Shown: positions 1 to 64,000 of the stretch, piece after piece
How the letters are laid out: each line of letters starts with the position of its first letter
Numbering within the stretch: position 1 is the first letter of the stretch
Assembly (NCBI GenBank): GCA_034509925.1
Contig: CM067528.1
Coordinates: 10,882,001-10,946,000, forward strand
Direction of reading: 5' to 3'
Source of the DNA: Hirudinaria manillensis
Taxonomy: Eukaryota > Annelida > Clitellata > Hirudinida > Hirudinidae
Length of the DNA stretch: 64,000 bases
The notes under the pieces: generated by a model
Database searches by the model: none
Seen by the model: only the letters and a program-made list of their open reading frames with translations
What the model was told of the DNA's origin: nothing
Made by a program: the position numbers and the translations under genes

Positions 1-3000
1 TTTGGTATTTCTCGTTATCTTATTACTAATATTATTATTATTGATAATATATTATTATTATTATTAATATATTATTATTATTGTTATTATTATTATTATT
101 ATAAATTCTATTAAATTGTCACTTTTAATTACGTTTTCCTTCATCTAGTACCACATTTAACTTTTTTTTTTCAAATTTGAAGAATTTCATGACAAACGTT
201 TACCGCATTTTTGCAGATTGAAAAGTTTATGAACGAGTAAAGTTTAAAAAAAAACCTGCTGAATATTTAACCACTGGCTTCCTAAATTGCTTTCATAACT
301 CTTTCGTTTTACGCTCAACCAAATTTTTCAGACGCAAGTAATTTCGTTGTTTAAATTCTAAAAAAAGAAAAAACATTTTTAAATAATTATAATTATAATT
401 TTCGTTTTAAATTTAAATGAAAGGAATTATTGAATTAAATTTAATTATTTATGCAACAACGTTTCCCGGAAGATGAGGTCATAGGTCGTTCATTGCATCT
501 AGAGATGGAGATGGTATCTTTGGTTAATTGAGCATATTTCACGGTAATGAACCGCTCGTTAGGGCGGCAAACCACGTGACAATGACGACCAATCAGGTCT
601 CTCTGTTTGCCTGCACCCCTGGGAATAGAATAAAAATGGCGCATAAATAAAATGGAAACTTTATTATTGTTTTATTTATTTATTTATTTATTTCTAAAAT
701 TAAAATGACATTTGTTCAGTATTTATCTTAATCTATTAAAGACGCGCTTTAAACAGAAAAAAATATATTGGACAGAAATTTGTGAAAAGGATTGAAACGC
801 GTTTGTGAATCTTCTCTTGAAAGATTTAAGTTGAAGAATTAAAACCTGAGACTTAAGTTTTTTTCTCTCAAATCCTCGTCGTCTGACCTTAAACCATACC
901 CAGGGAAGTTAATGCACTTTAGAAGGTCAAATACGTTTTCAGCGCATTTCGTTCGGAAAACTCATAATTCTGAGATAAAAATCAGGAATTGTACAAAGAA
1001 ACTTTCCTAGCACGAGTTATAGGAGGACACAATGAAGCTTAAAAAGACATTATAATGGAAGAGGTTTATAATAATTTTATAATATTACAATTATTAATTA
1101 TAATAACTTTATTATAGCTTATAATAATTTTGTCAAGGAGCACTTCAATAGTCTCTGTATGTCTCTGTTGCAATGTACAACTGATCAACTCTAGTTAACT
1201 CAATGGAGAAGTTACCGACCAAACGTAGTTGGTTGATTCAAGTTCTAAAAGAACATGAATTCGATTCAAAGTCGCTATCGGTGATTTAAGGATTAATTTA
1301 AAAATCCTTCAAAGACATTCCAGGAAGAGAAAAAAAAGTAAACATTGATTTTCAAATTGATTAAATTGATTTAAAACTTGTACTTTTAAATATAGATTTA
1401 AAATAAAATGAAGAAATACATTAAAACATATAAACAAATGTATCATTGATAAATAATTAATAAACAATAATTATTAGATCAATATAAATTATAATGAGTG
1501 TTGATTATTAATCAAAACAAATAACTTATAAGCGATAACCTTTAAATAAAATCAAAAGTTCTGTTCGCAAGGAGAACAAAACAAAAATGTGTCTCCTAAT
1601 CTTGTTTATCGCTTGTCTTTCATTGTGGTTTACGATTGATCAGAAAACGCCGACAACAACCGGAAGAAAATAAAAAAAAAATAATAATAAAAGTAAACAA
1701 ACGAAGAATGAATGGTCCGAAAAAAAATATGCTGTCTCGCGAAGATGTAAGAGCATCGCATCACAACAAAACACCAGAGTAACCAAAGAAACAAACTTGA
1801 GAAGCTCACTCGAATAGAGAAATAACGTCGTTCACGACCTTAGGAGGCCAGCCATTCGACCGTGACCGAGAAACCATTTGTGGCAAACATCTTTGCCTCA
1901 GCGTTCATGCCGTTCTGTTCGCTCTACTGATCTTGAAAATCTTTCCTAGCACGAGTTATAGGAGGACACAATGAAGCTTAAAAAGACATTGTAATGGAAG
2001 ACGTTTTCTTTTTTTATTTTCAGTTCAATGAAAATAAACACGATAAAGATGGCCGCTGCTTCCAATACGATTTGGTGTAATCATAATTTTAAAACTCGCT
2101 GAAAAATAATTATTGTTTTTTTTTTATAATTTATTCATTTCAATTTTGTTAATCCTTACTTTTGCAACAAGTACGGGTTTTCCTTTAATTCCGACTTTAT
2201 TTAATCTCGGGTTTAAGAATTCTTAGCTGGACCAAATACAAATAAATTTTCTCTAATTAATAATTTAATTTATAAATCTTACGATTAATCATGTGTCCTT
2301 GTTGAAGAGTCTAACAACTTTATACTGACTCAAACTCTCGAATATATTGTGACAAATTGCCATCAGAATCGCTTGTGACGGAAGGCGAACTTCCTCCATT
2401 AAAATCATTCCGACTTGTCCAAACTAATACTAGGAGTCATTTGACCGGGAAAAGACACTTTATTGATACTAACGGCATACTGCATTACTATCATCATTGT
2501 AACCATCTGACGACGATGACGATGACGATGATGAAGATGATGATGATCAATGTCGATCTTGATATTCGCCCGCGGTCATGGTAATCTTGAGAAGAGCTCC
2601 AACGAAACAGCTCGGATTAGTATGTTGTCTCACTGATAAGAATTTCAACAATCAGCGTTTTTAATCTCATTTTACATTCACTTACGCTTGCCATAAGAAA
2701 TCTTTCTTAAAAAATGTATTTATCTCAGCCAGACAAATGAAAGTTTAAAAGTCCATTATTTTAAATTCAGCACAATTCAGCTAATTCTATGGGATTAAAA
2801 ACTGTAAATAAAAAAAAAATTAATTCAAATAATTGCATTTATTATCTTCAATTATCTGTAACGAGAACAGCATTGTGCTGTCTTCCGACCGTCAGCAACT
2901 ATTTATGGCTTCCCTAATTTTTATTTATTACTTTTTCCTATTTTCCTCTAAAAAAAATCCGAATGTTGGAGAAGTGTCACAGAAAAGCCGACTCATTGGA

Positions 3001-5494
3001 GGGGATTCCAATGTACCTAGTACCCAGCCAGCCCACACCTCAACCCAATTCCACTCAGATTTTACCCTAACCCTACCCATCTTCCGGCTTGGTTGTGTGG
3101 TGACTCTTTTTCAGCTACTGAAGCGAGGAACTCTTATTTTGCATTGTTTCGTCAACACAGGCCTTGAAACTTCACAACTTTCTATAAATTTTAATTTCAA
3201 AATTAATTCCTTTATTAATTTTCATGTTTTTTTTTCTTTCAGAAGCTGATAAAATTTCTTTTTCTTTATATTTTGAGCTTCAGCAGAAAATTCGCTCAAA
3301 TTGTAAAAAGTGACTTTATTCTGTCTCCACTGTCACTTAGTTGATTAGTATAGATTTCTATGTCTTTGGTTTTTAGGGAGACATGAATTCAGTATTCCTT
3401 GTATCAGTAATATCTTTGGTCACACGATTCTCAAACGAACAGTTCCATGTTTGGAACTCGTTTGTCTTCGTCGAGCTTTTGATGAAAGCCTTTTTCTGTT
3501 TCCTTCATGCTCTGCTGACGTACGTTTGTTTGTTTTTTTTTTCATTTTTATTTTGTGTTTCTTTTGTTTTTAATTTGTTCAATCAACTTGCAAATGGTTT
3601 CGATAGTCGCTTTGAGTTTTTTTTATATACACTCTTAAGTACTTTAAAGGTTATTTTGAAACGTTTGTACTCAAGTTAGCAGGTCTTCCGAGACTAATTT
3701 TCCTTCTAAACGAATTCGAAGAAGTTGAGATAGAAAAGCTGACTTTCTTATTGGCAACACTAATTGCTATAATATTCGACACAAATTATTATTAAAATAG
3801 ATTTTTAAAAAACCTCCGAAGAATACAATCAAATTTTACATTAAAGTTATTATTGAAATATTCTAAAATAATTGTTAAAAAAATAATTGATTTTTATTAG
3901 CTCACCACCAATGTATCTGGACATATAATCATTAAAATATTTTTGAAATCATTCACATCCAAATAACGATTATAAAAAGTCGAATCAATGTTTCAAATAT
4001 CCTCTCAAATTACTTTCCCTTCCCAACGCAAAGATAATTTCAGAAAAATGATAGAAAATTTTTTTTAAATTATATCTAGTTTCGCAACTGCTTAAAGGTC
4101 GTTAAACTAACGAATTCAAGATTTATTTAATTTTAGAAAATTGACGAAAAAATTTTAATTAAGATGAAAAATGAAATCTTTAAAATTATAAAATTTCGAA
4201 TTTTCTGCATTTTTCTCAAACCAATAATTCCGATAAGTAAAATTTAATTGTGAAAGATAATAATTTAAAGATAAATGATAATAATTATTATGAAATGATT
4301 ATTATTATAATATTATTAATCATTTTAGTAATCATTCATTTTTGTCCTTATGGAAGTGCAAAAGTTTTTTTTAAACAAAATCTTTCTTAACCTTAGATCG
4401 AACTTGTCCTTGTTCCAACGAGTGGTTTTAGCAGGGGTTGTCTCAGATAACAGGGCCACAGATGTTTCCATCTTTATTACATCTTCCATGTTCATACCGG
4501 AAACGGCGTTGGCATGCCAAGGAAGGTGATTACATTGCAAGGACTCCATAGGGAGAAAATGATTTCTGACTTGTATTTTCTTTCTTTTGCTTCTTTCGGC
4601 GGTGAATTGGAGAGGTTTTTCTAGATTTGACGACTGTTTTACATGTGAATTTATTTTTTCCAATTAGGATTGTGTTATTATAATATTACAATTAATGTTT
4701 TAATTTTTTAACTCGACATTGAAATCTTCCAAAAGTCTTACATCACTTTTTTTTTTAAAACTACTTACATTACCTTCTTTAAATTTTTTAACTGCTAACA
4801 ATTTGACCCTTTTGGCAGTTCACGAAATGCTATTTGGAACGGTTCCAAGTCCCAAGCCTCTCGTAAAAGTTCTATTTTCCGAGACTCGAACAACTAAAGA
4901 ATTTGAATAGGCCATTATTCCGAGTGACAACCGAATCGGTTCTTAGAAATATATCCGCACATTTATGGCTCGGGGCCATAGTCAGTTTGGTGCAATAACG
5001 TCATAATCAGAATTATTTTAAAATATACATTTCAAATTGAGCTGAACCGCATAATTTATCATTTTTATTTTGAGAAAATTCTGGTTTAAATAAATTTATT
5101 TATCTTTAATCGCTATATTATTTTCTGAAAGGACTATGCATTTCGAAGTTAAGTGGCACAATTTATCGTCAACTTTCTCCGAGCTTATCAGCGTCCACAG
5201 AATTTCCACTCATGCTCGTAAAATCCGTGAAATGGTCTTCACTTATTATTAAGTTATGAAGAATTAGTTAAACGTTTACCTTGTAAACATTTTCAATCAA
5301 TGTTGATAATTTAAGTAATGATTGAATAAATTGAAATAAGAAATAAAGCTCTTAAACATTTAATGGACGGCATTAAGGATTTAATGATCTTTGACATATA
5401 AGCTCATCGATATATAATAAGACGCAGATGGGTGAAATTATTTCTACGATGTGGCTATCCTTCTCGGTTTACTTCTAGAAAACTTTTCATTATA
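1..5494. other. AT-rich intergenic region, no gene recognised
   Basis: About 5.5 kb with no ORF I can assign. It holds a (TTA)n-like microsatellite at about 35-103, TTTA repeats at about 667-692, and a GATGAC/GATGAT tract at about 2511-2549. A 63-bp direct repeat lies at 1002 and 1941. Positions 573-580 read CACGTGAC (an E-box form) and 589-593 CCAAT, which looks promoter-like, but I cannot attach them to a gene. Open frames at 2833-3249 (+) and 4325-4663 (-) have low-complexity or unrecognised translations and are not called as genes. Confidence 0.5.
1002..1064 (+). repeat. 63-bp direct repeat, copy 1 (copy 2 at 1941-2003)
   Basis: The segment starting CTTTCCTAGCACGAGTTATA recurs at 1941-2003 with about two differences in 63 bases. 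The flanks do not match, so this is a short dispersed duplication. I see no coding sense in it. Confidence 0.8.
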
Positions 5495-6840
5495 ATGAAA
5501 ACTCTCTTGTTATCAACATTTGCTGGTAAGATTAACAATTTGATGTGAAGAATTCTAAAAAACTAAGATAAGTTTAATCACAGCCTTTGCATTTGCTGGC
5601 ATTGGGAGGAATGGATGGTGTACAGAAAAGATTGTGGAACGTTTGAAAAGAGATGCGTGGTTGACTCTCCAAAGTTGGTTTCAGAGGAGGAAATATATTA
5701 ATAATATTTAAATATACATATTTATAAATATTTATTTGAGCTTTAAATTAAGTGGATGTATTAAATGACTCGATTTCATTCTCCAGTGAAATAAGTCCCA
5801 CTTGTGATAGCAGCGATCAGATTTGCAGCGATCATGCTGGTATGTTTTTATTGAATATTTTTTTAATTTGAAATTTATATCATACAGTTTTTATATTTTG
5901 ATAACAATCGCATAATTTCTCCTAGATTCTTCAACATATGCGAGCTGGGAAAACTTTGTTGCAAAATTAAGCAAACCAGTTAATCTTAAAATTTGAAATG
6001 AAACTAAAAAAGTTCCGATCACGATTTCTGTGGACGGCAAAACATACCTCGTATGAAAGTTATTTTCGCGAAATTATGTAACATGAAATATTTATAGATT
6101 TAGTTCTGCTAAAGAATTATAACCATTTCTCTGATGTAGAATGAATTTTAAAATAAATATTAATATTCGTTTTTAGATCTTAAAACGCAGATTGAATGGC
6201 GAGTTGGACTTTTACAAAAAGTGGAACGATTATGTAGAAGGATTTGGAAATCCTGAAAGAGAATATTGGATTGGTAACTTTTAATTTAATTATATTCAAT
6301 TAAAATCCAAATTTTAAAATAATTGCTGAAAATACAGACGCAAACACTCCATTTGTTGTCTCAGGGTGCTAAACGTTTTAACCTCAACTGGTACATTCGA
6401 AATGACTGTATTTCTGGAGAGCTTCAATAACACACAGGCATTTGCTCGTTATATAACCTTCGAGATTGATGGTCCCGAAAACAACTACAAGCTAACTGTT
6501 GGTGGATAGCGGCATAGCTGGAGATGGAATGGCTGCTCAAAACAACATGATGTTTTCCACTCAGGATCGGGACCAAGACACACACGGTGAAAGCTGTGCA
6601 GTTTCGTTCAGAGGCGCCTGGTGGTATTCTGGTTGTCACGAAAGCAATTTAAATGGAATTTATTATGACGGTTCAGGAGTTCACACCAATTTTGCCGATG
6701 GGTTTAATTGGTATCCATTCATGGGTCATCATGTATCAATGAAGAGAGCAGTAATGGCTTTGTCAAGTGAACATCACGTTCATTCAAATATTATTCCATT
6801 TATTCCATTCAGTAAATTAAAAACATCGATTACTGATTAA
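5495..6840 (+). pseudogene. F1: FReD lectin-like pseudogene
   Basis: A recognisable seven-part FReD gene with several lesions. Segments: 5495-5525 (signal peptide, MKTLLLSTFA), 5584-about 5671, 5787-5839, 5936-6050, 6177-6273, 6358-about 6510 and the last exon to 6840. Exon 2 lacks one base before the conserved HWEEW, which shifts the frame. Exon 4 has TGA at 5994-5996 where relatives have GGA. The acceptor before exon 6 reads TT instead of AG at 6356-6357. Part of the YSGTAG segment is deleted. The intron between exons 6 and 7 is absent, so the ligand-binding exon follows directly. The last exon is extended past the usual ALSLK end to 6840. A TATATAATA at 5411-5419 may be its old TATA box. 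A fragment of the same subtype lies at 28.7 kb. Confidence 0.85.
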
Positions 6841-7724
6841 AAAATAAATGCTTTCCTTCAGGCCACTTCCAAGTGTAGTTCTTAGAATTTAGAATCTAAA
6901 GATAGCGTTACAGCTGACTCATAGAAATGCATTTATGAAATAACACAAAACTGCCTAAAAATTCGGTTCGATTTGAAGATAGATTTTATCTTGAAACGAT
7001 GGGCAAGGAATCATCTTCTTATCCACTTCCAGTTTTGTCCCTGGGTGAAGACACCTTCGGGTTAAACAATAGGAGCGTTGAAGGACAAAGAAACCACTCA
7101 TCCGACATAAACCATATTAGATTCCTAAGAAATTGATTGCAGCTGTCAGCCTAGGGGTCCAAAAAATTTATATATAAATATATAATTTTAGATATTTTGG
7201 TCAATAGATGTCAGAAACAAACTTCGATGAAATATGAGTGAGTTGATGGAATAGGGCCATTTTATTATATTTGGTTAGAGATTACCTGGAAGGATAATAT
7301 TTAAATCAAATTAAAGTTTATTATTTGCTCAGCTTGGACAATTGTGAATTAATTAATTTTTAATCTATTTAGTTGTTAAACTCATTTGTAGAAGAAGAAA
7401 AGTGTGCGGACATCCAAGCCACGAATAATCTACAAAAAATGGTACAAAATTGAAAATTATATTTAAATAGCAGATGTAAAGATTAAATAAAATGTTAAAA
7501 ATATAAAGTTGTGAGATGTAAAGAATGAGAAATTGTTAAATTGTTTTTTATGTTGATTATATCGACCTTACCTATCACTTGCTTGTCATTATTCAATCAA
7601 GTTGAAATAGTTGAACAGATTGTCAATGCAGAGAAAAGGATATATACACCGGGTAAATATCTGTTCTAAATCACAAAGCAATCTGAATATCTCTGCAGAA
7701 AATCATATCTTAACAGCGTTGACG
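6841..7724. other. Spacer between F1 and F2
   Basis: No gene seen. The first 200 bases or so, downstream of F1, are matched by sequence downstream of the exon-7 fragment F8 at about 28.87-29.16 kb, so F1 and its 3' flank were once duplicated as a block. Confidence 0.5.
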
Positions 7725-9244
7725 ATGAAGATATTCTTTCTAGCAGCTCTCATAGGTAAGGTTATTTGTTGTAATTGGCTGAAAGTAAAGTAATCTTTGA
7801 AGTATCAAATATGTCTTCGTTAGCCTTCGCCGGTGCAGGACATTGGGAGGATTGGATGGTCTTTCGAAAGGATTGCGGAACTGTTGAAAAGAGATGCATG
7901 GCGGACTCTTTAAAGTTGGTGGCCGAAACATATGAAGCCGATAAAATCTGGTAACAGACTGTAATGAATTGTTGAATCTTTTTTTTTTTTGAAAACTTCA
8001 GCGAAATAAATCCAAATTGTGAGAGTAGCCAAGAGAGCTGTAAAGATGAACAAGGTGGTTAAGTTATTAATTGCTCTAACCTATGAATATGGTCACTAAA
8101 ACATTGCTTGATTATTAATTCTCAGCGTCTTTAGTTTATCCCAGCTGGGCGAAAGCCAGAAGAAAAATAGATAACAGTATCTACCTAAGGATTGGTACAG
8201 AAACTAAAAAGGTTCCGATCATAATTTCTCCGGATGGAACAAAATACCTTGTGAGATTTTAGTTCTTAACATTACCAAGAAAATGGCTCTGTCAATCAAC
8301 TTGTAGTATTTTTATTGATATTTACCACAGCTTTTGTATAATAATTAATATAATATGAATAACACTATGTAATAAAATAATTTTTAATTCGAATATTTTG
8401 CTTTCAGATCTTCCAACGAAGAATGAATGGCGAAGTCGATTTTTACAGGAAATGGGATGATTACGTCGAAGGATTTGGAGATCCAGAAGGAGATTATTGG
8501 ATTGGTTATTGCAATTATTCCATTTAATCTTACGATATCGGTTCAGAATATCTAGTAAAAGTTAAAAAATAATTAATAATATAAAATTATTAATGATACA
8601 ATGATTAATAAATTAACTCCTATTACGTAGGTCTACGAGCATTAAACATTTTAACTGCCACTGAAAAGTTCTCCATGACAGTATTTCTGGAGACTTTCAA
8701 TAATACCCAAGTGTTTGCTCGCTATGAAACATTTGAAGTTGATGGTCCTGAAACTTACTATAATCTTAAAGTTGGCAGCTACAGTGGAACAGCAGGTAAA
8801 ACCTGACAATCAAAATACAGTAAAATTTAAATGTCATCGTATATCAACTTTTAATCCTAATTAACCGAAAGTACAGAACTGGGAATTCAATCCTTTAAAG
8901 GACTCATATTGGCACATATTGCACATCTCCAAATTTATTTGACATTTGTTTTGTATCAAAAAGCAAAAAAAAATCTTTTTCAATTCGCAGGAGATGCCAT
9001 GGCACCGCAAAACAACATGATGTTTTCCACTCAAGACCAGGATCACGACGCCTCGACCGAAAACTGTGCTGTCGTGTACAGAGGGGCCTGGTGGTATGCT
9101 GCGTGCCATAGCAGTAACCTGAATGGATACTACTATGAAGCCCCTGGAAACCACAGCAAATACGCTGATGGAATTAATTGGCAACCGTTCATGGGTTACC
9201 ACGTTTCCATGATGAAAGCAATAATGGCCCTGTCATTGAAATAG
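7725..9244 (+). CDS. F2: secreted FReD lectin-like protein, 271 aa
   Basis: Exons 7725-7755, 7824-7914, 8002-8054, 8126-8250, 8408-8504, 8631-8795 and 8991-9244 give an uninterrupted 271-residue frame with GT-AG introns. The start at 7725 was chosen because MKIFFLAALIAFAGA makes a clean signal peptide; an in-frame upstream start would prepend a polar stretch. The mature N-terminus GHWEDW begins a four-Cys module (C-X6-C in exon 2, two Cys in exon 3). The FReD follows: [19 protein letters not shown], then YSGTAG, then DQDHD (the usual Ca2+-site position), NCAVVYRGAWWYAACHSSNL and a short ALSLK tail. Sequons NNT (exon 6) and NHS (exon 7) may be glycosylated. In the FReD family the last region binds ligands, often acetylated sugars; the ligand here is unknown. 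F2 differs clearly from the type-A genes. Confidence 0.9.
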
Positions 9245-10243
9245 ACATTCTTTAAATCGATCTGAAATTAAGATTCACTCAATTCGATGTTTAAATTATC
9301 AATAAATAAATAAAAATCAAATTTAATAATACCATTGTTTTACTTTGATTTCATTAATGATATTAACCTTTAAAATTAATTAATTTTAAATGATTTTTTT
9401 AAATTTCACATAAAATGTAAAGACTCGTTGAAAAATACTCCACTGAAGCGTGGGAATTCAAAGGTAAAACAAGATGGTACACCTTTCTACGACCTTTAGA
9501 AAATAAAAAGTGTTTTTAACCATGTTGGGTTTATTTATTTATTTATTTATTTATTTGTTTATTTATCGATTTTTTAATGTAAACATTTGTTGAGTTGTTG
9601 TTTAAAAAAAGAATTAGAAATTAGATGGATGTAAATGGATTAAAAGTTGTACGGTCTTTCTGCCCATTTTTATAACAAATACTTAAAATCAAATTTTAAA
9701 TGTCATGTTAAACAATTTATTTGAATGATAAACGAAAAACAAATTATCTCGATATTAATAATACCTTAAAAGGGTTCACCTTATTGAGTCCGAATCGCTT
9801 TGTGTTGTCTATAAATATGGCAGAAGACGAAAATCATTTCCTAGAATTTGACTAAAATTTGTTATAATTAAATAAAATCTTGATAATATTCATAACTCAT
9901 GAATGTTTTTAGAAAAATCATAATTTCTTCTTACAGTAATGTCATTTTTCGCCATAAAACGACGCAATATATTTTTAAGTCCTCTTTTACGATGACCAAA
10001 AAAAGTTTGAGGCTTTTAAAGCCCAGGTGGTCTCGTTGGTGATTGAAGTTGCATAAGGCTCTGCTTTTATTTGTTTCTGGCTCATCTTTGTTATCTGGCC
10101 TTTAAATCCTTTTACAAATTGCAATACATTTATATTCATTGTCAGAAATCTCTTCGTGAATTCATGTTCAAAGTAATTTATATATTACACTGGTTCATAT
10201 TTCACTCTGGTTAAGCTAAACACTGGAAGTCTCAAGAAGAAAC
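9245..10243. other. Spacer between F2 and F3
   Basis: No gene seen. It holds poly(A)-signal-like AATAAA just downstream of F2 (about 9300-9312) and a TTTA microsatellite at about 9531-9566. Confidence 0.5.
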
Positions 10244-11640
10244 ATGATTACGATTCTCCTTTTATCAGCGGCACTAGGTAAGAATATTTAAGAAGAATAT
10301 TTACAGAAGTTATGTCTTGAAAGTCTTCAAACTTCAAATTTGACTTTTTCGCAGCTTCTGCATATGCCGGTCATTGGGAGGAGTGGCTGATTTACCGAAA
10401 AGATTGTGGAACGTTGGAGAAGAGATGCGTGGCAGACTTCCAAGGCTTGTTTGGGAAATTATGAATTTATTTTATAGTATTAAATACATTAATGTTCCCC
10501 ATACTTACAGCGAAATTAATCACTTGCGCGAATAATGGACAAATTTGTGGAGAACCGAGTGGTAAGGTTTCCAATAATTTCACTTGTGACGTGCACTTAA
10601 ATTCGTTTCCTTCTTTCAAATTTACAGTGTACTCAAGCTGGGATGAAGCCATTACGAAAATAGGTGTAGCGATTAATTTAAGGATTGGAGAAGAGAGTAA
10701 AAATCTTCCGTTCATGATTTCTGAGGATGGCAAAAAATATCTTGTGAGAATTTGGAATTTCGTTAAAGACAAATATTCAAATGCTTAACTTAATTAACTT
10801 GATTTAAAATTTCTTCTGCATTGTTAAAATCGAGCCAAATAAATGTTCTTAGATCTTCCAACGCAGAATGAATGGTGAAGTCGATTTTTATAGAAAATGG
10901 AATGATTACGTCAACGGCTTCGGAAATTCTGAAGGAGAATATTGGATTGGTGATTAATTATTTTGTTTGAATTTGTTTTTTAAATACTAAATATTTCTTA
11001 ACTTAAATAAAATAACGTTCAAATGATCTCCAATCATTATCATTACTATCTTATAGACTTAATTTTCCCACAATTATTACCTCGTAGGCCTGAGAGCACT
11101 GAATATTTTAACTTCAACTGGAAAATTTGATATGACTGTATTTCTAGAAGACTTCAATAAAACAAAAGTGTACGCCGACTACGGCATATTTAAAGTCGAT
11201 GGTCCAGAAAATTACTATAAAGTTACAGTCGGTAATTACAGTGGCACAGCAGGTTATAATGTAATATTAAATAAAATCTTTTATTCGAAAAAAATAAAGT
11301 TTAATCTTTGCAATGTAATTCTACAAAGCTTTGAAATAATTTTATATAATAAAGTATGAAAAATAATTTTAAACCTTCCTAAGGCGATGGCATGGCGTTC
11401 CAAAACAACATGATGTTCACAACTCAAGATCAGGATCACGACACCCATGCTTTTGATAACTGTGCCGTCGTATACCATGGGGCGTGGTGATATGCTGATT
11501 GTCACTATAGCAACTTAAATGGGCAGTATTTTCCGGCTCCAGGAAATCATACCAGTTACACCGTTGGTGTGGATTGGGAACCATTTAGAGGATGGTATGA
11601 GTCCTTGAAAATCGCAGTAATGGCCTTGTCATTAAAATAG
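10244..11640 (+). pseudogene. F3: FReD lectin-like gene with one nonsense codon
   Basis: Segments 10244-10277, 10355-10444, 10511-10561, 10628-10743, 10853-10949, 11088-11252 and 11384-11640. The signal peptide begins MITILLLSAALA and the mature part GHWEEW. Everything is open except TGA at 11488-11490 in the invariant GAWWY motif, where the second Trp codon is expected. Downstream the frame runs on to the normal ALSLK stop at 11638-11640. The exon 2/exon 3 join differs from all relatives: the phase shifts by one and the donor reads GC (CAAG/GCTTGT), giving ADFQA-KLITCANNG. With a conventional GT donor the frame would close. It may be a young pseudogene, or an allele or assembly error affecting one base. 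Confidence 0.8.
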
Positions 11641-12078
11641 ATTTATTAAGACGATAATTTTTAGACCGATATTACTCGGTAATGTATTAGTTGATTATTA
11701 ATCAATTCATTAATGAGCAAATTAAACTGCTTCATAACATTTTTTATGGACCTCGCCTAACAATGGTTCGCATAAAATGTCGTTTTAAATTCTCATATGA
11801 TCTGATTCTTTGTGAAAGTCATAAAAAATATCATAGTGGTGCTAACGTCAGCAGAGATTAAATTATAAAAGACGTGAATCCACTCCGATCATAGCTTTTT
11901 CTGTTTTACATATATTGTTTAATTTTAGAGAATCTTTGCCAATCAATTTTGAATAATTTTATTAAAGACTTTTATCTTAGTTATTTTAAAATGGGATATT
12001 TTTTAATGCTTCTCAAATTGGAGTTATTGGAGTAAAAGCAATAGTACAAGAAAGTATTATCAACTTAACACATGACAA
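11641..12078. other. Spacer; distal part belongs to the STEEP1 duplication
   Basis: No gene seen. From about 11955 the sequence resembles 17400-17516, the region 3' of the other STEEP1 copy, so the duplicated block extends beyond the coding region. Confidence 0.5.
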
Positions 12079-12657
12079 TTACAAAAATATTCTATCCTTG
12101 GATTGCTGCTCCATAAGCTTTCTCTTAACGATGCTTTTCTTCTTCAGCTCAAAGATCTTGGCTCTCAATGAATTTGGATCCTTGAATTTAATTTTGTCTT
12201 CCTCATCGTCTTCATCATCGATGTTATCGAACGTGATATCATATACTACATGATGCTTATTCTGTGCTTCGCTTTCTTTAACTAAAGTTCCTTCGACGAC
12301 ATGAAGTATAGGAATATCGTCCCCGCGCCTGTAGTATAGCCACAAGTTGCAGCTTTTGCATTTGAATCTATATTGCTTTTCAACGCCTTCTTCTCTCTCC
12401 AAGTAAACGACTTTGTCGCCCTGAGAGTGCATCCTGAGCACGTGTTCCGGTGCATCGATGATGCGAGCTCCATCTAGTTTTCTGAGTGGAAACATTTCAA
12501 GTGGACTATCCAGAATTAGAGATATTTGTCCACACAAACAAAAATGAACGTGTATAGGTTTCTGGTCTTTGCATCCGTCTTGGCTCCTTAAGGATACAGA
12601 TTCAGTTATTCGAGAAATGATTTTAACCATTTTGATTCTATTTGCTTTGATTGCCAC
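12079..12657 (-). CDS. STEEP1-like paralogue, diverged and shortened
   Basis: A single-exon frame of up to 192 residues. Alignment with the second copy places the natural start at the internal ATG 12630-12628 (MVKIISRITESVSL, against [14 protein letters not shown] in the other). The STEEP1/CXorf56 (UPF0428) core is clear: [20 protein letters not shown], a [13 protein letters not shown] segment, [20 protein letters not shown], and VVEGTLVK. The C-X-C and C-X2-C pairs look metal-binding. The C-terminal third, a long charged helical part in the family with a 'STIDEEE' segment, is eroded. STEEP1 binds STING and promotes its exit from the ER in mammals. Flanks on both sides match those of the 17.5-kb copy, so this is a local DNA duplication. 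Whether this copy is still functional is uncertain. Confidence 0.8.
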   Translation of the reverse strand: MAIKANRIKMVKIISRITESVSLRSQDGCKDQKPIHVHFCLCGQISLILDSPLEMFPLRKLDGARIIDAPEHVLRMHSQGDKVVYLEREEGVEKQYRFKCKSCNLWLYYRRGDDIPILHVVEGTLVKESEAQNKHHVVYDITFDNIDDEDDEEDKIKFKDPNSLRAKIFELKKKSIVKRKLMEQQSKDRIFL

Positions 12658-13871
12658 AAATATAAAATAGGAAAGAATATCATAGAGGAGGATATATATT
12701 GCCTAGAAAGATCATTTATCGAACAATGAAATAATATTTTTTTAAATGTTACTAATAAACCCTATTGGTTAATTTTAAATATCGACTTAAATATCATTTG
12801 AATTATATTATTACTTTTACTTATGAAATTATGCAAATAATTTAAAAGATTAAAATGTACATGTTTATTAATGTTAACTTGGATTGAAATATAGATAATT
12901 CGTTTTCAATTTAATTAAAAATTCCTAAATTTGATTTATGAACCACTATGCTTTAACAAAACATAATTTATTATTAATCGTAAGTATGTCTCCACGTATC
13001 CATGGAGAAATCTACAAGAATTTGTCCTATTTCAATATCATTAAGTTGCTTTCCTAAACCCATCAATAATAACGTTACCTATTGATATTTTATTCTACAA
13101 AACATGTTACGGACATCAAGTATTATATAAGGAGTCTTATTATGTTGATGAACTTTTGTGAAACCTGTAATAAAAATTTTTTTCCTCAACGGAAGAGACC
13201 CCACGCTCCGTTGCGGAAACTCCGAGAAACAACATCAAAAGCGTTTCTTGGCGGATTCTCATCAATATTCAAATTTTAGTCTTAACTTTTATTGAATACT
13301 AATTAATTACTCTTTTGCGATCGCTAAAATCAGCATTTTGACCGAAGTTTACCGGTAATTTTTAAGATAGAGACAGAAAACTTGTGATTCTGGTACCTGT
13401 CCTATCTTTATGACGCGCACTGTATATCGGCTTCAAGGTAAAAATGACCGCCAACCAATATTAATCCACAAATTGTTATGGTTTTGGTTAATTAAATTCT
13501 TATTTAACGTCAAAGAACCACCAGATGCCTTTTTCTTATTTCCTTCCTTTTATCGAAACTAAATTACTTTACATTACTGTAAATTATCCTACAACTTTAC
13601 ATCGATTATAATTCCAAATTGTCAAAAATATCTGTGATTGATATAACAATTCATTATTCGACCAAATTAAGAAATTCTTACTTAGATTGCTTCGAAAATG
13701 TCTCAGATTTTCATGTTTCATGTGTGAATTAAATGCATCTCGAATGAAGAGTTTCAATTTGGTTACAAGTTAGACCTTTGATCACAGCTTTAGAATTTAG
13801 ACTTTCAACCGACGATGACATTATTTAAACGGTTAAGGGGGTGGCTGGTTTTGAGAGTTAGAATGCTGGAA
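12658..13871. other. Spacer with STEEP1-duplication flank and TIR-element relic
   Basis: About 12661-12860 resembles 18180-18460, upstream of the other STEEP1 copy. About 13080-13330 resembles the interior of the TIR element at 49496-50309 (for example the part encoding FCETCN here and FCKTCN there). I could not find terminal inverted repeats around this copy. The short ORF at 13082-13279 belongs to it and is not called as a gene. Confidence 0.55.
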
Positions 13872-15476
13872 ATGCAAAGATCAATTATCAAGATTATATT
13901 TTTATCAATAATTTTCAGTAAGACATTTAAATTTTTTATATAATTTGAATTTTCTAATTTAGAGAAATAATTTATTCTAGTCTCCGCGAGAGCTGGGCAC
14001 TGGGAAGATTGGATGGTTTATAAAAGAGAATGTGGAACACTTGAAAGGAGATGCGTGGCTGATTCTCCAAAGTTTATATAAGAAGCACAGCATTGCTATT
14101 AAAAAACTTAAGTTTTTAAAATTTTGTTTCTTATTTTACAGCGAAATTATTCCTGTTTGCGAGATCAGTAGTATTGCTTGTGGCGAACGGAAAGGTGAAC
14201 TTACAGTTGCATTAAGTTTTTATTTCATTTTTTCCACAAATTTTTACTTGAAATTTTAATGACAGTTTATTCAACTTGGGAAGAAGCCGTTACAAATATA
14301 GGTGATGTAATTCACCTAAAGATTGGAAATGAGGAAAAGAAAGTTCCAATTACTATTTCTTTGGATGGCAAAATATATCTTGTAGGTTTTCACTTGTTAT
14401 GGTCTGAACTGAATTAATCTGAACTAAACATTAAAATTAAATTCAAGTTATCAAAATAAGTTATATTTCGATTAATATTTTGTGATTAATTCAATCTTAT
14501 TGTTTCTTCAGATCTTCCAACGTAGGTTGAACGGTGAATTGGATTTTTATAGAAAATGGGACGATTACGTTGATGGCTTTGGAAATGCTGAAGGAGAATA
14601 TTGGATTGGTTATTTTTGTAATCAGTATTTATAACTTAATTTGATGGCCTTAAATGCTTTCAAATTTTAAAATAGTTTAAGATAAAATTCACACAGGACT
14701 TAGAGCACTAAACGCTTTGACATCAACTGGAAAATTTGACATGACTGTTTTTCTGGAAAGCTTCAATAACACACAAGTGTTTGCACGTTACGGCACATTT
14801 GAGGTCAATGGCCCAGAAGCGTTTTACAAGCTTAACATTGCTGATTACAGTGGCACTGCAGGTCGAGTTGTGACAAATAAGTTGAAAGCTGTAGATTCAT
14901 AAATTTCAAGGATTTTTAAATGATATCTTTATTGACATTAATGAGAGCATTCATGACTCTAATTACATTCACCCATTTATTTACATAATACTTCGATCCA
15001 CTAGTAAATAGCGGATCTAAGGTGAGAGGTGTACCCCTCTTCCCTCCGGCGAAATTCAAAGAACAATTTTCATTATTAATTGAATATTTACTTACGTCAA
15101 ATTCTTCTAGACCTGCTCAAAGCTTAGAATAATAATACTAAACCATCTTTTCGCATGATTAGTTATTAAGTAGTTTTTGATAATAATAATTTTACTCCTT
15201 TGATTCATTTTGATCCCAGGCGATGCAATGGGTCCGCTCAATAACATGATGTTTTCCACCCAAGACCAGGACCACGACGCTTATGCCGACGGCAACTGCG
15301 CTGTCACCTATCACGGAGCATGGTGGTATGGGGCTTGTCATGCCTGCAACCTGAATGGAAAATATTTTCCTGGACCTGGAAATCATACTTCTTTTGCCAA
15401 TGGTATGAATTGGCAGCCGTTCATGGGTTACCACGTAACCATGAAGAAAACAATTATGGCCTTGTTTCTAAAATGA
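13872..15476 (+). CDS. F4: secreted FReD lectin-like protein, 274 aa
   Basis: Exons 13872-13917, 13981-14071, 14142-14194, 14266-14381, 14512-14608, 14697-14861 and 15220-15476 give an intact 274-residue frame. The signal peptide is longer than in relatives ([20 protein letters not shown]) and cleavage before GHWEDW is likely. The four-Cys module has ECGTLERRC and two Cys in exon 3. The FReD has [31 protein letters not shown] and [20 protein letters not shown]. The extra Cys in CHAC is shared only with F10 (CHSC) and could pair or alter the pocket. The tail is ALFLK. Its 3' flank (about 15480-15700) resembles the 5' flank of type-A genes at about 18620-18800, which suggests F4 once sat directly upstream of F5 before the RBM18/STEEP1 segment separated them. 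Confidence 0.9.
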
Positions 15477-15991
15477 TTGCCAGTGAATTTGGGTTTCGCA
15501 ATTTGAAGATAATTGAACATGATTGTTATTATGATTGGCCAAGGCTTAGTTTCGGAGTTCGGATTAATGTTTTTTTTTTCAGTTTTTTTTTAATCTCTAA
15601 TCTTCCATCAAGGTTGAGAGTATTAATGTACCCTGTATGAATATATTTGAAGAAATGTGATTTAATCAATTCCAAAGCATTGCATCTGCAATCAGTAGAT
15701 TGATTGATTAGAAAAGTCATCAAGCATTGTCTGTTTATTTATTAACATTTGTCAAAGCATCCCCTGTTCGCTATTGTTCCTGGTTGAAGAAATTGTAGGG
15801 GCATGTAACAATATTGTTTCAAAACAATTTCAAAACTTTTTCTTTTATGATCTATTATAAATTGTGCAAAATAAAACTTTAAAAATGAAAAATATTATAA
15901 AGTCTATTAAAATCATACATTGTTTTAAATTAGTGTCTTCACAAATTTCTTCGCAACATATGGCGTAGTTTGTTGTTGTTACGGTTAGATA

Positions 15992-16420
15992 ATGGATTCG
16001 TCCGGTGCTGGATGCCGACTGTGGATAGGGAATTTAGATCCTTATTTGACCGAATATTCTCTTCTCAAAATATTTCAGAATTTTAAAATCTCAATTAAGA
16101 ACTTTAACATCGTTTATCACAGAAGTGGTCCGGAAAAAGGCAAATCGAAGGGTTATTGCTTTTTAACTGTAGCCACAGACGAAGACGCACAGAAGTTAAT
16201 CAAAGGTCTGGATTCTAAACACGTTATGGGTTCACGGATACAAGTACGACATGCTCTCAATGATGGCGAATTCAGAAATACCCAAGTTGAGCCAAAGAGA
16301 CCTGTCAAAGCAAAACAGAACAACAGTGCAGCAATTAGAAATCTGCAAATCAAAAAAATCGAAGCAAAACTGAGGTCAATGGAGAATGATAATCCTTCAA
16401 TGTTAACCAAACAGACTTGA
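15992..16420 (+). CDS. RBM18: RBM18-like RNA-binding protein, single exon
   Basis: An intact intronless frame of 142 residues. One RRM fills the N-terminal two thirds: RNP2 is LWIGNL in CRLWIGNLDPYLTEYSLLK, RNP1 is KGYCFLTV, and the spacing is that of the RBM18 family, which begins RLWIGNLDPKITEYHLLK. The C-terminal part keeps the family's short helix IKKIEAKLRSMEND. The protein is shorter than vertebrate RBM18 (about 190 residues) because the extreme C-terminus is missing. RBM18 is a conserved, poorly characterised nuclear RRM protein. An AATAAA lies near 16787. Lack of introns may be ancestral in this lineage or indicate a retrocopy. Confidence 0.88.
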   Translation: MDSSGAGCRLWIGNLDPYLTEYSLLKIFQNFKISIKNFNIVYHRSGPEKGKSKGYCFLTVATDEDAQKLIKGLDSKHVMGSRIQVRHALNDGEFRNTQVEPKRPVKAKQNNSAAIRNLQIKKIEAKLRSMENDNPSMLTKQT

Positions 16421-17516
16421 GATAATAGAGCATTTCCAGACAATTTCTAAAAGAACTAAGTTCTTATGTTTTCAATGCATCAGCTTTGGCTTTGAAGACA
16501 TTTTTGCCATATGTATTTTTGTGCATGATGGTTTCAAAACTGATATCAGACAGAAATTTGTTTCCTTCAATTTTATTGATTTGAAGTTTCATGTGGAAAA
16601 GGTGGCTACAACATTAATTAAAAGTGAATTTTGATTGAGATGTTCATTAAAAAAAATTCTTTGCATTATTTGAAGCATTTTCATTTTAAATCGGATAGAT
16701 TTAGATTTTGTTTGCATTTAAGTACAAATGATTCTCGACCAAGAATGTAATTTCATTGTATCATTGTCTGACAAAATTTTAAAAAAAATAAAGATTGGTA
16801 ATTAACATCACTTGATCCAATTGTTTTCTTGTTATTTTTAAAGTCTTTTCTGCCTGCCATTATTGGCCAACTTTAGCGTGAAAGATCTTGTGTTAACATT
16901 TCCATGGAGGCAGTATTTAGTTACAGCTTGGCCAATTTTAATTTAACAAAAGTATCATTACCTTAATATCATTAAATTTAGGTGGTGGTGGAACTCACAA
17001 TATAACGTTGTGCCTAATTTGCAAATTTATCAGCTTACAACTTCTCAGTTTGCCATCAACTATTCACCATCTCATATTTTATGAAGGACTAAAGGCTATA
17101 TTACAGGTTGTACTCATTCAAGCTTTTGTTATATGCTGTGACTGTTATTTAATAATGCAGTTCTCTTTGTTATTGCTTTAATCTTCAAAAGGGCTGGATT
17201 GAGTAAAATTTGTTTTATCCAACTAATGGAGGAAGTTAGATATGCATTAGGTATATGTTTCATAAGAAATGTGTTAACGAATGATAACCGTGTATTTGAT
17301 TTAATCGACTTGTATTTGTCGGATAGTCGAGGCCTTATTCATAAATTGTCATTGAGATTGGCCACTCATAAGCTTTGAAATCAATTCCAAGATTTATTAT
17401 AAGATTTTATTTTAGTTATTTCAGAATGGAATATTTTTTTCATACTTCTTAACTGATTTATTAGATAAAAAACATGAACACACAAAAAAAAGGATTATCT
17501 ACTTAACACACAACAA
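16421..17516. other. RBM18 3' UTR and spacer
   Basis: The first 370 bases or so are probably the RBM18 3' UTR, ending at AATAAAG near 16787. The rest shows no gene. About 17400-17516 is the STEEP1 3' flank shared with 11955-12078. Confidence 0.45.
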
Positions 17517-18161
17517 TTATAACAATGTTCCCCTCTTGGATTTGATTTCAGATTGGTAAGATTCATTCTGATCCAAATACTTGCTCTTACTGATGCCTTT
17601 CCTCAGAAGCTGTTTCTCAATTACCCTGGCATTGGCAGCATATGAATCTGCAATTTCCTTGGCTTCAATTTCGTCTTCCTCTTCATCAATGGTTGAGACC
17701 GTCACGGATCCGAATTTTCCAGCGGTCTTTGTATGCCTCTTCACCATAACCTTTTTCGGTTCCGATAACTGAGAGTATACATCGGGCTTGTTATGTCCAT
17801 CGATGTGTTTAACTAAAGCTCCTTCGACGATGTGAGTAACTTGATTGTCGTCCCTGTGCCTGTAGTATAGCCACAAGTTGCAGCTTTTACACTTGAATCT
17901 ATACTGCTTTTCAATACCTTCTTCTCTCTTCAAGTAAACGACATTATCGACCACGCAGGTTATCTTGTGCGCGTGTTTCGAGGAATCGATGATGCGAGCG
18001 CCATCTAGTTTTCTGAGTGGAAGTTTTTCGAGTGGACCATCCAGAATTAGTGATATTTGTCCACACAAACAATAATAAACGTGTAAAGGCTTCTGGTCTT
18101 TGTATTCCTCCTGGTCTTTGAAGTCCACGCATACGGTACTTTTTGAGACTACTTTCGGCAT
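17517..18161 (-). CDS. STEEP1: STEEP1 (CXorf56/UPF0428) homologue, 214 aa
   Basis: An intact single-exon frame that covers the whole family: the [20 protein letters not shown] start, [67 protein letters not shown], a PKKVMVKR segment, [20 protein letters not shown], and a basic C-terminus. Length is close to the mammalian protein (about 222). CLCGQ and CKSC provide paired Cys. In mammals STEEP1 binds STING and recruits PI3-kinase activity so that STING leaves the ER; it has also been found with spliceosomes. This is the better preserved of two local copies and is likely the ancestral locus. It is divergent from RBM18 (opposite strand), 1.1 kb away 3' to 3'. Confidence 0.93.
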
Positions 18162-19123
18162 TTTGAATCAATTTGTGCTTATAAGAATCTTGTCAGAAAT
18201 ATAAAATACTAAATAATCGAAATTGTAGATTTATAAAATAATAAACATACTCGCTTTTTATCCCATCCGTCATAGTCGACGATGTATATTGCATAGAAAG
18301 ATCATTTATCGAGTAATAAAATAGTTTTTTTTTAATTAATTTTTTTTAAATTTTACCAATAAACCCTTTTGGTTGATCTTAAATATCGACTAGTTAAATA
18401 AATAAATATTTATCATTTTAATTATATTATTGTTTTTACTTATGAAATTTTTTGCCATAATTTTAATTTGATTGTTTGCGATCCATTACTTTTAAATAAT
18501 GTACTAAAACATTGAAAAATTCACGAAGGACACTGAAAAGTTTAAAATATACAATGTACGAAGTTTCCATTATGGTCTTGTAAATGAAATTTTTACAATT
18601 GAATTAGAATTTCGTTATTTGAACAGGATTGTGATTTTGATCAACCAAGGCTAAGTTGTGAAGTTCGGATTATTTATTAATCTTTATTGCTTACAAAAAG
18701 GTAAAAGGAAAAGAAAGAAAGACTATTACTGCAACCCGTATGAATATATTTGAGGAACTGGGTGTCAATCAATTTCAAAGCATCACCACTGCATCTGTTT
18801 TATCCTTCTTTTTGCAAAATAAAATCGCAAATAACACTCAGAAAAATGGAAATGCATTAAAGTAATTGAAAAATTAACATTTTCATTTTGGTCGATTAAT
18901 GGATGACATTAGAATATGCCAAGAATAAAAATTGAAGGTCTTTATCAAACTTCAAGAATCTCGTTATTTAATTAAACAAACCTCACGAGCACTTATTTAT
19001 CTGACTTATGCTGAAGACGTTGAAAAATTGCATTCATTACACTGAACCACCTGGCGATATTATTTAAATTCGCTGTTCGCATTGCATCGGAGTACATACT
19101 TCATACTGAGGAGTTCTCTAAAG
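18162..19123. other. STEEP1 upstream region and F5 5' flank
   Basis: About 18180-18460 is the STEEP1 upstream block shared with 12.7 kb. About 18620-18800 matches the 3' flank of F4 and the 5' flank of other type-A genes. The type-A promoter block (see 24357-24480) follows at about 19000-19123. Confidence 0.55.
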
Positions 19124-21073
19124 ATGATGACCGGAGTCTTCTTTCTGTCTCTCTTCATCGGTAAGAACATGAAATTTAGAATAATGGTTAAATTGAGTAT
19201 TTAGTTCAGTTAATACTAAAAAATTGGAAAAAGAACTACAAATTACAGTGTTTTCTAGTGGAAAGCTACAATAGTTAAGTAAATACTTAGTGTGTTCATT
19301 CCTAGTTAAGTACATACTTTCGATTTTAAAAAAATACGGACAATTTTTAGTGTCTTTACTTGCAACTTAAAATTTTCAGACGTCATGGAACGGTGTATTA
19401 CCACAATGAACTATTTATTAAGTTGGTTGACAAATGACCACTAGATAAACAATTTCATTATATTTTCTTTTCAACCTAAAAAGCCGAACCTTTCATGTAC
19501 TTTTACTTGAATATTGATGTGTGACACTTTTTACAACATCGATACATTCAAGCTTCCACAAGAGGCGGGCATTGGGAGGAATGGATGGTATACAGAAGAG
19601 AATGTGGAACTGTTGAAAAGAGATGCGTGGCTGACTCACCAAAGTAGGTTCAAATATTGAAGGCTTAGTATCCAGTGTTTGTTTTTTGTACGTGTTCGAT
19701 CTACAACTTGTCTTATCCTTCCCCCAAAAATAATAATCTCCCCAAAGTCATGGGGCATGGGTAAAACACTATCCAGTATCTAACGAATATTTAAACGAAC
19801 GAATTTTAATTCCCAGCGAAATAGGTCCTATTTGTGAGACCATAGAACAGCCTTGCAGTGACTTGAATGGTTTGGTTTTAGTGAACTTATAATTTTGAGC
19901 ACACTATAAATATTTTCCCAATTTCTCTCAGTGATTTTAGTCCATGTCAGTTGGGAAGATGCTATTTCAAAAATGAGCAAAACGATTAATCTGAAGATTG
20001 GAGAAGAAACTAAAAAAGTTCCTGTGATGATTTCAGCGGATGGCACAAAATACCTTGTGAGACTTTAACTCCTCTTAATACTGTAATTAGTCTAAAACAA
20101 AAATGGGGAATTAAAAACGAATTTTTGTTTCATTTCATATTTGAACAAATAAATGCTTTCCAGATCTTCCAACGCAGGTTAAGTGATGAGGTGAACTTTT
20201 ATAGAAATTGGAATGATTACGTTAATGGCTTCGGAAACCCAGAAAGAGATTACTGGATTGGTGAATTCATATTTATTATTTACCGATAACTAATCAGTAA
20301 TTGATTGGTCTCATATGATCACATATCCTTCATATTCTGTAAATGAAGTTGAAAATAAATTGATCATCTTTTTTCCTCTTGCAGGACTTAAGGCACTGAA
20401 TATTTTGACTTCAACCGATAAATTTGCTATGACGGTGTTCCTTCAGAGCTTTAATGACACTCAAGTCTATGCTCATTATAGCACATTCCAAATTGGTGGT
20501 CCTCAAACTAACTACAAGCTTAAAGTCGGCGGCTATAGTGGCACAGCAGGTTAAATTACAAATAAATTAATTTTTTAACTTTTAATTTTTAAACTACATT
20601 TTTATAACTTTTTAGCTGAAGCTAAATCAGTATGTTTATTTTGTCTTAAGCATATATTAGGCATTTTACATCGAATAGTTTCTAAATATTGCCTCTTTTT
20701 AACAATTAAAAAAAAAGTTTACTTTTTCAATACAAATTGAAAAACCAATCCGTTATTTTGTTATTTATAATTTTCTTTTAATTAATGTTTATTTAATAAT
20801 TCGTAATGTGATTGAATAGGCGATGCTATGGCTCCGCAAAACAACATGATGTTTTCCACTCAAGACCAGGATCATGACAACTGGAATGATAACTGTGCTG
20901 TCAAATTTAGAGGGGCTTGGTGGTATGATAACTGCCATAGTAGTAACCTGAATGGATATTATTATCCTGCTCCAGGAAATCACAGTAACTACGCAGATGG
21001 AGTTAATTGGTTTCAATTCAGGGGGCATCATGAATCATTGAAGATAGCAGTAATGGCCTTGTCATTGAAATAA
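19124..21073 (+). CDS. F5: secreted FReD lectin-like protein, type A, 273 aa
   Basis: Exons 19124-19160, 19553-19643, 19817-19869, 19932-20056, 20164-20260, 20385-20549 and 20820-21073. The signal peptide starts MMTGVFFLSLFIAS; the mature part starts [20 protein letters not shown]. Exon 3 gives EIGPICETIEQPC. Exon 4 ([11 protein letters not shown], then [17 protein letters not shown]) occupies the place of the first FReD subdomain but has no Cys. The FReD continues with [52 protein letters not shown] and ALSLK. Sequons are NDT and NHS. This is the first and most diverged type-A copy, with an unusually long intron 1 (392 bases). Alternative start: the second Met. Confidence 0.92.
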
Positions 21074-22571
21074 AGCTTGCTGGAATCCAGAAGGGTTTCA
21101 GACCCCTATTATTTTTTAAAACTTATTTTGAAAAATAATACGCTTTATCAATAAATATTCTATTTTGTTTGATTTAATAAAAGCAATCATTGATAGCTTG
21201 AAGATATTCAGGCGTTGGTGTTGTTAAGCGTTTGAAGCTATGGTTATTTGGTTCTGGAAAATTTATAAATAATTTCTAACTGACAGGTAATTATCGATAT
21301 TGAATCAGTAAATAAAGTTGCACTGTTGTAATTGGGTTGCGAGTGTTTTCGAGAATGAAAAAGAATTATATAATTTAAAAAAAAATGATAAAACTTCAAA
21401 TTAATTCTAATGAAATTCAATTTTAATTTAATCAACAGACCACTAGTTGAATGATTATTTTTTATTAATAAGACTTTCTAATAGGACTAACGGTTTTTAA
21501 GGGCTAAAAATGGCTGACTTATTTTGATTAGCAAGAAATCGAACTCAATTCCGTTCTTTTATAATGTCAAATTTTGTTAATGAAAATAAATGATTGTGAG
21601 TTGATGCAGAATTCGGTCGATCATTCGTTATCTTGCATTGTGATTAGACCAACAGTCACATAATTATTACAATTACACAGAACGTGGTTTCAACGCGTTC
21701 AAAAGCCGAGATTAGTCATAATGATCTCCCTAACACTACTTGGAAGCAATTTATCAATTGTCAAATTGCACAACAATAGTTGCTTATTTTTAATATAAAT
21801 GCATTTGTAAGTCGCTTGACTTAAGTTCGCAAACGCTGTGGCATATATCGTCCTTCTACTGACTTGAATTTACAAGCCAATATCCGCCTTAATCAGTCTT
21901 AAAAATATTTAATGCATAATAATGCACATCCTCTAAAGACTAACTTCCACTTTAACACTAGAAAATTGCAGAATGTCTAATGAATAGGCCAACGTTCTAA
22001 ACATTTTTTTTTATCACCGATGTTCAATAAATTATGCCGATAAATTATTAATAAATAAATAAATAATTGAATAAATAAATAAATAATGAATGATTAAATA
22101 CTGTTCAATTCTCATTTTGCATTAGAAACCTTGTCAAATCCTGAAACTTCCTACCTTTCGAAATTGTAAATTTAATAATAATAATAATAATAATAATAGT
22201 TAATTTGTATAGCGCCATATGCATAGCGTCGGAGGCTTCGTCTCATGTTTTACTGATCTAACTCGCGAGTTAGATTTCAGCAAATTTTTAAATTGCACCT
22301 GATTGACATTGTAGATATTTTTTGTGCAGGTATTAATCAGACTTGTGTTAGTGGTCCAAGTGGCCCTTCAGTTAGTGTATAGAAATAAATAAATAAATGA
22401 AATAAACGATAAATAGAATTATATAACAAATTTTTATTTTCGTTTTGCTATTGTTTTAATAATGTTATTTTTTATTTGTATAGAACTGAAAATAATAGTA
22501 AACATTAATTTTAATTCTTAAACTTTGCTTTTGGTACTAGGATGCTGATATTTTAAAATCGTATATTTTTA
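21074..22571. other. F5 3' flank and spacer
   Basis: Contains the downstream block shared by type-A genes, including the conserved patch GATCATTCGTTATCTTGCAT at about 21618. A non-LTR element tail (separate entry) lies at about 22170-22260, and ATAAATAA repeats at about 22050-22085. No gene seen. Confidence 0.55.
22170..22260 (-). mobile_element. Tail of a non-LTR retrotransposon or SINE
   Basis: Read on the minus strand, a unit containing CGACGCTATGCATATGGCGC is followed by an (ATT)n tract. The same unit and tail lie on the plus strand at about 55425-55490, joined to a short coding remnant. A shared 3' sequence ending in a trinucleotide microsatellite is typical of some LINE or SINE tails. 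Only the tail is present here. Confidence 0.6.
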
Positions 22572-22619
22572 TTGGAGATTTTAAGATGGGTTTACATGGT
22601 GGTTATACACAATATTTAT

Positions 22620-23235
22620 ACCACTTTTGCTCATTGGGGCAGCAGGGATAAGAAAGATCGTTATCACCAAATCATTATCAACAGAAGCACTGACCAGAAC
22701 GTCCTGGATTCTGAAAAGAAAGAACACAATGTCAAATGGAAACATCGGTGGATCCCCATGGATGCTAATGGCACCTCACCACATCAAAGAGGACTCACAA
22801 AAAAAGTTTGTCACGACCTTAGATAGAGAGTCTTCAGCTTTCACATGATGTCTGAAAATCTTCCTGAATATTCCTGATATTTAAGGCCAATATCAAAGCT
22901 GGCAGTTTTGTCGGCATTCAGATAAAAATAGTCTTGAAGTCTGCAGAATTTTCTCAGCAACTCACAGGGAAAGAGAGTGGCTTAGTACAGTATTCTAGAA
23001 GTGGTGAGAGGTTTCTCTAGTTATGAACAAGGTAGAAATTTATGTAGAGTTGATAAAAACACTTATGCGCAAGTACCACGAAATGGGTATGTCTATTAAG
23101 CTTCGTTTTCGTGATGCCTACCTCGACAAGTTTAAGGAGGATGTGGATGTGTTCTCGAGAGAGCAAGGAGAATGCTTTCATCAAGATATACTGGATTTTG
23201 AATGTCGTTACCGAAAACATGACGAACGATGACAT
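22620..23235 (+). pseudogene. Decayed repetitive-element ORF
   Basis: Three segments in different frames appear to descend from one protein. About 22735-22845 reads APHHIKEDSQKKFVTTLD. About 22893-23020 reads NIKAGSFVGIQIKIVLKSAE and then a TGKE segment. 23023-23232 reads GMSIKLRFRDAYLDKF and QGECFHQDILDFECRY. From memory these match a family of uncharacterised proteins found in many copies in arthropod and cnidarian genomes (patterns such as HIKLGLMK, KAG.F.G.QI and HGERFHQDI..ME.RY), probably carried by mobile elements. Frames are broken by stops and shifts, so this is not a functional gene. Confidence 0.5.
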
Positions 23236-23269
23236 TTGGGAACATTCGAAACAGTGACTTACATATAGA

Positions 23270-23420
23270 AAACAATAGTAATGCTAACGGATTTGAGAAT
23301 CCAGAAAGATAATTTTGTAATGGTCATTACATAAATTATTAAAATATAAATTTTGTGAATTTCAAATATTTATTATTTTTCATTCGATAGGGCATCTTAG
23401 GTCATTCAACCACAAGCTTA
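23270..23420 (+). pseudogene. Relic of a type-B FReD gene (exon 5 and start of exon 6)
   Basis: About 23280-23315 resembles the end of FReD exon 5 (gene context NGFGN PE.. with a stop where GGA is expected), followed by an intron and a GCATCTTAGGTCATTCAACC-like remnant at the exon 6 position. The sequence after it resembles the 3' flank of F10, F12 and F14. It marks the type-B partner that once preceded F6. Confidence 0.45.
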
Positions 23421-24356
23421 GTTAATTTATCACATAGCAATGACTTTATTGGAATTGGTGATGTGAGATTGAATCAAGGCTTAATCGTAGTTTTTCTTCA
23501 TTTTTGCTACGGTCTCTTTGAGTGGCCATTACCAAAGAATGTTTGTTGCCCTGACATTAAATGATAAGCAAACAAGATATCAAAATCATCAGAGGGGCGA
23601 GAGGAAGTATGTCTTTAATAATCTTGAAAGTTGTTGTCTCAAGGGTAGAAAGTGGTTTGGGTCACACGGAAGGTCGCATACTGGATTCCCTTGTTATTGT
23701 CACTTCATTCCAGAATGGAGAGGATAGAGAGAAGGCTGTCGAAGCCACTGAAAAAAAAGGAATGATGGGTTCTTCACGACCAGCGCCGTCAATTTGCTGA
23801 GTTGAAAACATTGTGAGATGAACCTGGATTTGGTGGTAATAGTAAAATTAAATTAAGTTTATATGAAATTGGTGAATTAATCCTAGTGATCTAAAGCTAA
23901 TTGATGGCTTACTAGATTAGCAGAATGTTTTTTAAATTATATTTCTGGAATGGATTTCAAGAATGAGAAATCTTTGTTCATTTATTTATTTTGATTGGTT
24001 TTGATTCATCAAGGAAATCACTTTGTTATGCTGAGAATTACTGATTCTTGTATTCCTTAATGTCTGCGGAAAAGTTACGAAAGATAACTCATTAATGTAT
24101 CTTGCACGAATATTTGGAGGACTGAGTTTTAATAAATTTCAAAGCATCGTCATTGCATCTATTTTTCCTTCATTTCTGCAAAACAAAATCGCAAATAACA
24201 ACATACCATCATCAATGCATTAATGTTATTGAACAATATAAACAAAAATTGTAGTCGATTGATGGACGTCATTAAAATATGCCAAGAATAAAAAAGAAGA
24301 TTTTCGTGAAAAAATTTGATATTTAATTAAACAAACCTCACAAGCACTTCATAATG
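23421..24356. other. Type-B 3' flank and type-A 5' flank before F6
   Basis: About 23750-24330 is closely matched by about 29280-30050 upstream of F9. The open frame at 23518-23800 is not recognised and is not conserved in the matching region, so it is not called. Confidence 0.45.
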
Positions 24357-24480
24357 TGACTTATGCTGAAGACGTTGAAAAATTGCAAACATTAAACTGA
24401 ACAGGCTGACAAGAAATTGTTTAAATTCGCCGTTCGCATTGCATCGGAGTACACACTTTTTACTTAGGAGTTCTCTAAAA
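24357..24480 (+). promoter_or_regulatory. Conserved type-A 5' block, probable core promoter and 5' UTR
   Basis: About 120 bases just upstream of the start codon are nearly the same before F5, F6, F9, F11, F13 and F15: a TATGCTGAAGAC-like stretch, TTTAAATT(C/G)G, then GTTCGCATTGCATCGGAGTA and a TTCTCTAAA(A/G) lead into ATGATG. Equivalent core positions are about 19073-19097, 30115-30145, 35403-35440, 38993-39026 and 43647-43682. TTTAAAT is a TATA-like candidate roughly 50-60 bases before the ATG. This is inferred from conservation only. Confidence 0.45.
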
Positions 24481-26049
24481 ATGATGACCAAGATTTTCTT
24501 CCTGTCTTTATTAATCGGTAATAATATGAAGATTAGAGCTTTTACAAACTTTAACTTGAATAATGAGGTACAGTATTTTGTACATGATCAATTTATAAAT
24601 TTTAGCTTCCATAAGAAGTGGGCATTGGGAGGAATGGATGGTGTACAGAAGAGAATGTGGAACGGTTGAAAGGAGATGCGTGGCTGACTCACCAAGGTAT
24701 GTGCAGATATTGAATGATTTTTTTCTACTTATTTGATCTAAGAAGGAGGCTTCCACATCCCTTATCCTTGCAAAAATATAAACCTCCGCAGAGTCAATGG
24801 GAATGGATAAAACACTACCCAGTATCGAATAAATATTTGATAGTATGATTTTTTGATTCACAGCGAAATTGGTCCAATTTGTACGAACAACGAACAGCAG
24901 TGCAATGATTTGAGTGGTTGGGCCTTACTGAATTTATAAATTTAAACAATTCAAAAGTAATTACCTAATATCTTCCAGTGACTTCAGTCCATGTCAGTTG
25001 GGAAGATGCTGTTGCAAAAATGAGCAAAACGATCAATCTGAAGATTGGAGAAGAAACTAAGAAAATTCCTGTGATGATTTCAGTGGATGGCACAAAATAT
25101 CTTGTGACTATTTAATTCTTTATCGATGAAAAAAAATTTAATTGAACAAACAGTCTAAAGTTAAATTAGAAAATAATATTTTTTTGCATTTAATCAAAAA
25201 CAATTATTTTTTAGATCTTCCAACGCAGATTAAATGGTGAGGTGGACTTTTATAAGAAATGGAATGATTACGTTGATGGTTTCGGAAATCCAGAAGGAGA
25301 TTATTGGATTGGTGAATTACAATTTATTTTTTACCGATAATTAATCAGCAAAATGATTGATCTGTTGTTTATAAATTAACCTTTCCTTCATATTCTGTAA
25401 ATGAAGTTGAAAATAAATTCATCTTTTTTCCTCTTGCAGGACTTAAGGCACTGAATATTTTGACTTCAAAAGATAAGTTTGCTATGACGGTGTTCCTTCA
25501 GAGCTTCGATAACACTCAAGTCTATGCTCGTTATGGCACATTCCAAATTGGTGGTCCTGAAACTAACTACACACTTAGCGTCGGCGGTTATAGTGGCACA
25601 GCAGGTTAAATTACAATTACATTCATTTGTAAACCATAATTTTTAAACTTTTTTAACTAAACATATTCAGTATTTTTATATTATCTTTATATGATATTTT
25701 AGCATTTTTCATTTTTGAAACTTTTTTATTTTAAAATTAGGTTTATATTATTGTTATTTATTTAATAACTAAACTGTATCTATATGATTGAATAGGCGAT
25801 GACATGACTCCGCAAAACGACATGATGTTTTCCACTCACGACCAGGATCATGACACTTCGGGTGAGAACTGTGCCGTCAAATACAGAGGGGCTTGGTGGT
25901 ATGCCGCCTGCCATCACAGCAACCTGAATGGATATTATTATCCGGCTCCAGGAATTCATAGTAATCAGGCAGACGGAGTTAATTGGTATCAATTCAAGGG
26001 CCATAAAGAATCATTGAAGATAGCAGTAATGACCTTGTCATTGAAATAA
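24481..26049 (+). CDS. F6: secreted FReD lectin-like protein, type A, 273 aa
   Basis: Exons 24481-24517, 24606-24696, 24864-24916, 24979-25103, 25215-25311, 25440-25604 and 25796-26049; all introns GT-AG and the frame is intact. Signal peptide MMTKIFFLSLLIAS, then [20 protein letters not shown]. Exon 3 reads EIGPICTNNEQQC. Exon 4 reads [20 protein letters not shown]. The FReD core has [19 protein letters not shown] and GGYSGTAG. The last exon has HDQDHDTSGENCAVKYRGAW, CHHSNLNG and a TLSLK end. The loop after the Trp pair and the segment GVNWYQFKGHKESLK differ from its neighbours, in the part of the FReD that forms the ligand pocket. The first sequon reads SFDNTQ, so NDT/NNT is kept as DNT. 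Confidence 0.92.
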
Positions 26050-26954
26050 AACTTACTGGAATCCAGAAGAGTTTCAGTCTCCTATTAGTTTTTTAAACTG
26101 GAGATAATACGCTATTAAAATAAATACTCTCTTTAGTTTGATTTAATAAAAGCAACCATTGATAGCTTGAAAATATTCAGGCGTTGTTAATGTTCGAAGC
26201 TATGATTATTTGGTTCTGGAAAATTTAAGCATAATTTCTAGCTGACAGCTAATTATTGCTATTGAATAAATAAATAAAGTTGCAATAGTTGATAATAATC
26301 TTGCAAATGCTTGAGATATTGAAAAATAATTACATATTAATTACAGCTTTGCAATAATTTCAAATAATTTTAAATTAATGTAATAAAAAAAAGACGACTG
26401 CTTAGAGTGATCTCTTTGTTTGTGAATAAGATTTTCTATTAGGATTAGTGGCTTATTGGACCTCCAACAAATTAAACCCTCTTCCACTCTTCTGTCATAC
26501 TTTTAAACATGATATAGTTAAATCTCGCTACTATGCCACTCTCGCTATTATGCCACTCTCGTTATTATGCCACTTTTTCTCAGTCCCGACAAAATTTAAT
26601 ACAAAATAAATTTACTATGCCACCCCCAACTCCCGGTACTCTGCCAACAGAGTCCTGACAATGTTTATCTAACCCACGAAGTTAAGGACATATTCCCAGT
26701 CGGTGAGTAATTAAGAGGCATTACCTTGTATTTTTAAGAATTGATCAGGTTAATACTTTCCCAGGACTTGTTGATGAGGGATGATGGGACATTGCAGAAT
26801 TTAATTGGTAGAATGGGCAAAGTTGACTAGGAATATAAACCGGAATGAGGGTGAATGTCGAGATTTTATATGAGAATTAAGAGTTGGAGTGAAAATTAGC
26901 AAATGTAAGCTCTGAAACGCAAGCGAACCAATTTTTACGCTGAAGGAGAAGAAG
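26050..26954. other. F6 3' flank with a 17-bp triplicate
   Basis: About 26050-26400 resembles the 3' flank of F5. A 17-bp unit is repeated three times at 26524-26574 (separate entry). No gene seen. Confidence 0.5.
26524..26574. repeat. Three 17-bp tandem repeats
   Basis: CTCGCTACTATGCCACT, CTCGCTATTATGCCACT and CTCGTTATTATGCCACT are consecutive. A partial fourth match, CTATGCCAC, follows at about 26612. The spacing resembles the terminal region of some pogo/mariner-like elements, but no transposase frame or second terminus is visible. Confidence 0.8.
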
Positions 26955-27897
26955 GAGATGCAAATGCCGGGTATTGGGAGGAATGGATAGTTTACCGAAA
27001 AGAATGCGGAACAGTGGGAAAGGGATGCGTGGCTGATTCTTCAAGGTTAGAATGGGAGTTGGAAAACAATACTTTTATATACGACTAATAACTTCATCAA
27101 AATCTCCAGCGAAACAAGTCCTACTTGCGAGATAAGCGGGCAGCTTTGCAGTGAACAAAGCCGTTGGGATTAAATATTTTTTAAAAAATAATTTCAACTT
27201 GCAAAAACACCTTTAAAAATTCCATGCCTAACACCCTCAACAACAGTCGTCTACTCTACTTGGGAAGAAGCAGTAACGAAAATATACGTATCAGGTGGAA
27301 ATTGAAAATTTGAAATGAATCCAAAAATGTTCCAAGTCTATCGATGGCACAAAATGTCTTGTAAGATTTAATTTTAAAAACATACCCGAAGCAATAATCC
27401 ACACTTTAAATATATAAATAAACAAGGTTTTGTTTTTAAATTTTTCATTTGACTTTTGATACTTTCTGCATGGATGTCCATAAGCTGGGGATTGGTCGTT
27501 GCCTTAGTACTTGCCGCAAGTTAATTGATAAGCCAAAAAAACATCCGCGTTACGATTTGTGTGTCGGTAATTAGCTTGTGAAAATTATCCCATGAAGAAA
27601 TAAATAATTTGTTGATAGATGGTCGCCGTGTAGAATGCCGTCGAAGAGCTGAGTTTTAATCAAAGCATCACCATTGCATCCGTTTTCGGGATCACGACTA
27701 CTTCGAATGACAACTATGCTGTCACATACAGGGGGGTCTGGTGGTATGCTGCCTGCCATAGCAGTAACCTGAATGGATATTACTATGAAGCCCCTGGAAG
27801 CCATAGCAAATTAGCAGATGGTGTTAATTGGAAACCTTTCATGGGTGACCATGTTCCCATAAAGAGAGCTACAATGGCTTTATTATCCTTGGAGTAA
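26955..27897 (+). pseudogene. F7: chimeric FReD relic (type-B exons 2-4 joined to a type-A exon 7)
   Basis: Exon 1 is missing. Exons 2 (about 26955-27045), 3 (27110-27162) and 4 (27247-27360) match F10 closely, but exon 4 carries TGA and a deletion. The type-B downstream flank follows (about 27370-27490), then the type-A upstream flank up to CATCCGTTTTC at about 27688, and the sequence then switches abruptly into the middle of exon 7 (GGATCACGAC...). That exon stays open through CHSSNLNG to a stop at 27895-27897. Exons 5-6 are gone. Unequal recombination within the array is the likely cause. Confidence 0.8.
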
Positions 27898-28698
27898 TAT
27901 CTTCTGCAATCCGGAAAAATTTCTCTCCTCCCCAGTTGTCTTGAGGATAAACGATTTTAATAACAAATATTCTCTTTAGTTCAAAGACATTCAGTGTTGT
28001 TTATAGTTAACATGATGAATTGTTCTGAGAAAGTTATGAATAATTTTATACTGACAATTGAATAAGTGAATAAAACTGATGCGCATGTATTCAGGCTTCG
28101 TAGTTTGCTAAAATGATAACGAATTGCATCGCAATACGTAAAACTTTATAATACTTTCAAACAACTTTAAAGAAATCAACAACATTCTGTTGTGTTTGTA
28201 TTGATAACTCTATTTACGATTAAAATTTTCTAATAGTAGTAACAGTTTAAAATGGCACTCGTATTAATTAACAAGAAATCAAATTTAATTCCGTTCTATT
28301 AAATTCTCAAAATTTGTGTTTGAAAGTAAATCATTGTGAATTGATGCGAATTTCAGTTGATCATTCGTTATCTTGCATCGTCATTAGGCAAACTGTTAAA
28401 TAATTAGTGCAATTACAAGGATCATGGTTTTAATGCTTCACTCTATCGAGGGTAATCATAATTTTTTCCGAATATTTTTAGAAGTAATTTCATAATTGTA
28501 TTGCATAATATTATGCGGCAATAAAGTAAATGCGCTTGAAACCATGACTTAAAGGTCATTGAGGATTATCATGACTTGATCCAATCTAAAATTCACAAAA
28601 CAACCATTGCCATTGCCACTAACTAAAGTATAAATAAATAAATAAATAAATAAACTTTAAATGTAAACCAGCAAGAATTTATTTCGTAAAGATTCCAG
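27898..28698. other. Type-A 3' flank followed by a piece of type-B intron 4
   Basis: About 27940-28460 is the common type-A 3' flank. About 28630-28697 matches the end of intron 4 and the first bases of exon 5 of type-B genes (F10, F12, F14). Confidence 0.5.
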
Positions 28699-28866
28699 AG
28701 CAGTGCTCTTTTTCAGAGGAGCCTGAAGGTATTCTGGTTGTCATGAATTTGAATGGAAATTACTACGACCAGTAATTATTAAGTCCGCGACTTCTCACCA
28801 ACTTTGCAGATGGAGTGAGTTTCGATCCATTCATGGGTCATCAATGAAGAGAGCAGTAATGGTTTG
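28699..28866 (+). pseudogene. F8: exon-7 fragment of F1 subtype
   Basis: A degenerate copy of the ligand-binding exon. Readable pieces are CAVLFQRSLKVFWLS-like, then NLNG, the DGVSFDPFMGH region and a MKRAVM-like end, with deletions and stops. It matches F1 better than any other copy, including 300 bases of 3' flank (against 6780-7030). Its left edge is fused to type-B exon 5 sequence. Confidence 0.7.
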
Positions 28867-29719
28867 CCTTGAAATCCTTGAAATCAGCTTTCTTCACTTT
28901 CAGACGAATTTATTTTATTCGGTAAAATTAGTGACAGCATCGATTATTAATTAATCTTTGCTTTCATTCTGTCCAAATCCATACGGGGCTATAAAGACAT
29001 TTCCAAGCGTAGTTTTTAGAGTCTAAAGTTACAATAATTATTGACCCTTTATCAGTATTTAAGAAAGATCATAAAACAACTTGGAAATTTGGTCCATTTG
29101 CATGTTTTGAGGCGAGACTGCATTTTGAGCCAAAGAGCAAGGAATCGTTTTCCAACATTTCTACCCTTTTCCAACTATATTTCCGGGTTCTATCAACTAC
29201 TTACTTGATTCTCGAATAAATAATCTTTTGCGGTTTTTGAGTTTTTCCAAATTAGGTTATTTGACTTGATCTTCGGGAAAAATAGAGAAATGATGGGTTC
29301 TGAATTATCAGTATTAGCGCTGTTAGATGGCTACGCTTAATTTGGAAACAAACTGAGATGAACTCGAATTTGGTGGTTTTACTAAAACTAATTTCCAATA
29401 CATTCCGCTTAAAATATCAGTTCGAAGTTTCTGTGAAATTGATGAGTTAATATTATCGATTTTTAACCAGCTGATTCAAGGATTATAATAAATATATTTA
29501 GTGGAGCACATTTTACAATTATATCTCTGGCATGGATTGCAGAGTGAGTGATCTCATGAATGAGGAGTCTTTATTTTTTTTTAATACATCTTGCACAAGT
29601 TTTAGCATTTTATATTTTATTTTTATTGGTTTTGAATGATCAAGGGTACCGTTTAGATTTGGAGAATTTTTAATTATTTTTAATCAATTATGTCTATGGA
29701 ATGGTTACGAGAAATAACT

Positions 29720-29783
<64 letters not shown>

Positions 29784-30174
29784 TCAATATCATGTATGAA
29801 TTTATTTGAAGATTTGAGTTTTAATCAATTTCAAAGCATCATCATTGCATCTGTTTTATCCTTCATTTCTGCAAAACAAAATCGCAAATAACAGCATACC
29901 ATCATCAATGCATTAATGTTATTGAACAATTTAAACAAAAATTGTTGTCGATTGATGGACGTCATTAAAATATGCCAAGAATAAAAAAGAAGGTTTTCGT
30001 GAAAAAAACTTGATATTTAATTAAACAAACCTCACAAGCACTTCATAATGTGACTTATGCTGAAGACATTGAAAAATTGCAACCATTAAACTGAACAGGC
30101 TGGCAAGAAATTGTTTAAATTCGCCGTTCACATTGCATCGGAGTACACACTTTTTACTTAGGAGTTCTCTAAAA
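28867..30174. other. F1-like 3' flank and type-A 5' flank before F9
   Basis: About 28870-29160 matches the F1 3' flank. About 29280-30174 matches 23750-24480 upstream of F6. It includes a (TA)n microsatellite at about 29719-29781. No gene seen. Confidence 0.55.
29719..29781. repeat. (TA)n microsatellite
   Basis: About 31 uninterrupted TA dinucleotides. They interrupt a block otherwise shared with the region upstream of F6, so the expansion is copy-specific. Confidence 0.95.
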
Positions 30175-31791
30175 ATGATGACCAAGATTTTCTTCCTGTC
30201 TTTATTCATCGGTAATACTATGAAGATTAGAGCTTTTACAAACTTTAACTTGAATAATAAGGTACAGTATTTTGTACATGATGAATTTATAAATTTTAGC
30301 TTCCATAAGAAGTGGGCATTGGGAGGAATGGATGGTGTACAGAAGAGAATGTGGAACGGTTGAAAAGAGATGCGTGGCTGACTTTCCAAAGTAGGTTCAA
30401 GTATTGAAGGTTTTGTATCCAGTCTTTGATGCAGGCATCTTAGGGTAGACGCTTTCACTACCTCAAAACTTTAATTTCACCATGTCAAGGGGACGACTAA
30501 AAGCACTGATCAATCCCAATGAGTGTTATTCAAAGTAATTTTTTTTATTAACAGCGAAATTGCTCCAATTTGTAAAGCCAGCGAACAACTTTGCAGTGAT
30601 TTGAGTGGTTGGACCTTTTTGAATTTATAATTTTAAACAATACAAAAGTAATTACCTTATATCTTTCCAGTGACTTCAGTCCATGTCAGTTGGGAAGATG
30701 CTGTTTCAAAAATGAGCAAAACGATTAATCTGAAGATTGGAGAAGAAACTAAGAAAGTTCCTGTGATGATTTCAATGGATGGCAAAATGTATCTTGTGAG
30801 GATTTAATACATCTTGATACAAAATAATTTAATTCAAAAAGTGTAACATTAAGTGATTTATTTGATGCTAAGGATCATTGATTGTACGTGATATTATGTA
30901 CTTTTCTTGCGTATAATGTTTGAACAAATAAATTCTGTTTTAGATCTTCCAACGTAGGTTAAATGGTGAGGTGGACTTTTACAGAAACTGGAATGATTAC
31001 GTTGATGGTTTCGGAAACCCTGAAGGAGATTACTGGATTGGTGAATTCATGTTGATTATTTATCGATAATTTATCAGAAATTTATTGCCTCTCACGATAC
31101 TTAGTTAATCTCTCCTTAATATCCTGTAAATGAAGTTGAAAATAAATTGATCATCTTTTTTCCTCTTGCAGGACTTAAGGCACTGAATATTTTGACTTCA
31201 ACCGATAAGTTTGCTATGACGGTGTTCCTTCAGAGCTTCAATAACACTCAAGTCTATGCTCATTATGGCACATTCCAAATTGGTGGTCCTGAAACTAACT
31301 ACAAACTTAATGTCGGCGGTTATAGTGGCACAGCAGGTTAAATTACAAATAAATTAATTTAGAAAATATATTTTCTATAGCTGTTCAATGAATCATGATT
31401 AGTATATCCATTTTTTAAATGTCTTATTTTATGTATTTCAAATAATTAAACAGTTTCTAAACCCTATTTGCCATAATATTTTTTCTTTTTCAATAATGAG
31501 AAGGAAACAAATCCGAACATCTTATTCGATTGATTAGGTGATGCAATGACTGCGCAAAACAACATGATGTTCTCCACTCGAGACAAGGACCACGATACTA
31601 ATTCTGGAAACTGTGCAGTTTTGTTCAGAGGGGCATGGTGGTATGCTTCCTGCCACCAGAGCAATCTCAATGGAAATTATTACCAGGCCCCTGGAAACCA
31701 CAGCAATTATGCTGATGGAATTAATTGGCTGCCATTCTTGGGCTACTACGTTTCCATGAAGAGATCGATAATGGCTTTGTCCTTGAAATAA
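30175..31791 (+). CDS. F9: secreted FReD lectin-like protein, type A, 273 aa
   Basis: Exons 30175-30211, 30300-30390, 30555-30607, 30671-30795, 30944-31040, 31172-31336 and 31538-31791; intact. Signal peptide [14 protein letters not shown], then IRSGHWEEW. Exon 3 reads EIAPICKASEQLC. Exons 4-6 are almost identical in protein to F6, F13 and F15. The last exon differs most: [48 protein letters not shown] and an ALSLK end. In the usual Ca2+-site position DQDHD is changed to DKDHD. Sequons NNT and NHS are kept. Confidence 0.92.
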
Positions 31792-33258
31792 ATCCACTTG
31801 ATGGAGTTTCAGTCTCCTATTATGGATAATAATTTCATGAAATTATGGATGATTCTATTGATAAATAAAAATTTTCTTTAGTGTGAATGAATAAAGCCAA
31901 TTATTGATAGCTTGAAGAAATTCAGGCGTTGGTGTTGTTAATGGTGGTTAGCGGTGGTTATTTGGCTTTGGGAAATTTACGAATAATTTCTAGCTGACAG
32001 CTAAGTATTGCTATTGAATAAGTAATTAATGTTTTTCTGTTGGCAATAAGGTTGCGAGAGTTTGATGGAGTGACAAATTTATTTGACCAAGATAATCTTA
32101 TTTACAAAATCATTACAATTAAACAGAACATTGTTTAAGTAATATTCCAAACCTTATCCTAAGAGCTTCCACATATCGATATTAATGATCATAATTTTTA
32201 CTTACTATTACTTAGAAATAATTTATCAATGTTAAATTGTTATTATTAATTATTAATGTAACATCATTTAAATAAAAATGCGTTTAAAAGACTCCCTGCT
32301 TTGAATTAACAATTCAAGGTTTGTTCACCTTATTCATTCAGCTGTTTTAAATATTATTGAGTGCATTTACAATGAACAGCCTCTTAGAACACCAGCAGCA
32401 TTTACATGAGCACTCAAAAATCCAAGTCAAATGGTTGAAGAACTTCTTAACTCATTTTATTACGATAATTTATGACGATATTTATACAACCAATTCGTAC
32501 TGATCGATAAATAATTTATTTAAGTTTTATGAAAGGTAAATAGATTTGATTTCTATAAAAATTACAATTATATAAATTAATATATATAATGGTTATAATA
32601 AAAATAATAACAGTCATTATTATATGTAATATTATTAAATATATTATTATAATTTTTTAAATTAAAATTATAAAGTAATATTACAATACATATATTATTA
32701 TAAAATGTATTATTTTAATATCCGATAAAATTTTTATAATGGCATAATATTTACATATTTATGAACCCAAACCGAATTATATTAATAGTTAATAGTTAAT
32801 AGTTAAATATTTAATTTATTATATATTATTTATTCCGATCAGGTATAAAATAATTGCATATGGACTACAATTACAATAAACGCAATTGATTGACGAGTCC
32901 CTCCCGACACGCTTGAATGATCATCAATTGAAATTCTTTGAACTTCTCAGTTTGTCAACTACTGACTCTTGTGACTGAATTTTCTATATAATAATGTAAT
33001 AAATAATTTTTTTTTGCGGCGTCTTAGCTAGCTAGATTATCTGATTTAGTCAGCAGGAATCTTTAACAATTAACTTTGATACAAAGAATCCGTTGTAGTA
33101 CGTGATAATATTTGCTAAAAATATTATATAAAAATTAAATCTAATCAGAGAAGCGTACTTCCTTGTAAGATGCGGAATTTTGTTTGTGTAATCTCTGTCT
33201 TGCTCAGTAGAAAAATATATAAAGATCGATGATCACACTGAATTTCTACGAAATTTGA
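31792..33258. other. F9 3' flank and spacer before F10
   Basis: About 31800-32020 resembles other type-A 3' flanks, but the conserved GATCATTCGTTATCTTGC patch is not seen here. About 32570-32850 is extremely AT-rich. No gene seen. Confidence 0.5.
33216..33224 (+). promoter_or_regulatory. TATA box of F10
   Basis: TATATAAAG lies 43 bases upstream of the F10 start codon at 33259. Spacing allows a short 5' UTR. F10 has its own upstream sequence, unlike the type-A promoter block. Confidence 0.5.
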
Positions 33259-34730
33259 ATGATGTTTATTAAGATTATTTCTTTATTGGCAGTCATCGGT
33301 ATGAGTAGTGATACGATTAATAATAAAATTAATTCATTAAACATATTTGAAATGCAAATAAATTAGTCAGGATTTTTAATTCGTTTATAGTATTAAATTG
33401 TAGTTTAAATTTACTTCTGCTTTCCATAGCTTCTGCAAGTGCTGGGCATTGGGAGGAATGGATAGTTTACCGAAAAGAATGCGGAATAGTGGAAAAGAGA
33501 TGCGTGGCTGATTCTTCAAGGTTAGAGTGGGAGAAGGAAAACAAAACCTTTCTGTACGACTAATAACTTCATCAAAATCTCCAGCGAAACAACTCCTACT
33601 TGCGAGATAAGCGGGCAGCTTTGCAGTGAACAAAGCCGTTGGGATTAAATATTTCTTTTTAATAATTTCAACATACAAAACACTTTTATATATTCCATGC
33701 CTAGCACCCCCAACAACAGTCGTCTACTCTACTTGGGAAGAAGCAGTTACGAAAATATACGGATCAGTTTTTTTGAAAATGGGATATGAATCCAAAAATG
33801 TTCCAATCATGATATCTACCGATGGCACAAAATATCTTGTAAGATTTAATTTTAAACATATACCGCAAGCAATAATCTACACTTTAAATATATAAATAAA
33901 TTTTAAATGAAAAATTGCAAGAATTCAGTGTCATTTATTTCGTAGATATTCCAACGCAGACTCAATGGCAATGTAGACTTTTATAGGAAATGGAATGATT
34001 ACGTTAATGGATTTGGGGATGCAGAAGGAGAATTTTGGATAGGTGATTAATAAATCATTAAAATTTAAACTCGATCTATTTTAATTATTTATTATTTATA
34101 ATTCCGCAGGACTTCGAGCATTAAACATCTTAACTTCAACTGGGATATTCGATATGACTGTATTTTTGGAGACTTTCAACGGTACTCAAGCATTTGCTCG
34201 ATATGGCATCTTTGTAGTTGGTGGTCCTGAAAGCAACTACAAACTGAATGTTGGAGGATATAGTGGCACAGCAGGTAAAATTATAAATAATAACAGTAAA
34301 AGTATATAAATAAAAAACAAAATAATGTTAATTTTTTTCAAACATTTTTGAATTTATTTGCTATTTTTTTAAAGTATACAAATGGTTTTAATATTAAGCT
34401 ATGCTAATTATAAATTTATTAATAAAATTGAAATAGTTAATAATAAGAATACATTATTAGCATTTCCTATTGGCAGGCGATGCAATGAATTACCAACAAA
34501 ACATGATGTTTACCACTCAAGATCAGGATCATGATACTTGGAGCGGCAATTGTGCAGATAAATTCAGAGGAGCCTGGTGGTATGCCGATTGTCACAGTTG
34601 TAACCTGAACGGACACTATTATCCCGCTCCAGGAAACCATAGCAACTATGCAGACGGCGTGGTCTGGTTTCAATTCACTGGCCATCACGAATCAATGAAA
34701 ATAGCCGTAATGGCCTTGTCGTTGAAATAA
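33259..34730 (+). CDS. F10: secreted FReD lectin-like protein, type B, 272 aa
   Basis: Exons 33259-33298, 33430-33520, 33585-33637, 33720-33838, 33946-34042, 34110-34274 and 34477-34730; intact. Signal peptide [18 protein letters not shown], then [20 protein letters not shown]. Exon 3 reads [13 protein letters not shown]. Exon 4 reads [20 protein letters not shown]. The FReD has [32 protein letters not shown], then [20 protein letters not shown] with an additional Cys as in F4, and [15 protein letters not shown]. Sequons NGT and NHS. It is the only complete type-B gene; relics of the same gene stand at the same place in the other repeat units (F7, F12, F14 and 23.3 kb). Confidence 0.92.
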
Positions 34731-35462
34731 CATTTGTTCGAATAGAGATGCCATCTTAGCTTTTGAGATTTATGGACAAGTTTTGTTTTCTTCATTGTTT
34801 TCATTTTGTATTTCTATCAATCGCCTCATATGTAGGTTCGTTCAATCACCGGTTTGGTTAATGACTTTTATTTCAATATCTACATTGTTTATTCGAGTTT
34901 GAATCGAGGTTTTGTTTTTAAATTTTTCATTTGACATTTGCCACGTTCTGCATCTGCATACACCAGGGATTGGTTGTTGTCTTGGTACGTGATATACGTT
35001 AATAATAACTCCGTGTTATGAGCTGTGTGTCGTTAATTAATTTGTGGAAATTATCGCAGCAAGAAAAAATAATTTGTTACTAGATGGTCGCGGTGTCGAA
35101 AAGCTTAGCTTTAATCAAAGCATCGCCATTGAAGCCGTTTGTTCCTTTTTTTTGCAAAATCAAATTGTAAAATCAACAAAATAGCGTCAAGGCCTTAAAG
35201 TTATTGAACAATTTAAACACGAATTGTCGTCGATTGAAAGAATTCATTAAATCATACCAAAGCGTATAAATAAATGTGTTCATCCAAACTTCATCAAACA
35301 CAATATTTAATTTAAAAAATCTCACAAGAACTTCCTTATGTGAGTTTCGCTGACGATGGTGAGAAATAACATCCATTAAACTGAGGCACGTGACGAGTAA
35401 TTATTTAAATTGGCCGTTCGCATTGCATCGGAGTACGTACTTCTACGAGGAGTTCTCTAAAG
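34731..35462. other. Type-B 3' flank and type-A promoter block
   Basis: Shared closely with the sequence after F14 (42950-43708) and less closely after F12 and F7. The end carries the type-A 5' block. No gene seen. Confidence 0.55.
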
Positions 35463-37117
35463 ATGATGATCAGGATCTTCTTTCTGTCTTTATTCATTGG
35501 TAAGAATATCAAATTTAGAGCAGTTTTTAATATTTTACATGCAAATTTAGTACAATATTCTATATACTTATATAATTCTAGCATCCGCAAAAAGCGGGCA
35601 TTGGGAGGAATGGATGGTATACAGAAGAGAATGTGGAACGCTTGAAAAGAGATGCGTGGCTGACTCTCCAAAGTGGGTTTAAATATTGAAGTCTTAGTAT
35701 CCAGTGTTTGATGCAGGCATCTTAGGGTAGAAGCTTTCACTATCCCAAAATTTTAACTCCTAAAGTCAAGGAGATGAATAAAATCACCTATCAATACCAA
35801 TGAATGTTATTGAAAGTAATTTTTTATACACAGCGAAATAGCTCCGATTTGTAAAACCAGCAAAGAACTTTGCAGTAATTTTAGTGGTTGGGCCTTACTG
35901 AATTTATAATTTTAAACAATACAAAAGTAATTACCTAATATATTCGAGTGACTTCAGTCCATGTCAGTTGGGAAGATGCTGTTTCAAAAATGAGCAAAAC
36001 GATTAATCTGAAGATTGGAGGAGAAACTAAGAAAGTTCCTGTGATGATTTCAATGGATGGCAAAATGTATCTTGTGAGGATTTAATACATCTTGATACAA
36101 AATAATGAAATTCAAAAAGTGTAACATTAAATCAATTATTTGATGCAAAGGATCAGTGATAGTACGTGATATTATCTGCTTTTCTTGCGTTTAATATTTG
36201 AACAAATAAATTCTGTTTTAGATCTTCCAACGTAGGTTAAATGGTGAGGTAGACTTTTATAGAAACTGGAATGATTACGTTGATGGTTTCGGAAACCCTG
36301 AAGGAGATTACTGGATTGGTGAATTCATGTTGATTTTTTATCGATAATTATAAATAAATTGACTGCCTCTCAAGTTTCTAAATTAACCTGTCCTTTATAT
36401 TCTGTAAATGAAGTCGAAATTGTATCTTTTTATTGTTTTTGTTGCAGGACTTAAGGCACTGAATATTTTGACTTTAAAGGATAAGTTTGCTATGACGGTG
36501 TTCCTTCAGAGCTTCAATAACACTCAAGTCTATGCTACTTATGGCACATTCAAAATTGGTGGTCCTGAAACTAAATACAAACTTAAAGTCGATGGTTATA
36601 GCGGCACAGCAGGTTATATTACAAATAAATTAATTTAGAAAATATAATTTGTTTTAAATATTCACTAATGATAATTATATTTATTTTTTCTTTATATATT
36701 TTTGGTATTTTTATTTTGAAGATTACCGAAACATCGTCTCTATTTAACGTTTTTTCTGTTTCAAAATAAGATGAAAAAATCAATACAAAACACCATTGTT
36801 TTATTATTTAGGTATTAATTATTTAATTATTGTTTACTAAATAAATCATAATTGATTGAATAGGTGATGGAATGACACCTCATAACGGCATGATGTTTTC
36901 CACTCATGACCAAGATAATGACAAAGCGAATGGCAGCTGTGCTGTCACATACAGAGGTGCCTGGTGGTATAATGCCTGCCATCATAGCAACCTGAATGGA
37001 TATTACTACGAGGCCCCTGGAAACCATAGCAATTATGGAGATGGAGTTAATTGGCATGTGTTCATGGGTTCAAATATCTCCATGAAGAGAGCTACAATGG
37101 CTTTGACCTTGAAGTAA
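35463..37117 (+). CDS. F11: secreted FReD lectin-like protein, type A, 273 aa
   Basis: Exons 35463-35499, 35582-35672, 35834-35886, 35949-36073, 36222-36318, 36448-36612 and 36864-37117; intact. The acceptor before exon 4 is GAG rather than CAG. Signal peptide [14 protein letters not shown], then AKSGHWEEW. Exons 1-3 are nearly identical to F15 at the DNA level, introns included. The last exon reads [32 protein letters not shown] and GVNWHVFMGSNISMK, ending ALTLK. The Ca2+-site stretch is DQDND, and the Asn before the pocket Cys is changed to Ser (SCAV), both shared with F15. Confidence 0.92.
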
Positions 37118-37997
37118 AATCTCCTGGAATCCGGAAATACTTCGTTCCATTCTAAACGTCATTTTCTTGAAATTGAGGATAAACCATTTTAATAATAAAT
37201 ATTGTCTTTATTGTGATCTAATTAAAGCAATTATTGATTGTTCAAAAACATTCATTGCTGTTTATAATTGACATGATAAATGCTTCTAAAAAAATTTATG
37301 AACAATTTTTAACTGACAGCTGACAATCGAGTCAATGAATAAAACTGATGCGGATATAATCAGGATTCGTAGTTTTCTAAAGTGATAATGAGTTGCATCA
37401 CAATATAGTAAACTTTACAATACTTTCAAATAACTTTAAATAAATCAACAACATGCTATTTGGTCGATTGATTACTTTATTAACGATTAAAATCTTTCTA
37501 ATGGGTATTATCTGTTTAAAATGGCTAAAATTTAAAAGGCACACTTGAATTGATTAACATGAAATCAAGTTTTATTCCGTTTGGTTAGACTCTCAAAATT
37601 TGTATTTGAAATTAAATGATTGTGAATTGATGCGAAATTCAGTTGATCATTCGTTATCTTGCATCGTCATTAGGCCAACTGTTACATAATTAGTGCAATT
37701 TCAAGGAACATGGTTTCAATACTTCCTTCTATCGAGGATAATCATAAGTTTTTCCTGATATTTTTAGAAGTAATTTCATAATTGTATTGTATAATATTAG
37801 ACGCTATTAAATTAAATGCGCTTTAAACCATGAGTAATTGAGGATTATCATGACTTGTTCCAATCTAAAATTCACAAATCAAGCATTGCCTTATTCAGAT
37901 TCTTGAATATTGAATGACTGAAAATAGTGATTTAAATAAATAAATAAACAAACTTTAAACAAAAACCAATAAGAAAATAGTGCCACTTGTTTCGTAG
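37118..37997. other. F11 3' flank
   Basis: The common type-A 3' flank, with the conserved GATCATTCGTTATCTTGC patch at about 37645, and then a type-B intron-4 tail from about 37930. No gene seen. Confidence 0.55.
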
Positions 37998-38306
37998 ATA
38001 TCCCAACGCAGGATCAATGGTAAGAGATACTTTTGTAGGAAATGGAATGATTACGTTAGTGGATTTGTGGAATTATTTATCGGTGATTAAGAAATCATTA
38101 TAATTTAAACTCGATCAATTTAAATTATTTATTATTCCATAGGACGTCGAACATTAAACATCTTAAATTCAACTGGGAAATTAGATATGACTTTATTTTG
38201 GAAACTTTCAACGGTACTCAGTCATTTGTTCGATATGGCATCTTTGTAGTTGGTGGTCCTGAAAGCAACTACAAACTGAATGTTGGAGGATGTAGCGGCA
38301 CGGCAA
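37998..38306 (+). pseudogene. F12: type-B FReD relic (exons 5-6)
   Basis: Exon 5 (37998-about 38090) is degenerate, with deletions near its end. Exon 6 (38143-38306) matches F10 but has a one-base deletion near ACTTTATTTTGGAAAC that shifts the frame, and GGATGT where the family has the YSGTAG Tyr. Exons 1-4 and 7 are absent. The type-B 3' flank follows directly after it. Confidence 0.8.
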
Positions 38307-39052
38307 GTAAAATTTTACAAGCAAAGAGAAATCATAATAATGTTAAGCTCAGGCTTATTTATTGAATCACATAGCAGTGACTTTTCTTTCAATATCAATA
38401 ATGTTTATCTGTGATTGAATCGAGGTTTTGTTTTTAAATTTTTCACTTGACTTTTGCCACGTTCTGCATCTGCATACACCGGGGATTAGTTGTTTCCTTG
38501 GCGGCTAGCGCACGTTAAGTCATAAGAAAAGACATCCGTGTGATGAACTACATTTGTCACTAATAATCTTTTGAAAATTATCGTCTGAAGAAAAAAAATT
38601 ATTTGTTAAAAAATGGTAGCATGTTGAATTCTCCCTTTACTTTCACTTTATTCTAAAACAGTAACGCTGTGTTGAATGCTGTCGAAGAGCTGAGTTTTAA
38701 TCAAAGCCTAACCAATGCATCCGTTTATCCCTTATTTTGCAAAATAAAATCTCAAATAACAACAAAATAGTGTCAATGCATCAAAGTTATTGAACAATTT
38801 ACATACGAATTCAAGCCGATTGATGAACGACATTAAGGTATGCCAAGGAATAAAAATGAAGGATTTCGTGAAAACTATAAAATAATTGGTATATAATTTT
38901 AAAAAAATCATACGTGAACTTCATCAAGTGACTCATGCTGAAGACGTTGAGAAATTGCAATCATTAACATGAACAGCCTGACAAGAAAAGGCTTAAATTC
39001 GCCGTTCGCAATGCATCGGTGTACGTTCTTCTTACTGGGGAGTTCTCTAAAG
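38307..39052. other. Type-B 3' flank and type-A promoter block before F13
   Basis: Same arrangement as before F11 and F15. No gene seen. Confidence 0.5.
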
Positions 39053-40811
39053 ATGATGACCAAAATTTTCTTCCTGTCTTTATTCATCGGTAGGAATAGG
39101 AAGTTTAGAGTTTTTATAAACTTTTACTTGAATAATGAGGTACAGTATTTTGTACATGATCAATTTATATATTCTAGCATCCACAAAAAGCGGGCATTGG
39201 GAAGAATGGATGGTATACAGAAGAGAATGTGGAACGATTGAAAAGAGATGCGTGGCTGACTCTCCAAAGTAGGTTCATATATTGAAGGCATAGTATTCAG
39301 TGTTTGACGTTTGCATTTTAGGGGTAGTTTGTGGGGCTTTCACTACCCCAAAAGTTTAATTACCCAAGTCAAGGGGAAGATTAAAATAACTGATCAATAT
39401 CAATAAATGCTCAAACTAATGTTTGTTATTCACAGCGAAATAAGTCCGATTTGCAAGACCACCGAACAACTTTGCAGTGATTTGAGTGGTTGGACCTTAC
39501 TGATCATTAAATTTTATACAATTCAAAAATATTTACCAAATATCTCTCAGTGACTTCAGTCCATGTCAGTTGGGAAGATGCTGTTGCAAAAATGAGCAAA
39601 ACGATTAATCTGAAGATTGGAGAAGAAACTAAGAAAGTTCCTGTGATGATTTCAGTGGATGGCAAAAAATATCTTGTGACTATTTAATTCTTTCAATCTT
39701 TGATGAAAAATAATTTAATTAAACAAACAGTCTAAAATTAAATTAAAGTGAAATTTTATTGCTTTTAATGTTTGAGAATTTAATCCCTCTTGATACAAAA
39801 TCATTTAATTCAAAAAGTGTAATAATTAATCAATTATTTGATGCAAAGGGTCGGTGATAGTATGTGATATTATCTACTTTTCTTGCGTTTAATATTTGAA
39901 CAAATAAATTCTGTTTTAGATCTTCCAACGTAGGTTAAATGGTGAGGTAGACTTTTATAGAAACTGGAATGATTATGTGGATGGTTTCGGAAACCCAGAA
40001 GGAGATTACTGGATTGGTGAATTCATATTGATTATTTATCGACAATTAATCAGAAATTGATTGCCTCTCTAAATTAATTTTTCTATTCCATATTCTATAC
40101 AGGAAGTTGAAAATAAATCTTTTTTCCTTCCTCTTGCAGGACTTAAGGCACTGAATATTTTGACTTCAAAGGATAATTTTGCTATGACGGTGTTCCTTCA
40201 GAGCTTCAATAACACTCAAGTCTATGCTCATTATGGCACATTCAAAATTGGTGGTCCTGAAACTAACTACAAACTTAGTGTCGGCGGTTATAGTGGCACA
40301 GCAGGTTAAATTACAAATACATTAATTTAGAAAATATTCATCTAATCACAATCCAAACATTTATTTATTTTTTCTAAATAAATTTCAAGTATTTTTTATT
40401 GAAAAGTGCCTAATAGTTGTTCCTATTTTCATTCTTTTTCATAATTAAGATAAAACTATCTAACCAAAACAGCGTTATTTTATTATTTATGGGTTATTTT
40501 AACAGCTAAATCGAGAATAATTATTATCTATTTACTAAATCTTACTTGATTGAATAGGTGATGCAATGGCTCCGCAAAACAACATGATGTTTTCCACTCA
40601 CGACCAGGATCATGACACCTGGAATGACAACTGTGCTGTCACATACAGAGGGGCCTGGTGGTATGCTGCCTGCCATCAGAGCAACTTGAACGGAAATTAC
40701 TATGAAGCCCCTGGAAACCACAGCAAGTTCGCAGATGGAGTTAATTGGCAACCGTTCATGGGTTACTATGTTTCCATGAAGAGAGCTACAATGGCCTTGA
40801 CCCTTAAGTGA
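39053..40811 (+). CDS. F13: secreted FReD lectin-like protein, type A, 273 aa
   Basis: Exons 39053-39089, 39178-39268, 39436-39488, 39551-39675, 39920-40016, 40140-40304 and 40558-40811; intact. Signal peptide [14 protein letters not shown], then [20 protein letters not shown]. Exon 3 reads EISPICKTTEQLC. FReD core as in other type-A copies. Last exon: [47 protein letters not shown] and ALTLK. Intron 4 carries an internal duplication: it contains both an F6-like and an F9-like intron segment and is longer (244 bases) than in relatives, a sign of recombination between copies. Confidence 0.92.
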
Positions 40812-42253
40812 AATCTTCTGGAATTCAGAAAAACCCTATTTGCAATCTTCTTGAAAAAGAGGATAAACGATTTTAATAATAAATATTGCCTTTGTGTAAT
40901 TCAACAAATTCAATGACAATTCGAAGTTATTCAGTGTCGCTTATAATTGAAGCTTAATAATAAATGATTCTGGAAAATTCATGAATAATTTTTAGCTGAC
41001 AACATTTTAATGTAATTGAATAAATGAGTTAATCTGATATACATGTAAATCAGGCTTCGTTGTTTACCAAGGCGAAAAAGAATTGCATAAAGAACTATTT
41101 ATTTATAACTTTGTTATAATTTCAAGTAATTTTAAATAAATCAGTAATAGCCAAGTGTTTCAAGTGACTACTTTATTTACGATTAAGAATCTCTAATAGG
41201 ACTAATAGTTTAAAACGGCTAAAACTTAAATGGTTCACCTATTTTGATTTGCAAGAAATCAAACTCAATTCCTTTTTATTATACTCTTAAAATTGATGAG
41301 TGAAAATAAATGATTGTGATTTGATTCGCAATTCAGTTGATCATTCGTTATCTTGCATTGTCATTAGGCCAACTGTTAAATAATTAGCACAATTACATAG
41401 ACTATGGTTTAATGCTTCCATATATTGATGGTAATAATAATTACCTTTTAATATTTCTAAAAATAATTTCATAATTAAAGTTTATAATATTAAGTGCCAC
41501 TAAGATAAAATGCGCTTGAAACCATGACTTAACGGTAACTGAATATTATCATGACCTGATCTACTCTCAAATTCACAAATCAACCTTTGCCTTATACCTA
41601 GTTTTAAAAATATTGAATGCATAACATTAACCAAAACACCACCAACAATTACGAGAACACTCACAAATCCCAATACAGTATGCTTAACTTGATATTATAC
41701 AAAATACTTTTATAATTTAATAATGTGTCAATATTAATTTGGCAATATTTAAATGTAACTCATGTTCTTTCAACAATCCACAAAATTTCAAAATTTCCTC
41801 TTTTTTGTAATAAAATGAAATATTATGTCTACCTAGATGTGAATATGGTAAACTACAAGGTTACTTACAAATTAATTACAATTGATGCATTAATAAAAAG
41901 AATTTGGAATACAAAGTACTACAGGCTTTAAAATAGAGACGAACATCGATAAAACAATCAACATTTAATTTACTTCAAGTCCTTTTTCTTGCATGTCACC
42001 ATTGATTACTTAACTTTTGTGAGTTAATAAATATGAATATTGTAATTATGTAACATCACAAATATTTAATGGAATGTTTTTTTGTTATTTGTAAATGTGC
42101 TTGAAATCATGAATTAACGGTAATTGAGGATTATCATGACTTGATCCAATCTAAAATTCACAAATCAAATAATAGTTTAAATAATAATAGTTTAAATAAA
42201 TAAATAAACCTTAAATGAAAACCGGCAAGAATTTAGTGATATTCATTTCGTAG
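40812..42253. other. F13 3' flank and duplicated AT-rich segment
   Basis: About 40850-41680 is the type-A 3' flank, nearly the same as 45340-45890 after F15. About 41680-42090 is repeated at about 46520-46915. The short ORF at 41725-41931 lies in this repeat and is broken in the other copy, so it is not called. Confidence 0.6.
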
Positions 42254-42948
42254 ATGTTCCAGCGATATCAATAATATTTAAACTCGATCTACTTTAAATA
42301 TTATTTATTATTCCATAGGACGTCGAGCATTAAACATCTTAACTTCAACTGGGAAATTCGATATGACTGCATTTTTGGAAACTTTCAGCGGTACTCAGGC
42401 ATTTGTTCGATATGGCCTCTTTGTCCCGAAAGCAACTACAAACTGAATGTTGGAGGATATAGTGGCACGGCAGGTAAAATTATAAATAACAACAGTAAAA
42501 TTATACAAGTATAAAACAAAATATTGATATTTAAAAAAAAGTTTTGAATTTATTTGCTAGATGTTTAAATATGCTAACGCATATTGATAGTTACTTTTAA
42601 TATTAAGTGATCCTAATTGTAAAGTAATTAATAAAAGTGAAATAGTTGATATTAAGCATGCGTTAGTTGAATGGGCATTGCTTTTCATATGGGCAGGCGA
42701 TGCAATGGATTACCAACAAAACATGATATTTACCATTCAAGATCAGTATCATGATAATTGGCACGACAATTATGAAGTTAAATTCGAAGAGCCTGGTAGT
42801 ATGCCCATTGTCGCAGTTGCAAATTGAGGGACACTATTATCCCTTTCTAGGAAACCATAGCGACTATGCAGACGTTATGGATTGGTTTCAATTCACTGGT
42901 AATCATGAATCAATGGAAATAACCGTAATGGTCCTGTCGTTGATATAA
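42254..42948 (+). pseudogene. F14: type-B FReD relic (exons 5-7)
   Basis: Exon 5 is reduced to about ten bases at 42254. Exon 6 (42319-42473) lacks about ten bases in the VGGP region. Exon 7 (42697-42948) keeps the outline but has one-base indels, loss of pocket residues and several substitutions (for example the GAWWY motif is destroyed). The match is to F10 throughout. Confidence 0.85.
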
Positions 42949-43708
42949 CAGTTGCTCGAATAGAGATGCCATCTTAGCTTTTGAGTTTTATGGGCAACAT
43001 TTTATTTCTTCATTGTTTTCATTTTGTCTTTCTATCGATCGCCTCATATGTAGGTTCGTTCATTGACAAGTTTGGTTAATGACTTTCATATCAATGACTT
43101 TTATTTCAATATCCACATTGTTTATCTGAGATTGAATCGAAGTTTTGTTTTTAAATTTTTCAATTGACTTTTCCCACGTTCTGCATCTGCATACACCAGG
43201 GATTGGTTGTTGTCTTGGTATTTGCCGCAAGTTAATTGATAAGCAAAAAACATCCGTGTTATGGGTTGTGTACCGTTATCTTGTGGAAATTATCGAAGCA
43301 AGAAAAATTAAATTGTTAATAGATGGTCGCTGTGTCGAAAAGATGAGATTTAATCAAAGCATCACCATCGCATACGTATTTTCTTTCTTTTTGCAAAATA
43401 AATTCGAAAAAAAAAAACAACAAAATAGCGTCAAGGTCTTAAAATTATTGAACAATTTACACACGAATTGGGGTCGTTTGAAAGAAGTCATTAAATTATG
43501 CCAAAGCATATAAATGAATGTTTTCATCCAAACTTCAACAAACACAATATTTAATTAAAAAAATCTCACAAGAACTTCCTTATGTGACTTAAGCAGAAAA
43601 TGTTGAGAAATAACATCCATTAAACTGAGGCACATGACGAGTAATTATTTAAGTAAGTCGTTCGCATTGCATCGGAGTACGTACTTCTTACCGAGGAGTT
43701 CTCTAAAG
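42949..43708. other. Type-B 3' flank and type-A promoter block before F15
   Basis: Very similar to 34731-35462. The open frame 43145-43513 is in this flank and is not conserved in the sister copy; not called. Confidence 0.55.
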
Positions 43709-45338
43709 ATGATGATCAGGATCTTCTTTCTGTCTTTATTCATTGGTAAGAATATCAAATTTAGAGCAGTTTTTAATATTTTACATGCAAATTTAGTACA
43801 ATATTCTATATACTTATATAATTCAAGCATCCGCAAAAAGCGGGCATTGGGAGGAATGGATGGTATACAGAAGAGAATGTGGAACGATTGAAAAGAGATG
43901 CGTGGCTGACTCTCCAAAGTAGGTTTAAATATTGAAGTCTTAGTATCCAGTGTTTGATGCAGGCATCTTAGGGTAGAAGCTTTCACTATCCCAAAATTTT
44001 AATTTCCCCAAGTCAAGGAGATGAATAAAATCACTGATCAATACCAATGAATGTTATTGAAAGTAATTTTTTTATACACAGCGAAATTGTCCCGATTTGT
44101 AAAAACAGCAAAGAACTTTGCAGTGATTTGAGTGGTTGGGCCTTACTGAATTTATAATTTTAAACAATACAAAAATAATTAAAATATCTTCTAGTGACTT
44201 CAGTCCATGTCAGTTGGGAAGATGCTGTTGCAAAAATGAGCAAAACGATTAATCTGAAGATTGGGGAAGAAACTAAGAAAGTTCCTGTGATGATTTCAGT
44301 GGATGGCAGAAAGTATCTTGTGAGGATTTAATACATCTTGATAGAAAATAATTTAATTCAAAAATTGTAACATTAAATTAATTATTTGTTGCAATGGATA
44401 GTACGTGATATTAACTGCTTTTCATGCGTGTAATGTTTAAAAAAACATATTCAAAATCTTCCAACGTAGATTAAATGGTGAGATAGACTTTTACAGAAAC
44501 TGGAATGATTACGTTGATGGTTTCGGAAACCCAGAAGGAGATTACTGGATTGGTTAATTCATATTGATTATTAATTGATTGTATCTCACATTTCTAAATT
44601 CTTCTGAAATTCGTATTCTGGAGTTAAAAATAATTCATTCTATTTTCTTCTTCTTGCAGGGCTTAAGGCACTGAATATTTTGACTTCAAAGGATAAGTTT
44701 TCTATGACGGTGTTCCTTCAGAGCTTCAATAACACTCAAGTCTATGCTCATTATGGCACATTCCAAATTGGTGGTTCTGAAACTAACTACAAACTTAATG
44801 TCGGCGGTTATAGTGGCACAGCAGGTTAAATTACAAATACATTAATTTGGAAAATATATTTTTTGTTCAACTATTCATCTAATCACAATCCAAACATTTA
44901 TTTATTTTTTCTAAATATATTTCAAATATTTTTATTGAAAAGTGCGTAAAAGTTGTTCCATTATTTTCATAATTAAGATGAAACAATCTAACCTCAACAG
45001 GTTATTTTATTATTTATGGGTTATTTTAACGGCTAATTCGAGAATAATTATTATCTATTTACTAAATCTTATTTGATTAAATAGGTGACGCAATGACTCC
45101 ACAAAACAACATGATGTTTTCCACTCACGACCAAGATAATGACAAAGCGGATGGCAGCTGTGCTGTCACATACAGAGGTGCCTGGTGGTATAATGCTTGC
45201 CATCAGAGCAACTTGAATGGATATTACTATGAAGCCCCTGGAAACCACAACAATTCCGCAGATGGCGTTAATTGGCTACCGTTCATGGGTCACCAGGTTT
45301 CCATGAAGAGAGCTACAATGGCTTTGACTTTAAAGTGA
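43709..45338 (+). CDS. F15: FReD lectin-like gene, type A, with damaged splice acceptor
   Basis: Segments 43709-43745, 43828-43918, 44082-44134, 44195-44319, 44456-44552, 44660-44824 and 45085-45338 keep an open 273-residue frame. The acceptor before exon 5 reads AA (44454-44455) in place of the AG present in every relative, so normal joining of exons 4 and 5 is unlikely. The nearest AG downstream (about 44469) would break the frame. Otherwise the product matches F11: [14 protein letters not shown], the four-Cys module, [20 protein letters not shown] and [12 protein letters not shown]. Could be a recent pseudogene, a non-AG acceptor in use, or a sequence error. Confidence 0.65.
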
Positions 45339-47089
45339 AATCTTCTGGAATCCAGAAAAATCCCCAAATCCCCTTAGTAGTCTATTGTTTCAAGTGATTA
45401 CTTTATTTACGATTAAAATTCTCTAATAGGACTAATAGTTTAAAATGGCTAAAACTTAAATGGTTCACCTATTTTGATTTGCAAGAAATCAAACTCAATT
45501 CCTTTTTATTATACTCTTAAAATTGATGAGTGAAAATAAATGATTGTGACTTGATTCGCAATTCAGTTGATCATTCGTTATCTTGCATTGTCATTTGGCC
45601 AACAGTCACATAATTAGCACAATTACATAGACTATGGTTTAATGCTTCCATATATTGATGGTAATCATAATTACTTTTTAATATTTCTAAAAACAAATGC
45701 GCTTGAAAGCATGACTTAATGGCAACTGAGAATTATCATCACCTTATCTAAAGTCAAATTCACAAATCAACCTTTGCCTTATACCTAGTTTTAAAATATT
45801 GAATGCATAGCAATGCGTAACATTAACAAAAGACACCACCGACATTTAAGAGAACACTCACAAATCCCAATATAGTATGCGCAATTAACGGTTCGAAGTC
45901 TCAAACATTTTTTTACGATATATATTATATTGAAGCTTACCAATAATTATTAAATAATAAATTACAGTTTTATTAAAACTTAATGAACGGTAAATAGAAT
46001 TTCCAAATGAGTTTTATAATAATTATTTATTCAATATTATATTAATTATAATTAATACTAATTTTATACATAATTATATAATATTATACATAATCATAAT
46101 TTTAAAAAAATTTTAAAATCACATTTAGTCCATTATCAATCTATCAATTAGTTCAAAAGATGATAAAATTATTATATATTTAAAATAATTATTATAATAA
46201 TTTGAACTATTCTACAAATGCAACAATCTGTAATTTTTAAGTCATTCCCAATATGCTTGGGTAACTCTCAACTTCTTTGAACTTCTAACTTTATGTTAGC
46301 TGTTGTCATGATTCTCATTAAAAAAAAAGTCTGTCAAAGGTATGTCAATTGATTTTTAATTGGCAGCAATCTTTAACAATAAACTTTGATAACAATGAAT
46401 ACAAGATTTTCGTAACAATTGTTATTTCAGATGAGTACAGATGTGGTTGGAAAGGCATAAGGATTACCTTCCAAGTGTCCAAATATTTTTTAATGCTGCT
46501 TAATAGTTTCACATCTAACTTGATATTATACAGAACACTTTTAAAAATATGTCAATATTAACTTTGGAATCTTTAAATGTAATTGGCATATTAATGCTTC
46601 CAACAATCCAACAAATTTCACAATTTATCTCTTTTTTTTAATAAAATAAAATATTACATCTACCTAGAAGTGCATATGGTAAACGAGTTACTTGCAAATT
46701 AATTACAATTGATGCATTAATAAAAAGAATTTGGAATACAAAGTACTACAGGCTTTAAAATACAGACGAACATCGGTAAAACAATCAACATTTAATTTAC
46801 TTCAAGTCATTTTTCTTACATGTCAACATTGATTATTTTACTTTTATGACTTAAAAAATATGAATGTTTTAGTTATGTAACATTAGAAATATTTAATGGA
46901 ATGTTTTTTGTTATTTTGCAATTTTAAACATAAAAATCCTTTTTTCAGCATACTTTCTATCGCAATATAAAGTTCAAGTGTGCCATAATATAATATATAT
47001 GTAATTCATCAATTCACAATGAATTACATTGGATGTTTAGGTGCTGATGGTTAGAAAAATTAGTGTGTCAATGAAAAAGGTCATATGCA
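45339..47089. other. F15 3' flank and AT-rich duplicated segment
   Basis: 45340-45890 repeats the F13 flank; 46520-46915 repeats 41680-42090. Between them is AT-rich sequence with no gene seen. The segment ends at the 3' end of the PARP-like gene. Confidence 0.55.
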
Positions 47090-50000
47090 TTACACTGTAA
47101 CTAAGTATTCTGGATATATATGGTTCCCATCAAATATTACATATGTTTTTGGTGAATTGATGTTGTCCACAACATAATTGTGATCTTGCATGGATCCTTG
47201 ATTCATTAGCAGAGATTCAATGGGTTTTTGTGATCCTTGGCCTTTTTTTCCAAGGAGTACCCTGACCAAATACAAGCACATTTTTTCCTTTTCTCCTTCA
47301 TTGCAGAGTTTCATGCACTGACCAGGATCGACATGAAGGTAAATGCCTTTTCCATAACATCCTGACAAATATTTCAAACATTGCATCACAAATGGTCATC
47401 CATAAAAGACTTCAGGAATAATTTGCTAATTTTTTTTAAACTAATTGCCTTAAACATAAGTCAGCTTTTGATGCAGAATTCTGCATTTTCCAGCAAAGTT
47501 TGGTTACCATTTAATTAAATAAAATTAGAATTTTGAGAGATTCTTGACATTTTGTTGAATTCCCCTCTCCACCCTTCTCTACAAAAGCTCCCTGCCATAT
47601 GTGTGGATGTATTTTGTGGACATTCATTTAAGTCTAGGATAATATTGTCATTATTTTTATAAATATTTTTCTTATACTTCTTAAATAAAAGTTGTATATT
47701 TTTGATTTTTTTAAATAAAATATTTATTCCTGGTTGGCATTGCTGGAACTGTTGTTATTTTAAAAACAAAGTCAGCACTGCATTAGGTTTTTTGCTAACC
47801 ATCTCTATGGGTAAATGTTCTTGTGAATCCAAAAGTATTGATTTCTAGAGCCATGTCAGAAGTAGTTCCATACCACAGCTGCTGCTCATGTTGGATGAGC
47901 TCATTTTGGTACTTAAACATCATATATAACCTTGGATTTTCTATTCTTTGAATCTGAATCACGAGTTTGTAGTAATAAATTTAAATTGATTTCAATGGTT
48001 TTCTTTTTTACTTTTGTAATTGAGAAATTGGAATGGAAGAGTTTCTCCACATCTCCAAACTCTAGGGAGTTTCTGTTGAGCACCACCAGTTTTGCACCAG
48101 GAGTTTGTGCTACTCCAGGTTGCCTTTCCATATTGCTTTTCCAGTTTGGTGGTAATCTTATCTTCACTGAAAATGTTATCATTTTCCACATTTTAAAGCA
48201 AAAATCTTTAAAAATGGTTAAACAAGAAAAACAAATTCCATTTTTATGCCAATACTATGAAACAAATTGGTTTAATTTCTATTGCTTTTCATGGCTTATC
48301 ACTTCAATATACTAAAATTAACGATATATATATTTATTAAAATTTATAACTTTTGCACGAGTAAAATATCTTGCATAATAAATAAACTAAATGAAAGTCT
48401 TTCTTTCAATTTCTGCAATCAAACATTCATTTCTTACAGAAATTGACTTTTAATCCTGATACACTCACACACACACATATCACTCCATGAAACTCTTTTG
48501 AGAGAAAATAATGAGAAAAAGAGAAATGAAAAATAATCACCATCATCATTTTTGATGCTTGGATCTCCTTCATCTGAATGTAAACTGATCTCGGGAGACT
48601 GGAAGTCATCCGAGCCAAGCTAATTATTAATGTAAATATGTATTTGATTAATAACAATAGTAGTTATTTTTATACCATATTAATTTTACATTTAATAATA
48701 ATTTTAGAATTTATATTAGAAATTATAAATATATTAATTTTAATCAAAATGTTAATGCACTTTTACATTATTGCAAATCATAAATATATCAGATATTGAT
48801 TTGAATAAGGAATTCTAATGATTTACAAAAAAAATTCCAACTAATTATATCAATTAAAACAGCTAAAGAATTTTTAAATCCAAACAGATGATTGAGCCGT
48901 CTCTGTCTGGCGATGACTCTGCCAAGTAATAACGTCGGAGGCACTTTGAAATGTCTCCTCGCTTTCTTCATTTGCAATGTCATCGGACTGTTTATTTAAA
49001 AAACAAAACAAAAAACTGATCATCATTATTTTGCAAATTATAAACATATTTTATTATAATTATAAATATAATTTATTATAATTATAAATATAATTTATTA
49101 TAATTATAAATATAATTTATTATAATTATAAATATAATTTATTATAATTATAAATATAATTTATTATAATTATAAATATAATTTATCATAATTATAATTA
49201 TAAACATTTCAATTAAAAAGTGTTTCCCTTATGTTTTTGGAAGGTTGGAATTCTCAGCTCTAATTGCAATTTACTTTTTAGTAAAATTCAATAAATTGGT
49301 TTATAAAAGAAAGTAAAAGACATTTTAAACTCCATTGTAAGAGTTGTCTTATAGTGCATGCAGATCCTCTGATACTCATAAATTTATGACTTTACAAAGT
49401 TATTACAATTTTTAAAAACAAATTCATTATCTTAGATTAAACATGTCCAATGTATATTTTCTTCCATAAAATCAGCCTTGGTTTTTGACTGCAAGATAGT
49501 GATCGACCGGGGCGTCAATTTTAGCAGGGGCCGGGACCGGGGCCGGGTTAGGGGGAGCGGTTGCCGGGGGAATCCGGGACCGGGATTAGCCGGGACCGGG
49601 GTTGAAGCCGGGGTTGGGGAGGCAATCTATAATAACGTTAACTAACGGTGCTTTTATTCTCTAAACATGTTGTAAACGTCAAATATATCAGTATGCTTAT
49701 TATGTCAAAGAGATTCTGTAAAACCTGTAATTAATAAAAAATTTCACAACGACAACTCTTCCACACTCCGTTGCAAAAACTTAGAAAATCACTAAATCGT
49801 TGATGGAATCTCATGAAAATGAAATCTTATTGAATACTAATTGATTACTGTTTTGTGAACTCAATAGTGATGAAAGTTAAACATAGTTTTAAGGTCATCA
49901 TTCCAGGTTCCAGCCGATGATGTTTTTTAACACCATCGAGTTAAGGAAACTTTCTCAGACTCCTTTCGAGGGGAGGTACCTGAATCTTGTTGAGGAACCC

Positions 50001-53000
50001 AGTAATGTTTTTTTTTTAAATTAAAAGCTATGAGGAGATCGGATATCTAGGATGACTGATGGATTTTCCAGAAAGTTCCATGAAATATTATTGGTGAATG
50101 GGTACCTGAGGACTTTAACTCTCTGAACGATATATTTTATGATTCATCGGATGATGAATAAATTTTATTTAAGTTGGCAAAGCTAAAAATTCGACTTTTG
50201 TTTACCCCCGGCTAAACCCTGGTTGAATTTAAGCCGGGGCGGGACCAGGACCGGGGAATGTTAAAAAGCCGGGGTTCAGCCGGGTCCGGGGTCCCCGGTC
50301 GATCACTATTGCAAGGTTCCAGAATTTATCCAGTCTGTCTAACACTCCTCAGTCATTATAGGTTCAACAATCCCAAAATACTATTTATTACTGAGTCATA
50401 AAGTCATTTGTTATGGCTGAATAATTTCCAAATGGTGAGTTTATTTTCACATGAAAATAAAGTCATATTTAAACCTTTCCTTCAGTTTTGTTTTCCTTTT
50501 TTGGATTTGGCAATTTTAAATTCTCAAGGTTTGTAAGAGCCTGAAACAAATACAAAACACTGAGCTATTAAAATGAATTGGTTTCAAAATATTAATTTCA
50601 ATGTAATCTGCAATATTGCGACAATTATATATTTAATTTTCCTCTTTATACAACACATTTCCATAAAAATGCCAAAAGAATTCTTGGCTGAGTTAATTGC
50701 CTTGCATGCAGAACCAGATTCCTTTTTTTGTTTTTCTGAATCTTCATCACTTTTAGTATTAATTTCTAATTTCTTAAACCTGAAAAAATATATGAACATT
50801 TAATTAATTGAAATGTGTCTATACATGTCTGCTCAGTCTAGATATTTCTATTTACATACTCAAAATTAATCAATTACTCTATATATAATACGGGTATTTT
50901 AATCAGTTTTGGTTTTAATTTAAACATTTATCAACCTCTGCATTAATGCTGTTGAATCATCTGCAAATGTCAAAAGAAGGAATGAGTTTGCACCATGTTT
51001 GCATAACCCAAAAGGTTTCTTTGATGCAATATCCATTTTCATGTTATCTATAAAGGTAGTGCATATTCTTGAGGAAATTAGTGATACTTTAAACATTGCC
51101 TTCAACAGTTTCTGAGCTTCTTCCAGATCATGGAATGAATGCACCTTTATCGTTTCAGAGTCATGGTTTACCACTGCAATGACTTTATGTTGTTCAAATA
51201 TCCACTCAATTCTGCCAACCACAGAAGAGTTCTCGATAAATCGAAGCATTATTCTTGTAAAATCATTGGACAATTTTGGGAACAAATCCACATCTTTTTC
51301 TTTAATAGTGTTCTTTAGTCTTATAACTTTTAATTTCACCTGTCTCATACGTTCTCCATTGCCACTCAATAACATCAGGCACTCAGTTTTCTCTTCCAAG
51401 ATTTGGACCTCACATTGCTTTTTGATGTCTTCATAGGCAGCTAATTTTTTAATAAGTTGCATTTCATGGGATTTCAACTCCAGAAGTTCAAAGGGAATAT
51501 TGGCTGCAAGCACACGATTATTCTCAACCAATTTTCGAAACTCTGAGATTCCTTTCCTTGGGCCAATAGCAAAGAATCTATTACTCTCTCCATCATATTC
51601 AATTATGATATTGTTGTTATTTGACTCAAAACCTTTGACATGAAACAGTACAATAGCATACTCAGAAGGTGAGACTTGAATGTTGCAATGATCTATTAAT
51701 TCAATGTTTTGTTTGAAACACTCTATCACATTTGAAGGCCAAGATTTTGAAGCCCGATCTTTATCATGACTTGCTGTCCACGTTAAAGTAGCATGAAGTG
51801 AAGATTGCCAAGTAACTGAGCATTGCAGTTTCTTCAGAGCAGATTCTATGTTATCCTTGTATATCTTGTTAATTAACAAAAACTCATAAACCTTAAAAAA
51901 ACATAAAATAGTTGTTAAATAACACCATGACTAAAACTAAGATATAACATTCACTTTTTTGTCTATGTCTATTTTGACATCATTTGGAACAAATGATGGT
52001 GGTTTCAGCCAATCAAATCCTTTGGGTATGACACCAAACTCTTCGTAGAATGGAACAAACACAAATTCTTCACTAGCAGCTTTCAATTGAAATTTGTCTA
52101 CAGCAGAATTTAAAAAAAAAGGACAAAATTTAGTGCCATGTAATATTATAAAAAGCCTCTACTACTTGAAGTCACATAAAAATTGGGCTTTTAACGTCAA
52201 AAATCTTATTCCAAAGAATATCAAATTTACAAAAAATAAAGATTACTTCATATTTCAGTTATACAGCAATAAGTAATTATTATACAATTAATAGTAAATA
52301 ATAATAGTGATCTTCCTCCTACCAATTTCATCTTCAAGTGTGATTATTGCAATCCCATCATGAATCCTTAAATTGACTTTACCAAGCATTTCAAAATATT
52401 GAATTGGTGTGTTCCCATTCATGACTTGGAATTGAGTGGTCTTTGGGAGTTTTTGAACCGACATCATAGTTCCTTGGAATGGTTTGGAACACAAGACTGA
52501 CAACACATTTTCGTAATCTAAGGTGTAAAAAAAATCAGCTATAAATCGGGTTTAATTTATTGGCATTCAGGGTTTCATTGCTGCATGAAATGGTGAGAAC
52601 CAGCAGCCATTACATCAAATATTACACGTAAAGACACAGTCTTTCAGGCATTGATTTTAGGACTGGCACAGCTCCCCTATAGCTCACATGCATGGAGTTA
52701 TACAAATGACATATTATTAAATATAAGTCAATCACTTGGCAATAATGGCAATGGTCTGTATGTGTCACGTCCAATATATAAGATCAGAATTGAAATGAAG
52801 TTCATTGGGCAATTTGGTGATTGCTATACAAATGGCTAATAGATTACAAAATGCTTTCACTTCCTGATAAAATGCAAAAGACACTCAAACGTTTAGCCAA
52901 ACATAAATTTAACATCATCCTTGGAAAGCTATAAAATGAATTACATTTGTAATATCTTCCAATACCATGAAGTCACACCAATAAGATGTGCAGATAGATA

Positions 53001-54191
53001 AGATTAACCATCCAAATATTAAAAGAGATAATATCTAACTTGGCTCATCCTTGTAGTGAACCAAAATCCGATCATACTTAGGGCCAAAAAACAGTTGTGT
53101 AATGGAAGATAGCGAACATTTTTCTATGAACATCCTAAGTCTTTCCACATTTTCCAAACAGTCTTCATTCAAACCGTAAAATAACAACATTTTCTTTTCT
53201 GGATTTTCCACAAATATTGGTGGATTGGCTGGAGTGAGAGGTTTTATGATTAAGATTTGATCTTCAATGATTTGTTTTCCAGCTGTGGACCTCATAAACG
53301 TTTCAAGGGCTGAAAAAGTGGGATTTATTTTATTTTGATAGTGGTTCACATTTTACTTTAAAATTAACTATTTAAGCTTTTTACAAAGATTCATTCATTC
53401 AAAATATAAAACTCACTATCACGACATTTGAAAGTTATCACAGCCCTCCTCCTCTCTAAATCATAAAAAATCTCTTCAACAATCTCTTCAATGCCAACAT
53501 AATCTTCAAAGATTCTCCTAAGTTCATTGAATAAAGTTGACTGAGTTTGGCTGGTGCCTTTAGGCATTTTTATTTCAAGGGATGTACAAGCATCCACCTT
53601 TGGCCATTCTTCAACAAGCAATGCTCCAAATCGAATTCCAAGGAACTCATGGTGAGATTGAGATGCAAATGATCTGGCAACTTTAATTATTGGATGATCA
53701 ACTTGATCAGATTGTGAATTGCTCATGTAATAAATTAGAATTGTAATAGATAAAAATTTCCAAATTAAACAATTTTGAAAGAAACAAATACAAGCCAAGT
53801 TTATATTCAGTAAAACATTTTGAATATTATTAATTAAATAATATTACATAAAACAAAGTTAAGTCATTTCCATGCAATATTCTGAGGCTAGGTTTAATAT
53901 CTAATGAGTTATTTTATCAAAAAATATATAGCAAGGCTGAATAAAAAGTACTAGTACTTAAATTCGAAATCAAAGCCAAAAAAGACTAAGGACTTAATTA
54001 TATATTCGCAACGGGGTTCAAGAATTCGCACCTGCGGGGTCATTGAATGTCACCAGAGGACCGGAGTTTTGGAAAATAAAATTCACTATTTCTTCAGGTT
54101 TGGTTTGGTCACTGACATAACTCTGCAGCTTGTCCGGATTGATAGAATCAAAATTTCCGCTCAACTGCACCGTTTTCGAACTGAAATCCAT
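47090..54191 (-). CDS. PARP10/14-like ADP-ribosyltransferase homologue, altered triad
   Basis: Exons read on the minus strand: 54191-54032 (first ATG; join to the next exon not resolved), 53726-53417 (also begins with an ATG), 53309-53040, 52517-52323, 52097-51955, 51891-50936, 50779-about 50700 (end unresolved), 50540-50475, 48987-48886, 48619-48541, 48166-48012, 47953-47800 and 47361-47090. Phases agree at nearly every junction. The first five exons look like divergent RRM modules (TVQLSGNFDSI, GPLVTFNDPAG). The 956-base exon resembles the KH-like repeats of PARP14 (LLINKIYKDNIESALKKLQC). A charged linker follows. The catalytic domain starts LPPNW, has RIENPRLY, then LWYGTT where the family has LFHGT, GKGIYL, and ends IYPEYLVTV. 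The triad is thus Y-Y-L, where active PARP14 has H-Y-L; PARP13 also has Tyr in the first place and is inactive. No macrodomain was found between the KH and PARP parts. Confidence 0.72.
49050..49195. repeat. 22-bp AT tandem repeat
   Basis: About six copies of TTTATTATAATTATAAATATAA, nearly perfect and rich in internal palindromes. It lies in a PARP-like intron. Confidence 0.9.
49496..50309. mobile_element. 814-bp TIR element (non-autonomous DNA transposon)
   Basis: The left end ATAGTGATCGACCGGGG (49496-49512) and the right end (50293-50309) are exact inverted repeats of 17 bases. TGCAAG flanks both sides (49490-49495 and 50310-50315), a 6-bp target duplication. Subterminal regions carry many CCGGG/CCGGGG motifs and stand out as GC-rich in an AT-rich intron. 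No transposase is encoded; a short interior part (RFCKTCN) resembles 13.1 kb. Family not recognised. Confidence 0.85.
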
Positions 54192-55329
54192 CAAATCGAT
54201 ATGATAAAGAAAATTTCAAAATTGATATCACCGATATTCAGTCCTCTTGTAAAAAGGTTTTGTTCAAAAGGGAAATCTCCGAGCTCATACTTTCTGTTTC
54301 TTAAGGCTGGAAATTCCATAACTCAAGCCTTCATGCAAGAGGAAATTTAAAATATTTAAAGATAAGCAAATAATAAATAAAATACAAAATTATAACTGAG
54401 AAAAGTTTAAATTTTTCTAAATTCTCTATTTCATGAATTTCGTTTTGTCCAAATAAAAAGCTGATGATTATGCAAATAGGGCAGGGCAAGAGGTGGCTCA
54501 AGAATGAGATTTTGAACGAATTTCTGTTGTTTGAGCTCCACTTACCATCCCAGGTAAGGTTCTGAAAACTATTGAGTTAACACCTTTTGAACCAAAGGTA
54601 ATGGAAAGTTTTCCATGATATTTTTAGACTGTTTTTAGGACGTCATGTAGAAATCCAATTTAATATAGAGAGATTTAAAATTAAGAAAAATAAAGTACAA
54701 ATATTGCACAGATAAACACAAAAGTTGCCAACAATTTTATTATTAAGAATCTCCTGACATATGAAAAAAATATCGATAAAATAAATAAATATTAGCATCA
54801 TAATCCTATTTTACCTAAACAATTGCATTTTTTATATAAGAATATTCTAGAGATTTATTGATGAAAATATGTCCTGGAGATGATATCCGAAAATATTTTC
54901 TTTCAAAGAGATAAACACAACCAGATGCACGAGTCCACACGAGATATTCCGTGCTTCATCGAGAGACGTTAACAACTTGTCTTATTATTTAACCATGAAT
55001 AAAACCATTAGAAATAGTTGATTCTTGGCCGTAATTCTTGGTAATTAACAATTAAAATGATATTTGAGCAAATTAAAGTAATTGTAATCAAAGTTAATGA
55101 TAATTATTATCAAATTGCATCTTTATGTAGACGTATCGACCCCTTATAATCGACAAAACGCCAAGAAATGCACAAACAAGATTTACCGGATTACCGGGGT
55201 AATCGTAATTTGGGTTATAACAAAAAATAAGAAATTGTCATAATATACTTAAATGGGTCAGGGCATAATTAAAATCATATAAAAAAATAATTTCAACGTT
55301 GCTACGCTTTTAGTATTCCCCATCGGTAT
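54192..55329. other. Upstream region of the PARP-like gene
   Basis: AT-rich, with no gene recognised. It should hold the promoter of the PARP-like gene. The + frame at 54069-54350 is a shadow of the PARP exon on the other strand. Confidence 0.4.
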
Positions 55330-55492
55330 AATTCAACGCAACTGGTATGATATTCAAGCGTCATCTGAAGACTCACCTCTTCAGGAACTACCTTCTAGAC
55401 AAGACCAGACCAGAGACATAAGATCACACAAAGCTCCTCCGACGCTATGCATATGGCGCTCTAAAAATAAACTATTATTATTATTATTATAT
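55330..55492 (+). mobile_element. 3' end of a non-LTR retrotransposon
   Basis: A short frame ends FKRHLKTHLFRNYLLDKTRP with a stop at 55419-55421, followed by the CGACGCTATGCATATGGCGC unit and an (ATT)n tail. The peptide resembles the basic C-terminal end of LINE reverse-transcriptase proteins. The element is 5'-truncated, as is common for LINE insertions. A related tail lies at 22.2 kb in the opposite orientation. Confidence 0.65.
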
Positions 55493-55671
55493 TGTCCAAG
55501 AATGGTAAACAGGTTATAAATTGATTGATAATAAACGTTGGGACGACTGACAAAACATGACGATAAAAATAATAAATAGCTTCAGCTTTAGTATGAAAAC
55601 AAATTAAAAATTATAACGTATTATTATATCAGCTAATACTACTCAGAAAATGGGTCAGTTATAAAAATGCA

Positions 55672-56000
55672 CACAGACTTTTGCATTTCTTAGAAAACAT
55701 GAAGACGTTGTTATTCTGTAGTGATCTCAATATCTATTGAAATATATGTATGTATATATCGCACCAGGATATCATTACCTGTTTTACATCGACGTTATAT
55801 TCTTAAATACAGCCTTCAACAACATGCAATTAGCTGACTGGAAGTTAGTTTGCATGACTCGGAACATGTGAAAGGGTTGTTATTGTATATCGTTCTCATT
55901 ATTGATTGATATCAATGAAATAGGGTGCTAGAATATTATTGCATGTTACTTTTTTTCGACTTTATATAAACCAAAGTCATCAACAACTTGCAATTGAGAA
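55672..56000 (+). promoter_or_regulatory. Duplicated promoter-like segment upstream of F16
   Basis: Two imperfect direct copies of roughly 150 bases (about 55690-55840 and 55865-56000). Each has a GTTGTTATT...TCTCA start and ends with TTCAACAAC(A)TGCAATT or TCATCAACAACTTGCAATT. The second has TATATAAA at 55963-55970, 55 bases before the F16 start codon; the first has TTATATTCTTAAATA in that place. Confidence 0.5.
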
Positions 56001-56024
56001 ATTGGTTCTCTAGAACAACTAAAC

Positions 56025-57476
56025 ATGAAAATCGTTCTTTTCTTTTTCTGCATCCTCGGTAAGTTTGCAATAATTAAAATTTAATATTACTTCAATTAAA
56101 ATGATTTTCTAGCTTTTTATTTTCAGCTTCTGCAAATGCCGGGCATTGGCAAGAGTGGCTAGTGTTCCGAAAAGAGTGCGGAAGTCTGCAAAGAAGATGC
56201 ATTGCGGATTCTTATGGGTTAATGATGATAGTGACAGTGCAATTAAGAATCATAATTTTTAGTCTAAAAGTATCCAGAAAATATAATATATGTATATTTT
56301 CAAATATGGTTTTACAGTGAAAGCAAAGATAATCCTGTTTGCGTAGATGTGGGACAGTCATGTAGTGGCCAAAATGGTTTGAAATTGTTACATTGCATTT
56401 TAAAAGGGCATAAATATTATAAATTTAAAATCGATTTTAATAATCAACATACTAATATCAATGTATCTTACTTAAATTTGGGGGTTATATTACAAGGTTC
56501 ATTTTATTACCTTTGCGCAGTTCTCTTCTCAAATTCAGAAGAAGCCCTTACGAAGTTGAGCAAAACAATTAGTTTGCAGATTGGAAGTGATATAATAAAA
56601 GTTCCTATAATGATCTCTGATGATGGGACAACTTATCTCGTGAGGATTATTCAATTGTTTTATTCCTTAAATGCTAATCGTAAGTGTCAAATAGTCAAAT
56701 TTATCAATTACAGTAAGTTCGAAAGTTCGAAGATTTAATATAAAAAATTTAATTTAATCTTTGCTTTTCAGATCTTCCAAAGAAGACTTGATGGTTCTGT
56801 TGATTTTTATAAAAATTGGAATGATTACGTGAATGGCTTTGGAAATCCAGACGGAGAATATTGGCTGGGTTAACTAATCTTAATGTTAAATTTACTACCG
56901 CATTAAACGTTGATTTAATTAATCTACGATAACAATCCATCAGGACTTCGATCACTGAACAAACTCACGTCAGGACGAAAGTTTGCCATGACAGTATTTC
57001 TCGAGAGCTTCGATAATAATCGGGTGTATGCTCGTTATGGTACATTCAATGTTGGAGGTCCAGACACCAACTACAAACTCACTATTGGCGACTACAGTGG
57101 AACTGCAGGTATTGAACATTTCGAATGATTGAACAAAGCCAAAGATAATAAAGCTAATTTAAGTTAATATAATCAAAGTAACGGTTATTAAGTTCAAATT
57201 TCAATCGTTTAATAATCTATAGGAGATGCAATGGAATATCATAATGGCATGGCCTTCACCACTTTTGATCAAGATCACGACAAGGCCACCTACAACTGTG
57301 CCGTTAATTTCAAAGGTGCCTGGTGGTACGATAACTGTCACATCAGCAATCTGAATGGACATTATTTCAATGCTCCTGGAAGTCATGCTAGCTTTGCTGA
57401 CGGCATAAATTGGAAACCGTTCAAGGGCTATAATGTATCCATGAAGAAAGCAATTATGGCACTGTCCTTGAAATGA
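56025..57476 (+). CDS. F16: secreted FReD lectin-like protein, 272 aa
   Basis: Exons 56025-56058, 56127-56217, 56318-56376, 56521-56639, 56772-56868, 56944-57108 and 57223-57476; intact. Signal peptide [16 protein letters not shown], then [20 protein letters not shown]. Exon 3 is longer than usual (59 bases) with CVDVGQSC. Exon 4 reads [18 protein letters not shown] and lacks the Trp found in most copies (SWEEA). The FReD has [58 protein letters not shown] and [15 protein letters not shown], ending ALSLK. Sequon NHS is replaced by SHA, and the exon 6 sequon by DNN. It stands outside the main array, beyond the PARP-like gene, and is among the more diverged copies. Confidence 0.92.
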
Positions 57477-57914
57477 TTGGAGATTGCTTGCAAAGCAACG
57501 ACTAAATTAAAGTCGTTAAGCCATTTTGGTTTATTAAACTTGATTATCTTCCCTTAAAAATGGTTTAAATAAATTGCAGCATGTTGATTAAATATATTGT
57601 CTTTGTTTAATTCTAAATATCTAAAAGTTATATCATGCAAATGGTTTTGACTAGACGTTATGTCAAAAACATTCATTACAAGAGAGCAATTAATATTGCT
57701 TATTCGATCGACAGAGGTGGTTTTTGACAGGATGAAACGAATGTTATACAAATCTTGCATGCAACTTGGAGGCACGTTTCGGATGTCATTGATTAAATTC
57801 CTGATGTAAAAAGTAAAATTAATAATTTTGACGAAAACTTGCATTATAAAGAAGGTAATCCGGCCACGTTCGAGCTCAGTAAATTAAAATCTGGTGGTTT
57901 TAAAAGATACAAAG
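57477..57914. other. Spacer between F16 and F17
   Basis: No gene seen on either strand; the minus-strand frame at 57554-57844 is not recognised. Confidence 0.45.
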
Positions 57915-59134
57915 ATGGCTGCGATTCTCTTCTTACCCGTTCTCTTTGGTTAGTCTGCGGCCAGTTTTTACGAAGCCTATGTAAAGCAAAACTTGTAAAT
58001 TTACAATGTTTTTAGCGTGTTTAGCTTCAGTCAAGGCGGCTCATTGGGAGGAGTGGATGGTTTGCAAAAAAGATTGTGGTATACTTGAGAAGCGATGCGT
58101 GGCAGACTTTTCTGGGTTACTTATTAACTTTCACAGTTTCTACTAATTACTTCAACTCACATTTTCATGCAGAGAGGTTAATCCTGTTTGTTCCAACAAT
58201 TACCAGTCATGCGACCAAGGCGGTTGAGTTTATATGAAATGTTTTCGTCTCAAATACATTATTTAATTATTTCAAATAAGAAATAAATTATTTATTTAGC
58301 TTGACTACATAATGGAATTAGAATTACTAAATAAAATTAATAAATTTAAAGCGCCTTAAAATTCACATCGAAAATGCGCGAGGCATTTTTAAAGTACTAA
58401 TCGATTTTACATTATATTTTATTTATATGAATTCAGATTCTGTAATAGCAGAAAATTCTAATTAATAAGTATAACTTGTAAATTAATTCCTTTCAGTGTA
58501 CTCCAGCTGGGAAGAAGTTGTTACAAAATTGAACAAAACAGTGAAGCTGAAGATCGGAAACGAAGTTAAAACAATCCCAATTTTGATTTCTCCGGATGGC
58601 ACAAGATTTCTCGTATGAAATCGTTTTATTTCTATTCATCATCAGAGTTTTTGTTTCATAAAATCACCTTTAAATCACCTACGATATTAACCCTTTTGTT
58701 AGGTCTTCCAGCGCAGGTTGAATGGTGCCGTAGACTTTTACAGAAAATGGAACGACTATGTCGAGGGTTTTTGAGATCCAGAAGGAGAATATTGGATTGG
58801 TAAATTAAAATTATCTAATCTATGTAATAATAATAATAATAATAACAACAATAATAATAATGACAATAATCTGTTTTTTAATTTTTGGTTTTTAAAGTGT
58901 AAACAAATGCCAAGGACATATCTTGATGTAGCGAAACATTATTAAATGCCAATAATTTACAATTCCAAGGACTCAGGGCGCTAAACATTTTAACTGCAAC
59001 CGCAAGATTCAACTTGTCAGTAATTCTACGAGATTTCAACGATACTCAAGTATTCGCTCGTTATGGTACCTTTGAAGTCGGAGGTCCTAAAAGTTACTAC
59101 AAACTTAGAGTCGGTAACTACAGTGGTACAGCAG
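57915..59134 (+). pseudogene. F17: FReD lectin-like gene, nonsense codon, last exon displaced by retroelement
   Basis: Segments 57915-57948, 58016-58115, 58173-58222, 58497-58612, 58703-58799 and 58970-59134. Signal peptide MAAILFLPVLFACLASVKA, then AHWEEWMVCKKDCGILEKRC with one extra Cys. Exon 3 reads EVNPVCSNNYQSC. Exon 5 has TGA at 58772-58774 where GGA (Gly of GFG) is expected; the frame is otherwise open. Exon 6 ends NYSGTAG with a GT donor. No exon 7 follows inside the window: an LTR retroelement occupies the last intron. If exon 7 survives it lies beyond 64000. Confidence 0.8.
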
Positions 59135-59297
59135 GTCATACTTTAAGCATTGTTGAGTTGTTTATAATTATTATTTCACAATAAAAGTATATAAATGGAT
59201 CTGGGATTTGCAGCCATGAGATTGTTGGAAGATCGGATCCTATTCCGAGAGTAAAAATGAAAATGGGAATAGATGTCTGTTCGGGACGAACAGATTT

Positions 59298-59310
59298 AAG
59301 GAGGGGGCAG
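59298..59310 (+). other. Polypurine tract adjoining the LTR
   Basis: AAGGAGGGGGCAG directly precedes the LTR. In this element class the polypurine tract marks the boundary between the internal region and the 3' LTR. Upstream, a frame open from about 59185 reads DVCSGRTDLRRGQCW into the LTR, which looks like the end of an integrase frame. Confidence 0.6.
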
Positions 59311-59607
59311 TGTTGGATCCCTAGATCCAATAAATTGAATAATATTTAAAATTATATTGCCGATTAATTATTTTAATAATTAATTAAATTTAGTGGCAAT
59401 ATAATTTGAGAATTAAATTGGTGCTATTCAGACTCTTTGGTTATGTACCTTTGACAAATGGATTTATATCGGAAAGTAGAGCGAGAGTAATAGAAACAGC
59501 AGATTTCAAGACTTAATCAATTAAGCATTTTACATCTTCCAAGCCATCTGACAACTTTCAATAAACCTGCCCTTCTATAATTAGTTTGAGGACCCCGGGT
59601 TATTACA
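59311..59607 (+). repeat. LTR of the Ty3/gypsy element, 297 bp
   Basis: Begins TGTTGGATCC and ends TTATTACA, so it has the TG...CA ends of an LTR. It carries AATAAA near its end (about 59561). A hairpin-forming inverted repeat ATTATATTGCC/GGCAATATAAT spans about 59351-59406. Confidence 0.75.
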
Positions 59608-59608
59608 T

Positions 59609-59627
59609 TGGTGTCAGGAGTGGGATT
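59609..59627 (+). other. Primer-binding site, tRNA-Leu type
   Basis: TGGTGTCAGGAGTGGGATT matches the complement of the 3' end of a eukaryotic tRNA-Leu including CCA over 19 bases. It starts one base after the LTR end. Confidence 0.8.
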
Positions 59628-59687
59628 TAGCGTCGTAAAGGGATATCGATTCACTAGAGGTAAAAACAGCGAGTTTTAACGACAGAA

Positions 59688-60308
59688 ATGGGACCTAAGA
59701 TACTGGAAGATTTGCGCGTTCCCGATTTGAGACGAGAACTAAGGAATCGAGGCCTGGATGCAACTGGCCTAAAAGCCGAACTACAAGGACGGCTCGAGGA
59801 ATGGCTTTTGGAAAATAATCACGATCCGTCGGAGTATGAATTTGGGGTTCAAAAAGAAAAACAAAGGGAAGCCCTTCAGAATGCCCTGGAAGCCAACAAT
59901 AATGCCCTGGAGGCTTTGCGGTCAGATATGACTTGCGGCTTGAATACTTTGCGGTCAGATAATGATGTTTTACGGTCAGATATGTCTTGCGGCATGGATG
60001 CTTTGCGGTCAGACAATAATGTTTTACGGTCAGATATGTCTTGCGGCATGGATGCTTTGCGGTCAGACAATAATGTTTTACGGTCAGATATGATTTGCAG
60101 CATTGATGCTTTGCGGTCAGATATGAAATGTGACATTGATACTCTGCGGTCGGATATGCAATCCAACAATGATATTTTGCGGTCAGATGTGAAATCCGAT
60201 ATAGCCAACTTCCAGGTAGCCATGGATGTCCTACGGGAAGAGGTAAAAACTGACGTAGGAACAGGAGATGGCCAACTTAAGAAAACAGGTCAGAGCAGAA
60301 ATAGATGA
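59688..60308 (+). CDS. gag: Retroelement Gag, N-terminal part with SAP domain
   Basis: 206 residues. Residues about 5-42 form a SAP-like helix-turn-helix (VPDLRRELRNRGLDATGLKA, then LQGRLEEWL), a motif that binds AT-rich DNA in chromatin proteins. Residues about 77-168 consist of ten LRSD units alternating 11 and 7 residues in length, encoded in part by near-perfect 54-base repeats (about 59960-60120), and likely form a coiled coil. The frame ends at 60308 while the capsid part continues in another frame, so this copy appears to carry frameshifts near 60260 and 60390. Confidence 0.75.
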   Translation: MGPKILEDLRVPDLRRELRNRGLDATGLKAELQGRLEEWLLENNHDPSEYEFGVQKEKQREALQNALEANNNALEALRSDMTCGLNTLRSDNDVLRSDMSCGMDALRSDNNVLRSDMSCGMDALRSDNNVLRSDMICSIDALRSDMKCDIDTLRSDMQSNNDILRSDVKSDIANFQVAMDVLREEVKTDVGTGDGQLKKTGQSRNR

Positions 60309-60313
60309 ACTAA

Positions 60314-63300
60314 AAGAAGAAAAGAGAAAGGAAAGAGAGAAATTTAAAAAGTACAACGAACCCTCAATTAGAAACGTGCGTAAGAGAGAAAACGGTAAAA
60401 CCACCACTGTTCGATGGACAAGGACCATGGGCCGTGTTCAGACATCAGTTTGAAACTGCCGCCGTAAGTAACAGATGGACTGAGGAAGAAAAGGCAACAG
60501 AGCTGATTATGGTACTGCGAGGGAGAGCAGCCGAGCTTTTACAAACAATGTTACATTGTAAAGCCTATTCCGAAATAGCAGAAGCAATGGAACGAAGATT
60601 TGGGAATGGCCACATGCTGGAAGTACATAAAAACGAATTAAAAAACCGTACGCAAAAACAGGGCGAATCACTCCAAGAACTAGAGGCTGACGTCAGAAGG
60701 CTCGCATACCTAGCCCACCCAGGACAGTCAACGGATTTCATTGAAAACATCGTAACTGACGCCTTCGTTGACGGGATAAGGGATGCGGAAACCAAAATGG
60801 CACTAAAAATTCATGGAATAAAGGCCAGCCATGAAGCATTGGCGTTTGCAATCTCCATGGAAGCGGCAAGAGCCTCAATCCAAAAAAGCTTGAATGTAAA
60901 GAAAATTGAAGCTCAGGAAGACAGAGGCAAGGAGAAAGATAAAGATAATGACAAAGACAGAGAGATGATTACAAAAATAGCTCGACAAATCAATGACCTC
61001 AGCAAGCCCCAAAGAAACTTAAGATTCCAGGTAGTAGATAGAAGACCAAGGTGCTTCAGGTGCAACAAGCCTGGCCATTTAGCCCGAGAATGTAGAACGA
61101 CCTTCTCCAAAAATCGGCAATACTGGAGAGAGCCCTATAAATCAGAAAAACCTGAAGCTACTAATTTTAAGGGGCAAAGATCGTTTCAGCAAACTCGAAA
61201 TGCCCCACTCGTCTTTCACGTTACAGCATTAGGAAAAGGATCATCACTAGAGGTTAAAGGGAAAATTGGAGGGAAAGAATATAATCTTGTAATAGACACA
61301 GGGGCATCTACTTCTATTGTCCAACCAAAGTTGGCAAGAAACAGTAAAGTAACGACCAACAACTACAAGCTAAAAACAGCCACCGGAGAATTAGTGCCAG
61401 TTCAAGGAACCACAACTATTACAGTGGATTTAGGAGGCAAGTCATTCGAACAGGAATTTATGATAGCCAATATAACAGACGAATGTATACTGGGATTGGA
61501 TTTCATGCGACGCTATGGAATTTCCATTGACATGAAGGGCGGCACCCTTCAACAAGGAGCAATGGAGATTCCTCTACACTACGGAGGTACAGAAGTCAAA
61601 GACACGTTTGTAAAAGTATTACAAAACGAGACCATCCCGGCACAGTCGGAAAGCTTAATTTGGGGCGGGCTAGAAGGCGACTATACAAAATTTGGTATAG
61701 GAGCAGTCGAAGATCAATCGGGCATTGGCCAAGGACTACTAATAGGACGAGCACTAGTCAAGCTGAACACCGGCAGAGTTCCACTGAGGGTAATGAATCT
61801 ATCTGACCAGGAACAACAGATCAAAGCAGGAACACCTATCGCACTTTGCAGGAACGTGGAACGCATATTAACATTAGATGGAAGTGGAAATAAGCATATC
61901 AAAAGGGATACTATGTCTAAACCATTAATGGACAATCTCCTGAAAGATTTAGACAAAACTCTACAAAAAGAAGATTATCAACAAGCGAAAAATCTGCTTA
62001 GCGAATTTCAGGATATAATGGCTGAACAAGACAGCCCTTTGGGTAGGACTAACCTCGTGCAACATCAAATAAATACGGCCGGTGCTAAACCCATTCGACA
62101 AAACCCCCGTCCACTTCCTTTAGCTACAAGAGCAAACGCCAAGGAAATGATAAAAGAAATGCAAGACCAAGGGGTTATTGAACCGTCAAATAGCCCCTGG
62201 AGCTCACCGGTGGTACTCGTTAAGAAGAAAGACGGATCACTTCGTTTTTGTGTCGACTATAGAAAGCTGAACGAAATGACACTTAAGGACAGCTACCCCT
62301 TACCTAGAATCGATGACACTTTAGACACTCTCTCGGGATCAAAAATTTTTTCCACATTAGATCTCAAAAGTGGTTACTGGCAAGTGGAGTTACATCCTGA
62401 CGATAAAGAAAAAACGGCTTTCTCGACAGGTGAAGGACTATGGCAATTCACTGTCATGCCGTTCGGGCTATGCAATGCCCCAGCGACGTTTGAAAGATTA
62501 ATGGAACATATACTAAGGGGACTCAATTGGAAAGTATGCCTAGTATATTTGGATGACATAATTGTTGTCGGAAAAACATTTGGAGAACATTTAGACAACC
62601 TCCGAGAAGTGTTTAGTAGGATTAGAGAGGCAGGCATGAAACTGAGTCCAAAGAAATGCTCACTCTTTAAAAAAGAAGTCAAATACCTTGGCCATATCGT
62701 GTCTTCTGAAGGTGTTAGTACAGATCCAGATAAAGTCGAGGTAGTAAAAAATTGGCCTGTACCCAAAAATATCCAAGAACTTCAAAGCTTCTTAGGACTT
62801 TGTACCTATTACAGACGATTTATTGCCAACTTTTCAAACATCGCAAAAAGCCTTCATGAGCTTACTGTAAAAGGCAAGCCATTTATCTGGAACGACAGCT
62901 GTGAGAAAGCATTTGATAATCTGAAAGAAGCTATGACAACGGCACCGATCCTGGCATATCCTATTCCCGGATTACCTTTTATCCTCGATACAGATGCCAG
63001 TAACTGTGGAATCGGGGCAGTTCTTTCCCAGCAGGTTGGAAACGAAGAAAAAGTTCTGGCATTTTATAGCCGTTCACTGTCCAAAGCGGAAAGGAACTAT
63101 TGCGTAACCAGGAGAGAATTATTAGCAGCAGTAGAATCCATGAAACACTTCCAGAAATATCTTTTGGGCCAGCCGTTTTTGCTAAGAACGGATCACGCCT
63201 CTCTGAGGTGGCTGTTGAACTTTAAAAACCCAGAAGGTCAAATGGCGAGGTGGATTGAAAGACTACAGGGTTTTCAGTTCAATATTGAACACAGGAGAGG

Positions 63301-64000
63301 TCAAATACACAACAACGCTGATGCGCTATCACGACGTCCTTGTCAACTTAACTGCAGACACTGCAACAACGCAGAGAAAAAACAGGAGACCGAAGAATGT
63401 CGACAAATTCGTATCACGGCTCCCGAACCCTGGACAGAAAGCGGGTTACGAGATCTACAATTAAGAGACGAAGCACTTGCACCCATACTACAGTGGATGG
63501 AGGCCGGGGTGAAACCAGATTGGCAACAGATAGCGGAGCACGGAGAAGTTACTAAGTCCTATTGGGCACAGTGGGATTCCTTGAGAATTAGTAATGGACT
63601 CCTACATAGGAAGTGGGAAACAGAGGATGGCACCGACTATCACCTTCAAATAGTACTTCCGAGATCTTGCGTCTCTGAAGTGTTACAAGAATTCCATAAC
63701 GGAACCTCAGGTGGACACCTAGGAGTGAATAAAACCATCAGGAAGGTGAGGGAGAGGTTTTACTGGTTGCACTACAAACAAGACGTTGAGGAGTGGTGTA
63801 GAAATTGCAATAATTGCGCAACCAGTAAAGGTCCTCAAAAGAAGACTAAAGGTCTAATGCAACCTTATAATGTGGGAGTACCTTTTGAAAGAATAGCTTT
63901 GGATATTGCCGGACCATTCCCTGCATCAAAAAAGGGAAATCGGTACATATTAGTGATCAGCGATTACTTCACCAAATGGACCGAAGCGTTTGCACTGCCA
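60314..64000 (+). CDS. pol: Retroelement Gag-Pol polyprotein (incomplete at window edge)
   Basis: One uninterrupted frame to the window end. The capsid region starts near 60392 (PPLFDGQGPW). A CCHC zinc knuckle CFRCNKPGHLAREC is at 61052-61093. The aspartic protease has VIDTGAS at about 61289 and the matching LGLDF. Reverse transcriptase has FSTLDLKSGYWQ and YLDD at 62546-62557. RNase H has LDTDAS at about 62983. Integrase has the zinc-binding HHCC region (GGHLGVNK, CRNCNNC) at about 63690-63820 and the first core Asp in LDIAGPFP at about 63900. Gag and Pol are in the same frame, without a stop between them. Confidence 0.9.

Follow-up and report, generated by a model that had tools for sequence, protein, structure and literature searches.

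Tandemly duplicated leech ficolin genes with an N-terminal four-cysteine module in Hirudinaria manillensis

The buffalo leech Hirudinaria manillensis, a medicinal leech, possesses a tandemly expanded family of FReD proteins of the kind named leech ficolin, located in a window of 64,000 nucleotides (assembly GCA_034509925.1, contig CM067528.1, positions 10,882,001 to 10,946,000). Fourteen copies of a four-Cys module, all on the + strand, were found in this window between 5.6 and 58.2 kb, in agreement with the first-pass annotation, which had described a tandem FReD family with such a module at its N-terminus. The limits given there were also accurate, position 5495 being the ATG of the first copy, F01, and position 59134 closing exon 6 of F16, the final copy. 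By contrast, the proposal of an undescribed system was too strong, the proteins being of a known kind, the leech "ficolins". The reading favored here, to which a probability of about 0.48 is assigned, is that these genes encode secreted, calcium-dependent FReD lectins binding acetylated glycans, and that their module represents a degenerate form of the thrombospondin type-1 repeat (TSR).

Organization and integrity of the cluster

Exon 2 of the module was identified in the 14 copies, and exon 3 could be assigned in 14/14 by eye and with the help of splice signals. Reading frames were intact in ten copies, F12 included, each consisting of seven exons and encoding 272–274 amino acids (Table 1). 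The six introns of these ten genes have GT donors and phases 1,2,1,0,1,1; their acceptors are AG with the sole exception of exon 5 of F12, which is preceded by TTCAAA and whose nearest following AG lies 14 nt into the exon. The module (42–45 residues) occupies two exons of its own, exons 2 and 3, with fixed phases, as had been noted earlier. It is interrupted in the Cys3–Cys4 loop by a phase-2 intron; the codon cut by this intron precedes Cys4 by six codons in nine of the complete copies, and by eight in F13. Exon 1 encodes a hydrophobic stretch of 10–15 residues, from which the family is predicted to be secreted.

The remaining four module copies (F01, F03, F07 and F16) are damaged. In F03, exon 2 seems to finish in a different phase, with an apparent GC donor; for F07 the scan found no exon 1, and later exons are absent or decayed; exon 7 of F16 was not found within the window. 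Three FReD fragments devoid of the module were also detected. An Rfam scan of the whole window gave no match. A tunicate origin of the DNA was considered and dropped: no match to the Ciona spliced leader was obtained with one mismatch allowed, nor was there one in the window, and a GH6 search, of little weight because it gave no match anywhere, was likewise negative. A sub-threshold let-7 match (47.5 bits, threshold 53.5) pointed to a bilaterian, and eight matches to the erythrocruorin linker, an annelid-specific family, to an annelid.

Table 1. Positions of module-bearing genes and FReD fragments in the window.
Feature	Position	Strand	Module exons	Remarks
F01	5495..6765	+	exon 2 end 5673; 5787-5839	damaged: in-frame stop in exon 4
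F02	7725..9244	+	7824-7914, 8002-8057	complete seven-exon gene, 272 aa
F03	10244..11631	+	~10355-10444, 10511-10561	damaged: TGA within the WW motif, exon 7
F04	13872..15476	+	13981-14071, 14142-14194	complete, 274 aa; 7 Cys in mature part
F05	19124..21073	+	19553-19643, 19817-19869	complete, 273 aa
F06	24481..26049	+	24606-24696, 24864-24916	complete, 273 aa
F07	26969..27882	+	26969-27045, 27110-27162	damaged; module exons readable
FReD fragment	28712..28849	+		no module
F08	30175..31791	+	30300-30390, 30555-30607	complete, 273 aa
F09	33259..34730	+	33430-33520, 33585-33637	complete, 272 aa; 7 Cys in mature part
F10	35463..37117	+	35582-35672, 35834-35886	complete, 273 aa
FReD fragment	38007..38332	+		no module; like exons 5-6
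F11	39053..40811	+	39178-39268, 39436-39488	complete, 273 aa
FReD fragment	42317..42939	+		no module; like exons 6-7, stops present
F12	43709..45338	+	43828-43918, 44082-44134	all exons open; exon 5 (44456) without AG acceptor
F13	56025..57476	+	56127-56217, 56318-56376	complete, 272 aa
F16	57915..59134	+		damaged: stop in exon 5; retroelement downstream

Alignment of the 14 modules showed eight invariant columns and a mean column identity of 69%. Four cysteines are present in 13 of them and five in the damaged F16, where a Cys replaces the usual Tyr. Pooled dN/dS values of the module, from the 45 pairwise comparisons among the ten complete copies, were 0.16 for exon 2 and 0.21 for exon 3; dS was partly saturated.

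The FReD and its putative ligand pocket

Residues 79–270 of F11 matched the Pfam family Fibrinogen_C (PF00147) with E=2.9e-52 (178.1 bits; curated cut-off 22), and other exons of the cluster also gave Fibrinogen_C matches. The closest relatives in the PDB are FIBCD1, ficolin-3 and MFAP4. Ficolins, FIBCD1 and MFAP4 share with the cluster proteins the GA-x-W-x3-C-x2-NLNG core, the Ca loop and most pocket residues. The cluster proteins lack the collagen-like region that marks a ficolin in the strict sense, the FReD being preceded by the module and a short linker alone, and they also lack the first FReD disulfide: the N-terminal Cys pair (subdomain A) and the GGGW motif are missing in 10/10 complete copies, and the C-terminal Cys pair with its WW-x2-C motif and the Ca loop are present in all ten. 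Vertebrate ficolins, FIBCD1 and MFAP4 carry collagen, coiled-coil or membrane parts. Tachylectin-5A (1jc9, E=1e-36) is a secreted FReD lectin, as is predicted for the cluster proteins; the cluster FReD differs from it in having no first Cys pair. Tachylectin-5A is not known to carry a comparable two-exon module.

The ligand pocket of FIBCD1 comprises Y405, H415 and Y431, according to the available extract of PMC9449597. When these positions were placed by counting along the alignment with the PDB relatives, the pocket His was found in all ten complete copies. Site 405 is aromatic in every one (Tyr in six, Phe in four), and site 431 is aromatic in eight of ten (Tyr in five, Phe in three, Gln and Ser in one each). 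The D-x-D pair of the Ca loop, which we take to be calcium-binding, is likewise present in 10/10. Judged from these residues, the FReD is most likely a calcium-dependent receptor for N-acetylated or anionic sugars.

The Macrobdella ficolin reportedly originates from Min et al. 2010. Leech "ficolins" are FReD proteins from Macrobdella, Aliolimnatis and Hirudo, obtained mostly from salivary libraries, as stated in extracts of PMC3631404, PMC7303139 and PMC7191736. The first of these extracts describes two fully conserved cysteines, putatively forming a single disulfide, which fits the one-disulfide FReD of the cluster. The proteins of Macrobdella decora (cluster 686), Aliolimnatis fenestrata and Hirudo medicinalis were compared by description and are presumed orthologues; the extracts mention neither an N-terminal four-Cys module nor a tandem cluster. 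In literature searches, no FReD with such a module was evident from the titles and abstract openings of the best-ranked matches.

Origin of the four-cysteine module

The module gave no match in searches of Pfam, NCBIfam and PDB sequences, and none of the 14 copies matched the TSP_1 HMM (PF00090) at E up to 10, a search in which the HMMER filters discard weak matches. The module is real, under constraint and without a counterpart in these libraries, in keeping with the suspicion voiced at first pass; its novelty is less secure, because the order of W and C residues and the inner phase-2 intron resemble those of TSRs of the same genome, so that the module is possibly a degenerate form of a known domain.

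Most TSRs read from the genome show the order W-x2-W-x2-C-x3-C-G, to be compared with W-x2-W-x2-Y-x3-C-G-x(4)-R-C in the module. Apparent similarities are the W-x2-W and C-G motifs, a basic residue ahead of Cys3, a comparable C3–C4 loop and the inner phase-2 intron, found in four same-genome TSR exons. Twelve of 17 TSR half-exon matches were read, of which three were unsplit, five had a single GT ahead of the stop and four were ambiguous (L050, L053, L056 and L057). Among those with a single GT, the phase was 2 in L046, L047, L049 and L052, and 1 in L051. Two acceptors are possible for L046; with either, the intron is in phase 2, and the interrupted codon precedes Cys4 by six or by eight codons. 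The exact codon thus varies from case to case, and the comparison with L046 covers its inner intron. Unlike a TSR, the module has Tyr or Phe at the Cys1 position and four cysteines instead of six. Its loop from CG to Cys3 is about four residues shorter, its final loop is also short, and a TSR origin would require the absence of one disulfide. TSR disulfides pair C1–C5, C2–C6 and C3–C4. The extra Cys of F16 at the Tyr site was considered as a relic of TSR Cys1 and rejected as evidence, F16 being damaged and a neighboring copy, identical over 700 bases, belonging to the same lineage.

A profile of the module was compared with 25 local TSRs, selected by a canonical pattern except for three that were added manually. 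The global score of 10.3 was equaled or exceeded by 2/200 and 7/200 shuffles with fixed Cys (9/400), and the local score of 13.75 by 8/200 and 19/200. When both W and Cys columns were fixed, the score became ordinary, being equaled by 49/200 global and 89/200 local shuffles, and therefore the similarity to TSRs rests on the placement of W and C. With hhalign, the probability was 3.2% in local mode (E=0.014, 12 columns) and 0.8% in global mode (E=0.046). Sushi and LDLa origins were rejected, as neither rose above shuffles: scores against 12 sushi sequences of the same genome were equaled by 57/200 global and 119/200 local shuffles, and those against 14 LDLa sequences by 49/200 and 101/200, respectively. 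The genome also holds TSR arrays immediately ahead of a FReD, and therefore the pairing of TSR and FReD exists in this species, with a FReD of a different type than that of the cluster. A degenerate TSR is favored as the origin of the module, by a small margin.

A real contender, somewhat short of even odds, is that the module is a lineage-specific small disulfide domain unrelated to TSRs, arisen beside the FReD as the latter lost its N-terminal disulfide, and acting as a head for oligomerization or partner binding. The lack of library matches favors it, as does the confinement of the module to one cluster: a genome-wide search with the F05 module gave 16 matches, F05's own exon 3 and 15 of exon 2, of which 14 lie within the window and one 1.9 kb past its right edge, and there was none outside the cluster, in a one-sequence search that divergent modules may escape. 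In line with this, seven of seven FReD genes read elsewhere, on C3 (13.04-13.33 Mb) and C4 (7.32 Mb), retain the first Cys pair and lack GGGW, the DNA retrieved for them showing no pattern that resembles the module, and the ten window genes were separated from six relatives with support 98/99 in an unrooted tree. Against it stand the TSR-like order of W and C, the phase-2 intron, which interrupts the corresponding loop of local TSRs as well, and the marginal profile match. A bolder version is less likely than not: a structural domain invented in leeches, or reshaped there past recognition, would stand in for the lost FReD disulfide and assemble a lectin arsenal specific to leeches, in which the head is constant and the FReD faces are many.

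Predicted protein and its place of action

Each protein consists of a predicted signal peptide, the four-Cys module and a FReD of reduced type, which has dispensed with the N-terminal disulfide and GGGW and retained the C-terminal disulfide, the Asp pair of the Ca loop and most of the ligand pocket. Under the favored reading, the module would correspond to a TSR after loss of the C1–C5 disulfide, with C2–C6 and C3–C4 retained, giving the putative pairs C13–C39 and C20–C32. It might constitute a rigid head, possibly C-mannosylated at W-x-x-W, that presents or clusters the FReD, and the protein may act in the gut, the coelomic fluid or the saliva.

A salivary set acting on host blood, through adhesion or haemostasis, rather than leech immune lectins, is possible but on the unlikely side of the balance. 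FReD "ficolins" have been reported in other leeches, among salivary ESTs and in the secretion of salivary cells, according to extracts of PMC3631404 and PMC7191736; however, a text search did not find "ficolin" in the main text of PMC10671345, on antithrombotic genes of H. manillensis, and annelid FREPs are otherwise treated as microbe recognition proteins in the available extract of PMC5117596. That the cluster consists mostly of functionless, decaying repeats is very improbable since, despite four damaged module copies, the acceptor missing from F12 and three FReD fragments, nine copies have every exon and splice site intact and pooled dN/dS is 0.09–0.35 across all seven regions (<0.4 throughout).

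The cluster adds a fresh variation to an already known family of defence or saliva proteins and is not a new system in itself. Leech ficolins have been catalogued as salivary proteins, their domain make-up and gene organization being barely described in the extracts cited above. For one species, the gene structure is now available in full, together with the number of copies and a head-domain hypothesis open to test, in a FReD family that has lost a usual disulfide and carries a separate module, and genes combining TSR arrays with a FReD have been flagged in the same genome.

The gene cluster and selection on its genes

The first-pass annotation had described a tandem family of fibrinogen-related domain (FReD) genes with a four-cysteine module on two exons of fixed phase. 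This description was borne out, and the module proved to be constrained. Translated scans and tblastn, within a genome of 148.4 Mb and 23 contigs in which the window is C3:10882001-10946000, located 14 module exons on the + strand of the window, with FReD exons downstream of them. The genome also gave eight erythrocruorin linker family matches, an indication of an annelid. Splice-site analysis revealed ten uninterrupted seven-exon genes encoding, in order, the signal peptide, the two halves of the module, the linker plus the start of the FReD, and then three FReD exons, with intron phases 1,2,1,0,1,1 in all ten. Exon 5 of gene F12 is not preceded by an AG acceptor, so nine genes are intact at every splice site. 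Damage is seen in copies F01, F03, F07 and F16; three more FReD fragments lie between cluster genes. The cluster continues just beyond the window edge, where one further copy (L080) adjoins F16. Both copies carry a stop in exon 5, and their identity over the 700 bases of module and flanking sequence that were compared may reflect either a very recent duplication or an assembly effect. Exon 7 of F16 may lie beyond a retroelement-like stretch (see table).

Selection was assessed by pooled NG86 over 45 pairs; dS values were 0.63–1.88, partly saturated. dN/dS was 0.26 for the signal part, 0.16 and 0.21 for module exons 2 and 3, 0.35 for the linker, and 0.09, 0.18 and 0.13 for the FReD exons. pN exceeded pS in 0 to 6 of the 45 pairs, depending on the region, and this crude pooled test showed no diversifying selection in any region. 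The family is kept; an arms-race reading finds no support in these figures.

Other frames were found in and beside the cluster. Those with a STEEP1 domain, placed within it on the opposite strand, are mutually diverged and, being uninterrupted, are perhaps retrocopies. A PDB search with the 336-codon frame gave no match. The long frame following the SAP frame looks like a gypsy-type gag-pol; this stretch has a higher GC content (43%) and extends past the right window edge, downstream of F16 exon 6.

Coordinates of frames and loci in and around the FReD cluster and elsewhere in the genome
Feature	Position	Strand	Remarks
STEEP1-domain open frame, 207 codons	window 12079-12702	-	Pfam E=1.6e-30
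STEEP1-domain open frame, 216 codons	window 17517-18167	-	Pfam E=2.4e-37
RRM-domain open frame	window 15989-16420	+	E=4.9e-12; between F04 and F05
336-codon open frame	window 50920-51930	-	sub-threshold PARP14 KH match, E=0.0025
SAP-domain open frame, then long open frame	window about 59664-64000	+	SAP E=1.6e-10
Possible F16 exon 7	C3:10947011-10947283		
L080, further FReD copy	C3:10947501-10949500		
Seven FReD genes	C3:13.04-13.33 Mb and C4:7.32 Mb		
L038 and L040, FReD genes	C3:13.13 and 13.33 Mb		
L058, TSR array and FReD	C3:7223701-7225100		
L059, TSR array and FReD	C3:11248901-11250000		
TSR arrays and FReD	C11:4942373 and 4960094		judged from match positions alone

The FReD and its relatives

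The F11 protein matched Fibrinogen_C with 178 bits, its nearest solved structures by sequence being FIBCD1, ficolin-3 and MFAP4. Its FReD has neither the N-terminal Cys pair nor the GGGW motif, showing DG-x-x-YL-IFQRR instead. GGGW is likewise absent from seven FReD genes on C3 and C4, which keep the Cys pair; no module-like pattern was found in the DNA fetched around them. An unrooted tree built from exons 5 and 7, with 9 of 13 inner branches unresolved, separated the ten window genes at 98/99 support from six relatives, of which five come from C3:13 Mb and one from C6; the C4 gene is not part of this tree. GGGW would have been lost first, with loss of the Cys pair and gain of the module following on the lineage leading to the window cluster.

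Two of the C3 genes, L038 and L040, are near-identical, lie about 0.2 Mb apart in opposite orientation, and have FReD relatives nearby with upstream frames of other kinds. At L058, L059 and two C11 positions, arrays of thrombospondin type-1 repeats (TSRs) directly precede a FReD of a different type. These are apparent multi-TSR plus FReD genes, an architecture that none of the papers listed by literature searches mentions in its title or opening abstract lines.

A possible TSR origin of the module

Columns W3, W6, C13, G14, C20, D23, C32 and C39 are invariant across the 14 modules. The first-pass annotation did not recognise the module from ficolins, techylectins, tenascins, angiopoietins or mosquito FREPs, and the libraries searched gave no match: none of the 14 modules matched Pfam or NCBIfam at E up to 10, and neither single-sequence nor profile queries matched PDB sequences. 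HMMER filters drop weak matches, so that a degenerate member of a known family is compatible with the null result. A genome search with one module sequence, which could miss distant relatives, gave matches confined to this cluster.

The module may be a degenerate form of a domain already known; the chance that it derives from a TSR was judged slightly less than even. Its order W-x2-W-x2-Y-x3-C-G resembles a TSR start with Tyr in place of Cys1, a position occupied by Phe in two copies and otherwise by Tyr. Phase-1 introns flank the unit, and an inner phase-2 intron sits in the Cys3–Cys4 loop. In nine of the ten complete copies this inner intron lies six codons ahead of Cys4; in F13 the distance is eight codons. 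For comparison, 12 of the 17 TSR half-exon matches in the genome were fetched. Three are unsplit (L048, L054, L055); five have a single GT before the stop, in phase 2 (L046, L047, L049, L052) or phase 1 (L051); and four are ambiguous, with several GTs (L050, L053, L057) or none (L056). Both exons were visible only in L046 and L052, the former having two candidate acceptors, each in phase 2, at a distance of six or eight codons from Cys4 on its N-terminal side.

The module profile was also compared with 25 TSRs of the same genome, using shuffles as controls. With Cys columns kept, the global score was reached by 2/200 and 7/200 shuffles and the local one by 8/200 and 19/200, suggesting a small excess. 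Corresponding global and local counts were 3/200 and 13/200 when all columns were shuffled, and 49/200 and 89/200 when W columns were kept along with Cys. Sushi and LDLa control profiles showed no excess over shuffles against the module. Counting against a TSR origin are hhalign's own probabilities of 3.2% and 0.8%, the lack of an HMM match, the presence of four cysteines and the shorter first loop.

Putative function

The FIBCD1 pocket residues are reported as Y405, H415 and Y431 (PMC9449597). By alignment, all ten complete copies have His at the H415 place and Tyr or Phe at that of Y405; Tyr or Phe occupies the Y431 place in eight, with Gln in F06 and Ser in F12. The mature proteins contain six cysteines in eight copies and seven in F04 and F09, so these two could conceivably pair between chains.

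Action in leech immunity and action in saliva are both conceivable: leech ficolins are reported from salivary libraries (PMC3631404, PMC7191736), and ficolin is also reported in the Hirudo medicinalis genome (PMC7303139), while annelid FREPs have otherwise been connected with microbes (PMC5117596). A text search found the word ficolin absent from the main text of PMC10671345, on H. manillensis. Of the proposal that the cluster represents an undescribed system, the unmatched module stands, but the proteins represent a variant within an already known class, and the module may derive from a known domain. The likeliest putative function is that of a secreted Ca-dependent lectin, in which the FReD would bind acetylated or anionic glycans and the module would serve as a compact head presenting or clustering it.
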